A DNA stretch of 64,000 nt from positions 1 to 64,000 of the forward strand of contig VWRR01000006.1 in NCBI GenBank assembly GCA_013995675.1. Reading direction: 5' to 3'. The DNA is from Cyanidiococcus yangmingshanensis. Its lineage: Eukaryota; Rhodophyta; Bangiophyceae; Cyanidiales; Cyanidiaceae. The notes under the pieces were generated by a model that saw only the letters and a list, made by a program, of their open reading frames with translations, had not been told where the DNA came from and searched no databases. This document shows positions 1 to 64,000 of this stretch, one piece after another. How positions within the stretch are numbered: the first letter of the stretch is position 1; each line of letters opens with the position of its first letter. Made by a program: the position numbers and the translations under genes.

Positions 1-129
1 CCCCATTCCCCCCATTCCCCCCATTCCCCCCATTCCCCCCATTCCCCCCATTCCCCCCATTCCCCCCATTCACCCCATTCCCCCCCATTCCCCCCATTCA
101 CCCCATTCCCCCCATTTCCCCCATTCCCC
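1..129. repeat. Telomere repeat array, left chromosome end
   Basis: About 14 copies of the 9-base unit CCCCCCATT, with variants such as CACCCCATT toward the inner side. Read outward on the minus strand this is AATGGGGGG, the telomere unit known for Cyanidioschyzon merolae. The G-rich strand runs 5' to 3' toward base 1, as expected for a real left end. The copies are exact on the outer side and decay inward, which fits telomerase-made outer repeats over older inner ones. Confidence 0.93.
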
Positions 130-275
130 TATTATCCTTATTGCACTGAATCATCTCTTACACTCCATTCACCGCCTTTCACTGAATCATCTTTTTCACT
201 CCATTCACCGCAATTCACCCCAATTTCATCATGTCATCCCATATCCCTTATTCCACTGGGGCATCTCAATAGCCC
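130..275. repeat. Degenerate telomere-adjacent repeats (36-base tandem pair)
   Basis: Two adjacent 36-base copies start near 145 and 181. Both begin ACTGAATCATCT and end with CACTCCATTCACCGC plus a few bases. They still contain CCATTCACC words that resemble broken telomere units, so they may be old telomere sequence that has drifted. A partial third copy follows, down to about 275. No coding potential is seen. Confidence 0.6.
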
Positions 276-2500
276 CATATTCTTTATCTACAGTGTTTCA
301 ATGATGACTCGAGTCAGCACGTTCAATGTCTTTGTGCCATGCACTTCATCGATTTTTCTCTGAACATTCTGCTTGGCTGGCGCTGACCAGGTTGGTGTTC
401 GCCCGTAGAATGGTGTTTCTGCTTTGCTTCCCGACTCTGTCTCTTTATGTGGAGATTGTTTTGGTCACCTTGTTTAGCTTTTGTTTCGGTTGCTGTCGCT
501 ATCTGCTACCTTTATTATTAGCTCACGTTTTTGTGCTTTCTACTTTGATGATTTCGTTTTGTGTTTTTCTCTTGCGTTGTTTTATATCCTCCAGACAGGG
601 TTGTGCATCTATATTTGTTTACGGACGCTACTAGCTCTTTATTTGTTTAACTCTGGGTCTTTTCTTCGGTAACGATTTAGGTCTAGATCCTTACCAGTAG
701 GTTGTTTCTCGGTTTGGGGAACCGTTTCGTATTGTCAATCTTTGTGCTCTTGTTCAGATCTTCATCCTCAGTGCTCTTTCGCCGCCGTTGGGCATGCGTA
801 CTGGACGCAGCGCTGGCGCACGCCTCGGATTTGGATCGCCCCCAGGGTTACTCGTCGCGGATCATTCGATTCCAGATTCGATAGCGCACCTCCTTGCGCA
901 CAACCATCGGATCACACGGTACTCGTTAGGTAGCCCAGGGGTGCTATGCTGGCGCCGCCATCGCCGCCATCGATTCCGCGCTCCTTGGCCGTTCTGCGAT
1001 GCCGCCGCTCCCATCCCAGAGGCCCGGCGTCCAACCTGATCTCTTGGATATACTTCACTGGCCCAATGGCGCCTGCTCATCTTGGATAGGCATGCTGCCG
1101 ATCGGGGTTGCTTCGGACGAGCCCTCGACGTCGCAGCTGGGACCACAGTTACGATCCTCCACGACGCCGCTGCCTGGCCTAGACGCTCCTGCAGGGATCT
1201 TTTCCGGTTTGAGACAATAACGAGCTGGCGAATGGCTGCACAACCAAGGACCCATGCAGATCTGAACGATGCTGGTGCGCTCGTCGACCACAGCATGAAT
1301 CGTTGGAGACTCGCATAGATCTTCAAGGTTTTCGTTTCGCTCTGACTTACTCTTTTGTGCCCAACTGCTCAAATATAGATTGATCGGACCAACTGACTAT
1401 TTAACATCTCAATAGACCCATGGTTGTCTAGTCTGTATGAACAATGATTGGTATTGGCGCTTTCTCAATATTATTCGAACTGACGACATGCTATGCTATG
1501 TCGTATTCAATGAATATCAGTTATGGAAACCTCTGGGGAGTAGCGAACAGCACGATCGGTCACCTCGGAGACGCTCGCTCGGTCGGCGATTGAGAACAGC
1601 GAACGCAGCTTGCGCCGCTGTCGATCGCCAGGCCACGACTGGACTGGACAGCACAGAATTTGACACGACTAGCCGCGACAGATCCATCGCGCGGCGCGCA
1701 TTTCCCGCCAATGCCTCGGCGCAGGCGCAGGCGCAGGCGCACGCACGCTTTTGCCGGACCGAAAATGGACAGACGCGGCGACGCCGCAAGCGAACGCCAG
1801 CGATCTCCAGCGAGCGCCAGCAATTGCACGCCAACGCCCGCACGCGCAATCGATGCGCCGCCCCCAGCAGTGATGCGCCGCCGCCTCTGACGGGACAGCG
1901 TCCACGAGACAGCTCACCGTCACAGGATCAACGTGACAGCCCCCAGGACAGCATCCCTGACAGCATCCCAGGACAGCACCTGCTGCGCCACAGCGTCCTG
2001 CGACTGACAGACAGACAGACAGACACGGCGCGCACCCCAGCCGAGCGGCGGCTGTCGCCAATCCGCGGGTGCCGACCCAATTCGCCGAGCTAGGGTCGTT
2101 TCGTCGGCCACCACAGCGCCAGCGCCAGCGCCAGCGCCAGCGCCAGCAAACGCCATCTAGGATCATCGATTCCAGATCCACACGAAACGCCAGACGGAGA
2201 CGATTTCAGCGATGGCCGAGAGCGATGCCGATTGACAATTCCGATCACGATGGCCAACAGCGGCAACAGCGGCAACAGCAGCGGTATTCACAGAGACCGC
2301 GCACAGGCCGGTGCCTGGATCGATCACAACAGGAACCGACACCATGAACCCTGGAAAGCGACCTATGGTGACTTGACGATACGAAACGAAGCGACCATGG
2401 GCATGCCAAAAAATAAAAAAAACTAGAATCGTCCAGAAACCTACCCTGCTCTAGACTGGAATGAAACCAGACAAAAACAAAAAAGCACTAGAGGGAGACA
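276..2500. other. Subtelomeric gene-free DNA
   Basis: No convincing gene. The stretch is T-rich on the plus strand to about 720, then GC-rich. Reading frames of 60-220 codons overlap on both strands in the GC-rich part, have no family motif and have low-complexity translations, so they were not called. It contains short tandem tracts: GCGCAG units near 1718-1742, GACA units near 2005-2024 and GCCAGC units near 2112-2146. Confidence 0.55.
2112..2146. repeat. Simple repeat, 6-base unit GCCAGC
   Basis: About five and a half exact copies of a hexamer of the GCCAGC type. It lies in non-coding subtelomeric DNA next to other short tandem tracts. Confidence 0.75.
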
Positions 2501-2534
2501 TTCAGCTGCCTGCCATGCTGACGTGAGCTAGACT

Positions 2535-2770
2535 GCACAGACCTGATCTGAACTGAACGGAGCCGAATCGTGCTGAACTGAACTGAACTGAAAAGAGCAG
2601 ACTGATCTGAACAGAGTCGAACTTGGCTGTGCTGCATTCTCCAGTCGTAGATCTGTTCGACGCAGCGCACAGCCTCGGGACCGACACGCACACACACGTA
2701 GTCTAGTGGGACCTGATCTGGGACCTGACCTGATCTAGATTCTGACCTGATATGGGACCTGACCTTAAAA
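2535..2770. repeat. Imperfect pentanucleotide tract (CTGAA / CTGAC type)
   Basis: A run of CTGAACTGAA-type pentamers lies at 2545-2605. A related run of GACCTGATCTGG-type words lies at 2705-2765. Both are imperfect, which suggests one original short tandem array that has drifted. A roughly similar GCTGCGCTGCGCTGGG tract lies at 12010-12055. No gene is present. Confidence 0.55.
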
Positions 2771-2799
2771 CGGGCATCCAGATCTAGGGAGCTTACCGG

Positions 2800-5700
2800 T
2801 AATCTCAAGAAAAATACCTCAAATATGAATATAATTATCAGAGTGAGATCACGAGTTTCCAGAACGCACCACGCGATCTGTGTCGAAAACTGAGACCCCT
2901 CTCTCTATGCAGCCGCATGGCGCTAGCGCGTACTGGGACCGACGGACCCGCCCGGCGAGGCTGATCGACCCTGACGCTCACAAAATTCAGTCAGCCTCAG
3001 CGCAACCTCTCCATATCAAGTGACAAAACCTTCTCCAAAACTAAAGAAGAAAAAATGAAACGAATAGTTTTACAAAACCAAACTAGAAAACCAAAAATTG
3101 ATGCATGCTGAAAGTAAAACGATATCGACTGGTACGCGTTGACTCCAGCCTGGCTGCTGGATCCATTGGCGCCGGGTCCAGATTCAATGTTCCCGCCTTC
3201 GGCCAGCGATCAGCCGGATGCCGATTCCTGCCACCAGGATACGCTTGTCGGCAAGCCGCTGTGAAGAGCTCGATCATGGATTGCCGACTGCCTGACAGAT
3301 GCGCTTCTGGGATAACCATTTCCTGAACATCGACTCCCCGCCTGGTCTGCAGCCCCGATACCCATTGCATGGGTGACGATGGTGGCTCGGCACCCCAGCC
3401 CCAGCCCCAGCCTCAGCCCCAGCTCAAGCCCAATTCTATGCCAGCTCAGGTCCAAGCTTATGCAAGATCATGATCAAGATCATGATCATGAACAAGAACG
3501 TTAGTCTCCTGCTGTTGATCGCCACTACCAAGAATACATCCTTGTCCCGACCAGCGATCTCCGTAGCGCTTAAATACATCCATACTCCGTTCCTATCCAT
3601 GGTGGCATCACCTCTTGGATTCGTGCCCAAACTATGCCGACCATGGGTCATCTTGGAGCTGGTCAATGTATGCTGAAGACAGCATGGTGCATCATGCCGC
3701 ATCACCAATTGTGAGGGCGGAAGGAGGATGCACGTTCCTGTCTCCCTGCAAGCTCATCTCATGATCTATTCTGCTGAGCCATGGCTCTTGAACGATGATG
3801 TCGCAATGAGCCGACGAGCCAATGATCCGATGAAGCAATGAGCCAATGAATCGATTGAACAACAAACCAATAAGACTCCTCGTCAGGTAAGCAATGGAAC
3901 AATGATCCCATGAACCATCATCGGTCGCGCTGCTACACCTCGATTGCAATGGCCTGGTCATTGCTCACCAGGGGCGATGCGGCCATGATCCCCAGCAGCC
4001 GTGGGCGCCACCAATGTGTCTCCCTCGCGCTCAACGTTCAGGTCAAAGGCCTTTTCTTTCCCTTCGTCTCTGTGGCGATTCCCAGTGATAACCACTGGAT
4101 GTTGAATGAATGCGTTCTAGTATGGTCACAATTTTCTTTCTGAATACACTATCTCTGGTGTTTCTTTCTGGTACGCAGAATCATGCTTGAGACAAGTGTT
4201 AGAGCCACGGCTCCATCCAATGGAACAGAGGCGAGTACCATCCATGTCAGTGAAGATCCATCACCTGGAAAGCGATGCCTCTGCATCCCCTTGTCCCGCA
4301 CTCGTCCATAGAGACACCGCCCGTTGCCATAGAGGCGGCTAAGGTCTCGTTCCATTCTTCTCGATCGCTGCGCGGCTTTCATCAAGATTCTCGGGCGATG
4401 CACGGACTTTGTGCTCGAGCTGCGCCCCCTGAAATGCATCGGTTTCAGTCTCATAATCCAAAAAGCATCATGAAACATTCGGTGCTGGCGCACACCAGTT
4501 GATAAGTCAAAGCGCCAGCCTTGTCTCGAAGCGAGTCGGTGATGTCCCAGTCATCTCTCCAGAGACGTTGGAGAAGTCTCTGAAATCCAGCGACCGCTCG
4601 AGTTTGTCACGTGAATCAGGTCTGTTCTTTTTCGGTGCACCCAATCTACATGATAAAATGGGATCTATCGACAGTACTGCCGTGGAGTCTCAGAGAGCCA
4701 AAAAGACAAAGAGAGACAGAGAGAGACAGAGAGAGACAGAGAGATATAGGGAGATAGAGAGTCAACGATTCAGATCGTTTCCGCAACCCGCGGTGCGCTA
4801 CAGCTATCGTAACCACGGTAGAGAGAGAATTGTTGCTCATTCTCTCTTGACTTCTCCAGCAGCTCTCCACTTGGATAGGTGTGTTGCTTCTGAAACGTCT
4901 TCATGTTCCCGTCGTGCTAGGATGCTTCGGACTCCCCAATGTCGCATCGAAGTGGTGCTGATTCATTGAAAACCAATGCATCATGAGTAGCTCAGTTCAG
5001 TTCAGCAGCGGAGCGTGTGTGCTACGAAAATATCGGGGCTGGGCTGCTCTCGCAGAATAGACTTTCCAGCTTGCTCAACATAAGAGACATGGACAGTATG
5101 GACGATCGCAAGAAGAAACTACGTTCCAAAGCAGTGGCCAACCGGAGGAACGACTGGTAGGCTCCACCACTTCTCAGGGGCAATCAGGCATTTATGAGTT
5201 CTATGACTGATTGGAGCGCTTCGAGTTCGCTTTCTCAGTGAATAACAGCGATTTCTAGAGCTGGACCAATATCCATCGAGACTGCTTCCGTACATACGTC
5301 AAGACGTTTTGCACGGGCAAACACAATCAAAGAGGATGCCTCGGCCCCGGCATGTTTGTGGTGGTGTCATGAGCGCTCCAGGTCTGATGGCCCGTCTCGT
5401 CTTCTGTTCTAGGACAAGCAGCGTAGAGATATCGTCCATTCCACTTGATGCTTGATATTCATTCCAATAGACCTGTTTCTGAATAGGAACCAAACCTAGT
5501 TGTTACTCAATATCGGAAGCACGCTATCCGCAATCCAGAGATATCCCAAGAGGGCATACGTCTCCGGGAATGCGCTCGACCTCATCAGAATCTCTGTCGC
5601 GATCTGGGCCCAGCACGGCTGCGTGGTTGCAAGGCTTTATGGCTGTATGGCTGCAAAGCAACGATCTGAAGACGCTCGGCTCACGCGCTCTTCCAATCAT

Positions 5701-6524
5701 GATGGACAAACAGTATTCTTTTGATCATATCGTTCCAGGTTTTACATTCCTTTTCGCGGACTTTTCATAAACATTCCCATTGCTTTTGGTCGTTCCCTTC
5801 TGCGAAACGTTCATATCTTTTATAGATACTCATCGAGTATCAAGTGCAGAGAGCCCAGTATGAAGCGACGATAGAGACCAGGTTCTAGACGCTTTGGCGA
5901 CTTTGGGCTATTTCCTGGTGCATAGATGGTGCCATTGTGATTTGAAACTTCAACGACGCAAACATCAGTGATCCATTCAGAGGTGCAGGCGCAGCAATCT
6001 CGGAAAGCACCTGCAAGGCCTCGAGTCCCCTTCGACTCTTCGTATACAGACTCAGATCTAGGCATGATGCCAAGTAACCCTGATCAGTGCCAAGTGGCTA
6101 GTGGCCTTGGTGGTTGTGTACTGTATGGCTAGATAGCGTACAGACTGCGAGGGCGACCAGTCAGGCATGCCCTGATTTTTAGGCCTAGACTGGACGGACA
6201 CTAGGCGTCTACGATCGCAGCACGCTGCTCGATCACATCATCGTGGAGACTTGGACGAAATCTGATTCTACAGGTTCTTGGACGAAATTCGTGTTCACTC
6301 TGGAGAGCGGCGTGGTGCTCATACCTTGATGCGCACACTCACCAAGACCTATTCTAATGCTCGTTTTGACGTTTTCGAAATTGTTTCACAGAAGCATGTA
6401 ATGCTCGATAGACTAGCTCCTTGCGAATGTATCGTTGCCTCCTGCACATCGTAGGTTCCAATCCCCAACCTAGAATATCCGATAGGACGACTGCTCGAAG
6501 GAGCCTGACGCTTGGTGGAGGCAC
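2800..6524. other. Subtelomeric gene-free DNA
   Basis: No recognisable gene in 3.7 kb. The longest reading frame (114 codons, minus, 4149-4493) has no known motif and overlaps a frame of similar quality on the other strand. Visible structures are CCCCAG units at 3388-3425, GATCAT palindromic words at 3466-3492, imperfect CAATGAGCC-type words at 3800-3870 and a GAGA/CAGA purine tract at 4692-4765. Decayed gene remnants are possible but none could be named. Confidence 0.5.
4692..4765. repeat. Purine-rich simple repeat (GAGAGACA units)
   Basis: A nearly pure purine tract on the plus strand, with about four GAGAGACA units followed by GATATAGGGAGATAGAGAG. It lies in non-coding subtelomeric DNA. 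Confidence 0.75.
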
Positions 6525-9338
6525 CTAGACAGTCGTAGCCAACGTCGTCGCGGACGCTGAAGTAGTTGCGGATGCAATAGGCGATACCGTCGGACTCGGG
6601 GTCGGGGTCGGGGTCTGGATCGGACTTACCACTACGCACTCGTTGTTGATGCACTCCTCATTCGAGCGGCAGCAACGAACCTTGTTCACCAGATTATCCG
6701 ACGGGATCAAATAGGTCCCGCACTGCTTGGTCGGGTCCTTGCAGACGCAGAACGAGGGCAAGACGATCTGACCCTGCTGCTGCTGCTGCTGCTGAACAAC
6801 ATTGTTGTTGTTATTGCTGCTGCTGAACGGGCTGTAGGTGCAGTTCTGCGTCTCGGCGTTGCAGCACTCGGGGCCACACGCTATGTAGGTCGCGTTCGAC
6901 GTGTTGCTGTTCATACCGCTCAGCGAGTTCGACACGTAACCATAGGTCTGGCAGACGTACTCGGTCACCCGCTGATAGCACTCGCCGCCAAAGCCGAGGC
7001 AGCAACCCGCGTCCAGACACTGCTGGGGCGTGTACGTCGACGTCCGGTCCGTAAACTTATCGTCTCCATAGAGGATCGAGTGCAACAGGCGCACCAACTG
7101 GTTGCTGTTTTGTTGCTGCTGTTGCTGCTGTTGCGGCACACTATTGCAGGGCTGGCGCTCAAACTCGGGCACCACACACGTCTTCTCGGGCTGGAAACAG
7201 TACGGGTCCGACGCAAAGTCGCTCGGCTGCTTACCACTCTGCACCCACTGGTTCTGCACCTGCGAGTCGTAGCAGCACCCTTGGGCGTAGCAGGTGAACT
7301 GGTTGATGCCTGCGTTCCCACACGGCTGGCGCTGGCTACCTGGCGACGGACACTTGGGCACAGGCGCTTGCACTTCCTGTAGTGCCACCGAGGCCTGCGG
7401 CGCATGGTTGATGTCGTAGTAGCACCAGGGTGCCAGGATGCCGTTGGCGGTCGGCTGCCAGCAGCATCCGGGAATCGCAGTGCACTCGTCGGGATAGATG
7501 TAGCTCCAGCCACAGGGCACGCGTTGCGACACAGAGACGGCACTGCAGGCAGCAGAGACGCTCTTCAGGGTGCATTCATTCGTCGTGGGATTGAAGCAGC
7601 ATCCAACTTGCTGGCAGGCATCCTGGTTGTTGTACTGGCCAGGTGAGCCGCACACTTCATTGGTGCAGATCGGAGTGGGTGTTGGCGTGATTGTCGTTGA
7701 ATGCGTTGCTGTTGCTGTTGCTGTGGATGTCGGAGAGGTTGTCGTCGTTGGCGTGACTGTTGCTGTTGCTGTCGGTGTAACTGTTGCTGTTGACGTTGTC
7801 GTTGCCGTGGCTGTTGGTGTGAGCGTGGGCGTGGGCGTGTATATCGCCGTTGACGTAGCCGTTGCCGTCGATGTCGCTGTTGCTGTCGCTGTCGGTGTTG
7901 CCGTAGGTGTCGGTGATATAAATGCCTCATTAAGAGCAAAAACATCATTCAGAAACCCAGGGCTAGTTGAATTCGAGTGCCCAGACCCTCCTAAGAGAAT
8001 AGGATCATTTCCATTGGTATTCCAAAACGCTGGGGCTTCACGGGCACCGGGTACAACATTTGGGCTTGTCACGTTAAGAGTTCCATAAACAGCTTGTGAG
8101 CCAGTCTGCGTGCTGCCATTGATCCATGCCCATTGGTTCAGACCAATATCAAAGAGCCATAAGTCGTTCAAGTCATCAGAGGTGCTACTGGAGTTTCCAA
8201 AGCCCAGCCCTCCGAAAAGCTGCAAATTGCCTAGAGCGTCCACGAATCCCATCGCATAATCTCTACCACCGGGTGCATTTATAGGAGAGAGCTCGCCAAG
8301 AGAGCCGTACACGCCTGGAATGTTAATTGACGTGTTTCCAGCTACAAAAGTCCAGATTGACTCACTCGCATTGTAAACCCAGAGATCATTGAGCAGTCCT
8401 GAGGATGATGCACTGGTTCCATAACCGTAACCACCGAAAAGCCAAAAATTTCCGCTCAGGTCTGTCCAAGAAGTGGATCCGAACCGTGCTCCCGGAGCAT
8501 TCGAGGCATTCAAAGTGCCTCGAGCGCTGTAGTTACCGGGCTGGTTGACTAAATCAGACCCGCTCATGTACGCCCATTGATATGTTGAAGAGTTGAAGGC
8601 CCACAAATCAGAGAAGGAGTATCCTAGGATCTGGTTGCGTCCACCAAATAACCAGAGAAGTCCATCCGCACCAGTCCAGAATGCGGCACTGTCTCGAGCT
8701 CCAGGATTGTAGCTGGGGCCGTAGACGCCTTTCGGTCCGTACACACCAGCAACGCCATTCGTGGAATTGCCTGCAACCCAGGTCCAGTTTCCACTCAGTC
8801 TATCATACAGCCACATATCGTTTAGCTCCCCTTGTCCACCATTTACGTCGTAGCCTTGCCCTCCAAAAAGCCAAAAATGATCAGAATCTGTCTGCCAGTA
8901 CGCGCTCTCAAAACGGCCGCCAGGAATATTCGTCGGGCTGCCCTCGCGGAAGGTTCCGTACACCCCTGCTTCGTCAACACCTGAGGTTCCACCGATCCAT
9001 GTCCACTCTAGAGAGCTGAGATTGAACAACCAGAAATCATTCAAGTAGCCAATACCTGAAGGCGCAGAGAATCCAACCCCCCCGAAAAGGAATAAAATAT
9101 CGGAGCTTCCAACCCATGTTGCAGAAACATCACGCGCACCTGGCACACTTCCTTGTGAAGTCTGGTTCAGCGTTCCGTAAATTCCAGGGTTATCAATTCC
9201 AGTCTCTCCACCGATCCATGTCCAGCGGACGGCACTCACAGGGGCTGGAGTGGCCACAACCCACTTGGGAGACGTTGCCGCCAGCGAAAACAGGAGCGCC
9301 AGCCATAGGGCAGACACCCAGAAACGCGAGCCCATCAT
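6525..9338 (-). CDS. Secreted kelch-propeller / Thr-Pro stalk / trefoil-domain protein
   Basis: 937 residues. The reading frame continues upstream to a TTG at 9398, but the first ATGs are the adjacent pair at 9338 and 9335, directly before a basic-then-hydrophobic signal peptide ending near TSPKWVVA. Residues about 40-475 hold six or seven kelch-like blades of about 60 residues, with repeated WTWIGG, PGAR or PGGR, LFGG and LNDLW motifs, so a beta-propeller is expected. Residues about 480-555 are a Pro/Thr/Ala repeat, a likely glycosylated stalk. The rest is Cys-rich with at least three trefoil (P-type) modules, marked by QRVPCGW, GCCW and GCCYD, and is interrupted by poly-Gln and poly-Asn runs. 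Many Asn-X-Ser/Thr sites are present. It is likely a secreted or surface glycoprotein; its ligand is unknown. No GPI or membrane anchor is evident at the Thr/Ser-rich C-terminus. A decayed paralogue lies at 12480-13690. Confidence 0.82.
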   Translation of the reverse strand: MMGSRFWVSALWLALLFSLAATSPKWVVATPAPVSAVRWTWIGGETGIDNPGIYGTLNQTSQGSVPGARDVSATWVGSSDILFLFGGVGFSAPSGIGYLNDFWLFNLSSLEWTWIGGTSGVDEAGVYGTFREGSPTNIPGGRFESAYWQTDSDHFWLFGGQGYDVNGGQGELNDMWLYDRLSGNWTWVAGNSTNGVAGVYGPKGVYGPSYNPGARDSAAFWTGADGLLWLFGGRNQILGYSFSDLWAFNSSTYQWAYMSGSDLVNQPGNYSARGTLNASNAPGARFGSTSWTDLSGNFWLFGGYGYGTSASSSGLLNDLWVYNASESIWTFVAGNTSINIPGVYGSLGELSPINAPGGRDYAMGFVDALGNLQLFGGLGFGNSSSTSDDLNDLWLFDIGLNQWAWINGSTQTGSQAVYGTLNVTSPNVVPGAREAPAFWNTNGNDPILLGGSGHSNSTSPGFLNDVFALNEAFISPTPTATPTATATATSTATATSTAIYTPTPTLTPTATATTTSTATVTPTATATVTPTTTTSPTSTATATATHSTTITPTPTPICTNEVCGSPGQYNNQDACQQVGCCFNPTTNECTLKSVSAACSAVSVSQRVPCGWSYIYPDECTAIPGCCWQPTANGILAPWCYYDINHAPQASVALQEVQAPVPKCPSPGSQRQPCGNAGINQFTCYAQGCCYDSQVQNQWVQSGKQPSDFASDPYCFQPEKTCVVPEFERQPCNSVPQQQQQQQQNSNQLVRLLHSILYGDDKFTDRTSTYTPQQCLDAGCCLGFGGECYQRVTEYVCQTYGYVSNSLSGMNSNTSNATYIACGPECCNAETQNCTYSPFSSSNNNNNVVQQQQQQQGQIVLPSFCVCKDPTKQCGTYLIPSDNLVNKVRCCRSNEECINNECVVVSPIQTPTPTPSPTVSPIASATTSASATTLATTV
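7670..7915. repeat. Coding minisatellite for the Thr-Pro stalk
   Basis: Degenerate 6- and 12-base units of the GTTGCTGTTGCC type on the plus strand. They encode the alternating Thr-Ala / Thr-Pro stalk of the kelch-trefoil protein on the minus strand. Such arrays commonly vary in copy number. Confidence 0.7.
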
Positions 9339-9360
9339 CCGGACAGACACCGCCAGTTTC

Positions 9361-9371
9361 TTATAAATATC
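9361..9371 (-). promoter_or_regulatory. Possible TATA element upstream of the kelch-trefoil gene
   Basis: ATATTTATAA on the minus strand, about 25 bases before the ATG at 9338. It is a reasonable TATA-like match in a compact genome, but the distance would leave almost no leader, so it may be chance. Confidence 0.25.
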
Positions 9372-9399
9372 TTTGTTTCTTTTCGGTAAATACTTCAAT

Positions 9400-10716
9400 A
9401 ACCACTACAAGCAGTAGGAGTACGTTTTGTGAACACGAGCGTAATCGACGTGTTCAGTGACAACGACAAGGCGCGAAAGCGAAACCAGGGTAACCGTCCG
9501 CTTCGCGGTGCGCGCCAAGCCAGAGCGGGAATTCAAATCGCGTATGATTGCCGTTTCGTTCACGAAACAGTCGTAGATTATGTAACAGTTTTGTGTAGAG
9601 GATGATGGTAAGATTTCCAACGTTGGAGCTGCCTCATACTCTACTTGAAGGAGAAATTAATGGACGCTCAAAACGAACCTCATAAATTTGGAAGATTTGT
9701 GACGATTTCTTGTGGTTGCGTATAGAGAGCCTTATATAGCCCCAAATACTCTCGTAGAAGAGAGACCTATATGTATCAGTATCAAATAACACCCACCTTG
9801 GAGTTGCCAAACGTGAGATCGACTTTCCGCAGCAACTCCAATATGTCTGAAAAGTCCTGCCTCCTTTTTTCTACACTGATGCGAGAAAGGCTACTTGTCT
9901 CCAAAGATGAATGCTTGACTTTGAGGGTAACTCTCGTTGATCGACAGATATCTCATATGTACTTCAGGTTACCCGTTCCGCATACACGACTTTAACGGAA
10001 GCGATATAAGGACAAAGAATAAACTTCTGTTCTTGCTGCTTTCGGCATCCAGGAGGCATACGAAACTGTATCTTGGTGTACGTACCATACGAATGAACGT
10101 ATATTAACATCACCACTCGTCCACAAAGCACACGTACAAAAAATTCATACTTTTTGATCGATCGCGGTATCAGTAGTCACTGAAGCGAGCGTGTCCGGTC
10201 ATGTCCAGCATTAGAGCGGGATCCGAAACGCACCGAAGGATGCTTACGACGAGTTCGAATATCTATCAAGACGATCAAAGTCGAGACTCTAAAGAAATCT
10301 TTATTAGCAATCAAGAACACCCATAAGTATTCATGTTAGCCCCATGAGAAATGATCAAAAGGACCATAAATGCATGAACAAATTCGCCTTTTTTTTGACG
10401 TTCACGCTCCCGACTATTTCAGAGACTACTTTGGATCTACAAATCCCCGCCTCTTTCAAGAAATTCAAGATAAAACCTGAGGTGCCCTTGTCAGAGCAAC
10501 TCTTTTCGGCAGATAACTATATTCGTTGATCCTCTCGTCTTCCAATGATCATCGACAATGCTGATCTAGAGCGACTTTTCCATTCAGTTCTAGGCTTGCG
10601 CGTCGTTCCACTACGGAACTCGTTTCGGCACGCCTCGCACACAGGCGTTGCGACACTTAAGTCTTCACTCGTCTCGGTACACAAAGCAACGAGTGCACGA
10701 TCTTAGAAACAAAGTG
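9400..10716. other. Intergenic region between divergent genes, nothing else seen
   Basis: This 1.3 kb lies between the kelch-trefoil gene (minus) and the protease gene (plus), so it should hold both promoters. It is AT-richer than the genes. Only short frames of 60-75 codons without motifs are present. Confidence 0.5.
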
Positions 10717-11826
10717 ATGACTCGATCCAGAGGTGCAGACGGAACGAGGAGCAAGCGCCAGCGCGACGCTGCAGCCGAGGACGGAGACGAGCTCGCTGCA
10801 GCGCTCTGCCAACGTCGCGCGGCTTCAGTAACCAAGCGTCTCGTTTTCGCTTACGCTTTGCTCGTCTTGGTGCTGGTCGGCTTTCCGCTGCTCTACATCA
10901 GGGCCGAGGACAACGGACTGATTCCACCGGCGCCGCAACTCTTGTCTGCCACCTCAGTTGGCGTCACCCTCACCAATATGCTGCTCGTCTCCAGCAGTGT
11001 CGTGTTTATCGGTGCACACGTGTCGGCGTCGCGAGCAAGTCATCGACAGTGCGTGTTCGAGCAGCTCCGCCAACGCGCTGGAAAACACGACGCTGACTCG
11101 GTCTCGGCAGCGCTCGCCGACCTGGAGCGAGACGTTATCGGACGAGGAGACGCCTTTCGGTTTCCGCTGATCGCCTCGCTCGGCCTGCTCGGTCTCTTTC
11201 TGGCGATACGCTATCTCCCACCCCGTCTAGTGCAGTGGCTGCTCGGTGCCTATGTGTCCATGGCAGCGTTGGTCTCCTTGACCAGCACCCTGTCGCCCCT
11301 GCTGGATATGATCGAGGCCCGTTTGCGACGTTCGCGTGCCAGGTCGCTCGGCATCCTCCTGTCGCGACGACTGTCCCTGTTCAGCGACATACTTGGGCTC
11401 CATGGTCGAGACTTGGTCAGTATGGCTGTGGCTGCCTCACTTTTGTACGCATATCGCGGAGCGAATGGTCTCAGCGCAGCCATGCTGAACAATGTGTTCG
11501 CAGCGAGCCTCGGTGTAGCAGGTATCGATCTCCTGGCCATTGGCGACTTTCAGACCGCGGTCGTGCTGCTGCTTGGTCTTTTCTTCTACGACATATTCTG
11601 GGTATTCGGCAGTCAACCCATCTTTGGAGACAATGTGATGGTATCGGTGGCCCGAGGCATCGACGGGCCCTTCAAGTTCGTCTTCTTCCGACCGCGAACT
11701 CACTTGGGCGCAACCCGCGAAACGTCCATGCTTGGTCTCGGTGACCTGGTGATTCCTGGACTCTTTGTGGCGCTGAAGCTCAGATTCGACAATCGTCGAG
11801 ACCGACACTATGACAGGCAGGCCTAG
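10717..11826 (+). CDS. Signal-peptide-peptidase-like aspartyl protease, C-terminus missing
   Basis: 369 residues from the first ATG (10717); the frame is open further upstream from a TTG but without family similarity. Several hydrophobic membrane segments are visible. Both catalytic motifs of GxGD intramembrane aspartyl proteases are present: FFYDIFWVF with Asp292 and LGLGDLVIPG with Asp343. Family members cut transmembrane peptides, usually in the ER. In SPP proteins two further membrane segments and a PAL motif follow the GxGD motif. Here the frame ends 26 residues after Asp343, in a polar tail, and no PAL motif is seen in the next 600 bases in any frame. The protein is therefore probably inactive or a pseudogene. 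The break coincides with a change to A-rich subtelomeric DNA. Confidence 0.8.
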   Translation: MTRSRGADGTRSKRQRDAAAEDGDELAAALCQRRAASVTKRLVFAYALLVLVLVGFPLLYIRAEDNGLIPPAPQLLSATSVGVTLTNMLLVSSSVVFIGAHVSASRASHRQCVFEQLRQRAGKHDADSVSAALADLERDVIGRGDAFRFPLIASLGLLGLFLAIRYLPPRLVQWLLGAYVSMAALVSLTSTLSPLLDMIEARLRRSRARSLGILLSRRLSLFSDILGLHGRDLVSMAVAASLLYAYRGANGLSAAMLNNVFAASLGVAGIDLLAIGDFQTAVVLLLGLFFYDIFWVFGSQPIFGDNVMVSVARGIDGPFKFVFFRPRTHLGATRETSMLGLGDLVIPGLFVALKLRFDNRRDRHYDRQA

Positions 11827-12480
11827 GCCAGTCGGTGTGTTTAACCACCTATGATCATAGAACTCTCAACAAAACACACCAAACTGTCCCTTACATACTA
11901 TACAACAAATATAAAAAGAAAATTACAGAGAAACAAAAGAACAACACCTCAAACGCACCGCCAAAACCCTTCAAAGCACTGCTAGAGCCCTGGGCTGACA
12001 CGCCATAAGAAGCTGCGCTGCGCTGGGCTCGACTGCGCTTTGCTAGGCTAAGCTCTCAGCCCTGGCGGACCCAGGCACACACCACCCTCGACTGCCCAGT
12101 CATACTCTCTCGAGAGGTCATCAAAAGACCCAAAAACTCAAAGCTACAACAATAACCAAAACAGAAACCAGACCAAATGAAACTCTACAAAAGACAAAAG
12201 AGAGAAAACGTCACCAAAACTCAACCACAAGCTCAAAGTACCAGGCGAGCGCAGATACCAATCCCGATCGTGCGTAGAGACGTCCCCGATCGCCCAATGG
12301 CCGCTCGATGATTCATATTCAGGTGAGCGCTGCCAGCCAGCATGGAGTGCGTAACCAGGACACGCTGAACCCCTACATATAAACAAACAACCACTGGTTG
12401 ATAGGGAGCTTGGCTCCATTGAAAGGGCCCAGAACAACCATATCCCTTTCAATCACACTCAACACGTTCATCCAAGAATG
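11827..12480. other. A-rich segment replacing the 3' ends of two convergent genes
   Basis: A-rich on the plus strand, apart from a GC-rich patch at 11990-12110 with imperfect GCTGCGCTGGG words and the word CTGGCGGACCCAGGCAC; a similar word, CTGGCGGAGCCAGGCAC, occurs near 16378. The minus-strand frame of 102 codons at 12144-12452 has no motif. The segment sits exactly where the protease gene on the left and the kelch pseudogene on the right both stop. Confidence 0.5.
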
Positions 12481-13690
12481 AGCCTATGCATTCACCTGAG
12501 CACGGCCGGTAATCCATGCCCAGGGACACAAACTAAGTTCGAACAATCACGAATCACTCATGTCGGCTGCACAGCTGCTCGAGTCTCCATAACCTTGTCC
12601 GCCAAAAATCTGCAGACTACCCAGAGCATTAGCAAGGCTTGTGATGTTACTCCTTTGTTCAGAGTACTTGTCTAAAGACAGCTTACCAAAGGTTTTATAG
12701 GCTGCAGAGCTGCTGACGCTAGTCTTCTCAGCCATGGAAATCCAGGCGGATAAACTTGTTTTCTAGGCCCAGCGGTCAATCAGATATCCATGCTGTGCGC
12801 TACTGTTTCCGAATCCAAATTTGCCGAATATCCAGAGATTTCCTTCATGTCCGCCCACGATGATTGCCTATAACGCGCTCCAGGTGCATCGAAGGCTTTC
12901 ATCTCAACTGGGGCGCCGCGGTTGCCTGGATGCTTGGACCCAGTTGATCCATTCATGTATGCCCACTTGAGTGGCGAAATGTTGACGGACCGCTAATCAG
13001 AAAATGAGAATCTGCTTGGGAATTACTTCTAGGCACTCATCTGCATACAACCGTACGAACCCATCGGTCCCATTCGAGCATGCTGCACGGGCTCGACATC
13101 CAGGTTTGTATTCGGGACCATAGGTGGCTTTTCGCCCGTACACCGCTGCAGCGCCAGCGGTGTCATTCTATGCCATCCACATCCAGTTGTCGTATATCGT
13201 GTTGTACAACAAGATCTAGTTCAAATGGCCAAACGTACCTTTGACGTCATAACCAAGCCCTCCAAACAGCTAGAGATGCCGCTTACCAGTCAGCCAGCGT
13301 GTGTTTCCGTCTCGAGCTGCAGTAATACTTTTTGGGTTGCCCTCGCGAATCTTTTCGTGTGCTTCAGGCTGTTTGATCGTTGAGTTGACTCCGAACGATA
13401 TCCACTCCAAGGAGATTCTGCTGAAGCGCCATGAATCAATAGTACCTCTAAATACACCGAAGCGTTAAGCCTATCACCACCAAACAGCTGGACCGAACCC
13501 AAGCTTCCCACCCAAGCGCCGGCACTGCCTCGTCCGCCTGGAGCGCTCCTACAGAAGCCTGGTCCAGAGCTTCGTACTTTCCAGGATCCCTGGTGCGAGT
13601 TCTTCCATCAATTGAGGCCCAGTTTACTGCTCTCATTAGCGCTGAAATGGCCATAACCTACTTGGGAGTCGTTAGCGCCAACGAGAACTG
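12480..13690 (-). pseudogene. Decayed paralogue of the kelch-trefoil gene (kelch half only)
   Basis: Blocks along this interval align in order with 8101-9300 of the intact gene. The right end keeps the signal-peptide region (TGGCCATAACCTACTTGGGA here, TGGCCACAACCCACTTGGGA in the intact gene near 9250). Inner blocks keep LQIFGGQGYG and VQLFGG blade motifs in short minus-strand frames at 12547-12735 and 13290-13511. The copy is broken by several stops and frame changes and no long frame remains. The length from first to last match (about 1.2 kb) equals that of the intact kelch half, so few large deletions occurred inside. The Thr-Pro stalk and the trefoil half are absent; the copy stops at the A-rich segment ending near 12480. 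The divergence suggests an old duplication. Confidence 0.75.
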
Positions 13691-13699
13691 GGGCACCAC

Positions 13700-14873
13700 G
13701 AAAATTGAGCACCTCATTCCGAAAACGCCGCTAAGGAGCTTTTCGTAACGAGCTTTCTTTCAGCAGATGAATCATTCTCGAAGAGTCGTTTGCACAATGA
13801 GCGCTCATGTGCGGAGCTTTTGAGAACATGTACAAAACCCAAAACAAAACATCAAAGCCAACACGAATTCGTTCTTCGCACAAAAACGCGGGCATTCAAA
13901 CTTTGTGACGTCGGCTATATCATCAAGTTCGGGCCGCTTAAAGGCTGCTGTATCCTCAAATACATGCCGCAAAGCCGATCCGAATTCGCTGGTATTTGAC
14001 TCGAAGGAGAAACTTTCGGATACTCAATGTCCAGTTTATATGTATTGGACGCTCGCTATGACGGTTGCGGCTAATTCAGATAGGCGAAGTATCGTGACCT
14101 GCACGCTGCGAGAAGAGAGAATTGCCTTTGATTGTGGAGTCATGTCCTCTTCCAAACTTCCTCTTTCGTGCGTGCACGGCATGATGGAGGGATCCGAAGC
14201 TTCAAAATCTTGCTGTGCGATGTTCAAAGAACGCGTAACCTGCCCACTACTTTTGTCATGCTTTTTCCTTCCTTCTATTTCAGTTCGTTCAGTGTTCCCT
14301 GTTCGAACTTGGTTCGGACTCCTCGAAAACCAGCTCGCCCGCCTTGCTTGGTTTCCAGCAACGCTTTTTTCTGATCATGACTTCCCGCGGATATTCATCG
14401 AGTCGTGCAGTTACGAGAATAGCTCCAGGCAGCATCATATCAATCCAAATGTAACCCAGCTCTCATTCATGCACTATGCAGTTTACGAAAGGGTGCATGC
14501 GTTTCTACGCCAGAAACACCCCAAATTGGGCAGACTATCCATCTAGCAGAGATGGAAGAACATTTCTCCTGCAATCTGAAAACAGCGATCGTTCGCTTCT
14601 TCATGAATCGAATGCGCATCCCTTCCAGGAGCAAGCCTAACGGCATGAATACCTCAGGTCTGATGAACACGACGCCGGCAGGTGCTCCGTCGGCGGGCCA
14701 AAAGCCGCATTTATGCACGAAAGTCATATTCCACCGGAAAAGTTTACCTTTTCAAAATACTTGCCTCAAATGTCAAAACCCCATGAAATATCGAGCTACC
14801 AGCCAGCATTCGAAGAACCAGATGGTTCGTCGGTCCATCCTACCAAAACCCCAACAACGCGCGTCGCGCTCGC
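13700..14873. other. Intergenic region, no supported gene
   Basis: A 213-codon plus-strand frame at 13905-14546 begins with GTG, overlaps minus-strand frames and has no recognised motif. The 86-codon minus frame at 14467-14727 is also unrecognised. Either could be a gene remnant. The part next to 13700 should have been the promoter of the kelch pseudogene. Confidence 0.4.
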
Positions 14874-15536
14874 TCAGGCGCCACTCAAACAGGTCTCATT
14901 GAAAACCACACCAACCACATGCTCGGCACTGAAGAAGGTCGTGTATTGCGATGCACTCACATTGTACAAACTGCTGCCGATATCAGCGGGAATATTCGCA
15001 AAGAGATTCCCAGCCCCAGCCAAAAAGTAGACTTGTGGATTGCCGCCCGTAAACGTCGAGATAAACAGCAGGGGCGTATCCGACGTCTCGGATCCAGTGA
15101 AAAAGTGCGGCCATCCTGCTGGAATGATCGCAACATCCCCGGGCGCAAGCGGTTCTTTCAGCAGAACCAGGGATCCGTTCGACGACCACAACGTAAAGGT
15201 GCCCTCTCCTTCCTGCACGTATGCATACTCAAGTACGTTTGTCTGCACATGCAGCTCCTGTATGCCACATTTGTTCACTTTGGATACCAAGGTGGAGACA
15301 CCAACACTCGTGAGTAAAGCATTCTGGACTCCATCATACAACTGAATGCTGCCAGCACTATTGTTCACCAGGAAAGCGCCTTGCGTAAAGGCGTTCTGCA
15401 CGTAATCACTGGGAGGCGCGGCCAGCAACTCCGCCGTGGTGCCCGCCTGGGGCATAGCGCCCGCAAACTTCGTAAAAACGACGACACATATACACAAAAG
15501 TGACAGCACGAAGATCTTGGTACGCTGTGCAAACAT
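14874..15536 (-). CDS. Secreted germin-like single-domain cupin
   Basis: 220 residues from the ATG at 15536 (a TTG six codons upstream is also open). The N-terminus is a clear signal peptide: KIFVLSLLCICVVVF followed by small residues. The rest matches the germin / spherulin cupin fold, a secreted beta-barrel that usually binds manganese. Motif 1 reads ELHVQTNVLEYAYVQEG, with His96 and Glu103 kept but the second His of the usual HxH replaced by Gln98. Motif 2 reads GDVAIIPAGWPHFF, with His144 kept. Germins act as oxalate oxidases, superoxide dismutases or ligand-binding wall proteins. With three of four metal ligands, activity here is uncertain. There are several N-glycosylation sites. Confidence 0.82.
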   Translation of the reverse strand: MFAQRTKIFVLSLLCICVVVFTKFAGAMPQAGTTAELLAAPPSDYVQNAFTQGAFLVNNSAGSIQLYDGVQNALLTSVGVSTLVSKVNKCGIQELHVQTNVLEYAYVQEGEGTFTLWSSNGSLVLLKEPLAPGDVAIIPAGWPHFFTGSETSDTPLLFISTFTGGNPQVYFLAGAGNLFANIPADIGSSLYNVSASQYTTFFSAEHVVGVVFNETCLSGA

Positions 15537-17105
15537 CTCTTGGAGTCTATTCAATCAAAGTCAGAAGGTGCTTAATAGACTGTGTGACTTTGAACCACAA
15601 CAACAACAATAGAACTCAACTATCGATAAGTATCCACCGTCGGCTTTGTAGCCACGCGCAGCTGTGCGGCAAGATTCATGCGTCGTAACCTTTTGTCTTT
15701 TTCTGGAGGTTTCAACACAAGGAACAAGCTTTGCGTCCTATGCTGACCTCATAAACTTTTGTGTACGGCGCAAGTGCTTGCGCGAGATTGAACTCCACGC
15801 GCGGCGGCGGATCGAATCGCCAAATGGACGCGAACGCCCTCGACCAGTCGTATCCGTAGGTACTGGTAGCGGGCGAAACACCTGCTGGAGCTGGGAACCG
15901 CCACCAGAGATCTTGACAACATCTTCATCGAGAGGAAAATGTGTGATCCATAAACTCAATTTTTACTGGTTTCGGGAAGATGCCTAGGCACAAAGCTTTA
16001 CACCAAAACTGGAAGACAGGTCTTTACTTCTAGCTTGTTCAGTTTCTGGGAGGTGTCTAGGCAACTATCTCTGCACGAGCGCGTGAAGACTGAGTAACTG
16101 TTGGGGTGGTGGCTTGCTTTCGCGTGAGTCAGGGCTATTGTTTCGGTCTAGGTCTGTGGCCTTCTCCTCGGTGGTTATATGGACTCGACAATATTGGAAT
16201 TTACTGGAGTTGTAGAGGGCTCAACGAGGGCCCCTTTCACTCGCTGTCTGCAGACGAGCTTGATCCTTCGCTGGGCACTGCTGCCCCCATAGCTCTGGCT
16301 AGTGCTTCCTATGGAGGGTGCCGTTCCGTAGACTCTGCGAGACGACCGCTCGTTCTTGTTGCACGGGTGCCAAGCTCTGGCGGAGCCAGGCACCCTGGGC
16401 GGCGTCTGTGACGCGCTCGGCAAGCGCTGGGTTCTTCGATCGTTTCAACGGGCGCTCTTGATCAAGGAGCTGGCTAGTCAGTAGGCTCTGTGAACGTTGG
16501 GCTGATTTTTTCATGGCTAACGAGGACTTTGGAGTATCTCGCTGCCAAGCACAGATTGAAAGCCCTGTTAACGTGGTTGTGGCACCCGTCTAGAGACTGC
16601 GTTAGCAAGGACGATAAGGACGAACATTCGGGTGGACATCTCGATCGCATCCATGTTTGGACCCTACCTATCACCTCAACGGTCGCTGTCAGGAATCTAG
16701 CGCTAAGTGTGATGACTCTCATTTATAAATTCTGGTCCGTTCTCATGCATCTGCGATAGATGGGCTTGTTTTGGTGACTCTACATGAGCCTACTTCTTCG
16801 AATGAGGCTTTTCTGTGAACGGCTCCGTGCTCAGGAGCGAGCATCCGGCCGAGATGACCGCGCCTAGCGCTGGGCCTCAAATACATCTTTCGCCGTCCAT
16901 GAGATGCTAAACTTCGGGCGAATGCCCATTTTCAGTGCACCAATGGATTATGATGGATCCGTTGAATCCATTGATTGCACGCTTGTTTAGAAACGGTTGG
17001 TACAAAGCACTCCCCGAGAGCATTCTCGAGAACGGATCACGCCAAAAGGCGAGATACACGAGAACCAGGGACAGATTGACGGGAGAAATGAACCGGATTT
17101 ATACT
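15537..17105. other. Gene-free end of the subtelomeric zone
   Basis: 1.6 kb with only short, motif-free frames. The T-rich patch at 16020-16500 resembles the subtelomeric DNA near 300-720 in composition. It includes CTGGCGGAGCCAGGCAC near 16378, close to a word near 12062. Conserved genes start to the right of this stretch. Confidence 0.45.
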
Positions 17106-20100
17106 TCACAGCGCCGGAACTGGTCCATCCCGAGCATCATCCAGGTCGAAAATAAGGCTTGCTTCCTCTTGCATTTCGAAACGGATTCGCTCCAAAACGT
17201 TCTGAGGCATTTTTGGTCGCAGACGTGCCGCCAGCTCTTCGAATCGTGTCGAGTTCGCAACAATGTACTCTTGGGCACATCTGACCATTTCCTGGAGCTT
17301 TCCGGGACGAACTTCATCGATGCTCATGACTGCAATCTCTGGATTGTAGCGAAAGTAGACGCTCGGTGGGAGCACATCCTCCAGAATGTGATGGACGCTC
17401 TCCGTTCCGACTGCGGAGTCCACAATCGAGTTAATCACGTCGTTCCAGCTCATTCGACTTGAGGCAGCCGCAGCATTGCCACTGCCATCCGAAGAGACCG
17501 CTGCACTGGCGGCCGCTTCCGTAAGGGCATTGGCGGCGTCACTCTCAGAGGCGAGACCTCCGTCGCCAATCGCGGCCTCTGCCGCCGGGGCCCCGTCGGC
17601 CCAGTTCGTCGGAGCTGGTGTACGGCTCTTTTCTGCGACTCCCGTTCCCACACTCACCAACAGCTCAATAGGGACGTTCGGAAAGAGGCGCCTCGCCTCG
17701 TGCGCAGCTACTCCTGCCGGATTATTGGCAACCAGGGCCCCGTCAGCGTGAATGAGTCCATTCAGCACAATCTCCGAAAAGAATGTCGGTGCCGCAGAGG
17801 AGGCGCGCATTCCCTGCCAGAGAGTTGCGTCAACTGTGCCCGGATAGCGCGACTCTTGGCCCGGCGCATAGCAGTAATTTCGAAACAAGTGCAACTGGTG
17901 CGGTCGCCGGTTCATCACTGAGCTAACGAAAAAGACGTAGTTCATGTCCCGATCCATGCTAGAGTCGATCAACCGCAGTGAGCCGGCTTCACGCTTGAGT
18001 ATACTCTCGAAAAGATCCGTGTCATAGTATGCTCGGGTGAGAAGCATCTTTGGGGCACTGCTCAGCTTCTTCGCAAAAATCTTTCCAATAAGCTCGCGGT
18101 AGAGGGTCTCGACCTCTTCGACGGGTCGTCGTCGAATGCCCAGCGAGCCGGCAATAATCGCACCAGTCGATGTGCCACAAATGATATCGAACATTTCATG
18201 CAGTGGACAACCCGTCAGTTTGGTGATGTGCTTCAAGATCTCAAACGACATCAGGGCCCGCGTGCCGCCTCCGTCGAGCGCTAGGATTCGTAGGCCACGC
18301 TGGCCTCGAACGCGCGGTCTCCAGTGGTGCACACCGAGACATGCTAGCGCTCGACGAGACGCACGAGCCACATCCTCGGGGTAACCCACACGAGTGCCTT
18401 GTGCCATAGACTCGAGAACTCGGACCAGTCGGCGATTTCGATAAAACATAGCCCGGTCAATCATGGGCGCATCCATCGCCAAGGTGCCAATAAGCATAGA
18501 GGCACTCCACTTGGCCTGCATTTCCCATGCTTCTCCAACAACAGGTGCCTCCAAAATGCGTAAAAGATCGCCAACAAGACTGGGATGACGAAGAATTTCG
18601 AGTTTGCCCTGCGGCATAATGTTCGCGAGATTCGCCAACGCCCCCGCTGCTAACGACACGGTAAACGCCGTCTCTCTGGGACCAAAGCCCGGTGATCCCT
18701 TTCGTTGGTCCCCGGATTCATTCGAGAGAGCCGATCTGTCTTGGGTCGAAATCGATAGCGGGCGACCGGCGTAATTCAGGCTCAACGCGTTCAATAGAGG
18801 AGAAAGACCTACTTCTTCGATGAATGCGATTGCTTGCTTGCGAGTTCGAATGGCCATCGCTGCCTCAGCTGCTGCGCGAAGTGTTAACTGTTGGACTCGT
18901 TCGACGAGCGCATCGAAGGCTTCAGCGTCGGCGTGCACGTTGCCGCCGCCAGCTCCGTAGTGGCGCGACAAGAGCAGACGTTGAATAGATTCAATGCCAT
19001 AATCGTCAGACTCGCCAGGCTCGTCGCGACCGGAATCCGCTCCCTGTTTAGGGCGGAACCAGCCGAATGGAAGTGGTACAGACCACCAGTTCCTCGTCTT
19101 TTCCGCGGCTTGGCCGGCTTGAGTAAACGATTCAGTGGCGGTAGCGCTCGTTTTTGACTCGGCCGAGCTGCGGGAATCCTTCCTCTTTGGGGATGCAGCT
19201 GGAGTAATCTTCGTCTGTCTCGGAAGGTTGCTGTCAATAAGACTCGCTCCGTCAGCAGGTGCAAATTGCGTCTGCGGTTTCACAGTGGACGCATTTGGTG
19301 GCTTGGACAACGTATCTGCGTTTCTCCCTGTGCTGGCTTTCTTTTCAGCAGTCTCTGCCGCGGCACCGTCTCTATCGCCTCGATTGCGTTTCGCGGGTGC
19401 CGATGTGGGTGCGCTGGCCATGATCGCACTCGCAGTAGCGAAAGCAGAAGCCATGGAGCTACCACTATCAGCACCGGAGAGCACAGCAAACGAGGCGTCT
19501 TCGCGGGCCATGGCATCCGCTGCGTTGGTGTAAGTGCGGATGCGTTGTGCCTCTTCGCGTCGCTTGCGCCCTCCGGCGCTCAGCGCTGATATCGAATGCC
19601 AGAGGTTGCCAAGCGCAGAGATTGGGACATACAGTATGTTCCCACTAGGAGATGCCTTCGCAGTCACTACATTCGATCTTGTTGTCGCGGTCTTTTGGCT
19701 GTCATATGGAGCCGACCCGCGCTCTGAAATGTCTTGCTCTTGAGTCCTCTCCAGAGACTCTGCTAGCATGGTTTCAGGGTCTGCTCCGGATTTCGACACG
19801 TCTCCTGTACGCTCCCAGGATGTCATTGCAGCGGCCAACGAATCCATCACATGGGCAGGAACAGGCACGGCGATATCAGTCTCGGTCGTTGAAGTCTCGA
19901 GCGCGTCGATTTCATCCCTCTTGCCACTTCCAGGCGCCGTCGATTGCCTCTCAGAGGTATCGCCTTTCGGCTTGGAGCTCGCTTCGGAAGCATCAACGCC
20001 TGGCGTCATGACTTCGTCGAAAATAACTCGCTGCACTTCATACGGCACGAAGGAAGAACGCTGTTCAAGGTGAGCAGATGTCGGCTTGAGTAGGCCCGCC

Positions 20101-20897
20101 TTGGCGACACGGTCCCGTATCTCACACTCAGTCAACAGATCATAGAGGACAACTTCAGGGATATTACCAAATGCGCGAAGAAAACGTCGGCGCTTTGACG
20201 AAAACGTTGAGGTTAAATTTCCATCACGGTTTGATGGTGCCTGTGAGCGTGATGTTCTGGGAAGCCCTTGTGATAAAATCGTCTCTAGAGCACTAGGCCT
20301 GGGCCGCGGAGGGCCTTCGCCTGCCTTACGTGGCTCAGGTTCTCGCAATTTCCCCTCACGCTCGATCTCGAGCGTGTTCTCAAGCTGCCCCTCAGCTGAG
20401 GCAGTGATGCGTCCCGAAGGCTCGTGCCAAATACTCGAGAGCTGGCTCCAGAGCGAGCGAGCCAGAGGAACGCACATCCGCGCCGCGTGTCGAGCGACAC
20501 GATAAACTCCTACACTGACACCAAACGCACCTTGACTGACAATTCGAAACATGGCGGACTCTCTGGGGGCGTTTTCGCTCTCGCTTGGTCGACGCTGCTC
20601 CGTTGGAGGGGTCCTCTCGACAGCTGCCGCGCCTTTTTGAGAAGGACTCTCTGTCCATGTGCTCTTCTGGTCCCGCGAGACTGGCTCTGATGGCCGTCGC
20701 CCTGCCGCACATGTCAGTCGACGCAAGCCAGCAGAGGTGTCCTTGGCCCAACGGGGGCGGCGACGGTGTCGCCAGCGGTGGCTCTTTCGGCCAGCGGAGT
20801 GCGCGGCAACTTGCTCTGATGAGGCAGGAAACCGTCGCTGAGACAGTCCTGGGGTCGCGGTGAGCGTCAGAAATGCCGCGGCTGCAGCTTTCGTCAT
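17106..20897 (-). CDS. ARM-repeat patatin-like phospholipase, likely organelle-targeted
   Basis: 1263 residues starting at an ATG. The first 80 residues are rich in Arg, Ala and Ser, like a transit peptide. Residues about 90-680 are low-complexity and acidic/basic, poorly conserved. Residues about 700-860 look helical (AALANLANIMPQ and similar), consistent with armadillo-type repeats. The patatin domain follows: LALDGGGTRAL oxyanion loop near residue 876, nucleophile elbow CGTSTGAI near 911 (Ser in GxSxG), and catalytic Asp in DGALVANNPAG near 1053. The domain order resembles the plant ARM-patatin galactolipases and the animal iPLA2-gamma group, which remove acyl chains from membrane lipids. 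The Ser-Asp dyad looks intact. About 80 residues, rich in Ala and Ser, are inserted after the SVGTG motif before the C-terminus. Confidence 0.85.
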   Translation of the reverse strand: MTKAAAAAFLTLTATPGLSQRRFPASSEQVAAHSAGRKSHRWRHRRRPRWAKDTSAGLRRLTCAAGRRPSEPVSRDQKSTWTESPSQKGAAAVERTPPTEQRRPSESENAPRESAMFRIVSQGAFGVSVGVYRVARHAARMCVPLARSLWSQLSSIWHEPSGRITASAEGQLENTLEIEREGKLREPEPRKAGEGPPRPRPSALETILSQGLPRTSRSQAPSNRDGNLTSTFSSKRRRFLRAFGNIPEVVLYDLLTECEIRDRVAKAGLLKPTSAHLEQRSSFVPYEVQRVIFDEVMTPGVDASEASSKPKGDTSERQSTAPGSGKRDEIDALETSTTETDIAVPVPAHVMDSLAAAMTSWERTGDVSKSGADPETMLAESLERTQEQDISERGSAPYDSQKTATTRSNVVTAKASPSGNILYVPISALGNLWHSISALSAGGRKRREEAQRIRTYTNAADAMAREDASFAVLSGADSGSSMASAFATASAIMASAPTSAPAKRNRGDRDGAAAETAEKKASTGRNADTLSKPPNASTVKPQTQFAPADGASLIDSNLPRQTKITPAASPKRKDSRSSAESKTSATATESFTQAGQAAEKTRNWWSVPLPFGWFRPKQGADSGRDEPGESDDYGIESIQRLLLSRHYGAGGGNVHADAEAFDALVERVQQLTLRAAAEAAMAIRTRKQAIAFIEEVGLSPLLNALSLNYAGRPLSISTQDRSALSNESGDQRKGSPGFGPRETAFTVSLAAGALANLANIMPQGKLEILRHPSLVGDLLRILEAPVVGEAWEMQAKWSASMLIGTLAMDAPMIDRAMFYRNRRLVRVLESMAQGTRVGYPEDVARASRRALACLGVHHWRPRVRGQRGLRILALDGGGTRALMSFEILKHITKLTGCPLHEMFDIICGTSTGAIIAGSLGIRRRPVEEVETLYRELIGKIFAKKLSSAPKMLLTRAYYDTDLFESILKREAGSLRLIDSSMDRDMNYVFFVSSVMNRRPHQLHLFRNYCYAPGQESRYPGTVDATLWQGMRASSAAPTFFSEIVLNGLIHADGALVANNPAGVAAHEARRLFPNVPIELLVSVGTGVAEKSRTPAPTNWADGAPAAEAAIGDGGLASESDAANALTEAAASAAVSSDGSGNAAAASSRMSWNDVINSIVDSAVGTESVHHILEDVLPPSVYFRYNPEIAVMSIDEVRPGKLQEMVRCAQEYIVANSTRFEELAARLRPKMPQNVLERIRFEMQEEASLIFDLDDARDGPVPAL

Positions 20898-22395
20898 TGC
20901 TTGTGCTCAATGCGAGCCCAAAAATGACGAATTCACAAGATCTTACGGCTCGAGCCAGGTCTAACGAGCACGCTGCGCTTAGCGCTCTCAATAAAACGAG
21001 ATTGCCTCGCATGAATTGATAGTCTCGCGCGCTGCTTGTGGACGCCGGTCGCTTGCGTCCGTTCGTGCCAGTCCAAAGCGATATGGGCTCATTGAGGGAA
21101 TGTCTATTCCCGATGATCTCACGAGATAGATCAGTCCAGAGTGGCCCCAGATTCTAGGGGCATGTTTGCGCAATTTTACCGATTGCAAGCTTTTCAACGC
21201 CAGTGGGACGGAGATCCACAGCAACGCTGGACGCTTGGATCGGAGCCGACGGTTTCACGCCAAGGAATTTGAGTAGGAGCAGATTTCAACGATCATCGAG
21301 CTCTGAAGGATGCTGTTATCATCTGGTCCAGATATCTCTGTTCTTTGAAGGGTTAGTGACCATAAATCGACGTCAGATGTTGTCGATGTGTCCCGCAGAT
21401 CACTTGGTCCCTATTAAGAGACGTCGAGGAGGATTCGGTTGAATTCCTTTCGATATCTTTCGGTCATTCCAGAGGATCTCCATGACGATGACCAAGTGTT
21501 CGTGCGCGAATAGGTTTCGGATCTCGTGATAGCGCTTCTTCTGTATCACTGCATCCAGCCTGCTGTGAGAAGCATCGTTGTGTCCGCGCCAACGAGTTTA
21601 CAATGGCAGCACCGATCGGGTCTATCTCCAGAGAACGTCCAGGGGCAGAGCTTCGATGGGAAATGATTGTCCAACCTTACGACTCAAGAGCATTCGAAGA
21701 GACGTGCTCAGACGCTTGTCCCGAGAATGCTGCAGCAGTCCTGAAGAGGAACGACACCACGCTCATTCAAGTCTAGTCATACTCTGTACGAGAAGTGTAT
21801 GCACTCGCTCCGTCACCGGAATCTCAGCTCTATCGAATCGACAAGTTCAGATCAGAGCAAGTGCGATGTATGTCCATGGAATCCATATAGTAACGATAAT
21901 CGACGAACTTGTCCAAACAGGTCATGAATGGGTCGGTTTCTATCAATCGTCTTTGACGGCTGCAGACGAGTGTCAATACTGCGTTGAAATAGATAGATAT
22001 CCGATAATCCAGGTACTCGTCCAAAAAGGCCACGTTTGTGCCAGTTTCTGCCGATCGTTCATAGCGACGGCAGGCGAATGGCCGTATTGAACAATATTGG
22101 ACGGGTATGTCCCATCAGTCAAGGCGATCACAGCGGCCGGGCGCATCCTTGGCGTCTCGCCAAAGGCCGTTGCAAAATTTGAATCCCTCGAACAAGCTCC
22201 TCTTACCCCGCTGGCTTCTGTCGGACAGTCTCAGTTCTGCTTCTTGCTTTCCGCCCGAAAAGAACTCGAAAGCTTACTTGGTTGTATACTGCCCGTACCC
22301 TCTGGATCATATTGACAGGCTCCTTTCGAGGTGGGTAAAGGTTTTGTCGTGACCAAGAACAACGCTTGGCTCGGAGAGAACGAGACAGCCTCCTG
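20898..22395. other. Intergenic region between divergent genes
   Basis: 1.5 kb between the patatin-like gene (minus) and kinesin-14 (plus), so it holds both promoters. The 170-codon plus frame at 21578-22090 has no known motif and was not called as a gene, although its last part consists of a 108-base tandem duplication kept in frame. Confidence 0.45.
21895..22090. repeat. Degenerate 108-base tandem duplication
   Basis: GATAATCGACGAACTTGTCC at 21895 recurs as GATAATCCAGGTACTCGTCC at 22003, an offset of 108 bases (36 codons). Similarity continues through CGGTTTCTATC / CAGTTTCTGCC and GACGGCTGCAGACGA / GACGGCAGGCGAA. The two copies are about 65-70 percent alike by eye. The second copy ends near a TGA at 22088. 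Confidence 0.6.
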
Positions 22396-24935
22396 ATGAA
22401 TCGAGAACGGGTGCCAACATCACGCCTGCGCCCGCCGACCCCAGTAATTACCTCCTTAGAAGGTGTCGGTGGTCTGCTGCTACCGACCGGCGCCACAGGG
22501 GCTTCGTCCGCGGAGCGTGAGAACTGCGCTCCTGCAAACACAAAGGAAAATCACGGCGTGACCGTTGAGCAACGTAGGGCAGAAGCCAAGACGCCTCCGG
22601 TGCGACCCGGAACAAAGATAGCGGACCTTACAACGGAAACGGCGGTAACCAGGACCCAGAATCAGTCTTCAAATGATCCGCGTTTCCCTCCACCGAGTCT
22701 ACCAAACATGTTTGCCTCAGAGCAAGCAAGTTCGTCGCAGCTCTCCACATTCATGGAGGAGACACGACGACGCATGGAAGAACAGGAGCGGCGGCTGCAC
22801 GCCATGATTCGTCTACAGCAGCAACAAGTGGCTGGTGCCAGCGCAGTAACAGGTTATGGTCGCAGTCAGGGGGCAACCGCTGCTGAACTGGAAGCGCTCC
22901 ACAACATGATCTCCTCGCAAAAGCATCTGATTGATTCTCTTCAACTGGAGAAGGCGCAAATGGTGAATGCAGTGCAGACCGAAAGGCTCGCAAAGCAAAT
23001 GGTAGAGCGCGAAGTGGCCGAACTGAAGAACTGTCTGCAAGAGACCGAGCGGCGGACACGCCAGCTAGAGAAAGCGCTTGAGGAGGCTCACTCCCGCCAT
23101 AATCAGCTGAGTGAAGAGGAAGTGACAAAGTTGCGCGCCCTCGAGCGAGACTGTGTTGAGCTTGAGCAAGCTCTTGCTGCTGAGAAACGCCAAAAACAGC
23201 GAGACGCTGAAGAGAAAGAAGCCGAAATAGCCCGCGTTCGGCGCCAATTGGAAGAGGAGGCACAGGAAAGCATACGCCGAGCAGTCCAGAGGGAACGGTC
23301 GAGTTTGGATGACGCTCGCTTGGAGGATAGAAAACCTTCGCAATCGGTTAGCTCACACGGAATCCGATGCCAGTGCCCTACGCGACCGGGTTCGCCACCT
23401 GGAGACAACTCTGCGCGAGACGGAGAGCCGTCTCGTCCAGTTCGAACAGAAGTATACCCACTTGGAAAGTGATCTCATGGCAGTGCGCAGCGAGTTGCGC
23501 GTCGCCGAAGAGGCGAAGTGCTCACTCGAGCGGTTGCTAGAGCGTGCTCGGGAAGATAACCAAGCGCTTCGTTTGGGATGTGAGAGCCTTGAGACCACTC
23601 TCCAAACAATGCGTGCAGAGAAATGCGCGCTGGAGACCAAAATAGGCTCTCATGAGGAACGCTTTCAACAGAATGGAAACGAAATCATGGAGCTTCCGTG
23701 CTCTGCTCGAAAGTCGCGAGCAGACCATCCGTGAACTTGAGGAGCAAGCGCGTGAAGATGAGCGGGTGCGTCGAGAGCTCCACAACATGGTCCAGGAATT
23801 GAAGGGCAATATTCGTGTATTTTGTCGGATTCGCCCGCTTTTGCCAGAGGAGCGCCAGCCTACTACCGAGAACCTGTTCCAACCAGTCGCTCGCTCTTGT
23901 GGACGAGGCCTCGAGGTATACGCACCTGTCGATACGAAGAAGGGTAGACCTCGGAACGACCGACCGCCTTTTGGGGCAGACAGTGCGCCAGCCTCAAGCG
24001 CGAGTGAGCGACCCAAATGGGTTTTCCAGTTTGATCGGGTCTTTGATGCCGTATCGACTCAAAAACAAGTTTTCGAAGAGATTTCGCAGCTCGTTCAGAG
24101 CGCCCTCGATGGGTACAAAGTATGTATCTTTGCATATGGACAAACCGGTAGCGGCAAAACGTTCACCATGATCGGCGATCATCAAAACCCCGGTATGATT
24201 CCGCTTTCTGTGCGTCAAGTCTTTGCGCATGCGGCGAAACTATCCGAGCAAGGTTACACATTCTCGTTCGAGGCCTGTTTCCTAGAAATTTATAACGAGC
24301 ATATTCGCGACCTTTTGGCAAAAGAGAGTGTCGCTGCTGCCGACTCGACCGAACCGAACAAATTTGCCATCAAGGTCGACCGAGCTACTGGCAGTACCTA
24401 CGTAAGCGACGTACGGATGGTTAGCGTACATGAACCCGCCGACGTGGAGCGACTGTTGACGATCAGCGCGCGGAACCGTATGACAGCGAGCACGCAGATG
24501 AATGAGCGCTCCTCGCGATCCCATTCCGTCTTTCGTCTCTATATTCGGGGCGAGAACCACGAAATGCAACAGAAGATACATGGTCTCTTGAACTTGATCG
24601 ATCTTGCGGGTAGTGAGCGGCTTGCACGGAGCGGCAGCGAAGGCGAGCGCCTCCGAGAGACGCAGCATATCAACAAGTCGTTGAGTGCTCTTGGAGACGT
24701 TATCGCCGCCCTCGCTAACAAGGAAAAGCACGTACCGTTCCGCAACAGCAAACTCACTTACCTGCTTCAGGACTCACTCGGTGGTGACTCAAAGACGCTC
24801 ATGTTCGTGAACATAAGTCCGACTTTGGACAGCTTCCCGGAATCACTCTGCAGTTTACGTTTTGCGGCCAAGGTGAACGCGTGCGACATTGGTACAGCCA
24901 GACGCAACCAGCGAGTCTCTTTCCAAGACATCTAG
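22396..24935 (+). CDS. Kinesin-14 (C-terminal motor), split over three frames
   Basis: About 845 residues if read through two apparent +1 shifts. The first ATG is 22396. Segment 1 (to about 23330) has a Ser/Pro-rich head and a long coiled coil with Glu/Arg/Leu heptads. Segment 2 (about 23310-23695) continues the coil in the next frame. Segment 3 (about 23690-24935) has the kinesin-14 neck ELKGNIRVFCRIRP, then the motor: P-loop GQTGSGKT (about 24138-24161), switch I NERSSRSHS, switch II LIDLAGSER and HINKSLSALGDVI. A motor at the C-terminus with this neck marks minus-end-directed kinesin-14 (KIFC/ATK type), used in spindle focusing. Shift 1 falls near 23310-23350 by an AAAA run, shift 2 near 23690-23700. 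Coil and neck register continue across both, so the gene is probably functional and the shifts are probably sequence errors. Confidence 0.9.
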
Positions 24936-25221
24936 AAGAGAGCAAACCTGGAGAGCCGAACATAAACGGTTGTTGACCCAGTCCAACACACTCGACTCGA
25001 GGTCAACTGTTTCGGGCGCATTGCTGCCGGCACGGCCGGAATCTCCTCGGGGCGGTCTCGTGGTCGCAGGGCTGCTGACCACCGACTGGGCTGTATCGCG
25101 GACGCTCTGTACCGACCCATACTCATCAACTTTTGGACAGAGTTTGTGACCAAATTGATCGTCCAACGGTGTACGGGCGTTTGGTTTGTTGTCGGGTGGC
25201 TGACCGACGAACTCGAGCCCA

Positions 25222-26679
25222 ATGGCAGCGCTCCCAAAAGTGGCCCAAGTTGGCGCTCGCTTCAAGGAAGAACGCCCACCGCGGAAGCAACCATCACTCC
25301 GGAACCGGCTTCGAGCGCTTGAACGCCTCGTGCGTTGGCGGAACCTAGCAGAACCAGCACTTCTGGAAAAGAGGCGGGAACTTGAGCGCCTTCGTAGAGT
25401 GTATGAAAAGAAGCGACGCAATGCAGAAAAAGCGGCGATCACCCGCAAGTACCTGCCTCTTCGCAAGATGGAGGAACGCAGGATCCTTCGCAGACTAGAC
25501 CGACTGCGTAGCGCTCGATTCGAGGATCCTCAGGCTCAGGAAGATGAAGTTCGCAGCCTTGAGCGCGATCTGGTATACGTACGCTATTTTCCCGACGGAG
25601 TCAAGTACGTGGCGCTCTTTCCCAAAAGCGGACACACCAGCCGCGCCAAAAAACTCATAGAACGGTATCGTCGTCGGATTGAGCGCGCTCATGGCGAGCA
25701 GATGACCATGAAAACGCCCGAACATCCTGTGGAAGATGCCGATGAACTGGACGAGGACACGGAGCCGGTACCGAACCGACCAGTTTCCGTCGTGCATGCT
25801 CATCAAAGACGAGATCGCGTCCACGCTGAGGCCGTGCATCAAAAACGAAATGGCAAGGCGTCTAGCCTCCGTGCTGAGGACGAATCGGCCGCTGGGGACA
25901 TGAATCGCCCGGCATCGAGTTTAGCGCCAGCTATGTATACGCGGACGCGACAACAGCAGAAGGTACCTGCTGCCAACGCAGCCAGTCCAGTGCGGTTGCG
26001 TCAGGCGCCATCTCCCCGCTGGCCATGTCCGCCCGGGAAAGATACCATTGGCCTTGCCGAGCTGAATCAGTCTTCGGTGTATCCGGCAGGGCATCGAAAG
26101 CAGACACCCGTTTCGAATCGAAGCGACGAGCATCGCGCGCGGCAACGAGGGCCGTCACCTGATCCGCTCATCGAGCCAGACGAAGACGAATCCAATCCGA
26201 CGCGTTCGCCTTTGCCAACGCACGACGATGATGACGAGGATGCGCTAGATCGTCACATCTACATTGCCAGACTTCAGCTGCCCAGGGCGCAAGCACAAGG
26301 CGTATCCGAAGCGCGTCGATCGCGGGGTCGCGGTCGACAACGATTGATCTGCGCAGCCACAAAGGAAGCGTCTGCAACCTCGGAGACGGCCGCGAGTTTG
26401 ATCCGAATAGACTCAACTGAGGCCTGGTTGCACGCGCCTCTAACAGAATTCGACCGCATCAGAGAGATACATTTGAAGGATCACCCAAGCATGCAGCGCA
26501 GTGCAAAGGCCCCAGTTCGGCAAGCGCCGCTGATCCCCAACACATGGACGCTGCATCGAAAGCCCGATACACCCGACTCTGACAACTCGCGCGATACTCG
26601 CCCGCCCAGGAACCAACCTCTAGCAGCCCAGCTGAAAGCGACCTTTTCCGGTTCGTTCATGTTGTGGTGTCCAACTTGA
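25222..26679 (+). CDS. Efg1-like rRNA-processing protein
   Basis: 485 residues from an ATG 286 bases after the kinesin stop. Residues about 20-150 are a highly basic helical domain: LRNRLRALERLVRW, a KKRRNAEKAAITRKYLPLRKMEERRILRRL stretch given here in two parts by its ends, then LVYVRYFPDGVKYVALFP. That order, a helical pair followed by a YVxYFPxxxKYxxLFP block, is typical of EFG1, a nucleolar protein of the small-subunit processome that works in 18S rRNA maturation. The remaining 330 residues are disordered, rich in Arg, Pro, Asp and Glu, with an acidic DDDDEDALD patch, and are much longer than the tail in yeast. The family call rests on the N-terminal domain only. Confidence 0.65.
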   Translation: MAALPKVAQVGARFKEERPPRKQPSLRNRLRALERLVRWRNLAEPALLEKRRELERLRRVYEKKRRNAEKAAITRKYLPLRKMEERRILRRLDRLRSARFEDPQAQEDEVRSLERDLVYVRYFPDGVKYVALFPKSGHTSRAKKLIERYRRRIERAHGEQMTMKTPEHPVEDADELDEDTEPVPNRPVSVVHAHQRRDRVHAEAVHQKRNGKASSLRAEDESAAGDMNRPASSLAPAMYTRTRQQQKVPAANAASPVRLRQAPSPRWPCPPGKDTIGLAELNQSSVYPAGHRKQTPVSNRSDEHRARQRGPSPDPLIEPDEDESNPTRSPLPTHDDDDEDALDRHIYIARLQLPRAQAQGVSEARRSRGRGRQRLICAATKEASATSETAASLIRIDSTEAWLHAPLTEFDRIREIHLKDHPSMQRSAKAPVRQAPLIPNTWTLHRKPDTPDSDNSRDTRPPRNQPLAAQLKATFSGSFMLWCPT

Positions 26680-27713
26680 ACTCCCTGTATCCGTATCCGG
26701 AACCACTCCGACCAGGCAGCGAGACAGCAGTGTCAAGCTTCACAGCCGAGCGCATCGATGGCGGTCCCGAGTCCAAGTGCAGGGCCATGCACCGCGTCCC
26801 TGCGTGTGCGCATTTGTCGGCTCGCACGCACACGCCTGCAATCGCACTGCGCGGTGATCGATGATCGCAGCGGCGCTTTCGTACGCGAATCGCGCGGAGA
26901 TTGCGCCAACGCGTACGCTGCCGAAACCTTCATGGCATCCGGCGCTGCCCCAACCACAGAAAATACAATTCGAGGTTTCAGACACAAACCATCGTTACCT
27001 GGAACAGCCGACGCAATCGCGGATAGCCTCGAATAAATCCAAACGCAGCAGCGATCTCTATCACGAACGCAACCACACCAAACCTCATCCGTAACCATGG
27101 CGGCAGGAGAACTCAAGAGAAACCATGCAGCCCCGGGCGCGTTCTGCAGCCACTCGGGCCAGACGCAACCGTCCATGGGCCCGCGGCCTGCGCGATCGCC
27201 TCGCGTGCCGCGCGCCAGCAGGCCGGGGCGCGTCCCTGAAGCATCGCTCCGCTGAATCGGCCGCCGCCATCCCGTCCGTGCAGACACGTGTCCACGCGGG
27301 AACGGTGCCCCCAGCAGTCGTCGGCCATCGCGAACGATGCGCCGTTGCCGGTGACACGTGCCTGCGCCAACATCGCGTCTCGACCATATGGACGTTCCGG
27401 GGCGCGCAGGCCACCGGTGTCCAGCACCGATGCCGTCTTGCGCGCAACGGATCGCATCGTGCGGTACGCCACCATGGTGACGCGCTGCTGCGCACAAACA
27501 CGTGCCCCAGGCGCCACTCGACAGATTCGTTCGATCGAGACCGGACAGCGACAAGCCGCCGCCACGGAAATTATCTTCTGGCATGCGGCGGATCCAATCG
27601 CCTGGCAGCGTTGCAGGCCGAAACGCGGGCCGTGACACAGACGAGTTGGCTCGACGAACGCCTCTACCAGCCGTCTGTTTCGTCTGGCCAGTGGAATAGC
27701 GCGTCCAAGCCCG

Positions 27714-27769
27714 TGTGTACGGCAAACTTTGTGTACGGCAAACTTTGTGTACGGCAAACTTTGTGTACG
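27714..27769. repeat. 3.5 tandem copies of a 16-base unit in the GATA gene promoter
   Basis: Unit TGTGTACGGCAAACTT, three exact copies at 27714, 27730 and 27746, then a half copy TGTGTACGAC at 27762. It lies 180-230 bases before the ATG of the GATA zinc-finger gene. Exact short repeats at this distance may be protein-binding sites, or a young tandem expansion. Confidence 0.85.
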
Positions 27770-27902
27770 ACTTTTTGTAAGACTTTGCAAGTGCGTTGCG
27801 TGCTCGCGATCATCAGTGTCTGTCAGTTTGTAGAGGCACGCGACCAAGCTTGGTTTGTTGGGTTGGGCGTAGCGCACGGCCAGAACGGCCACGGGGACGG
27901 CT

Positions 27903-27910
27903 TTTATAGG
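27903..27910 (+). promoter_or_regulatory. Possible TATA element of the GATA gene
   Basis: TTTATAGG, about 36-43 bases upstream of the ATG at 27946. Spacing is plausible for a short leader. No other support. Confidence 0.3.
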
Positions 27911-27945
27911 TTAGCGCGAAACGATACGTTTTGAACGCTGGGAAG

Positions 27946-30348
27946 ATGGTTGTTGGAGGTTTGCGGTGCATCTCGTGCTCGACGCACGACACACCGCTCT
28001 GGAGAGCTGGGCCCACAGGTGCAAAAACCTTGTGCAACGCCTGCGGAGTCAAGTGGAAGAAGGGCAAGTTGTCGCTTGTGATTGATGGTGTCAGTTACTC
28101 GTATGGTGATGCTGCTCCGGGCACGCGTCGTTGTCGCACGGTGCCGCGGAACGTTGAACGGGTGCAGCTTCCCAGCGCAGCGACACCGAAGCGATTAAGT
28201 AACGAGTGGGAACAGGGACTGTCGGAAGCGCACGTCGATGACGCTGACGCATCACCTACTAGTAGGGCAATCAGTGTGGGGCAAAGTCGCCAGCTGGGTG
28301 GCCTTGGCTCGGGTCTCCGAAGTCGTACCGCTGCTGGGGCCGGAAACCGCCGGGGTGGCGCCACGGGCCGCGAGCGCCAGGCCAGCCGCAGCCGGAGCCA
28401 GATGCGAGTCTCGGCTGGTGCTCCCTCCATGGCGCTTCCGCGAAGCGCATCCTGGGCGCAGTTTGGGGACTGCGGTTGGGCACTCAGTGGGGTCAGCAAA
28501 CCTGGTCGTTCTCGACGCCGAAAGGGGACGGCTTCAGTGGGCTCTTCGGCCCGTTTCGGCCAACTGCAACGCTCGGCATCGGCCGTGAGCCTGGCGCCAC
28601 TGCCCGAATTCGGCTGGTTGCCGTCGAGAAGTGGGAGCCCTCGTCAAGCAAATGGATTCGGTGTAACCTTATTCAGTGAATGGAGCTCCTACGCTGCGGA
28701 GATGAACCACGCGCATGGTGATGCGCGATCAGTTTCCGGGAACAGCCTTGAGAGTGGTGCTGATAACGACGTGTCTGTGTCGAATCGGTCGACTATTCGG
28801 GAAGAAAATCAATCGGTAGCAGAGGAAGCACTCCTCTTTAGTCCAGACGATCCGTGGTCGATTGAACGTGGGCCCATGATTGCTTCCTGGCCACTAGCAA
28901 GTACCGATGACACGGAGATGGGTCACCAGCAATCCGGTGATGACGGAGACGGCGAAGACGCTCGATCGATTGCAGACCCACGGGCCACGGTTGCCGAATA
29001 CATAGGCTGGCATACGCTTTCTGGTCTGGATTCCGCCTTTGCACGTGACGATCCGGGAATGACCAACGATACGGAATCGTCCGCGTTTTCCGAGTCACAT
29101 CGTACGTCCCACCGCGAGGATGGCCTCATGAGTGCGGCTGAGGAAGCCTTTATGGTCGCTGCAGTCCACGGCTTTTGTGTTCAGGAAAATGATCATTCGC
29201 TGGGCACGAACGCGTCAAACCTAATGCAGCGCATCGGAAATCCCTCAGGCTCCATTCGAAATGCGACGATGAAGAAGAACGCGTCATTGATCGCGACGGA
29301 GAGACCGCCGAAATCGTGGACCAAGAGCCTCTTACCGCCGAGTGATGGCGTTCCTCCAAACCCAGTAATGCCGAGGACGTCGTCGGGCTACTATGGATCC
29401 GCTCGAAAAACCTTTGGGCCGAATCAATCGGGATGGGCATTGCAGGTCACGCAGGAAACGCAGGATCTATCCGAGAGTAGCTCCTCACGATATCCACATG
29501 TGTACGGCAACACAGTACTCGAGCGTGAGAGCTGGAATGCTGATGGTCGTGCTCATGGTAACGGCGGCGTCGAATCAAGCAGAGGCGGCCATGTCATGCC
29601 GGCCGCACGGAAACTGGAACCTTATGTCGGAGAGTTTGAGGAGAACTCGAGTCGGGCTGGCGCTGACTCACCGTCCCGGCGGGCTGGCGAGAGTCCGATT
29701 GAGCGCCCGGTCTTGACTGACCTCCTGGAGCTTGCTCCCACGTCGCGTGAAGTGCAAACCGCCACGCAGTTACTGGCCGCAATACCGCCATTGCCGACAT
29801 CACGAGACATGACCAAGACCAGCAGCATCATGGCCCTTGTCCGAGACGCGCAACATCCGTTTTCGAAACTGTACGCTGTCGGCGTCTATAGGCTGGCGTC
29901 GCTGATGGCGCGTTTTCCACCAGACTCGTGCAACACTCTATCTGAAGAAGCCTATATTCGCGCCTTTGTTGCTGACCAGGCTTCTTGCTCGATCTGCTCT
30001 GCGCAAACGGCGGCTGCCACCCATGGGCGGTTAGACATGCAGCGAGCCCACTCGCTAGCACTCCAGGGCTTTTACTACGACCCACATGCATATCGCCGGG
30101 CCGTTGCCGCGTTCCGCAACATGTACGCAGTAAGCGAGTTGAACAGCTTTGCGATTGATGAATTTTTCCGCGTTTTTATGTACGATACGCGCGTGGCATT
30201 AGCGAAACAACGCACGCTTTGCCAATCGAGCCCCGCACACTCCTGTCACAGGCATTCCAGCACAACCGGCCCGATGCATCAGGATCTCAATGCGGTCGCG
30301 AATAATTCGGAGTCGTCTTCGTCGTCTGCGTTGCGTTCAAAAGCGTAG
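27946..30348 (+). CDS. GATA-type zinc-finger protein
   Basis: 800 residues from the first ATG (27946); a TTG five codons upstream is in frame. The zinc finger is at the very N-terminus: C8-x2-C11-x18-C30-x2-C33, containing TPLWRAGP and [13 protein letters not shown]. The 18-residue loop is the plant and fungal type IVb. Such domains bind GATA sites in DNA, so this is a likely nuclear transcription factor. A basic Arg/Ser-rich stretch follows (residues about 90-220), a possible nuclear localisation signal. Residues 240-600 look disordered and acidic/Ser-rich. The last 180 residues contain a more ordered helical part with CSICSAQ and [19 protein letters not shown], which I do not recognise. Regulated nitrogen or light response is known for the family, but nothing here shows it. 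Confidence 0.82.
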
Positions 30349-32625
30349 GCGACGTGCTGGGATGGGCAATGCTCGGTGAGCACAGTGTGCATCACAGAGA
30401 CCTGGCACCGATGACGTCGGGCTGGCATACTCGAACAGTACTCTAGTCAGCGTTCATTGGTCGGCGGCGAACGCACATATTGCTGGCCAACCGTTGCGCG
30501 CGCTCCAGGATTCGTTACGCTTCTTTCTTGAGGATGCATGAACGAGGACCGCATTGAAGTGAGGATGCTCGCCAGCACCGAGGCGTTGGCTCGTGCGACC
30601 TCGATTTGAGTCTGTGCTTTCGAATTCGAGGCGCAACTCCACAACGGGCGCACTTGAATGCGTGGAGGGCATTTTTTGGGATGAGCGCGCTATGGAATCG
30701 GAGCCAGTGATGAACAAGGGACACCGACGACTTGATTGGGCGCTGTTCGTGTTGGCATTCGGGCTAGATGGCGAACGCCCAATCCGAAGCAAGCGACGTC
30801 TACACGACCTGTGAAGCGGACACATCAAAGCCACTCGCATTGGATGAATATCCATGCGCGAAGGAGAGGCGTATCTGACTCTTGGGTCAACTGAAGCGTG
30901 TTCGCGTTTCATCGGCAGGTGAAAATGAGCCGCATTCGGCGACGTCATGTGCCGGATAGGCATTCGTCGAACGGATTCATTCACTTTCAATGACGCCTGT
31001 GACTGTGATCAGACGCGGCACAGCAGCGTCGTTGATACATCAAAGGGATTCGTCAACGATTTTGGCTCCTGTTGCGCGACTCGAGTAAAATAGTACGAGC
31101 CCTCGACGGCGTCAAACCGATCAAGTATGCGGAAATCAACGCTGGTACTCATCGATATCGAGTGGCAGACCAAATTTTGGTCTGGCACACGCACCCCTTC
31201 ATGGTGATCGGCTGCCACGTTCGACATCAACTGCTCTGAATCCGAGGACGCGGCCAACAGAGACCGAGGCTCCAGCAGCCTGCCTCCAGTGGCCGACGCA
31301 ATCGAACGCCAAAATTGACCTACGCGCTTGCAATGATGCCCAAGCATAAAAGTACGACCTCGATATCGACAACACCAAGATGGCAGATCATGTCCGTAAA
31401 CTTGCTTGCCTGCGCTTCCAACCTCTCTCTGATCATGCACGCACACACCAAAACAGATACGCAGAAAAAACAAGCACCTTCGCGAGCGCAACTCAGTAAC
31501 CAGCACGCTTCCACAACAATCATCCAAATCTGATGCCAAAGAAACCCGTCAACCATCCGGGGCAATCCGGACGATCATCATATCGTTTCTATTATCACAA
31601 GACAATCCATACCGATGCGGAATATAATCAGGACACGTGTCCATTCGAAGGGTATCAGCGCCCGTTCCGTCCACCAAGGATGCGTGTTGTCTCGGGGAGC
31701 GGTCGGCGCATCTGCACCCGCCAAAATCCCGACCTGTCCGGCATGGATTTGGTCGTGCATTCGTGGCGGGCGCGCGGCCACGCCATCCATCGCACGCCGC
31801 GACGGTCGCTTTGGGCGCAGGCGTACACGGCACCCTCGGGGACACGCTATCGGATACAACTTATAGGGATCGACGTTCACAACCTCTTTCCGGTCCCGCT
31901 TCAGTAGTAGCACTCGTTGTTTGTATTGGGAACGTTTAGGGTGAGTGGTTGAGGTCGCTGCTGAGAAATCCGGTTTTTTAGAGTCGGTATTCGGCTTTGT
32001 ACTAGACGGTGCCTGGCGGAGCGTTTCGCTGAAGCGCGTGCTTGCGTGTAACGCGCCGGACTTGTTGTGGCTCTGCGGCTCGTACGCGCGAACGTTTCAT
32101 AGGCCGCTTCTCAGACGATTCGACGGCGTACATATAGAGGGAAAGGGTTGTGTGTCAAAGTTCGCGGTGACGAACCTCGACACTCGACACCAAGTGTAGC
32201 ATCGAACTTGTCTGGACACGAGTGGTGAATGCTATTTGGGCTCTGTTTGTGTCGGCGCCGCACCTGATCGCGGACCGGAACGGCGATACACTGTGAGAGC
32301 GCTGGTGAAGGAAAGGTTTGGCGACGTCCGCGCAAGCGTGCATCCTTTTTGACGCAGAGACAGCCTCCAGCAGCGGGGCGCACGGGTGATCGAGGGGCCA
32401 CAATCGAGCCTTGTCTGGCTTACCGGCGTCGCTATTAGACTGTGTAGACGGATAGACTGGCTTTGGTCGCGAATAGGTACGGATTGCACGGTTGCGGCCG
32501 TTCTCGGAGAGAGCAAGCAACACTCGTTAGCGCCGGTGAGCGCAGCGTCGACTGCGGCGCACCACACGTTTTACGATCGAAGCGGTGGCCTGTCGTTGGG
32601 TGCGAACGTATCCCGCGTCACTGCC
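30349..32625. other. Long intergenic region, no supported gene
   Basis: 2.3 kb, the longest gap among the conserved genes. Candidate frames (minus 30454-30990 of 178 codons and minus 31009-31539 of 176 codons) have no motif and odd composition. The right third is GC-rich like 26680-27945. A GTACATATAGAGG word near 32128 is TATA-like, but lies 490 bases before the phosphatase ATG, so the phosphatase leader could be long or its start could be upstream. Confidence 0.4.
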
Positions 32626-35253
32626 ATGTATCCGCTCCATGACCACGGCCAGCAGCGAGCGCAGCGCCCCCTGCAGACAAAGACAACGACATGTGCACCG
32701 CCATCGCAAACGCAAAACGAGGGCGCGATGTCGCCCGCAGGGACAGCTGCAGCAGAGCTATGCGGCAGTGGCGGGCGGCCTGAGGAAAGCCCAGGGACCG
32801 CTAAAGGCTCGGTTGCAGGTAAGGCAGCGAGTGAGCCTGAAAGTCGAGCGCGCTCTGGTGTGAACCGCACGACGACGCCACCGACGCTTCCGAGTCTCGA
32901 TCTGAGCCAAGTTGCGACGTGTTCAGCAACATCACTGGAGCCAGCGCTAGAAGCAGGTCGATGGCACGCATCAGCGGATTCGTGTCCGCAACATAAGGGT
33001 GTCACAAATACGGAGCTTTGGTGGCAGCAGTCAAAGCATCTTTCGAATGCGAATACGAACTCTGAGAGCACAATGGTTCGTCGACGCTATCGTAGCCGTT
33101 CCCGATCACACGGCGAAAAAGACGACTGGTGGCAAGATGTTGCTTCACAGGTTGAGGCCGAAAAAAGGAGACCTGTTCCAGCGAGTGGACTAGAGCACCC
33201 AGAGGGGTCCAATGGTCCGCGGTCCTCCATGAACGCAATCGGAGACCCGGCCTGCAGCTCCGCCAACAGCCTAGCATCGCGAATGTCGCATATTCCCCTG
33301 TCGCCGCAGTCAGGCGGCAGAGCCAGTGCGCCCACAGAGAATGCGATCGGAACGCGCCCTCGCGCAGGCTCCCTGGGCTGGATGAATCCATTCCGGGGTC
33401 GTTCGCCTCTGAGGACGCAAGCGGCGGCCGCGACCACAGAGACGTCGCCACAGACACGTGCATTATCTGCGCAAGCTGAACATTCGCCGAACCCGCCATC
33501 TGTGTCACCTCGGGATATGCCTGCACTGGTGCATCACCTGACCGAGTCGATCTCATTTGTGCGAGAATACATGGGGGTAAGTGGCCGGCGCCCCGCGGCC
33601 AATTTGACACTCCTGCAGCAGCATGGCATCACGCACATTGTCAACGCATCGGGCCTCAATGTGCCGAGTTTGTTTGAGAATCATTTCCGCTACCTGCATC
33701 TCTGCATCCAGGATCGAGACCAGCGTTTCTGCATGGAAGAGATGATGCAGCTTTTCTATCCCGTGTGCGACTTTATCGACTCGGCACGCCGCGCAGGTGG
33801 GCGAGTCCTCGTTCACTGTCATCAGGGTGTGTCGCGCTCGAGCGCGCTCGCCTTGGCCTATTTACTTATTCGTGACAATGTCTGGCCATTGGAGGAAGCT
33901 GTTCGGCAGCTGTTGAGAGTTCGACTAACTGCCTGTCCGAATCCCTCCTTTCTGGATGCCCTGTCCGAAATAGAGTTACGCATTCTGATCGGGCGGTATC
34001 GAATGGCGCTGCGGAACGCGATGCTCGGCCAGACGCGAACAACGCATCAAGCACTCTGGTCGAGTCGATCGGCGCCGGTGCCGGCAGCATCCACGGACGC
34101 GAAGGACTACCCAGTGGTCAACGAAAGCAGTATGAATGAATTCGCTTCGAGCTCGAAAACAGCTACCGTGAAGGCAACAGCTGAGCTCAGGACTGCGGAG
34201 GATCACGCTCAGGCGACGGTGATGCACGGATCCGGCAAGCCTTCCTCGGTGCGCACCAGCCTATCGCCTATGCGTTGTGTGACGCTTTTCTTCTCCAGTC
34301 GATTGAGCAATGTGTTCTCGGCCTGGAATCTAGGAGACTCGATGGAGAGCACTCCCGACGAGTCAACACAACAGCTGACCCAGACGCCCTTGCTACGTTC
34401 AGACGAAATCGAAGAGCTTCTCAAGTTGCGTCTCTTCCGTATCGAGAAACATAGAGGCACGGGAAGTGCGCATGGTCATCGAGGAATGCGCTACCTTCTG
34501 TTGTTGCGCTCCCTACGATCGGCTCACAGCGCTGGACGCGAAGCAGATTCGACCCCAGAAACACCTGCTTCTGCGACGGCAAACATTGAAGAGTCCGCGG
34601 AAAAGAGCGTGGCAGACTCGAATCCACGCCCCAAGCCAGCAGGCTGTCAAGCTTTTTACACGGGACACTTGCAGCGAAGAGTTCGCGTCGCATCGGATCG
34701 ATGTTATGTGCTGCATACGCCATTCAGCATGGCATTCTTGGCCCGCTTGACGGACTCCATTGCTCAACGGGATCTCGCCCAGCGCCCGAGAGCCACCGGG
34801 ACGGAGTTTGCCCATGCAGTTCGTCATCGCCGTTCGGTCTCGATTGGCACTCAATCGATGCAGTACGATGCACCGTCGCACCCGCTCGGCATGACACGCT
34901 CCGAAGAGAACGAGCGACTCGGTGATACCCGTCTCTTTATCTGGTACGGATCCCTCGCCTCGACGGAGCTCTTGTATGCGAGTCTTCGACTGGCCTGGAA
35001 TATCGCGATTACGGAATGCGTCTATATCGAGTCATTTGAGGAGAAACTCGCCATTCGCGACGCACTGGAGAGAGAGTTCGAGGCGACTCTCAAAGTGCAA
35101 CAGGCCACGAATCATTTCGAAATGCTCACACTGCACTCGATTCCCAATCAACCGCTCCAGATCGTTTTCGAGAACCATGAACCCGAGGAGTTCACTGTTC
35201 ATCTGCATCGCTCACGCTCCGTGTTGAGTCGCTGGTTTGCATTTGGCCCCTAG
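32626..35253 (+). CDS. Dual-specificity protein phosphatase with possible gelsolin-like tail
   Basis: 875 residues from the first ATG (32626); the frame is open upstream to a GTG at 32386. Residues 1-300 are low-complexity with RRRYRSRSRS-type stretches. The phosphatase domain spans about residues 305-460. It has ITHIVNAS, and the CX5R signature HCHQGVSRSS with nucleophile Cys398 and Arg404; the preceding LHLCIQDRDQ supplies the general-acid Asp region. Such enzymes remove phosphate from Tyr and Thr, typically on MAP kinases. Near residue 766, DTRLFIWYGSLAS and nearby residues resemble the core of a gelsolin repeat. A phosphatase followed by a gelsolin-like region is the layout of plant MKP1. 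The phosphatase call is firm; the gelsolin part is tentative. Confidence 0.85.
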   Translation: MYPLHDHGQQRAQRPLQTKTTTCAPPSQTQNEGAMSPAGTAAAELCGSGGRPEESPGTAKGSVAGKAASEPESRARSGVNRTTTPPTLPSLDLSQVATCSATSLEPALEAGRWHASADSCPQHKGVTNTELWWQQSKHLSNANTNSESTMVRRRYRSRSRSHGEKDDWWQDVASQVEAEKRRPVPASGLEHPEGSNGPRSSMNAIGDPACSSANSLASRMSHIPLSPQSGGRASAPTENAIGTRPRAGSLGWMNPFRGRSPLRTQAAAATTETSPQTRALSAQAEHSPNPPSVSPRDMPALVHHLTESISFVREYMGVSGRRPAANLTLLQQHGITHIVNASGLNVPSLFENHFRYLHLCIQDRDQRFCMEEMMQLFYPVCDFIDSARRAGGRVLVHCHQGVSRSSALALAYLLIRDNVWPLEEAVRQLLRVRLTACPNPSFLDALSEIELRILIGRYRMALRNAMLGQTRTTHQALWSSRSAPVPAASTDAKDYPVVNESSMNEFASSSKTATVKATAELRTAEDHAQATVMHGSGKPSSVRTSLSPMRCVTLFFSSRLSNVFSAWNLGDSMESTPDESTQQLTQTPLLRSDEIEELLKLRLFRIEKHRGTGSAHGHRGMRYLLLLRSLRSAHSAGREADSTPETPASATANIEESAEKSVADSNPRPKPAGCQAFYTGHLQRRVRVASDRCYVLHTPFSMAFLARLTDSIAQRDLAQRPRATGTEFAHAVRHRRSVSIGTQSMQYDAPSHPLGMTRSEENERLGDTRLFIWYGSLASTELLYASLRLAWNIAITECVYIESFEEKLAIRDALEREFEATLKVQQATNHFEMLTLHSIPNQPLQIVFENHEPEEFTVHLHRSRSVLSRWFAFGP

Positions 35254-35517
35254 CGTGCAATCGGTCCCGTGCAGGGATATGATTTGGTCTGGCGGCTCGG
35301 CCGACCCTTCAGGTTGGCGAGAAACTCGCGCCCAGTCTCGTTCGCTGGATGCAGCTCTGCCCGAATGGTGGTCGAGTGATTCGTGCTGGACAAAGCGCGC
35401 ACCGACAGCTCAATCGTGGCGAGCACGCGCTCGGCCTGATCGAGGTCCAAAGCGGGAACCGCACTCGATACCCGACGTTGAAATCGTCAACAAAGCGACT
35501 AGAATTCGCACCAATCG

Positions 35518-37225
35518 TTATCGGGCTAAGGAGGTGTCTTCAAACTGCTGCACGAATGGCGATAGCTCCAAATCGGCATTGGCGATGACATGCTGTAGCT
35601 CCCACGGCACTCGTTCAGCGACCCAGGCATAGTGCTTTTGGATACAGCACCCTTCCCAGTCGGACAAGAGGTACGATTGCGCGGCCAACGGCGCAGTGCC
35701 GGCCTCAGCGGCGCTTGCTGGCTCTGGCGACAGAGATGCGTTGGTACGTTTCGCGCGGTCCAGTTTCTCCAACGCATCAGCAAGGTCCTCGGTCTGGACG
35801 CTACAGAGTGCGCTGTTGTTGTGGGCCGCGCGAACCCAGTCCTGTACCGATAACGCAGTAAACAAGCGATTGGTCCCATCCAAAGTGCCCTGCAGGGCTG
35901 CAGAAACTGACAAATCCCATGCTCCCTGGTCCAGCGACTCGCAGAGGATCACGGCTGCATCAAATGCATCGGTGCCGTCTTCATACGCTCCACGAATACT
36001 GTCCAGGAGACCGCGGTGAAAGAGCAGCATGGCTCGAGATGCTTGGACGACAACCTCCAAGGCTCGCTGTCCCGAGGCACGGCTTGCTTCGTCACTTGGA
36101 GCAGGAGACGGTAGCGACGCTCCTGTCAGGGACCGCTCCTGAGCGCCTAGAGTGGGTGTTGTCGCATGCGACGACCCGGTCTCTATCCCTGGAAACGATC
36201 CCACGTCAGTGACGTAGTCGTTGTTGTTGTTGTTGTTGCTGCTGCTGCTGCTGCCCCTCGGGAGCGTCACCACTGGGATTTCGCGCTGCTCTACAACTCG
36301 TGGCGAGGTGTTCGGCTGTCCCATTTCGCTGCTAGCCAGAGTCTGTAAACGTTTGAGGATCTGCTCGCACAGCTGCAGCGTGGCCTCTGCGTATTCCAAC
36401 GCCTGCAAGGAGAGGAATGCGCGCATGATTAGGAATAAAAGGTCAAGGAATTTGCCTCGTTTGAATCAGATCAAACACGGCAAGCGGCGAGGAGAGAGGT
36501 CGGTTGCCATCCTCGCATCTGTGCCGACTGCGACACCATCTCTTTTGCCAAGCAAGCACTACAGGCTGCCTGCTGAAAGAAACCTGTTCGCACCATGAAC
36601 GATATCAAGTAGTCTAGAGAAGCCAATGACTTTGTATGCGGGGAGCGCGCTCTATGGCAACCATGAGCAGCACCAGGTAGCATTGCCTCCAGGCGTCTTG
36701 CGCGACCAGGCAGAGGGGCAGGCTGGTGCGACTTTCCCCAAAGGATGTCAACCACTGTTCCAGCTCAGCGAGTCTGAACCGAGAACCTTTCGGAGTGACC
36801 AACAGAGCATCCCCGACGGCCAAAAGACACTCGGGACGAGCAGCGTTGGTAGACTCCAGCTCGCGATGGATGGTCAGCTCGTGAACAAATGACTCGATTT
36901 CGTGCAGTTGCTCTAGGAGGTTGACAAAAGCAGCGCTCTTTGTCGGATGTTCAGCACATCCATCACTGCGCAGTGTCGGTGAACGCTCGTCATAGAGCAC
37001 CTGCAGACACTCTTGAACGATGCTGCTCCAGTGTGCTTTGTAGCGGGCGTCCTCTAGTCGTCGGGTCGGTTCAGCAAGCGGCGCTTCCTTCAAACTCAGT
37101 GCTTCCGCTGAGGGTGTCTCGATCATGCTGGTCAAGATATGGGGCGCCTCTTGAGCAGTGTATGAGGAGATAGAGTCGTCTCTTGACAAGGGGCTCTTTT
37201 CGGAGGACATGCCCCCAGCGTTCAT
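35518..37225 (-). CDS. Helical protein, possibly COG8-like, broken over frames
   Basis: Three minus-strand frames follow without a gap: 37225-36614 (203 codons from an ATG), part of 36755-36471, and 36426-35518 (302 codons). Each has gene-like composition. The middle one has a SLDYLISFMVRTGFFQQAA helix, which resembles the conserved LELPxLMDTCVRNGYYEEA region of COG8/Dor1, a subunit of the conserved oligomeric Golgi tethering complex. Upstream, LEQLHEIESFVHEL may match its N-terminal helices. The last part has a poly-Ser/poly-Asn run from a CTG/GTT triplet repeat (36214-36252) and helices such as ALEYAEATLQLCEQILKRL. Two shifts and one in-frame stop near 36473 are needed to read it as one protein. 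It could be one gene with sequence errors, a pseudogene, or two genes. The name is a weak guess. Confidence 0.4.
36214..36252. repeat. Triplet repeat GTT/GCT in a coding region
   Basis: GTTGTTGTTGTTGTTG followed by CTGCTGCTGCTGCTG on the plus strand. It encodes poly-Ser then poly-Asn in the minus-strand helical protein. Confidence 0.8.
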
Positions 37226-38262
37226 CTAGTGTCCAGTCTGCGCTATCGAAACGGACCAGCACAAGTCTAGTGACAGCCACTCGTGTCGATGAAATAGCAC
37301 CGGTCGTTTCGAGCGACTCTGCAACGCTGCGTCTAGATCGGTAGCCAGTACGTCTAGAGAGGGCTCGGAAAGACGAAAAACGACCGAAGAGATCAAGTGC
37401 CAACGGGTTCGGTTGCCACGCTCAACCGGTTTTCAGGAGTGCCCTGGTGTTCGTTCCCGCCTGAGGCACGCTGCAGCTCAGTTCCAAGACTCGATGAGCA
37501 ACGCTCGCAACGAGCTCGTGTGCAAGTCGTCCAAGTACGGCGGCCAACTGATAGAGCGATATGAAAACGCTTTCCGATACTGGCAAACGGAATAGAAACA
37601 CTCGATGAGACGCCCAAACCCTTCCAACGGCACTGCCAGCGACACCGAGGCAGCACTGCCAACTGTCTGGGATCGTCGCTGTTCCGCAGCACTCCCGGTC
37701 CAAGCACGTCAATTATTGCCCGCTGAACACTACAAAATAAACAAGCAGCAACGTCCTTTCAGATCCCGTTAACGATACGGAAACAAGTTAGGTTCAGTTC
37801 CTCTTCCTGGAGCGCCGGACGCTGTAGAACGAGTTTTCAGCCAGAGCGCTGCCAAACATACCGCTTCAGAGCACGTTGGTGTTCCGTTTTTCTCACCAGG
37901 AAGGTGGTGACTCGCGCGTACAGCACTCGTTCGAGAACTTGCTACTAGGATCTAAACTGGTTCGAGACATTGATTCATGTCGACTGAAACGATTCGGGGA
38001 ACTGTTGAAGTCTCTGATCCGTTTGTCGGGGTCCATGAAGCCGTTCTCGCGGGTGTCGATACCCAGTGGAGTGCCGAACCGCAACCCTCGTCGCAATCCT
38101 CGACCTTGCAGACGGATCGACTCGTTGCTCGTTCCATCAGGGTTCGTCATCTGCTCCTGCCTACGTTTCGAGACACGTGCGGGCCACCGGATCTTTGTGT
38201 AGTCTATAAACGCTGGAGGACAGCGCTGTCAGGGTAAAGCGAGCAGTCGCACGAAAGAAACG
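37226..38262. other. Intergenic region between divergent genes
   Basis: 1.0 kb between the COG8-like gene (minus) and the ChAPs-like gene (plus). Short motif-free frames only. Contains a TATA-like word at 38205 before the ChAPs-like gene. Confidence 0.45.
38204..38211 (+). promoter_or_regulatory. Possible TATA box of the ChAPs-like gene
   Basis: CTATAAAC, a good TATAAA match 53-58 bases upstream of the ATG at 38263, leaving room for a 25-base leader. Confidence 0.4.
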
Positions 38263-40660
38263 ATGGAGACGGACACGACACGACCGCCCACCAGCACCAG
38301 TCCACTTGACGATACATCAGTCATGGAAGTGAATGCTAGCGACATCAAGACTCGGAGCACAGAACTGACGGCGTGGTTCCACTTTGTACGGGGAGTTTGG
38401 CACCGAACCCCAGCTGAAGCGGCCAGCTACCTGGGATCGCTGGTGATGCAAGGCCTCGAGACCGCCTCCTGGTACGCGAGTGGCAGCTATCGGATCGAGC
38501 GAGTAGCCTGCTTTGCGTACAACTGTTTCACGAACGAGGACATTGTGGTCGAAGCACAGTTTCCAGGTTGTACCAGCGTGAGACGACTTGGTGGCCCACG
38601 ACCATTCGGTTTTCGTGATCTCGACAAAGATCCGAACAGTGCCTCGATCGAGCCGCCCGAGAAACTTGATCAAACCCAATGGGCGCAGTTGAGTGTTAGC
38701 TCTGTCTTGCGCTCTATTGAAGCAGCTGGTGAACGACCGCTCTACCCAGCACTCAAGGTTGTGGCGGCTGTTGATGCCAACTGGCGAGGAGAGGCCCTCT
38801 TCCTGGACGCAGCAGCATGTACGTTGAGTCAATGGAAAATGGCTGGTTCGCGTTTTACAGAACATGCTCAAGCGACTGCTGCTAGTTCGATTGTTGCGGA
38901 GGGTATCTGGCAGTATTTCTCGCGTTACGCTCGCCATCACAAAGCATACACGTTTTTTTCAGACCTGGTGGGAAAAAGTGGGGAGCGAGCCCTGATCCTC
39001 TACGTTGCTCGGGCATTGGCGGCACAGCAGCAGCACGAAAAGGCTCGCAGTCTTGCTTGCTGAGGCGCTGAACTCTTCGAAGGAGTTGGAACCTCTCCAG
39101 GTCGTTGATCGACAGCGTCTGGCCCTTGCACTGGCCGAATACGAGGTGCTCAGTGGACACCTCACGGAGGCCATGGATCGGATACAATTCGATGTACTGC
39201 CGAGACGCTCTCGTGCCCAAAACAGTCAAGAGGATGAGCAGAGTGCGTTCGCAGCACCGCCCGTAACGAGTCAAGATGCGACCAACTCACGATCCACATC
39301 CGACGAGATCAGTCGAGTAGCTTGTTTCCTGCTCGCTCGACTCTACGCCCAGACTGGTGAGTACGAGAGTGCGCTTCGAGCCTTGAACATGGCCCATGTA
39401 GAGCCGCCACAGATGGATTGGTTTCTGCGACAAGTGACGGCACAGGATCCGATACCGAACACGAATGGCACTCCCGTCGGGAAGCGACAAGTGACCCAAC
39501 CTCGAGCAGGCTACGCGGCCGGAACCGATGTTGTTCGAGTGTTGGCTCGTCGACTCGCTGAGGAACGTATCGGTGCTGGTGCTTTCGGTGAAGGTCGTGA
39601 GCGACACCATGCTGATCGCATCCTCGGGGATCTCACTGGGAGCGTCCTCACTCCAGAGGAACGAGAAGCCTATGATATCCTGGTCAAGATCGTGAGTCGG
39701 GTCGGCTGGGATGAACTCTTGCATATTCGTAGTCGCGTTTTTATCATGGAGTCTGATGTCTTGGCAAATGTGGTTGATCTAGATGAGCCCGTGTCGCCAC
39801 CAGTGATGGCGGAGACCGACCAAGGTGTCCAGGACCCAGCAGCAGCGAGTCATGCCGCGAACAGCCCTGAAGCGTCTGCAACGCAGGTGTCTGGCGCTTC
39901 ATCGCCAAGTTCAGCGCATGGCGAAGACAGCATCGGCCCGGTAGCGACAGCTTTCGCTGACAAGGGCGCTACAGGACCGAACGCTGAGACTGGAGCAGCA
40001 CTATCCCTGGCTGACACCCGTCGCCAACTTGATCCGTCTGCACTGAGCAAGGCGCTCTGCACAGCCTGGTTGGATACACTCATTCACTGTCTGTATGAGG
40101 ACCTTCGAGCTTGGTCTATCTGGCAACATGAAGAGCGAACACTCTTCGAGTCAACGCACTCTGCAGAGGCGACCGATGCCGAACGAGTAGAGGTTGCTGA
40201 CCCGACTCCCTTGGTCGCCTGTGCGCTGGTGATTCGCGAGACACGTCGTGCTGCCGTTGACTGGCTTCGTCGAGGTGAACTCGCAGAACGTCTCGGGCAC
40301 CCTGAAATGGCAGAGCGAGCTTATCGCATTTGTCTGGGTGTTGCGGAACGATCTCAGACGGCTGCGCTCACTGCTTGGTTGCGTCTCGCTGCATTACAGA
40401 CTGAGCACGGTCAAGCGGATGAGGTCGTCCAAGCGTTGGATCAAGTATGGCAGTACATGACCGAGCATGCCGACAAGAGCGATGCAACGAATGAGCGACC
40501 GATTCCGGAGATGCTCCAGGTCCTGCTCTACCAAGCGGTTGCACGATTCGGTCTGAGTGCAGTTCGCGAGGCCGTCTCCGGTCTGCGTCAACATCAGGAG
40601 CGGATGCGTTCGCTACTCCTGGATGCAGTGGCTGCGCAGGTCTCTGGTTATGATCGATGA
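38263..40660 (+). CDS. ChAPs-family (Chs5-Arf1-binding) trafficking protein, one frame shift
   Basis: About 798 residues when one apparent +1 shift near 39037-39060 is read through. Segment 1 ends HEKARSLAC-stop; segment 2 continues LLAEALNSSKELEPLQ in the next frame, which restores a TPR-like helix. An AAAA run at 39038-39041 is a likely error site. Segment 1 has features of ChAPs proteins (yeast Bch1, Bud7, Chs6, exomer cargo adaptors that bind Arf1 at the trans-Golgi): CFAYNCFTNEDIVVEAQFPG, then a WAQLSVSSVLRSIE helix and LYPALKVV. Segment 2 is TPR-rich (LLARLYAQTGEYESALRALN, AERAYRICLGVAER), with an acidic, Ala/Ser-rich insertion at about 39790-40010. The role would be export of selected cargo from the Golgi. 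The family call is moderate; a general TPR protein is the alternative. Confidence 0.6.
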
Positions 40661-41172
40661 AGACTCGCTTGGGAAAGGAGGTGCAGTTTCGCTGGGAAAT
40701 GAATCGTACGAAATGTGATTCAGGCAGTGCAGTGTACTGTCTGTCATGAAGGGATGATCATTCGTCGAGCCAGATTTTGGCGTCCAGGGACCTATCTCGT
40801 GTCTGTAGAATTGTATCGGTGCCGTGATGATGCAGCTAGCACCAAAGGACATGCACCTAAAGCTCTTGTGATACAAAGCCTGGGGCGAACGAACGAATCC
40901 ACGCGGTTGTGGGAAACGACCCGTACGCAAGTCATTAGGGACCACGCATTGATACCCGTCCCGACGTACTCGATCGGTTCCTTGCTGGTGGACGGACGAC
41001 CCACAATGGGCGACTTGGATGAGCACTTCTCTACAAGCATCGATAGACGGTGAACGAGATTGTCCAGCGCAGTCGATGTCCTGATGGTGCCGTGTACGTT
41101 ACGTCGAGTCGCATTCGTTCAGAGTCGGTAGGATGAAAACCACGCTTACTCAATATCGCGATGACGAGCAGC
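40661..41172. other. Convergent intergenic gap, nothing seen
   Basis: About 510 bases between the stops of the ChAPs-like gene and the PAP2 gene. No motif-bearing frame; presumably the two 3' ends. Confidence 0.45.
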
Positions 41173-42264
41173 TCATCTGGTATCACCAAGAGTTGTATGC
41201 CAAACCAGGAGTCTAGATACCCGGGGCTGGGTAGAAACTTCGTACTGGACCCGGTTATCAGAGCACAGTTGAAATGGATTTGGGGAAGCAGTACGATGGA
41301 TGACAGCGACTGCGCCTGTGTCAGCGTCCACGCCATCGATCCATCGTGCAAACTTCACGATCGTACAGTCACTCTGGTAAGCGGTGACTTCGGTCCCTGA
41401 TAAAGACCTAGATACTGGCAGTGCACTAGGGTCCTCGCCGTTGTACTCCGCAAGCCGATGATCCTCATCCCCGTAACGGTTCCAAGTGGCGAGATAGGCA
41501 CAAGCACAACCGACAAGTGCGCCAGCCGTAATATCCACCACATCATGGTGATGATCAATGACTCGCGAAACTGCAATCAACACTGGCCAGGACCCATGGC
41601 AACAACAGCAAGGTTAGACGAAGTGTATGGGTACCTCTGAAGCACGCCAGCATGCTTCGTGCCAAACCCGCTTGAAGCCAACGATACTGCCAATGCGTCA
41701 CTGCGCTGAATGCCAGCGCAGCGTGCCCTGATGGAATGCTTTGCGAGCCTCTCGTACTTGCCAAACATCCCCTGCACATGTTTTCATCTCATGTCCATCG
41801 AGGTAACGCTCACACACGAGGGCGAAATAGGGTCGCGGTCTGCCCACCAGCAACTTGAGGACCACCGTCGCCAGCAGTGCTACACCGTTTGCTTCCACTA
41901 CACCAGTTGCAATCCAAAGCAATACTCCAGCGTTGCTTGCACCATTCCACGAATATGAGCATCGTCTCTGCTTCGCGTGCCACGCCAGCGCTACGAGAGG
42001 AACCACGTACGCAAAAAGCAACAACACTGGCGCTGGTACAATTTCAGAACGTCTCGAGAGCTGCACGCTCGGGTCCTGCAACGATATCGGTGCAACTCGC
42101 GGAGGAATGAAACGATCAAGAAGCAGTGGTAGCCCGATGCCCAACGTGGTCACGAGCCAGCCATCAAGGGTTAGAGGAAAGCGCCTCGTCGATCGCGAGC
42201 TGGTCTCGTCCTCATCAGCGTCCAAAGAAACGATCACGCTCCGATCCAAAGCACTATCCACCAT
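41173..42264 (-). CDS. PAP2-type lipid phosphate phosphatase, split over frames
   Basis: About 363 residues from the ATG at 42264 when two shifts are read through. All three catalytic motifs of the PAP2 / LPP superfamily are present, in order but in different frames: KLLVGRPRPYF (near residue 138, about 41823-41855), RKSIPSGHAALAF with the PSGH core (about 41705-41745), and SRVIDHHHDVVD (about 41530-41570). Family enzymes remove phosphate from phosphatidic acid or related lipids inside membranes. Hydrophobic segments such as WLVTTLGIGLPLLL and VLLLFAYVVPLVAL support a six-helix membrane protein. Shift 1 lies at an AAA run (41740-41742) and looks like one base lost; shift 2, near 41575-41590, looks like one base gained. 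The last 100 residues are a polar tail of unknown role. Confidence 0.8.
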
Positions 42265-42810
42265 ACGAATCGTTCGGTACTATCCCTTCCGACTCAAAGG
42301 TCCTCGTAAATAGCTAGAGAAAAAGGCGAACGTAGGTGGAAAATAAAAAAGAACACGAGGTTGCACCAGCTGGGCTCCTCCAGTTCATTGTTGATGAGCC
42401 CGCGAACGAGCCATCGGCCGGCACAAAGCCATTCGAAGCCACGAGTCGTTCGCGGTGACGGTTACGCTCATCGACACGGTGACCGGGTTGAATCGTATTC
42501 TTCGAGGAAGAAGGTGCTTCGATATCGTCAGTTTGGGTGTTCGGTCTGGAACCAGCCACTGAAGAAAGCGAGCACGCGCCTTGGTCAGACAGTAGACGCG
42601 AGCGTTTGGCAACGTGCACCTGGACGAGTTGTTGCAGGGCCGACAACCGCAGCCAAAGTCCCCCACAAACGCTTTCTGATAGAATCGGCACACTCGCCAA
42701 ACGAGTGCGTGCATGGTCTGGAGTACACCAAAGGACTGCGCAAGGATAAGCGCTGCTCAGAGGCAGTCTCCCGGGGCCGCAGGCTCTGCGGACGCTGAAC
42801 GGGCCAGCGA
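42265..42810. other. Divergent promoter region of PAP2 and BTB genes
   Basis: 546 bases between two start codons on opposite strands. The overlapping frames of up to 171 codons have no motif. Both promoters should lie here. Confidence 0.45.
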
Positions 42811-45783
42811 ATGACAAGCATCTCACCAAGCACTGTGGTCACGTATCCTGATGGAGCGTTTGCGCTCGTCAATCGCAAAGGAAGACCGCTCTGGCTTATT
42901 TCTCACCGTTTTCGAGTACCTGACCAGGGTCTGGTGGTGTTTGAGGCAGCCGGCGACCACGATATTGTCTGCCTGCTGTGTCATCGATCCACGGGCGTCG
43001 ACGCCGACTCGAGAGTGGAGACGCAAGCGCGACCAGCTCGAGCTTGTTTCGAAGTAGCATTCAAGAGTCATCAACGAACACGAACTCTTTTAAGAGAACA
43101 TGGTGTTGTTCGTCAAGAACATATTTATGAACGATTACCGTTTCATCGGCGAGGATATGGGCGTGTTCAGAGGTCGTCGCTAGAGAGAGCATCAGGTGCC
43201 GGTGATGACGTATTGGTAGACTCGCTTCTCTCATCGGCTGAGGAGAGAGACCAGCCAACTGAAATGCTGGTCGATGAACAGCACAACAAGCAGCGGTACT
43301 GGGTGGCCGTCTCTCCGGCCTATGTTGCTGCAGGCCTCGGATGGCCCGGTGAATCACTGCAACTGTATTATGAGCGACCACAACGACGAGCAGCCATGTC
43401 GCTCACTCACCAGTCTGGTGGCTCTGCTTCGATACGGCCTCCTGAGGACACCCGTGTGCGTTGGGTAGGTTTCTCCTGCTGGGATGCATCCGTCATCATT
43501 TATCGAGTGGACATCTTGCACCTTCCCGAAAGCATTCTGTTTCCGATGGTTTGGTTCAAAGCGAATGCATCACATGGGCATTCGTTCCAGAATTTTGAGG
43601 ATGCTCACGTTTCCAGGATGATTGAAAACGAACCGTCTCAACCGAGCAAAGGTATCGCTCCAGCGATAGAACCGATTCCAGTAGCGTCGGTTGATTTGGT
43701 TTTACTGTGGTGTGACCCGGATGATGCTCAATCATCATCGACGACAGCAGTCGATTCACAAGACGAAAGCTTCCCAACATCAAGTCGAGAACGAGTCACA
43801 GAACAGGTTCTCTCTGGTGGCCAGAGCGGCTTGCAGGAGCACCCCACGAATGCTGTTACTGGATACGTACCAGTTTGGGCATCGAGTGCGCGACTAGCAG
43901 GCGCTTCTCCCGTCTTTCGAGCACTTTTCGAGACTTCTGGAATGCGAGAGACCCGGAGCCATGCTCAGCGCGACACGTCCTCGGAGCGTGGCACCGAGGC
44001 TGAGGCCCCAGAGACCCCTACCGATGCTGTCGGCATTCACCTACCAGGAGTCTCTGAGTTCTGCCTCCGGACAGCGTTGACCTTTCTCGATTCTGCTACA
44101 TCCGCCGAGACGCTAGCCCTTAGTGTGCGATGGTCTCCAGAGGAATCCCTAGCGCTCCTCTACTTTGCAGACACCTATCAGTGGGATTCGTTGGCCAACA
44201 CCACAGCACAGGTGATTCGTCGGCATCTTCAAGGGAGCTCGGGAGCGACCCTGTCGTGGAAGATAACGGTTGCCAACGCAGCGGTGCGACTCATACGCAC
44301 TGACCTCTTGATACCAGCCTTTGAAACCATCGCGCTCGATCTAGATAAGAACTGGCCAGTTCATGAACAGGACGAAAAAGGATACGGAGAGAGGGACCCG
44401 AGAGGCGCGACAACCCTGACGCAACCGGAGCCGCTGCCGCTTTGCAGAAGATGCACAAGTGTATATATTGATCCTGAACAAGAACAGCACCAAGAGGCTG
44501 AGCGGTCAGCATATCTGTGGAGCCTCGGCCTCGAAACCATGGATCTCTACGTACTGTTGGGCGTCATCTCGTTCTGGAATCGACCAAGCGCCTCCATGGA
44601 GCTTGTTCGGCGCTGGCTCCGCACCAGAACATCGCAAACAGTCAGGGAAGGGCCATGGACCGGCACGAATGACGCTCGAGTCCAGGACCATGAACCGCAA
44701 CTTGAGCTTCTGCTTCAGCAGTGCTTGGCCACATACGCGCCAACAGATATTCATCCAGCCCATGATGCTGATTCAGAAACAGATGGCACTTGTGAACAGC
44801 ATGACGCCAGCGAGCACCGAGCCGAGTTATGGCGACTCGTCGACGAGGATCATCTGTTCGACCGACCACGGCTCTGTCTACCGCCACCGTTGGACGCTCT
44901 TGTCGACGGTTGTAGTCACCTCGCGGTCGCTCTAGCGCTCCTACAACCATCGCCATGGATTCGGGATGCATCCTATTGGTCCCGTCGGTATCTGCACTGG
45001 GAGCGAACCTTTGTGCGTTACATTCCAGGCTACGAATCGCTGGGAGTACTGGCGTTTCTCGGCACCCAACCGTTGTTCGGTCGTGTCTGGCGTAACCCGC
45101 AACGAACTGGCCTCGTCCATGTCACTGCCTCATCGCTGCTTAACCTGAACCGAGAGCATCTCTGTGATCACCTGGGGCGTGCAGCCAACAGCTTTGTTAC
45201 CCCGAGACCACAACGTGGCTTGCCGAATGACGTTTGCGCGACCAAGACAACGCAGTCTGACTCGAATTCACCTGGTCGACGAGCGCAGACGTCAACATCG
45301 CTGGACGAAAGCGCTGAAACCGATGAACATGCCTGGGTGGCGATCGACTTGGGAGCTCTCCGTCGAGTCCGACTAACGCATTACGCATTGCGACACGATG
45401 AACGAGACGGTGAATATCTCCGTGAATGGATCCTCGAGGGAAAGGCCGATGATCATGACGATTGTAGACTGCGAACTGGTGAGCGTCTTCCAGACACGGC
45501 GGCAGGCCAGGTCACGACGTTATCGACACCTCGCCGACAAACCTGGTTGCGTTTGCAGCATCAGCGTCATGATGAGCGTTTAGCGTATCCGAACGCGCTG
45601 GCTGTATGGGCGCTCCCCTCCGACAAGGACTACGGGGTATGGCTGCCTCCGCTGCGGCATATTCGACTGCGAGCGCTACGGAATAGCGCTGGTACGAACC
45701 GCTTGGTGCTGGCTTCGTGGGAGTTTTACGGTCAGGTGTTGTGGTGCGTTAACGACGCCTTCCACGACTCGGTTGATGGGTAG
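42811..45783 (+). CDS. BTB/POZ protein with discoidin-like C-terminal domain
   Basis: 990 residues from an ATG, no frame breaks. Residues 1-340 are unrecognised, with VDLVLLWCD-type strands. Residues about 350-470 look like a BTB/POZ domain: WASSARLAGASPVFRALFE, then HLPGVSEFCLRTALTFLDS and LLYFADTYQWDSL. Residues about 840-975 form a beta-sandwich of the F5/8-C or discoidin type: AWVAIDLGALRRVRLTHYALRH, LREWILEGKADDHDD, HIRLRALRN and LASWEFYG. This pair resembles BTBD9-like proteins and the corresponding domain in HECTD1. BTB proteins of this layout often serve as substrate adaptors for Cullin-3 ubiquitin ligases; that role is inferred only from the architecture. The BTB part is degenerate, so the exact borders are unsure. 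Confidence 0.7.
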   Translation: MTSISPSTVVTYPDGAFALVNRKGRPLWLISHRFRVPDQGLVVFEAAGDHDIVCLLCHRSTGVDADSRVETQARPARACFEVAFKSHQRTRTLLREHGVVRQEHIYERLPFHRRGYGRVQRSSLERASGAGDDVLVDSLLSSAEERDQPTEMLVDEQHNKQRYWVAVSPAYVAAGLGWPGESLQLYYERPQRRAAMSLTHQSGGSASIRPPEDTRVRWVGFSCWDASVIIYRVDILHLPESILFPMVWFKANASHGHSFQNFEDAHVSRMIENEPSQPSKGIAPAIEPIPVASVDLVLLWCDPDDAQSSSTTAVDSQDESFPTSSRERVTEQVLSGGQSGLQEHPTNAVTGYVPVWASSARLAGASPVFRALFETSGMRETRSHAQRDTSSERGTEAEAPETPTDAVGIHLPGVSEFCLRTALTFLDSATSAETLALSVRWSPEESLALLYFADTYQWDSLANTTAQVIRRHLQGSSGATLSWKITVANAAVRLIRTDLLIPAFETIALDLDKNWPVHEQDEKGYGERDPRGATTLTQPEPLPLCRRCTSVYIDPEQEQHQEAERSAYLWSLGLETMDLYVLLGVISFWNRPSASMELVRRWLRTRTSQTVREGPWTGTNDARVQDHEPQLELLLQQCLATYAPTDIHPAHDADSETDGTCEQHDASEHRAELWRLVDEDHLFDRPRLCLPPPLDALVDGCSHLAVALALLQPSPWIRDASYWSRRYLHWERTFVRYIPGYESLGVLAFLGTQPLFGRVWRNPQRTGLVHVTASSLLNLNREHLCDHLGRAANSFVTPRPQRGLPNDVCATKTTQSDSNSPGRRAQTSTSLDESAETDEHAWVAIDLGALRRVRLTHYALRHDERDGEYLREWILEGKADDHDDCRLRTGERLPDTAAGQVTTLSTPRRQTWLRLQHQRHDERLAYPNALAVWALPSDKDYGVWLPPLRHIRLRALRNSAGTNRLVLASWEFYGQVLWCVNDAFHDSVDG

Positions 45784-46031
45784 TAGTAGGCGAGGCCGAG
45801 CCGGACACCCGTATCGCCCAGGGTCTCGTTGCCGAGCGTCTTTTCCGCTAGTGACTGCCTCTTGTTCATCATGATCTCGTCAGGACACCAGGATGAATCC
45901 GCGTTGTCTACTCAGCGACCATGGCTTTCTTTTCAAGCGAGCAGATGTCTGGAAACAACAACAACTTGTTGACAACCAGAAGCATCATGGGTGGCAGCGC
46001 CAGGTGCTCGCCCATCGACTTGGTGACGCAT

Positions 46032-46134
46032 TCAGAGGATGCGTTGGACTCGTCGTCTCCGTACACGAGAGGAAGCTGCACATGGAGGTGACGCTGGCTC
46101 CTCGGCAGAGGTCGACCGAGTACCTCCTTGGTCG

Positions 46135-46167
<33 letters not shown>

Positions 46168-49100
46168 TCATGATCGTGGTTGTCGTCGTCGTCGTCATCT
46201 TCACTAGCACGGTGATTCGGGGGGGCTGGCTCCCGCCCCTGTCCTTGTCGTGGTTGTTGTCGTCGACAATGGGGACGCCCGGACGGTTGCTGGTGCAACA
46301 CCAATTGTCGCATGACGGTACGAGCTCGGGCGCGAGCACTTTTGCGAGCGCTCGCCGGTGTTCGCAACGTCGATACGCTTCGGATATGCGTCGCTGGTGT
46401 TGCACCAGCAACGTGCTCATCATTCGCCAGCGACGCTGTTGCAGTGGCAGTCGACGCATGCGGCGAGCCATCGACGCCTTCCAGAGGCGACATAGCGTTA
46501 GGCGACACGAGGGACGTGCACGACAACTGGGCGAGTCGCTGCTCCAACTCGTCGACGAGTGCTCGCAGCTCCTGACTCCTGGCCGCTCTCCGCGCCCGAA
46601 TGAGTACTTGGCGGAAACAATCCGCAATCACCGAGTCATGTAACCGATTCACATAACATTTGTGAAGCTCGCTCAAGCGCCTGAGGCAGCGTTCACTTGT
46701 ACAGCGTAGAAGCGGAATACAGAGGGCCAAACGCCGTGCAGTTTGGGCATCGGGGGCCCCTCTCAATCGATAACAGAATCGTTCAAGCAGACTCTCCGTC
46801 AAACGTTCGTGTTGGACAAACGACAGGAGAAACTGCATCATCTCGCGGAACGAGTCATCGGTCAGTTGACGACGATGAAAAGCACCGGGACTCGACAGAC
46901 TGCAGACCAGATCAGGGAGTAGGAGTACCAACGTCTGGGCTGCACTGACGCGTTTGCGTTGCATCTCGGTGAAGAGCGTTCGAGCGAGACGGGCCACCGC
47001 GGCATCGGGGTCCTTGAGGCACAGCACCAAGTCTGCCCAGTGTCCCTTGATTTTGACCATTTCATTCAGGATGAGATGCGTTAGGACCATGAGCATGTAG
47101 CGTCGTACTCGAGCATCCTGATCTCGATGCAGGACCGCATAAAGTTGATCGGTCCATGGCTCGAGTCGGTTCGGAAACCGAGCAACTAGATCACCGAGCG
47201 CAACTACAAGGTTCAAACGCACAAGCGCGCTCTGTGCCTGCTGCAGCGCAGTGAACAGAACTCGCAGGTAGCGCTCGGCGATGGACTCGTGCAGACACAC
47301 GAGTCGGCCAAGCGCGAGTGCAGCAGCAGCAGCAACGGTGTTTGGGCGACGAGTCCCCGCTGACGTGTTCGCTTGTGTGTCCGTCGTCGATGCACCATCC
47401 GAGCACGGCATTATCAATGCCTCTGTCGCCGATGCACAGTCTAACAGGAGTACATGCGCTGCGAGTGGCGCCAACGCAGAGAGCGGTGCATCAGGTGCAG
47501 CCAGTTCGGCTTCGAGGGCACTACAGACCTGCTCGAAGCGACTCTCCAGGTACTGGAAACGCTCTGGCTCGGTTGCTGATACGAGCGCGTCGACGTCAGC
47601 AGCAGCTTCAGCCTGTTGTTTTCGGGGCGGTCTTGTACGCTTCGGCGCTGCATCGTCCAGCTGCAGGGTTGCGATCGCATCCGAGAGCGTTGCAACCTTC
47701 GCATTCGCGGATGATTCGGATCGGAGACATTGGCGAACCTGACTGGTCGCAAAACGCAGTTCATGGAGCGCAAAGGCGCTCACCAGGGTGAAGAGACGAC
47801 CCAACCAGCTGCGAGAGCAGCGCAACGAGGAAGCGCTTGGCGGAGTCTTGTCCTCGTTTCCCCATGCATGCCTGTGCTTTTCGACGAGTCTCATGAGCGT
47901 TCTGCGGAGACTCTGGTGAGGATCTCGACTAGCATGAAAGAGCGTTGCCACTGCAGCCTGCGCCGCGACTGGCCAATACGCGCTGGTCGAGTCATCCAAG
48001 AGCAGGGCTTCGAGTCGGTCCACCACGAGGCAATCATCTGGAGCGAGCTGCTGGGCACCTAGACCTGCGACAGAGCGCAGCACACGCCCAACGAGCCGTA
48101 ACGAGGTCGTTGAATGCGCGCTCTCGGAGGATATCAAGCTGGCGCTTGGTGAGCGGTTGGACGCAAGCCACACACTGGATGAGGAAAGCGCACCCGCGAG
48201 TCAGTTCACGGCTTTGATCCAGGAATGCGTTCATCGAGAACATCCCACCAGCACTGAAGCACTGAGGGAGCGACGCGCTCTCGCCGAACGAGTTCAGGTA
48301 GGACGGTCTCGAGACAGACTAGTTCCCCGACACTGGCATGAGCGACGAGTGCGACGAGCGCTTGCGTAATGGTGAGCACGCCCTGTGTCTGCAGCGCTTG
48401 TGCAGTCGTTTCTGCATCGGTTGCATGTTTCGCAGTGCGCAGCACACGTTCCAGTGGCAAGACCAAGTACATGGTATGAAAGGATTCGAGCGCAGCATCG
48501 CGAATACTGGCCTCTCGCGACAGTCCAAGACGCAGAATCTGTCCTCGGTGCGTCCACCAACGCCGCTGGCACCTGAAACTGGTAGGCCGTACACAGCGCA
48601 CTGATAGCCTCGAGCACGTCGCTGGCTTGTCGCGAGCGACACAGACTGCAGATGACTGGGATCGCCTCTTGGACAGATTGTGCAAAGGTTGCCGCAAGAC
48701 CGTAGAACGATGCACCTTCCTGTGCAATATCTGGCGTCAACGACGAGGATAGCGCGAGGGACGTCGTTCTGCGTCTGTAAACACTGTTCTTGACGCAGTG
48801 TAAACAAGCCCTGTTCCAAGTGGGCAGCGAAAGGATTCAAACGAATGCAGGTGGTGAAGAGTTGGAGCGCTGCTCGTCGAACATGGAGGGACTTGTCCTG
48901 CAGTCGCGAGACGATATGTGATTCTAACGTCGGATACAATGCGACGGGAACGCACCGAGCCTGCACAAGACGATGCCACACTTGCAGCGTGCGAGAACGG
49001 GCCAATGAATGCACATCTTCCAGTCTTTTCAGTAGCAATTGAATGAGACGCTCCTGCAATGCCTTTGACTCGTCCTGGGCTGGCGTGGACGCACACGCCC

Positions 49101-50658
49101 CTTCTTGAGCAGTCCCAGTGATATACTGGATGACTTGTCCAAAAGCGTGCACGAGCGCGTTACGGACAAGGTACGCTTCCCCGTCCAAGTGGGGAATCCA
49201 CAACGGCAAGTACGGAATCAAACATGACGGCACTCGATCTGCGAACTCGGTGAGGAATCGGGCCACATTCCGAGCACAGACATGATCGCGAGCAAGCTCT
49301 GTCAACGGTATTTGAGCGACTTGAGTGATCAGATCACGAATGCATCCACAGCGCCCGTCATTACTCGCCGACAATGGCATGACAGCAGGAAGCACCTCTG
49401 ATCGATGGTCGGAAACCTCATCGTCATTCGTAGGGTCGTCCAGGCCGCATGGTTGTCTCTTGTGAGCATCAGAACCCAATGCTTGAATGATATCAACGAG
49501 CACTGCTGCCACGTGCTCATGACGCTGTAAACCGTGGACTAAAATCGGACAGAGACGATTGCCTTGACCGTATCTCGACAGACAGTCCGTGATGAGCTCT
49601 ACCAGGAGTGCTCGTGCCCGCTCCTGTCGACAGACCGAGCGGGACTCTAGGAGCGCACACGCCGTCCGTACGAACAGATACAAGTACGCATCCTCTGGGT
49701 GTGAACCAGAGAAAGCCAAACACAGGAGGCGCTCATCACGTAAGAGTTGCCCGAATGCATCCAGAAGATCCTCTCGTTCCGCCTCATAGACCGCCGCCCA
49801 GGGATCGCTGTTCGATAAAGCACTCGCACCAGAGATTGCACGCGACGTGGTCTCTGGCGCTTCGCACTGGTCTTCGGATGACTCTCTGTCCGATTGGTCA
49901 GAGTCCTCCACAGTCCGAGATGTCTTGGCTCGATGGGTTACTCTACGACTGCGTGCACGCGATGGGGTCTCCAGCTGGCGTCGCTGTTTACCAGTGGCCA
50001 GCGGTGGACGCTGAACTCCCGGATGGCGTGCGCTCCACCATGCACTCGACAGGGGCATGTTGGCCTCGGCAGCCTCTTCGCTCAAGTCCTGCTCCGCTGC
50101 TTGTAACCAGTGCGCAGCGACAAACGCCACCAATCGAATGGTCGAGCGCCAGCTCTCCGCTGCACGTTCCGAACAGCTGACAAGGTCGCGTTCCACCCGA
50201 GCGGCTCGATGCATGGCCGCTAGCGCCAGCATCAACCCCTTTTGCACACAGCGAAAGAGCTGCAGACGCATCGAGGCGTCGTTCAAACCGCGCCAATGAT
50301 GAATGCACCAGAGTAACGCACGCAGTTGAGTCGCTGCTCCATCGCTTACTGTGGCTTGCCACCATAACAGCGCCTCGTTTTCGTTAGAGCCGGTCAGCAG
50401 CGTCGTTCTATCCTCTTTCTCCGAAACAGTCGGCTCGGTTGGCGTCAAAATCGAACAAGGAACATTTTCAATCGCATCGCCACAGGCCAGCGCTACCGCC
50501 GAGTGCACCGATATCGAGTCGGTAAGGTCGAACGCATCCATCGAAACCATATAGCGAGCAGGAATCGACCGCGACGAGACCTGTTGACGAACAAGGTTCG
50601 GATCGACAACCACGTCTTCCCAATGAAATGGGAGCAGAAATGCCTCTAATGAAGCCAT
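46032..50658 (-). CDS. CAP-D2: Condensin complex subunit CAP-D2, several frame shifts
   Basis: About 1540 residues from the ATG at 50658 when four apparent +1 shifts in 48070-48760 are read through. The first 640 codons and the last 690 are unbroken. The protein is a HEAT-repeat condensin subunit, which helps compact mitotic chromosomes with SMC2/SMC4. The N-terminal block has FHWEDVV. The C-terminal Cnd1 core near residue 1190 has LTHLILNEMVKIKG, DLVLCLKDPDAAVARLA and LLPDLVCSLSS, matching the CAP-D2 type (KVKG, DPD, LLPD) rather than CAP-D3. Middle frames carry helices such as SVQEAIPVICSLCRS, LGLSREASIRDAALE and LVALVAHASVGELV. The C-terminus has an Asp/Gly run made by a triplet repeat (46136-46200). 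All four shifts have the same sign. Confidence 0.82.
46136..46200. repeat. Coding triplet repeat (CAC/CAT, GTC) in CAP-D2 tail
   Basis: CACCACCACCACCATCATCAT units followed by GTCGTCGTCGTC on the plus strand. On the minus strand they encode the acidic Asp-rich and Gly-rich tail of CAP-D2. Length variation between strains is likely. Confidence 0.8.
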
Positions 50659-51500
50659 ATCTTGATGCAGGTGATAACGATCAATGTTCTCGCCGCTTCG
50701 ACCCCGGAAGTGAATACGACTTGTGGCCGAACTCGATCGGTCGGCACGAGTCTCCGGCGTTCAAACGAGTGGAGCCCCGACAGCGCGCTCATGGCCAGCC
50801 ACGCGGGTACGTTTTCAAAATCCCGAAACGCCCGGCGCAGCGGACATCGATCGAGGATGTTCGTTTTGTTTCAATAAATTCCAACATATACAGGTTACAT
50901 CGACGATGGATGTCCTGCTTGCCTATACTGTCCGTATCATGCAGCTATATTCCAAAATGTGGATGTTTGGACTCGACCATGGGTTTTGCCATCCTCAAGC
51001 GAGGTTCGTCGAGCAACCGAACCTCGATTCGTGAAGAGGTGTCCAACCGATCACTCGATCGTTGACATGGTGCAATCAACTCGCTACCGTAAGCGCATGA
51101 GCGGGTGCGATGCAGTCTCGACACAGGTCCCAGGTTCGGCACAGACGGCACTGCAGCACATGCCATTGTTCTCGGATTGTCGGCCTTGTCGCAGTGTATT
51201 CGTTTACAGAAAAAAGAGCTACAGTGTGGCAGTTGACGAAAAGACCCTGTCCAGCGCTTCATTGTGTCCATCATCGCACTCTATGACCGGCGAACGACAG
51301 TCTTGTCGGGCTACCGTTACGACGAGGCCGCGATCCTTGGGCCCCGCCTCGGTTCCTGATACGCGTCCATGGCGCTATATGCTTCTTGCGTGGCTTTCCC
51401 AGGCGGCGTACTCGAATTGGTTCCCGCACCATTCCTGGGGACTGTAGCTCAGCGGCCACGAAAGCATACTCGAGGAGACGTTGAGCGACTTCCGCGCACC
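50659..51500. other. Intergenic region, promoter of CAP-D2 and 3' end of helicase gene
   Basis: 0.84 kb. Plus-strand frames of 145 and 162 codons are present but have no motif and overlap each other. Not called. Confidence 0.4.
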
Positions 51501-54496
<2,996 letters not shown>

Positions 54497-55186
54497 ATGA
54501 CTGATGCAAAGACGAGCAGTGCTGACAATGGCGGTGGTAACGTGACCGGCTCGGATGTCAACCAGAGTGGGGCGTTTTACGCGCACTATCGCGCATCAAC
54601 GATCGGACTGACGCTGGAAGATGTCTTGGAGGAGCTCTTGAGCAGCGGGCGCTTGCGAGAAGCTGAGGCAACGCTCATACGAGGACAGTTCGATCAAGTG
54701 GTCGCGCGCTATTTACGGAAGCGAGTAAGTCAGCGATCGGCGCTGCGCGGTCGTCTGTCGCACTACAACTTACGGGACAATGTCTGGACTTTTCTTGTCC
54801 GTCACGCTTTGCTTCGACTCGAACACAGACCAGAGAACTACGCGGTTGTAGAGCGTTTCCCGAAACGTAACGACGGCAGTACTGTTACCTTTCCAGGTGC
54901 GCCGACCAGCCTGGCCAGTGAGGCTTCCTTGCACGGACTCTTTTTACCAACGCGCTCAGAAACTCGTGATGGACGCATGCCAAACACTCTGGGCACCGAA
55001 ATTTCTGACATGGAAGCCAACACCCAAGCATATGTGTATGTGGATCGTCTGCGGCTTATTTGTACGGCCGCCGATGCAAATATCGTCAAAGCCACCTCGG
55101 GGTCGAGTCGTCGAAAGCGCAGCGCTGCACCCATGCGCTCCCGTCCACGGCCTCGTCCTGCGTCTGTGACATCTGTAGAGAAATGA
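54497..55186 (+). CDS. TFIIA small (gamma) subunit
   Basis: 229 residues from the first ATG (54497). Residues 27-105 match the helical domain of TFIIA-gamma: FYAHYRASTIGLTLEDVLEE, then FDQVVARYL, LRGRLSHYNLRDNVWTFL. Residues about 180-195, YVYVDRLRLICTAAD, match the beta-barrel strand VDKVKIVAC. TFIIA binds TBP on the promoter and stabilises pre-initiation complexes. The usual subunit has about 110-120 residues. This one has a 25-residue head, about 70 extra residues between the two domains, and a basic Arg/Pro tail (RSRPRPRPAS). No frame breaks. Confidence 0.87.
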   Translation: MTDAKTSSADNGGGNVTGSDVNQSGAFYAHYRASTIGLTLEDVLEELLSSGRLREAEATLIRGQFDQVVARYLRKRVSQRSALRGRLSHYNLRDNVWTFLVRHALLRLEHRPENYAVVERFPKRNDGSTVTFPGAPTSLASEASLHGLFLPTRSETRDGRMPNTLGTEISDMEANTQAYVYVDRLRLICTAADANIVKATSGSSRRKRSAAPMRSRPRPRPASVTSVEK

Positions 55187-56636
55187 ACCGAGGAGTACGG
55201 GACTGGAGATTTTGGTTGGCGAGTTTGGTGTTGAGCGACAGAACCTGTCTTTCGCGGTGTAGTTGAAGCGCGGCCTGGTTGCGTCGAATGCTGGTGAACG
55301 CTTGTCCAGGACGTATTCGTTTCGGTAAATAGGGCTCGCTCCAACGACCATCTTGTTTGATGGATGTGGAACAGAGAACAATCCATCTCCAGAAAGCACA
55401 TGGATGGATAGACCATGGCTCGGTGTCAGCTCGAATGGGGCGCCGTCGTGACGCTTGACGCTGCAGCAACCCCTGAGACGAAGAGCCTTGAGTCCATAAC
55501 GAAACGGGCTCGATCAATCTAGGTATTTTTCGTGGCCTGTGTGTCAATCGCCTGAGATTATTTTTGTCTAAAGTATCTGGATGCGTTTTCGATAGCAGCT
55601 TGAATCGCTTGTGCTGCACGCTAAAAGCTCATGTGCCTGTCAAAACGTCTGGAGAGTGGATGTCAGGGTACTGGACTGTGGTCAGTAAACAGTCGTCATG
55701 CAGCCAAATTTGTCACGGTTGGAACTAAGACCAGGCGGAACAAGAATGCTCGAATTCAGTGCAGAACGATGCTGCTGTGGCCATCGAGATCCCGCCCTCA
55801 GCATACAACTCGGGTTTATCGAAGCTCGCAGCCACAAGCGAATATCCTTGATTTTCATCGTGATGGCTAGCCCTGTACAGCCAGATAAAGATGCATGTGG
55901 GTGTAATGGAACCGACTGTGTCGATGCAAGTACCAGGTCTGGTCGAGCCATGTACGGTCTCGCTCGAGCACATTGGCCAGCGCGTATCAGTGAGAAACTC
56001 GATGCCATACGCGAATGGCAAGCAGCATCTGTCGAAAGAGCGGCAATCATGATTTTCAAGTCAATGACTCTGCGACAAGCATCCAAGTGGCGCCCTTTCC
56101 ATGCAGTGAGTCTTGGCAATGACACGAACAGGGAAACGAATCTCTCTCCGTTCGTTAGGTGCAGCACTCATGCATTCGATGCATCTAGATCATGCTCCAG
56201 GCGTTCGCAATGGATGAAATCGATCCTGACCTTGAAGAGACGGTGACCATGATCTAGATACATCGATCACGGACTATTTATGGAATGTAGAGACCGAGTC
56301 GACGAAACCTCCACGATCATGGTCTGGATATTGGTGATGAATGAAAACGCTCCCCGCTTTGAACAATCAATCTTCATGCTCTGGGTGAAACCACCCGGCG
56401 CTTGTCGCGATGGGCATCAGGCTCTGACCACAGTGACCCCCGTTGTGATCAGCTTGGGGAGATTCGAGACGTAAATCCGAAACCCCATCGGTCGACGAAA
56501 AAGCACTTTTAGCGTCATCACCGAATCTTTGAACAAGACCAAAGATCCCGAAAAGAGGCGAAAATCTACCTGCTTCCTCACGACTACGCCAATGGAAGAC
56601 ACAGCCATTTACGTCCATAGCCTACACCTCATCACC
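55187..56636. other. Convergent intergenic region, no supported gene
   Basis: 1.45 kb between the stops of the TFIIA gene and the oxidoreductase gene. A 182-codon plus frame with an ATG at 55698 overlaps a 161-codon minus frame. Neither has a motif. The plus frame has the better start but remains doubtful. Confidence 0.4.
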
Positions 56637-57761
56637 TCAATGACGAATATCAACCTCGCTCAACCGAACTGGACGATTTTCCTGCACACTGCGCGCTGCA
56701 GCCATCGCAGCGAGCACTGGCGCCCGACCGTCAAGACCCGAGACAGGAGGTTCCGTGTCTCGCTCGATCATATCCACGAATGCCGCCATAATATTCCCGT
56801 ACGCTTCTAGATAGCGGTCCATGAAAAAGTCATACGGCCGGCCAAGCTGATACCCGTCCTTTCCCGCCGCAACAACCGTGTGGCTGCTCTTGTTCATGCC
56901 AGTCAGTGAACCCTCAGCGCCGAATACCTCAATACGTTGATCATAGCCGTATGCACAACGGCGAGCATTGTCGATGGTCCCAAAAGCGCCTCCCGACATA
57001 CGCAGGACTGTAACCTGGGTATCGAGATCGTTCGCAGCCTGTGCCTCCGGATCAAACGCTTTGCCAACGACGTAGACTTGCTCAATCTCCTGACCGGTCA
57101 CAAAGCGGGCCATGTCATAGTCATGGGAACACATATCAAGGAAAATACCACCACTCTTCGCCAAGTACTCCGCTGGTGGCGGCGCCGGATCCCTCGAATG
57201 GATATGGAACATACGCACCTGGCCGATAGCACCGCGTTCAATCTGCTCCCGAATGTGCCGAAAGTTGCTATCAAAACGACGCTGGAACCCAACGAGAAGC
57301 TTGACCCCCTTGGAACGCACAACCTCGAGGCAGCGATCGATCGTCGCCAGATCGTTGCTGATCGGTTTTTCACAAAAAATATGTTTGCCTGCTTCTGCAG
57401 CAGCCATCATCTGCTCCGCGTGGAACGGCGTCGGCGACCCAATCACCACGCCGTGTACCCCAGGGTCCTGCAGTAACGCTCGATAGTCTCCAAAGTACTT
57501 TGTCTGGAAGCCTTCCGCCACCTTTCGGCCCGCAGACTCGATCGGATCCGCAATGCCCCTTAACTCGGCGTTCAGCAGACGAGCAATCGTTGCAGCGTGC
57601 ACTTGACCGATTCGCCCAGCACCGATGACGCCGATACCGACCCGAGCCACGAGCACAACTCGCTGCCGAGACGAAAACTCGCGGCGACGAGAGACACCCG
57701 GTCCCACAACCTGCTTTTGATTCCTGCCTAGACTATGGAAAGTTGCTCCTAGAAAAGCCAT
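56637..57761 (-). CDS. Gfo/Idh/MocA-family oxidoreductase, inositol 2-dehydrogenase-like
   Basis: 374 residues from the ATG at 57761. The frame is open 149 codons further upstream to a TTG, without similarity. After a 40-residue basic leader, the NAD(P) fold starts with VGIGVIGAGRIGQVHA (GxGxxG at 47-52). The EKP signature follows in HIFCEKPIS, then GFQRRFDSNF, and the active-site block GGIFLDMCSHDYDMARF with His and Asp. This pattern matches bacterial-type myo-inositol 2-dehydrogenase (IolG), which oxidises inositol to scyllo-inosose with NAD. The leader could target an organelle. Bacterial-like relatives make horizontal transfer possible; codon use does not stand out by eye. Substrate is inferred from family resemblance only. 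Confidence 0.85.
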   Translation of the reverse strand: MAFLGATFHSLGRNQKQVVGPGVSRRREFSSRQRVVLVARVGIGVIGAGRIGQVHAATIARLLNAELRGIADPIESAGRKVAEGFQTKYFGDYRALLQDPGVHGVVIGSPTPFHAEQMMAAAEAGKHIFCEKPISNDLATIDRCLEVVRSKGVKLLVGFQRRFDSNFRHIREQIERGAIGQVRMFHIHSRDPAPPPAEYLAKSGGIFLDMCSHDYDMARFVTGQEIEQVYVVGKAFDPEAQAANDLDTQVTVLRMSGGAFGTIDNARRCAYGYDQRIEVFGAEGSLTGMNKSSHTVVAAGKDGYQLGRPYDFFMDRYLEAYGNIMAAFVDMIERDTEPPVSGLDGRAPVLAAMAAARSVQENRPVRLSEVDIRH

Positions 57762-58765
57762 CAGGTACCTGATCAGTCGAGCAAACAAGGTTCTGCCCAG
57801 AACTCGGAATGCTCGTATTGAGTAGCTGGACTCGAGGCACGACCCGAAGGACGCGTGCTCGAAGACGACGATGATGATGCGCGATCCTGCCTCCGACGAG
57901 CAACAGACTCGTATCATGCGTGCATCTTGGAACGAAAAGTCCCAGCCTCTATCGATTTCGTACGCTATACAGATAGAGTTCACGTACAAGAATGCGTATG
58001 AATGGGAGCATCTACTTGGTCCAAGCGCGGATTGGTATCGTTTTGAGAACGTTTCTCCTGGATATAATGCTGCGGATGATCGAGCGATGACCATCTCGAT
58101 CTCGTAAGTCGAGTCTAGGGATCGTTCTCTGCATATATAGGCATCAATCTTCATTTGTGCTTGACGATAAGATCTTATTCGGGTGGCTGGTTGACAAGCA
58201 TCACTCAATTCAGGTCAGTGATCGAGTCTGTACTGTCATCGCTGCGGGGGAGCGTTCCGCGGCCAGCAGCGCGTGCGGATCGCCAGCCCCGACGAGGAGG
58301 ACGCCAACCACACGGTTTCGGAGGCGCTGCTCCCAGGTCGGGACTGGACAAGGCTGTTCGAACATAGGTCTAGGTTTCCCTTCAAGACGGGTTCGAGAGT
58401 GTGTCAGGAGTGACGCTTTACGGTCGTTTGGGTTTCGTCGACGAACTTGGGAGTAAACTCAGCCGACAGACTGAGAAGCAGTGACTCTCTGCAACACGGC
58501 TTCTCGAACAAGCCATAAGGACGATCTAGAGAAGGTCGAAAATCGCAGTCCTTCGCCCTGAATCGACGGAGAGAAAAACTTGAAGTTGTGCCGCTGTTTG
58601 ACGTTTCTTGTAGTGCGCGAAGGACGAACCGTTTACAGTTTGCCTCCTAGAGAAACGAGGGTCTGAACCTGGACTCGACACAGGTAGGGTTTCACAGCGC
58701 TCTGGTTACCAACGTCCGCAAGCACGATTCGCAACCTAGCTTGTGACAACAGCAATCACTGTTTC
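57762..58765. other. Intergenic region between divergent genes
   Basis: 1.0 kb between the oxidoreductase (minus) and the prenyltransferase (plus). TATATAGG near 58134 is TATA-like on the plus strand. No gene seen. Confidence 0.45.
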
Positions 58766-60043
58766 ATGGCGCTGAAACGTGACCGAGTGCACCGCAGGGG
58801 CGCTCTCGAGACCCCTAGTCGACGCACCAGCTCGACCCGCTTCCCAGGTAGGCTTGTGTCGTTTGTAGATACCGTCATTTGGTCAACGTCGGGTGGGGGC
58901 AGCCAAGCTACCAGCTCGACCTGGTTGCGATTCGATGGAGGCCAGTGTTCATGGAGAGAGACAAATCGCACCAGATGCTGCTGGCACTGGTCCCTGGCAA
59001 GCCCAACCGGAGACACGAGATCTCGACCGACGCCAACACTGAACAACGCTATGGAACGTGCACCGCAAAACTGCCGATGGTGTTCGGATACCTGCCAAAC
59101 GATCGCTCGATACCGCTTACGGCGCTCGGTTCTCCAACTCTGCCAGAAGACAGAGAAACCTGACCGAACCTGGACGGCCGCTTGTTTGCCTCATCGCATA
59201 GTCAGCACGGAGGGCCAGTCCATGCACGTCGCTGTTCCGGATGTGTCGAGCCCCGCTGGTAAGACGACAAACCTGGCCCATGAACGTACATTGCCTGCCC
59301 ATATCGGGGTTATTATGGATGGTAACGGACGCTGGGGAATGCGCGCTCGAGGCAGTCGCTCAGCTGGTCATGAACAGGGACTCCAGGCACTACAGGCCTT
59401 GATCGAGGATTGCCTCCAGTGGCGCATTCCTTTCCTCACGGTGTTTGCGTTCAGTACCGAGAATTGGCGACGACCATCATCGGAGGTAACGTACCTCTTT
59501 TCGCTCTTTGATCGCGTCGTTCAGGTGGAGTTGGAAAAGTGGCACGCCCGTGGCGTACGCCTGATCTTCATAGGAGAACGCAGCGCTCTGCCGGAACCCC
59601 TACGCCGACGCATGAACGAGGCCGAGGAGCGCACTGCTACCAATCAGACGCTCTGTCTACAGATCGCCCTCAATTATAGTGGACGTCAGGACATTGTGCG
59701 TGCAGCAAGGAGCCTAGCGCTGGATGTTAAGGCCGGTATCCTAGATCCGAGGCGCATTGATGAAAAGGTTTTTGCCACGTATCTCGCAGAGTGCTGGGGT
59801 ATTGACGTCCCTGATCCGGACCTTATCATTCGGACTGGTGGTGAACAACGTCTGAGTAATTTTATGCTCTGGCAGGCAGCGTACACGGAGATTTACGTCA
59901 CCGATACGCTATGGCCAGAATTTACATCAACAGACTTTCTCTATGCTTTGGATGCTTTTCACGAGCGAAGACGTCGGTTCGGCGGTGTGTCTGGCCATGG
60001 CTCAAGCGCGAGCCCCACAGTTTCTGATTGCTCAAGCCGATAA
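58766..60043 (+). CDS. Cis-prenyltransferase (undecaprenyl / dehydrodolichyl diphosphate synthase type)
   Basis: 425 residues from the ATG at 58766. The catalytic domain begins near residue 175 with HIGVIMDGNGRWG (catalytic Asp), followed by FAFSTENWRRP, LQIALNYSGRQDI, and RTGGEQRLSNFMLWQAAYTE. These are the five conserved regions of enzymes that add isopentenyl units in cis to make dolichol or related polyprenols. Family members have about 250-290 residues, so a start at the in-frame ATG 59222 (273 residues) would give a normal length. The upstream 152 codons have no stop and are Ser/Thr/Arg-rich; they could be a plastid transit peptide with a spacer, or untranslated. Location (ER or plastid) cannot be told. 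Confidence 0.88.
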   Translation: MALKRDRVHRRGALETPSRRTSSTRFPGRLVSFVDTVIWSTSGGGSQATSSTWLRFDGGQCSWRETNRTRCCWHWSLASPTGDTRSRPTPTLNNAMERAPQNCRWCSDTCQTIARYRLRRSVLQLCQKTEKPDRTWTAACLPHRIVSTEGQSMHVAVPDVSSPAGKTTNLAHERTLPAHIGVIMDGNGRWGMRARGSRSAGHEQGLQALQALIEDCLQWRIPFLTVFAFSTENWRRPSSEVTYLFSLFDRVVQVELEKWHARGVRLIFIGERSALPEPLRRRMNEAEERTATNQTLCLQIALNYSGRQDIVRAARSLALDVKAGILDPRRIDEKVFATYLAECWGIDVPDPDLIIRTGGEQRLSNFMLWQAAYTEIYVTDTLWPEFTSTDFLYALDAFHERRRRFGGVSGHGSSASPTVSDCSSR

Positions 60044-60555
60044 GGCCCACTTTTCATTCGGATAGGGCGCAAATAGTTTCCTGGAAACGGCATGGGATCG
60101 ATCGACGTCACCGATAACGCGCTCGTGCGAGACGCATGGCAGTGCTCGAAAGAGAAATGCCGTTTGGCTTGTTCGCGGTCGCATCAGCGATTCTAAGCGA
60201 CCCATGATCCCTGGTGATCGGTGCGCTCGCGGTGGCATTTTCACCGATCATTTGGAACCAGTCTGAGAAAACCTCGCAAACAGGCAAAATAACGATCCGT
60301 GAATCCTATCCTCGTCCAGCACATGCATGCCCGACAGGGAAACGAGCGTATAGGAGGTTGCTGGGGATCTGCAGGAGATGGCTTGGCTTACCTGGTTGCC
60401 GAGTGCGAGGTTGCATCGACGCCTATTTCCCCTATTCAGGTTCATGTGGTGACTTGCAGCTCTTGGCTAGAATCCGAGTGTTCCATCGCATCGGCTCAGG
60501 TGCCGCGCGAGTCGCTTTCAAAACACTGGGGACAGCGACCTCGTTCGCATTCGCG
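60044..60555. other. Convergent intergenic gap, nothing seen
   Basis: 512 bases between the stops of the prenyltransferase and FKBP genes, with no supported frame. Confidence 0.45.
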
Positions 60556-61464
60556 TCACTGACTACTGGCCGACCCCGACAGAGGCGAACCGTTGATCAC
60601 CACTTTATCGTTGTAGTAACCGCGATCTTTCGGGTCTTTCATGACTTTTTTCAATTCCAAATCAAACACCAGCAATTCTCCCTGTTCAAGCCTTTTCGCC
60701 AATGCCTGCCGAACCCACGTCGCAGCTGGAATCGGTCCCAAGTCCCCATGCACATAAGCCAATCGAGGAGGCACAAGAATCCTTCGACGTCCATGTTCTC
60801 GCATGGTATGAATCGCCTCCTCAATTCCTTGGATCGTTCGACCATTCCCGTGCTTGATCAAATAGCCCCGACCGTGGCTCGAATCGATACGCCGCAACCG
60901 CAAAGCGTTGTCACCGCCAACAGAACCTGATCTTGGAGGTCCCTTCGGTCTCGGTACCGTGTACAACACAAAGTCGACGACACAGAGGTCACCCCAGTCG
61001 GGGGAGGGTCCTTCGCCTTCGGCCACGTCAAAATAGCGCAGCCCGGTGGCGGTCACCACGCCAGCGGAAACATCTGGCGACTGCTCGGCAGCATCAACAA
61101 CCATCTCCTGAGACCAGGTCCTCGCTTGCACAAGGACACTGATCATGGCGCCAGAGAGCAGACGAAGAAACGCGCGTCGATTTGGCTCAGCATCACGCCG
61201 GACGCACACTGCACGCACCCGAGACACTACACAACAACTCGCTAGGCGCCGCGCTGGTCCCCAAACCCGAACCCGAGGAACCAAGCACCCCGAACAGAAA
61301 CCTAACAATTCGCTTCCACAATGCACATAATCGTTATTCAACCTCTCCGTCCTGCTGAGAACAGCCTCAGACCTCATCCAGTCCACGCTGGTGAACCAAC
61401 ACGATCTACAGCACAACTCCTGGGAGAGTCCGGGGCAAAAACGCCGTGCCACGACTACGTCCAT
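60556..61464 (-). CDS. FKBP-type peptidyl-prolyl isomerase, probably thylakoid lumen
   Basis: 302 residues from the ATG at 61464; ATGs at 61524 and 61377 are also in frame, and the frame opens at a GTG (61563). The N-terminus is Cys/Arg-rich without acidic clusters for long stretches. It is followed by NRRAFLRLLSGAMISVLVQA, a twin-arginine motif plus hydrophobic core, as in proteins imported into the plastid and then moved into the lumen by the Tat route. The FKBP fold has GDLCVVDFVLY, a long basic loop, IQGIEEAIHTMREHGRRRILVPPRLAY and LLVFDLELKKV. Several active-site aromatic residues are changed, as in many lumenal FKBPs, which may be chaperones rather than isomerases. The divergent PHD gene starts only 135 bases away. 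Confidence 0.78.
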   Translation of the reverse strand: MDVVVARRFCPGLSQELCCRSCWFTSVDWMRSEAVLSRTERLNNDYVHCGSELLGFCSGCLVPRVRVWGPARRLASCCVVSRVRAVCVRRDAEPNRRAFLRLLSGAMISVLVQARTWSQEMVVDAAEQSPDVSAGVVTATGLRYFDVAEGEGPSPDWGDLCVVDFVLYTVPRPKGPPRSGSVGGDNALRLRRIDSSHGRGYLIKHGNGRTIQGIEEAIHTMREHGRRRILVPPRLAYVHGDLGPIPAATWVRQALAKRLEQGELLVFDLELKKVMKDPKDRGYYNDKVVINGSPLSGSASSQ

Positions 61465-61598
61465 TTGATTCCATTTTGACCGTTCTCGGGTGCGCACGTG
61501 TGACGCGTGACGCGTCCACGCCATCGCGTCCCGCGAGTCTCTGCGCGCACTGAACGCGTCCACTCCAGCAGCGTAGAACTTTATGGTTGAATCGTGTT

Positions 61599-63196
61599 AT
61601 GAGTGACGACTCTCGTACTGAAACCTCCTCTACAGAGACCGAAGAGGAAACGATTGATGACGAACCAGGTCGGCGTGGTCCTCGAGTTACCGTCGCGTTC
61701 AGCAAGACCAAAGGTTCGGTGACGGGTTTCGGAGACGCGCGAACAGGGCGATCGACGCTTTCGTCTGCTGAGCAACAAGAACCAGCAGCAGGAAAGCTTC
61801 CTCCAGCGAATCAACTGGGCGCAAAACGACGTGGTGCGAGTGCCGACAGTAACGAGTCTGAAACGGGTGCGCGAGGTAGGCGACGGCGCCGTACCGCCAC
61901 GTCACATAGAATACTGGAATCGAATAGGCGTGTGTTGGATGCCAGCGCGGACGCAACAGAAGACTGGCGCCGTCAGCGTTTGTCGTTACACTCTTTGAGC
62001 CATGGTGTTGTGATTGACCTCGAACGGGTCGTGATTCCCGAGCGTTATCAACGGTGTCGGACACCGTTGTCGAACCATGCGATTGCGGCGATCGCTCACG
62101 GCTGGGCGCCTGACGATGTCTGCTCCGTGTGCGGCCTCGGTGGCGACATTGTCTGTTGCGATGATTGTCCCCATGGGGTATCATTTGCAGTGTCTGGGTC
62201 TGCCTTCAATTCCGAGAGGTGAATGGTTCTGTCCAGCGTGTGTGCTGCGGCTGAAAGTGGAAGAGCGGATGAGACGAGAGCTCGGTCTCAGTTGGCCTCA
62301 GGCAGCGTTGGAAGGCAGCCTGCCAACAGGCTGGTCACAGGGCTGGACCAGGCCGGCGACGAATACCTCTTCCATTGGAGACGTCGGTCGAAGCGAAGGT
62401 TCTCGGGCATTGGTTTCGATGCGCTCGCGATTTCCAATGGACGCTGGCGAGGTCGTGTCCGGCAGCGATACGGTCGCACCCCAACCCGATACAATGCAAG
62501 CAACGCTGACGCCCTCACGAATCGTTCGACTCTCGAATGGGGCACCCCTTGAGCAAGCCTCTTCGAAAGGGGTCTCACTGACGGAAACTCAAGTGATGAA
62601 GCAGATGGAGGCTGTTGCGGACGACCGTCACGACCAACAACGCCAATGAAATTGTTGGCGTCGATAGAGACGCAGGCGCGAACCCAACGGCTCTACGGCC
62701 GAGTATTACAAACGAGGTTGTACGGTCTGGCCACGTGCTGCAACCAGTCAAGATGGAAACTGGCCTGCTTCCCAGGGCCGCGCACGAAGAGATGGCTTCA
62801 GCTACTCCCCGATGGGACGACGCCCGTCTACCATCCCTAACATCCCCTGCACGACCCCAGCCTCTGAACAAACCAGAAGCGTTCGGTGAACGAGCACAAA
62901 CGCTGACAACCATGGGCGCCTCATCAGCCTCTGTACCGGCAACGAATCAGCATTACGCAAGCTTGCCTCCGCCGGCAACCAGGACCCAAATCGAGCCCAT
63001 GGGTGCAGCTTGGTCGGTCTTGGGCGCAATCGCCGCCCTAAAGCTGGCCCCTGCCAAAGAGAGCCAGCTCATTCAAATGGCGTTGCAGCGAGATGAGCGC
63101 CTTGTAGGACTTTATCAGAGCTTTGGAGCGGAACGTGAACGCTTCCGAGACTATGCTCTTCTGTTGCTCGAAGACAATCCTGATCGTTCGAGATAG
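61599..63196 (+). CDS. PHD-finger protein, split over three frames
   Basis: About 531 residues from the ATG at 61599 when two apparent +1 shifts are read through. The N-terminal 170 residues are acidic then basic (RGRRRRRTA), likely disordered. A PHD zinc finger follows, cut by shift 1 at a CCCC run near 62170. The first half is CSVCGLGGDIVCCDDCP, the second, in the next frame, MGYHLQCLGLP then GEWFCPACV. Together they give the full C4-H-C3 ligand set. PHD fingers read histone H3 tails. Shift 2 lies near 62600-62650. The C-terminal part has a Ser/Pro-rich linker and a helical end (SVLGAIAALKLAPAKESQLIQ, FRDYALLLLEDN), not recognised. That family-critical residues appear on both sides suggests a working gene. 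Confidence 0.78.
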
Positions 63197-63632
63197 ACTT
63201 GGCACGATGCACGATCTGAACCAGAACTCATTTTACAACGCTTCTCGAATGAAAGCGCTTCGAATATGTTATCGGCCATCTCGCAAGTGACCATTGCGAC
63301 ATCTTTGCTGCCTGGTCTGTTGTCTCGCCAAGTTGCATCTGGACGCCAAACACGTTTTAATCGTGAGTGATACCACTTGGACCGGTTGGGGCCGATGCGC
63401 ACCTTGGCAGATCATCGTTGAGTTCGCCCACCATAGACTCGATGCCAGAGCCAAGGCGCCGCTCCTGCATTGTTGTTGAGCCGGTGGTTGCATCACGAGC
63501 AGACCTTTCATGGCCTGCTTTGATGTTCAACAGGATATTTATTGCTCTCCCCGGCAGTAACAATCGACAGGAACACAAATTCTTTGGTCTGGGCCGTCTC
63601 CATGTCGCTGCAGCGGCACGAACTCATCCTCA
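63197..63632. other. Convergent gap, nothing seen
   Basis: 436 bases between the PHD gene stop and the partial TPR gene. Short frames only. The TPR gene could continue into this stretch in another frame if it also carries a shift. Confidence 0.35.
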
Positions 63633-64000
63633 TCAGTGACGTAAATCGCGATGCGGAACCGAGACTACTGTCTGTTCGTTAGAAGTCGCATCAGCTGTCT
63701 TGGATCGATCATTCATCGGGTTTGGGCGCTCCCACAAATATTCTGCATGGACGAGCCAAGATTCAGCCAAGGTGCTGCCTTTGGCGGCCGCCTCTTCGAG
63801 AAACTGTCTGGCTCGAGTCAGGTCGCGATCCTGTCTCTGATGACTAGATTGTAACCACCGGCGTGCGTAAAGGATTCCCAGGACTGCAACTGCATCGGCG
63901 GGTCGGTCGGTTGCTGCAACGCAATCGTACCAACGTTCCAGATAGGATAGCGCCTCGGATAACTCATTTCGGGCCACGCACGCGATTCCCAGATGCGATA
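63633..64000 (-). CDS. TPR-repeat protein, partial (possibly CTR9 of the Paf1 complex)
   Basis: 122 codons are visible and the frame runs off the right edge, so the N-terminus is missing. The first visible residues are SHLGIACVARNELSEALSYL, a TPR helix pair, then AVAVLGILYARRW and RARQFLEEAAAKGSTLAESW. The pattern of a TPR followed by KILGSLYA-like and EAW-like blocks resembles CTR9, the TPR scaffold of the Paf1 transcription-elongation complex. The frame ends after a polar stretch, earlier than expected for CTR9, which usually has about 1000 residues; another frame shift or a different family is possible. Confidence 0.45.
   Translation of the reverse strand, partial: SHLGIACVARNELSEALSYLERWYDCVAATDRPADAVAVLGILYARRWLQSSHQRQDRDLTRARQFLEEAAAKGSTLAESWLVHAEYLWERPNPMNDRSKTADATSNEQTVVSVPHRDLRH

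Follow-up and report, generated by a model that had tools for sequence, protein, structure and literature searches.

Single-base frame breaks in conserved genes of a Cyanidiococcus yangmingshanensis genome record, most likely residual errors of the assembly

We analysed a window of 64,000 nucleotides, bases 1-64000 of contig C17, from the genome of the red alga Cyanidiococcus yangmingshanensis, which comprises 12,072,675 bases in 20 contigs (12.07 Mb). The CCCCCCATT repeats at the start of the window are the complement of an AATGGGGGG repeat, the telomere of C. merolae. For two Cyanidium strains, AATGGGGGGG is printed in an excerpted table of PMC13353863. Excerpts on the published Cyanidiococcus yangmingshanensis assemblies give sizes of 12.0 and 12.1 Mb in 20 contigs; C. 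merolae 10D has 16.5 Mb. Six genes of the window had been described in an earlier note as interrupted by changes of a single base, either one too many (+1) or one too few (-1), and they present themselves as follows:

22396..24935, plus strand: kinesin-14-type gene (coiled coil, then motor) in three frames, +1 near 23329 and 23698
35518..37225, minus strand: presumed COG8-like gene, placed by order in the earlier note, two ORFs that differ in frame and are separated by 187 bp
38263..40660, plus strand: ChAPs-family gene, one +1 between about 38992 and 39063 (best 39043)
41173..42279, minus strand: PAP2 phosphatase gene, one -1 (about 41800-41735) and one +1 (about 41615-41557)
46032..50658, minus strand: condensin CAP-D2 gene, four +1 near 48767, 48540, 48221 and 48112
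61554..63196, plus strand: PHD-finger gene, +1 in a CCCC run near 62178 and +1 near 62639

Frame changes were located with a model of codon periodicity, built from 333 kb of the alga's genome, that represents changes of frame explicitly, and the junctions were compared with family profiles. When single-base changes were implanted into 23 intact genes, the model recovered 83 of 92 insertions (+1) and 88 of 92 deletions (-1). It also mistakes neighbouring or overlapping genes for frame shifts: a control of 100 kb from the finished genome of E. coli K-12 (79 kb of coding sequence) drew 27 raw calls, 22 of which, by our reading, fall no more than about 50 bases from the border of two annotated genes on the same strand. 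Each algal call was therefore also scored, in nats, against a model of two separate genes. A strict set, which requires a lead of 8 nats and segments of a minimum length, keeps 15 of the 42 algal calls (183 kb coding) versus 1 of the 27 E. coli calls (79 kb coding); without the length filter, 16 algal and three E. coli calls remain. Even this filter is imperfect, since the call at C1:103957 passes it at 14.8 nats, yet its two ORFs are different enzymes, a pyrophosphatase and a fructose-bisphosphatase. The call at C17:92366 likewise joins different proteins, a HEAT-repeat ORF and a PALP enzyme. Such cases, like the E. coli calls, speak for the view that some of the junctions are boundaries of neighbouring genes, or introns, which we nevertheless hold to be extremely improbable in the light of the profile evidence given below.

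Between 22 and 64 kb the codon model places eight changes, all of them +1 (23329, 23698, 39043, 48112, 48221, 48540, 48767 and 62639), to which profiles and motifs add three, the split of the PHD finger and two in PAP2. The window thus holds 11 supported junctions of varying strength, 10 of them +1 and one -1 (P = 0.012). The earlier note, which had counted 13 junctions in six genes, was largely right and overcounted slightly: its junctions in the kinesin-14 (two), ChAPs (one), PAP2 (two), CAP-D2 (four) and PHD (two) genes were recovered, but not the two of the COG8-like gene, and the majority of +1 changes held while the exact counts, nine +1 and about three -1, did not. The 14 other genes that touch the window read in one frame (the earlier note had counted eleven unbroken ones of similar length), and Pfam scans of further window ORFs revealed no additional broken family apart from PAP2. 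By the strict measure, the region from 22 to 64 kb shows no significant excess of breaks over the remaining sample (4 of the 15 strict calls, 1.9 expected, P = 0.13). Runs of one sign along C17, seen in a first scan (nine +1, then eight -1, then five +1), were dropped, as the raw calls include gene boundaries.

In the ChAPs-family gene, the profile is matched from 6 to 206 and from 341 to 392 in two frames, and the frame change beats the two-gene model of the codon analysis by 13.1 nats. The CAP-D2 gene (Cnd1 108.7 bits, Cnd1_N 35.9 bits) has upstream, middle and downstream parts that are collinear with condensin subunit 1 chains of the PDB. Against chain 6qj3_A, the upstream ORF matches residues 303-446, the read-through middle 540-709 (14.9 bits) and the downstream ORF 931-1101; the outer matches are about 492 codons apart in CAP-D2 and 485 residues apart in the chain, so that no large piece is missing or added. 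The junctions at 48112, 48221, 48540 and 48767 score 9.4, 0.0, 11.2 and 10.2 nats over the two-gene model. At 48221 the new frame offers an ATG, and the support comes from the read-through alignment, whose weaker stretch reaches only 14.9 bits; searched individually against the PDB, one of the short middle ORFs matched collinearly but weakly (E = 0.67, ranked below hemoglobins), the other not at all.

In the PHD-finger gene, profile positions 1-22 and 22-47 abut in two frames at a run of four C, each half being weak alone (10.3 and 16.4 bits), and the second junction, 62639, gains 7.5 nats over the two-gene model. The PAP2 gene drew no codon-model call, and its junctions rest on motifs: the PAP2 motifs K..RP, PSGH and SR..H..D appear in frames 3, 2 and 3 of a three-frame view, and the profile is matched from 6 to 38 and from 87 to 123. 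In the kinesin-14-type gene, the Pfam Kinesin domain (364.9 bits) lies in ORF 23646-24932 and the coiled-coil matches in ORF 23231-23731. Both kinesin junctions, 23329 and 23698, score 0.0 nats over the two-gene model, and separate starts may exist there; because an ATG in the new frame leaves the codon statistics neutral, these junctions rest on the coiled coil, which, judged by eye, runs unbroken into the motor when the gene is read through.

The codon statistics thus also allow gene boundaries at the kinesin junctions and at 48221, and the COG8-like pair is probably a further case of this kind. Its ORFs, 37225-36614 and 36465-35518 on the minus strand, found no Pfam family or PDB match better than E = 0.06, and the sole Dor1/COG8 match of the genome at E <= 10 lies elsewhere, at C14:244354-245400, in one frame. 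A COG8-like gene with two frame shifts, as claimed before, is therefore not supported by any family or structure match of its ORFs, and the pair may simply be two genes 187 bp apart.

The breaks extend far beyond the window. We surveyed the genome independently of the codon model, collecting Pfam hits frame by frame for six families (kinesin, protein kinase, SNF2, DEAD, ABC and Cpn60/TCP1) and chaining them into 150 domain loci of 110 kb in total. This survey revealed 17 frame changes in 12 of the 150 loci, 14 of them +1 and three -1 (binomial P = 0.013). Six of the changes accompany gaps of 256-824 bases and could be read as introns or gene boundaries; 11 changes in eight loci come without an intron-sized gap (nine +1, two -1, P = 0.065), and in the PHD finger, a kinesin on C4, a kinase on C15 and CCT-alpha the matched profile segments meet, overlap or almost touch, which speaks against boundaries and introns as their source. 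At the C4 kinesin, what the codon model called -1 (C4:371641) proved, from the kinesin profile, to be a pair of closely spaced +1 changes, a further reason for dropping the sign runs of C17. Among the 11 gap-free breaks, pairs that share a gene are more frequent than expected by chance (P = 0.003). Five of the six families are hit, CCT-alpha included; none of the 19 scored ABC loci is broken. Candidates were scored best first (19 of 63 for ABC, 37 of 50 for DEAD), which favours intact copies and misses short leftover pieces, and the survey counts are therefore lower bounds. The lesion is genome-wide and independent of gene function. The lean towards +1 is real in the profile survey and weak in the strict codon-model set (10 +1 and five -1, P = 0.30), and it needs no biology.

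Among the affected genes are several of the cellular core. One of the 11 chaperonin loci found is interrupted three times:

C1:208051-209635: CCT-alpha gene, with frame changes of +1, +1 and -1

Its pieces score 339 and 204 bits against the CCT-alpha model, and CCT-alpha chains are their best matches in the PDB. The two strongest Cnd1-domain genes are both broken, the CAP-D2 gene of the window and one on C14 that is presumably CAP-D3 (the Cnd1 match ranked after them reaches 41.5 bits). HslU, recognised by the third of its pieces, carries three +1 changes within 300 bases, and an XPD-like helicase and a threonine deaminase are each split between domains. Genes of this kind are normally not dispensable. 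Breaks inside CCT-alpha, the two strongest Cnd1 genes, the XPD-like helicase and HslU thus argue against true recent mutations in the sequenced clone, be it in decaying or dispensable genes or in a culture with a high indel rate, and the same holds for several breaks per gene with flanks that are still conserved. We consider such mutations very unlikely.

A pair of paralogues on C11 offers a natural control. The two 3.4-kb copies are 99.0% identical and differ by 33 substitutions and one gap, a single extra base outside any homopolymer that splits a protein-kinase frame of 1090 amino acids in one copy and leaves the other intact. Of the in-frame substitutions, 21 of 32 fall on third positions: 8 of the 13 that precede the extra base and 13 of the 19 that follow it. 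This preponderance on both sides indicates that selection has acted on the frame up to the very recent past, if not to the present, which again counts against a true mutation. The copy with the extra base could itself carry a true mutation, for which its sister copy could cover.

We conclude that the junctions are very probably single-base errors that remained in the consensus sequence of a long-read assembly, most of them insertions. That assembly error is the simplest cause had been proposed in the earlier note, and it is supported by the genome-wide spread of the breaks, the core genes among them, their clustering, their occurrence in both signs and the paralogue pair. In the living alga, the genes would most likely be unbroken. 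The errors would extend over the whole assembly, at a frequency of at least one per approximately 10 kb of conserved domain, and would be concentrated in local patches, which could produce several breaks in one gene as in CAP-D2, CCT-alpha and HslU. The probable cause is the insertion-prone error profile of raw single-molecule reads, surviving in patches where correction was poor.

Raw PacBio reads are insertion-prone. A concentration at homopolymers marks nanopore-type error, not the insertion error of raw single-molecule reads, and is therefore not required of every kind of long-read error. Homopolymers were not enriched at the 42 codon-model junctions (posterior run 1.74 versus 1.71, P = 0.19), in a test that is diluted by the likely gene boundaries among them. 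A long-read example assembly dominated by false deletions is reportedly a nanopore assembly. In the excerpted account of this example, false deletions dominate, are tied to homopolymers and leave genes fragmented (PMC12007338). Our junctions resemble the indel errors of that account in being scattered single-base indels that break up a considerable fraction of the genes while the protein stays conserved on either side. They differ from them in the prevalence of insertions, a point against assembly error, and in the lack of homopolymer enrichment, and are in this respect closer to error of the raw PacBio type.

The excess of +1 changes, 14 of 17 in the survey and 10 of 11 in the window, would also suit a biological reading, in which many nuclear genes undergo programmed +1 ribosomal frameshifting or lose one base from their mRNA, so that the DNA is printed correctly and intact proteins are made. 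The conservation of the proteins on either side of the junctions could be explained in this way as well. Programmed +1 frameshifting is expected where a stop or a slow codon stands, at a word common to the sites, in a single sense and usually at one site per gene. By raw count, 7 of the 42 codon-model junctions are no more than 5 bases away from the end of the old-frame stop, and the other 35 precede it by more than 5 bases (range 1-449 overall). Changes of -1 (3 of 17 in the survey, 1 of 11 in the window) stand beside +1 changes in the same genes, CCT-alpha and PAP2, and single genes hold three or even, in CAP-D2, four sites. No common word was spotted by eye in the printed junction contexts, where the earlier note had likewise reported no shared slippery word, and homopolymers, as noted above, are not enriched. 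The cases thus resemble the programmed +1 frameshifting of Euplotes or of antizyme in the +1 sense of most of them, but differ in mostly having no stop at the shift and no visible slippery word, in occurring several times per gene and in including -1 changes. Moreover, one of two paralogues that are 99% identical does without the extra base. Genuine frame shifting had been named before as worth excluding, and the evidence is against it: the junctions lie mostly off stops, both senses occur, and one paralogue lacks the extra base. We regard programmed frameshifting or mRNA base removal on this scale as very improbable. We are equally sceptical that the extra bases are real and that the alga routinely tolerates or removes them in hundreds of nuclear genes, either by +1 frameshifting without a fixed slippery word or by an RNA step that takes out a base. 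The word 'frameshift' was not found in the main texts of a set of genome papers, and a literature search by title returned nothing relevant on ribosomal frameshifting in Cyanidioschyzon or on frameshift in Cyanidiales.

Published procedures for the genus deserve separate mention. Excerpts on two Cyanidiococcus assemblies with 20 chromosomes, 8.1.23 F7 (PMC9812998) and NIES-4659 Ha1 (PMC13353863), report Illumina reads and Pilon polishing, and the CcyaKS1 assembly is HiFi-based according to an excerpt of PMC13200283. Polishing of the kind used for 8.1.23 F7 and NIES-4659 Ha1 should remove such errors, and the claim of short-read polishing in these excerpts (PMC9812998, PMC13353863) is a point in favour of programmed frameshifting. 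In a well-polished assembly, breaks should not reach a density of one in 10 kb of conserved domain. Either the present record was corrected less, or polishing failed in patches, or some of the breaks are real.

Real breaks would mean that the nuclear genes of a red alga are read in a manner of which we know no description in any alga. Most likely, the finding is ordinary apart from its warning about this genome record and reveals no novel mode of decoding. Should the breaks be errors, as we believe, then gene counts, gene losses and pseudogenes derived from the record would be wrong for a noticeable share of the genes of Cyanidiococcus yangmingshanensis, including those for CCT-alpha and condensin.

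The CCT-alpha chaperonin gene (contig C1, stretch 207901-209900, labelled L038) carries changes of +1, +1 and -1 in the assembly, and a second gene with the condensin domain Cnd1 (C14:800153-800651), which is presumably CAP-D3, changes frame by +1 between profile positions 89 and 97. In the profile search, the match to the chaperonin genes on C18 and C12 is in each case interrupted by about 300 bases, one interruption being in frame with a stop and the other not; both are candidate introns in an intron-poor genome.

Interrupted and duplicated features
C18:203671-205608, chaperonin gene, split profile match
C12:503672-505457, chaperonin gene, split profile match
L025:6058-6731 and L028:8203-8878 (coordinates within stretches), C5 repeat copies, 0.68 kb
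C11:150557-156556 (L034) and C11:234372-240371 (L035), stretches with the protein-kinase copies, 3.4 kb each
C11:100714-102219, minus strand, and C11:186417-187922, plus strand, chaperonin pair, profile match with equal scores

Positions 3001-11800 of the window form a subtelomeric block common to many chromosome ends, which aligns over 8.8 kb with C3 (88%) and C14 (85%), and about 4.8 kb of which is shared by nine more ends at 90-92%. On C5, a 0.68-kb repeat occurs at two sites about 32 kb apart, its copies being 98.4% identical and differing by nine substitutions and a 2-base gap adjoining a T run.

On C11, sequence comparison revealed two copies of a protein-kinase gene, 99.0% identical, and the chaperonin profile search found a chaperonin gene twice with identical scores. 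Since both genes are doubled on this contig, C11 may contain a larger recent duplication.
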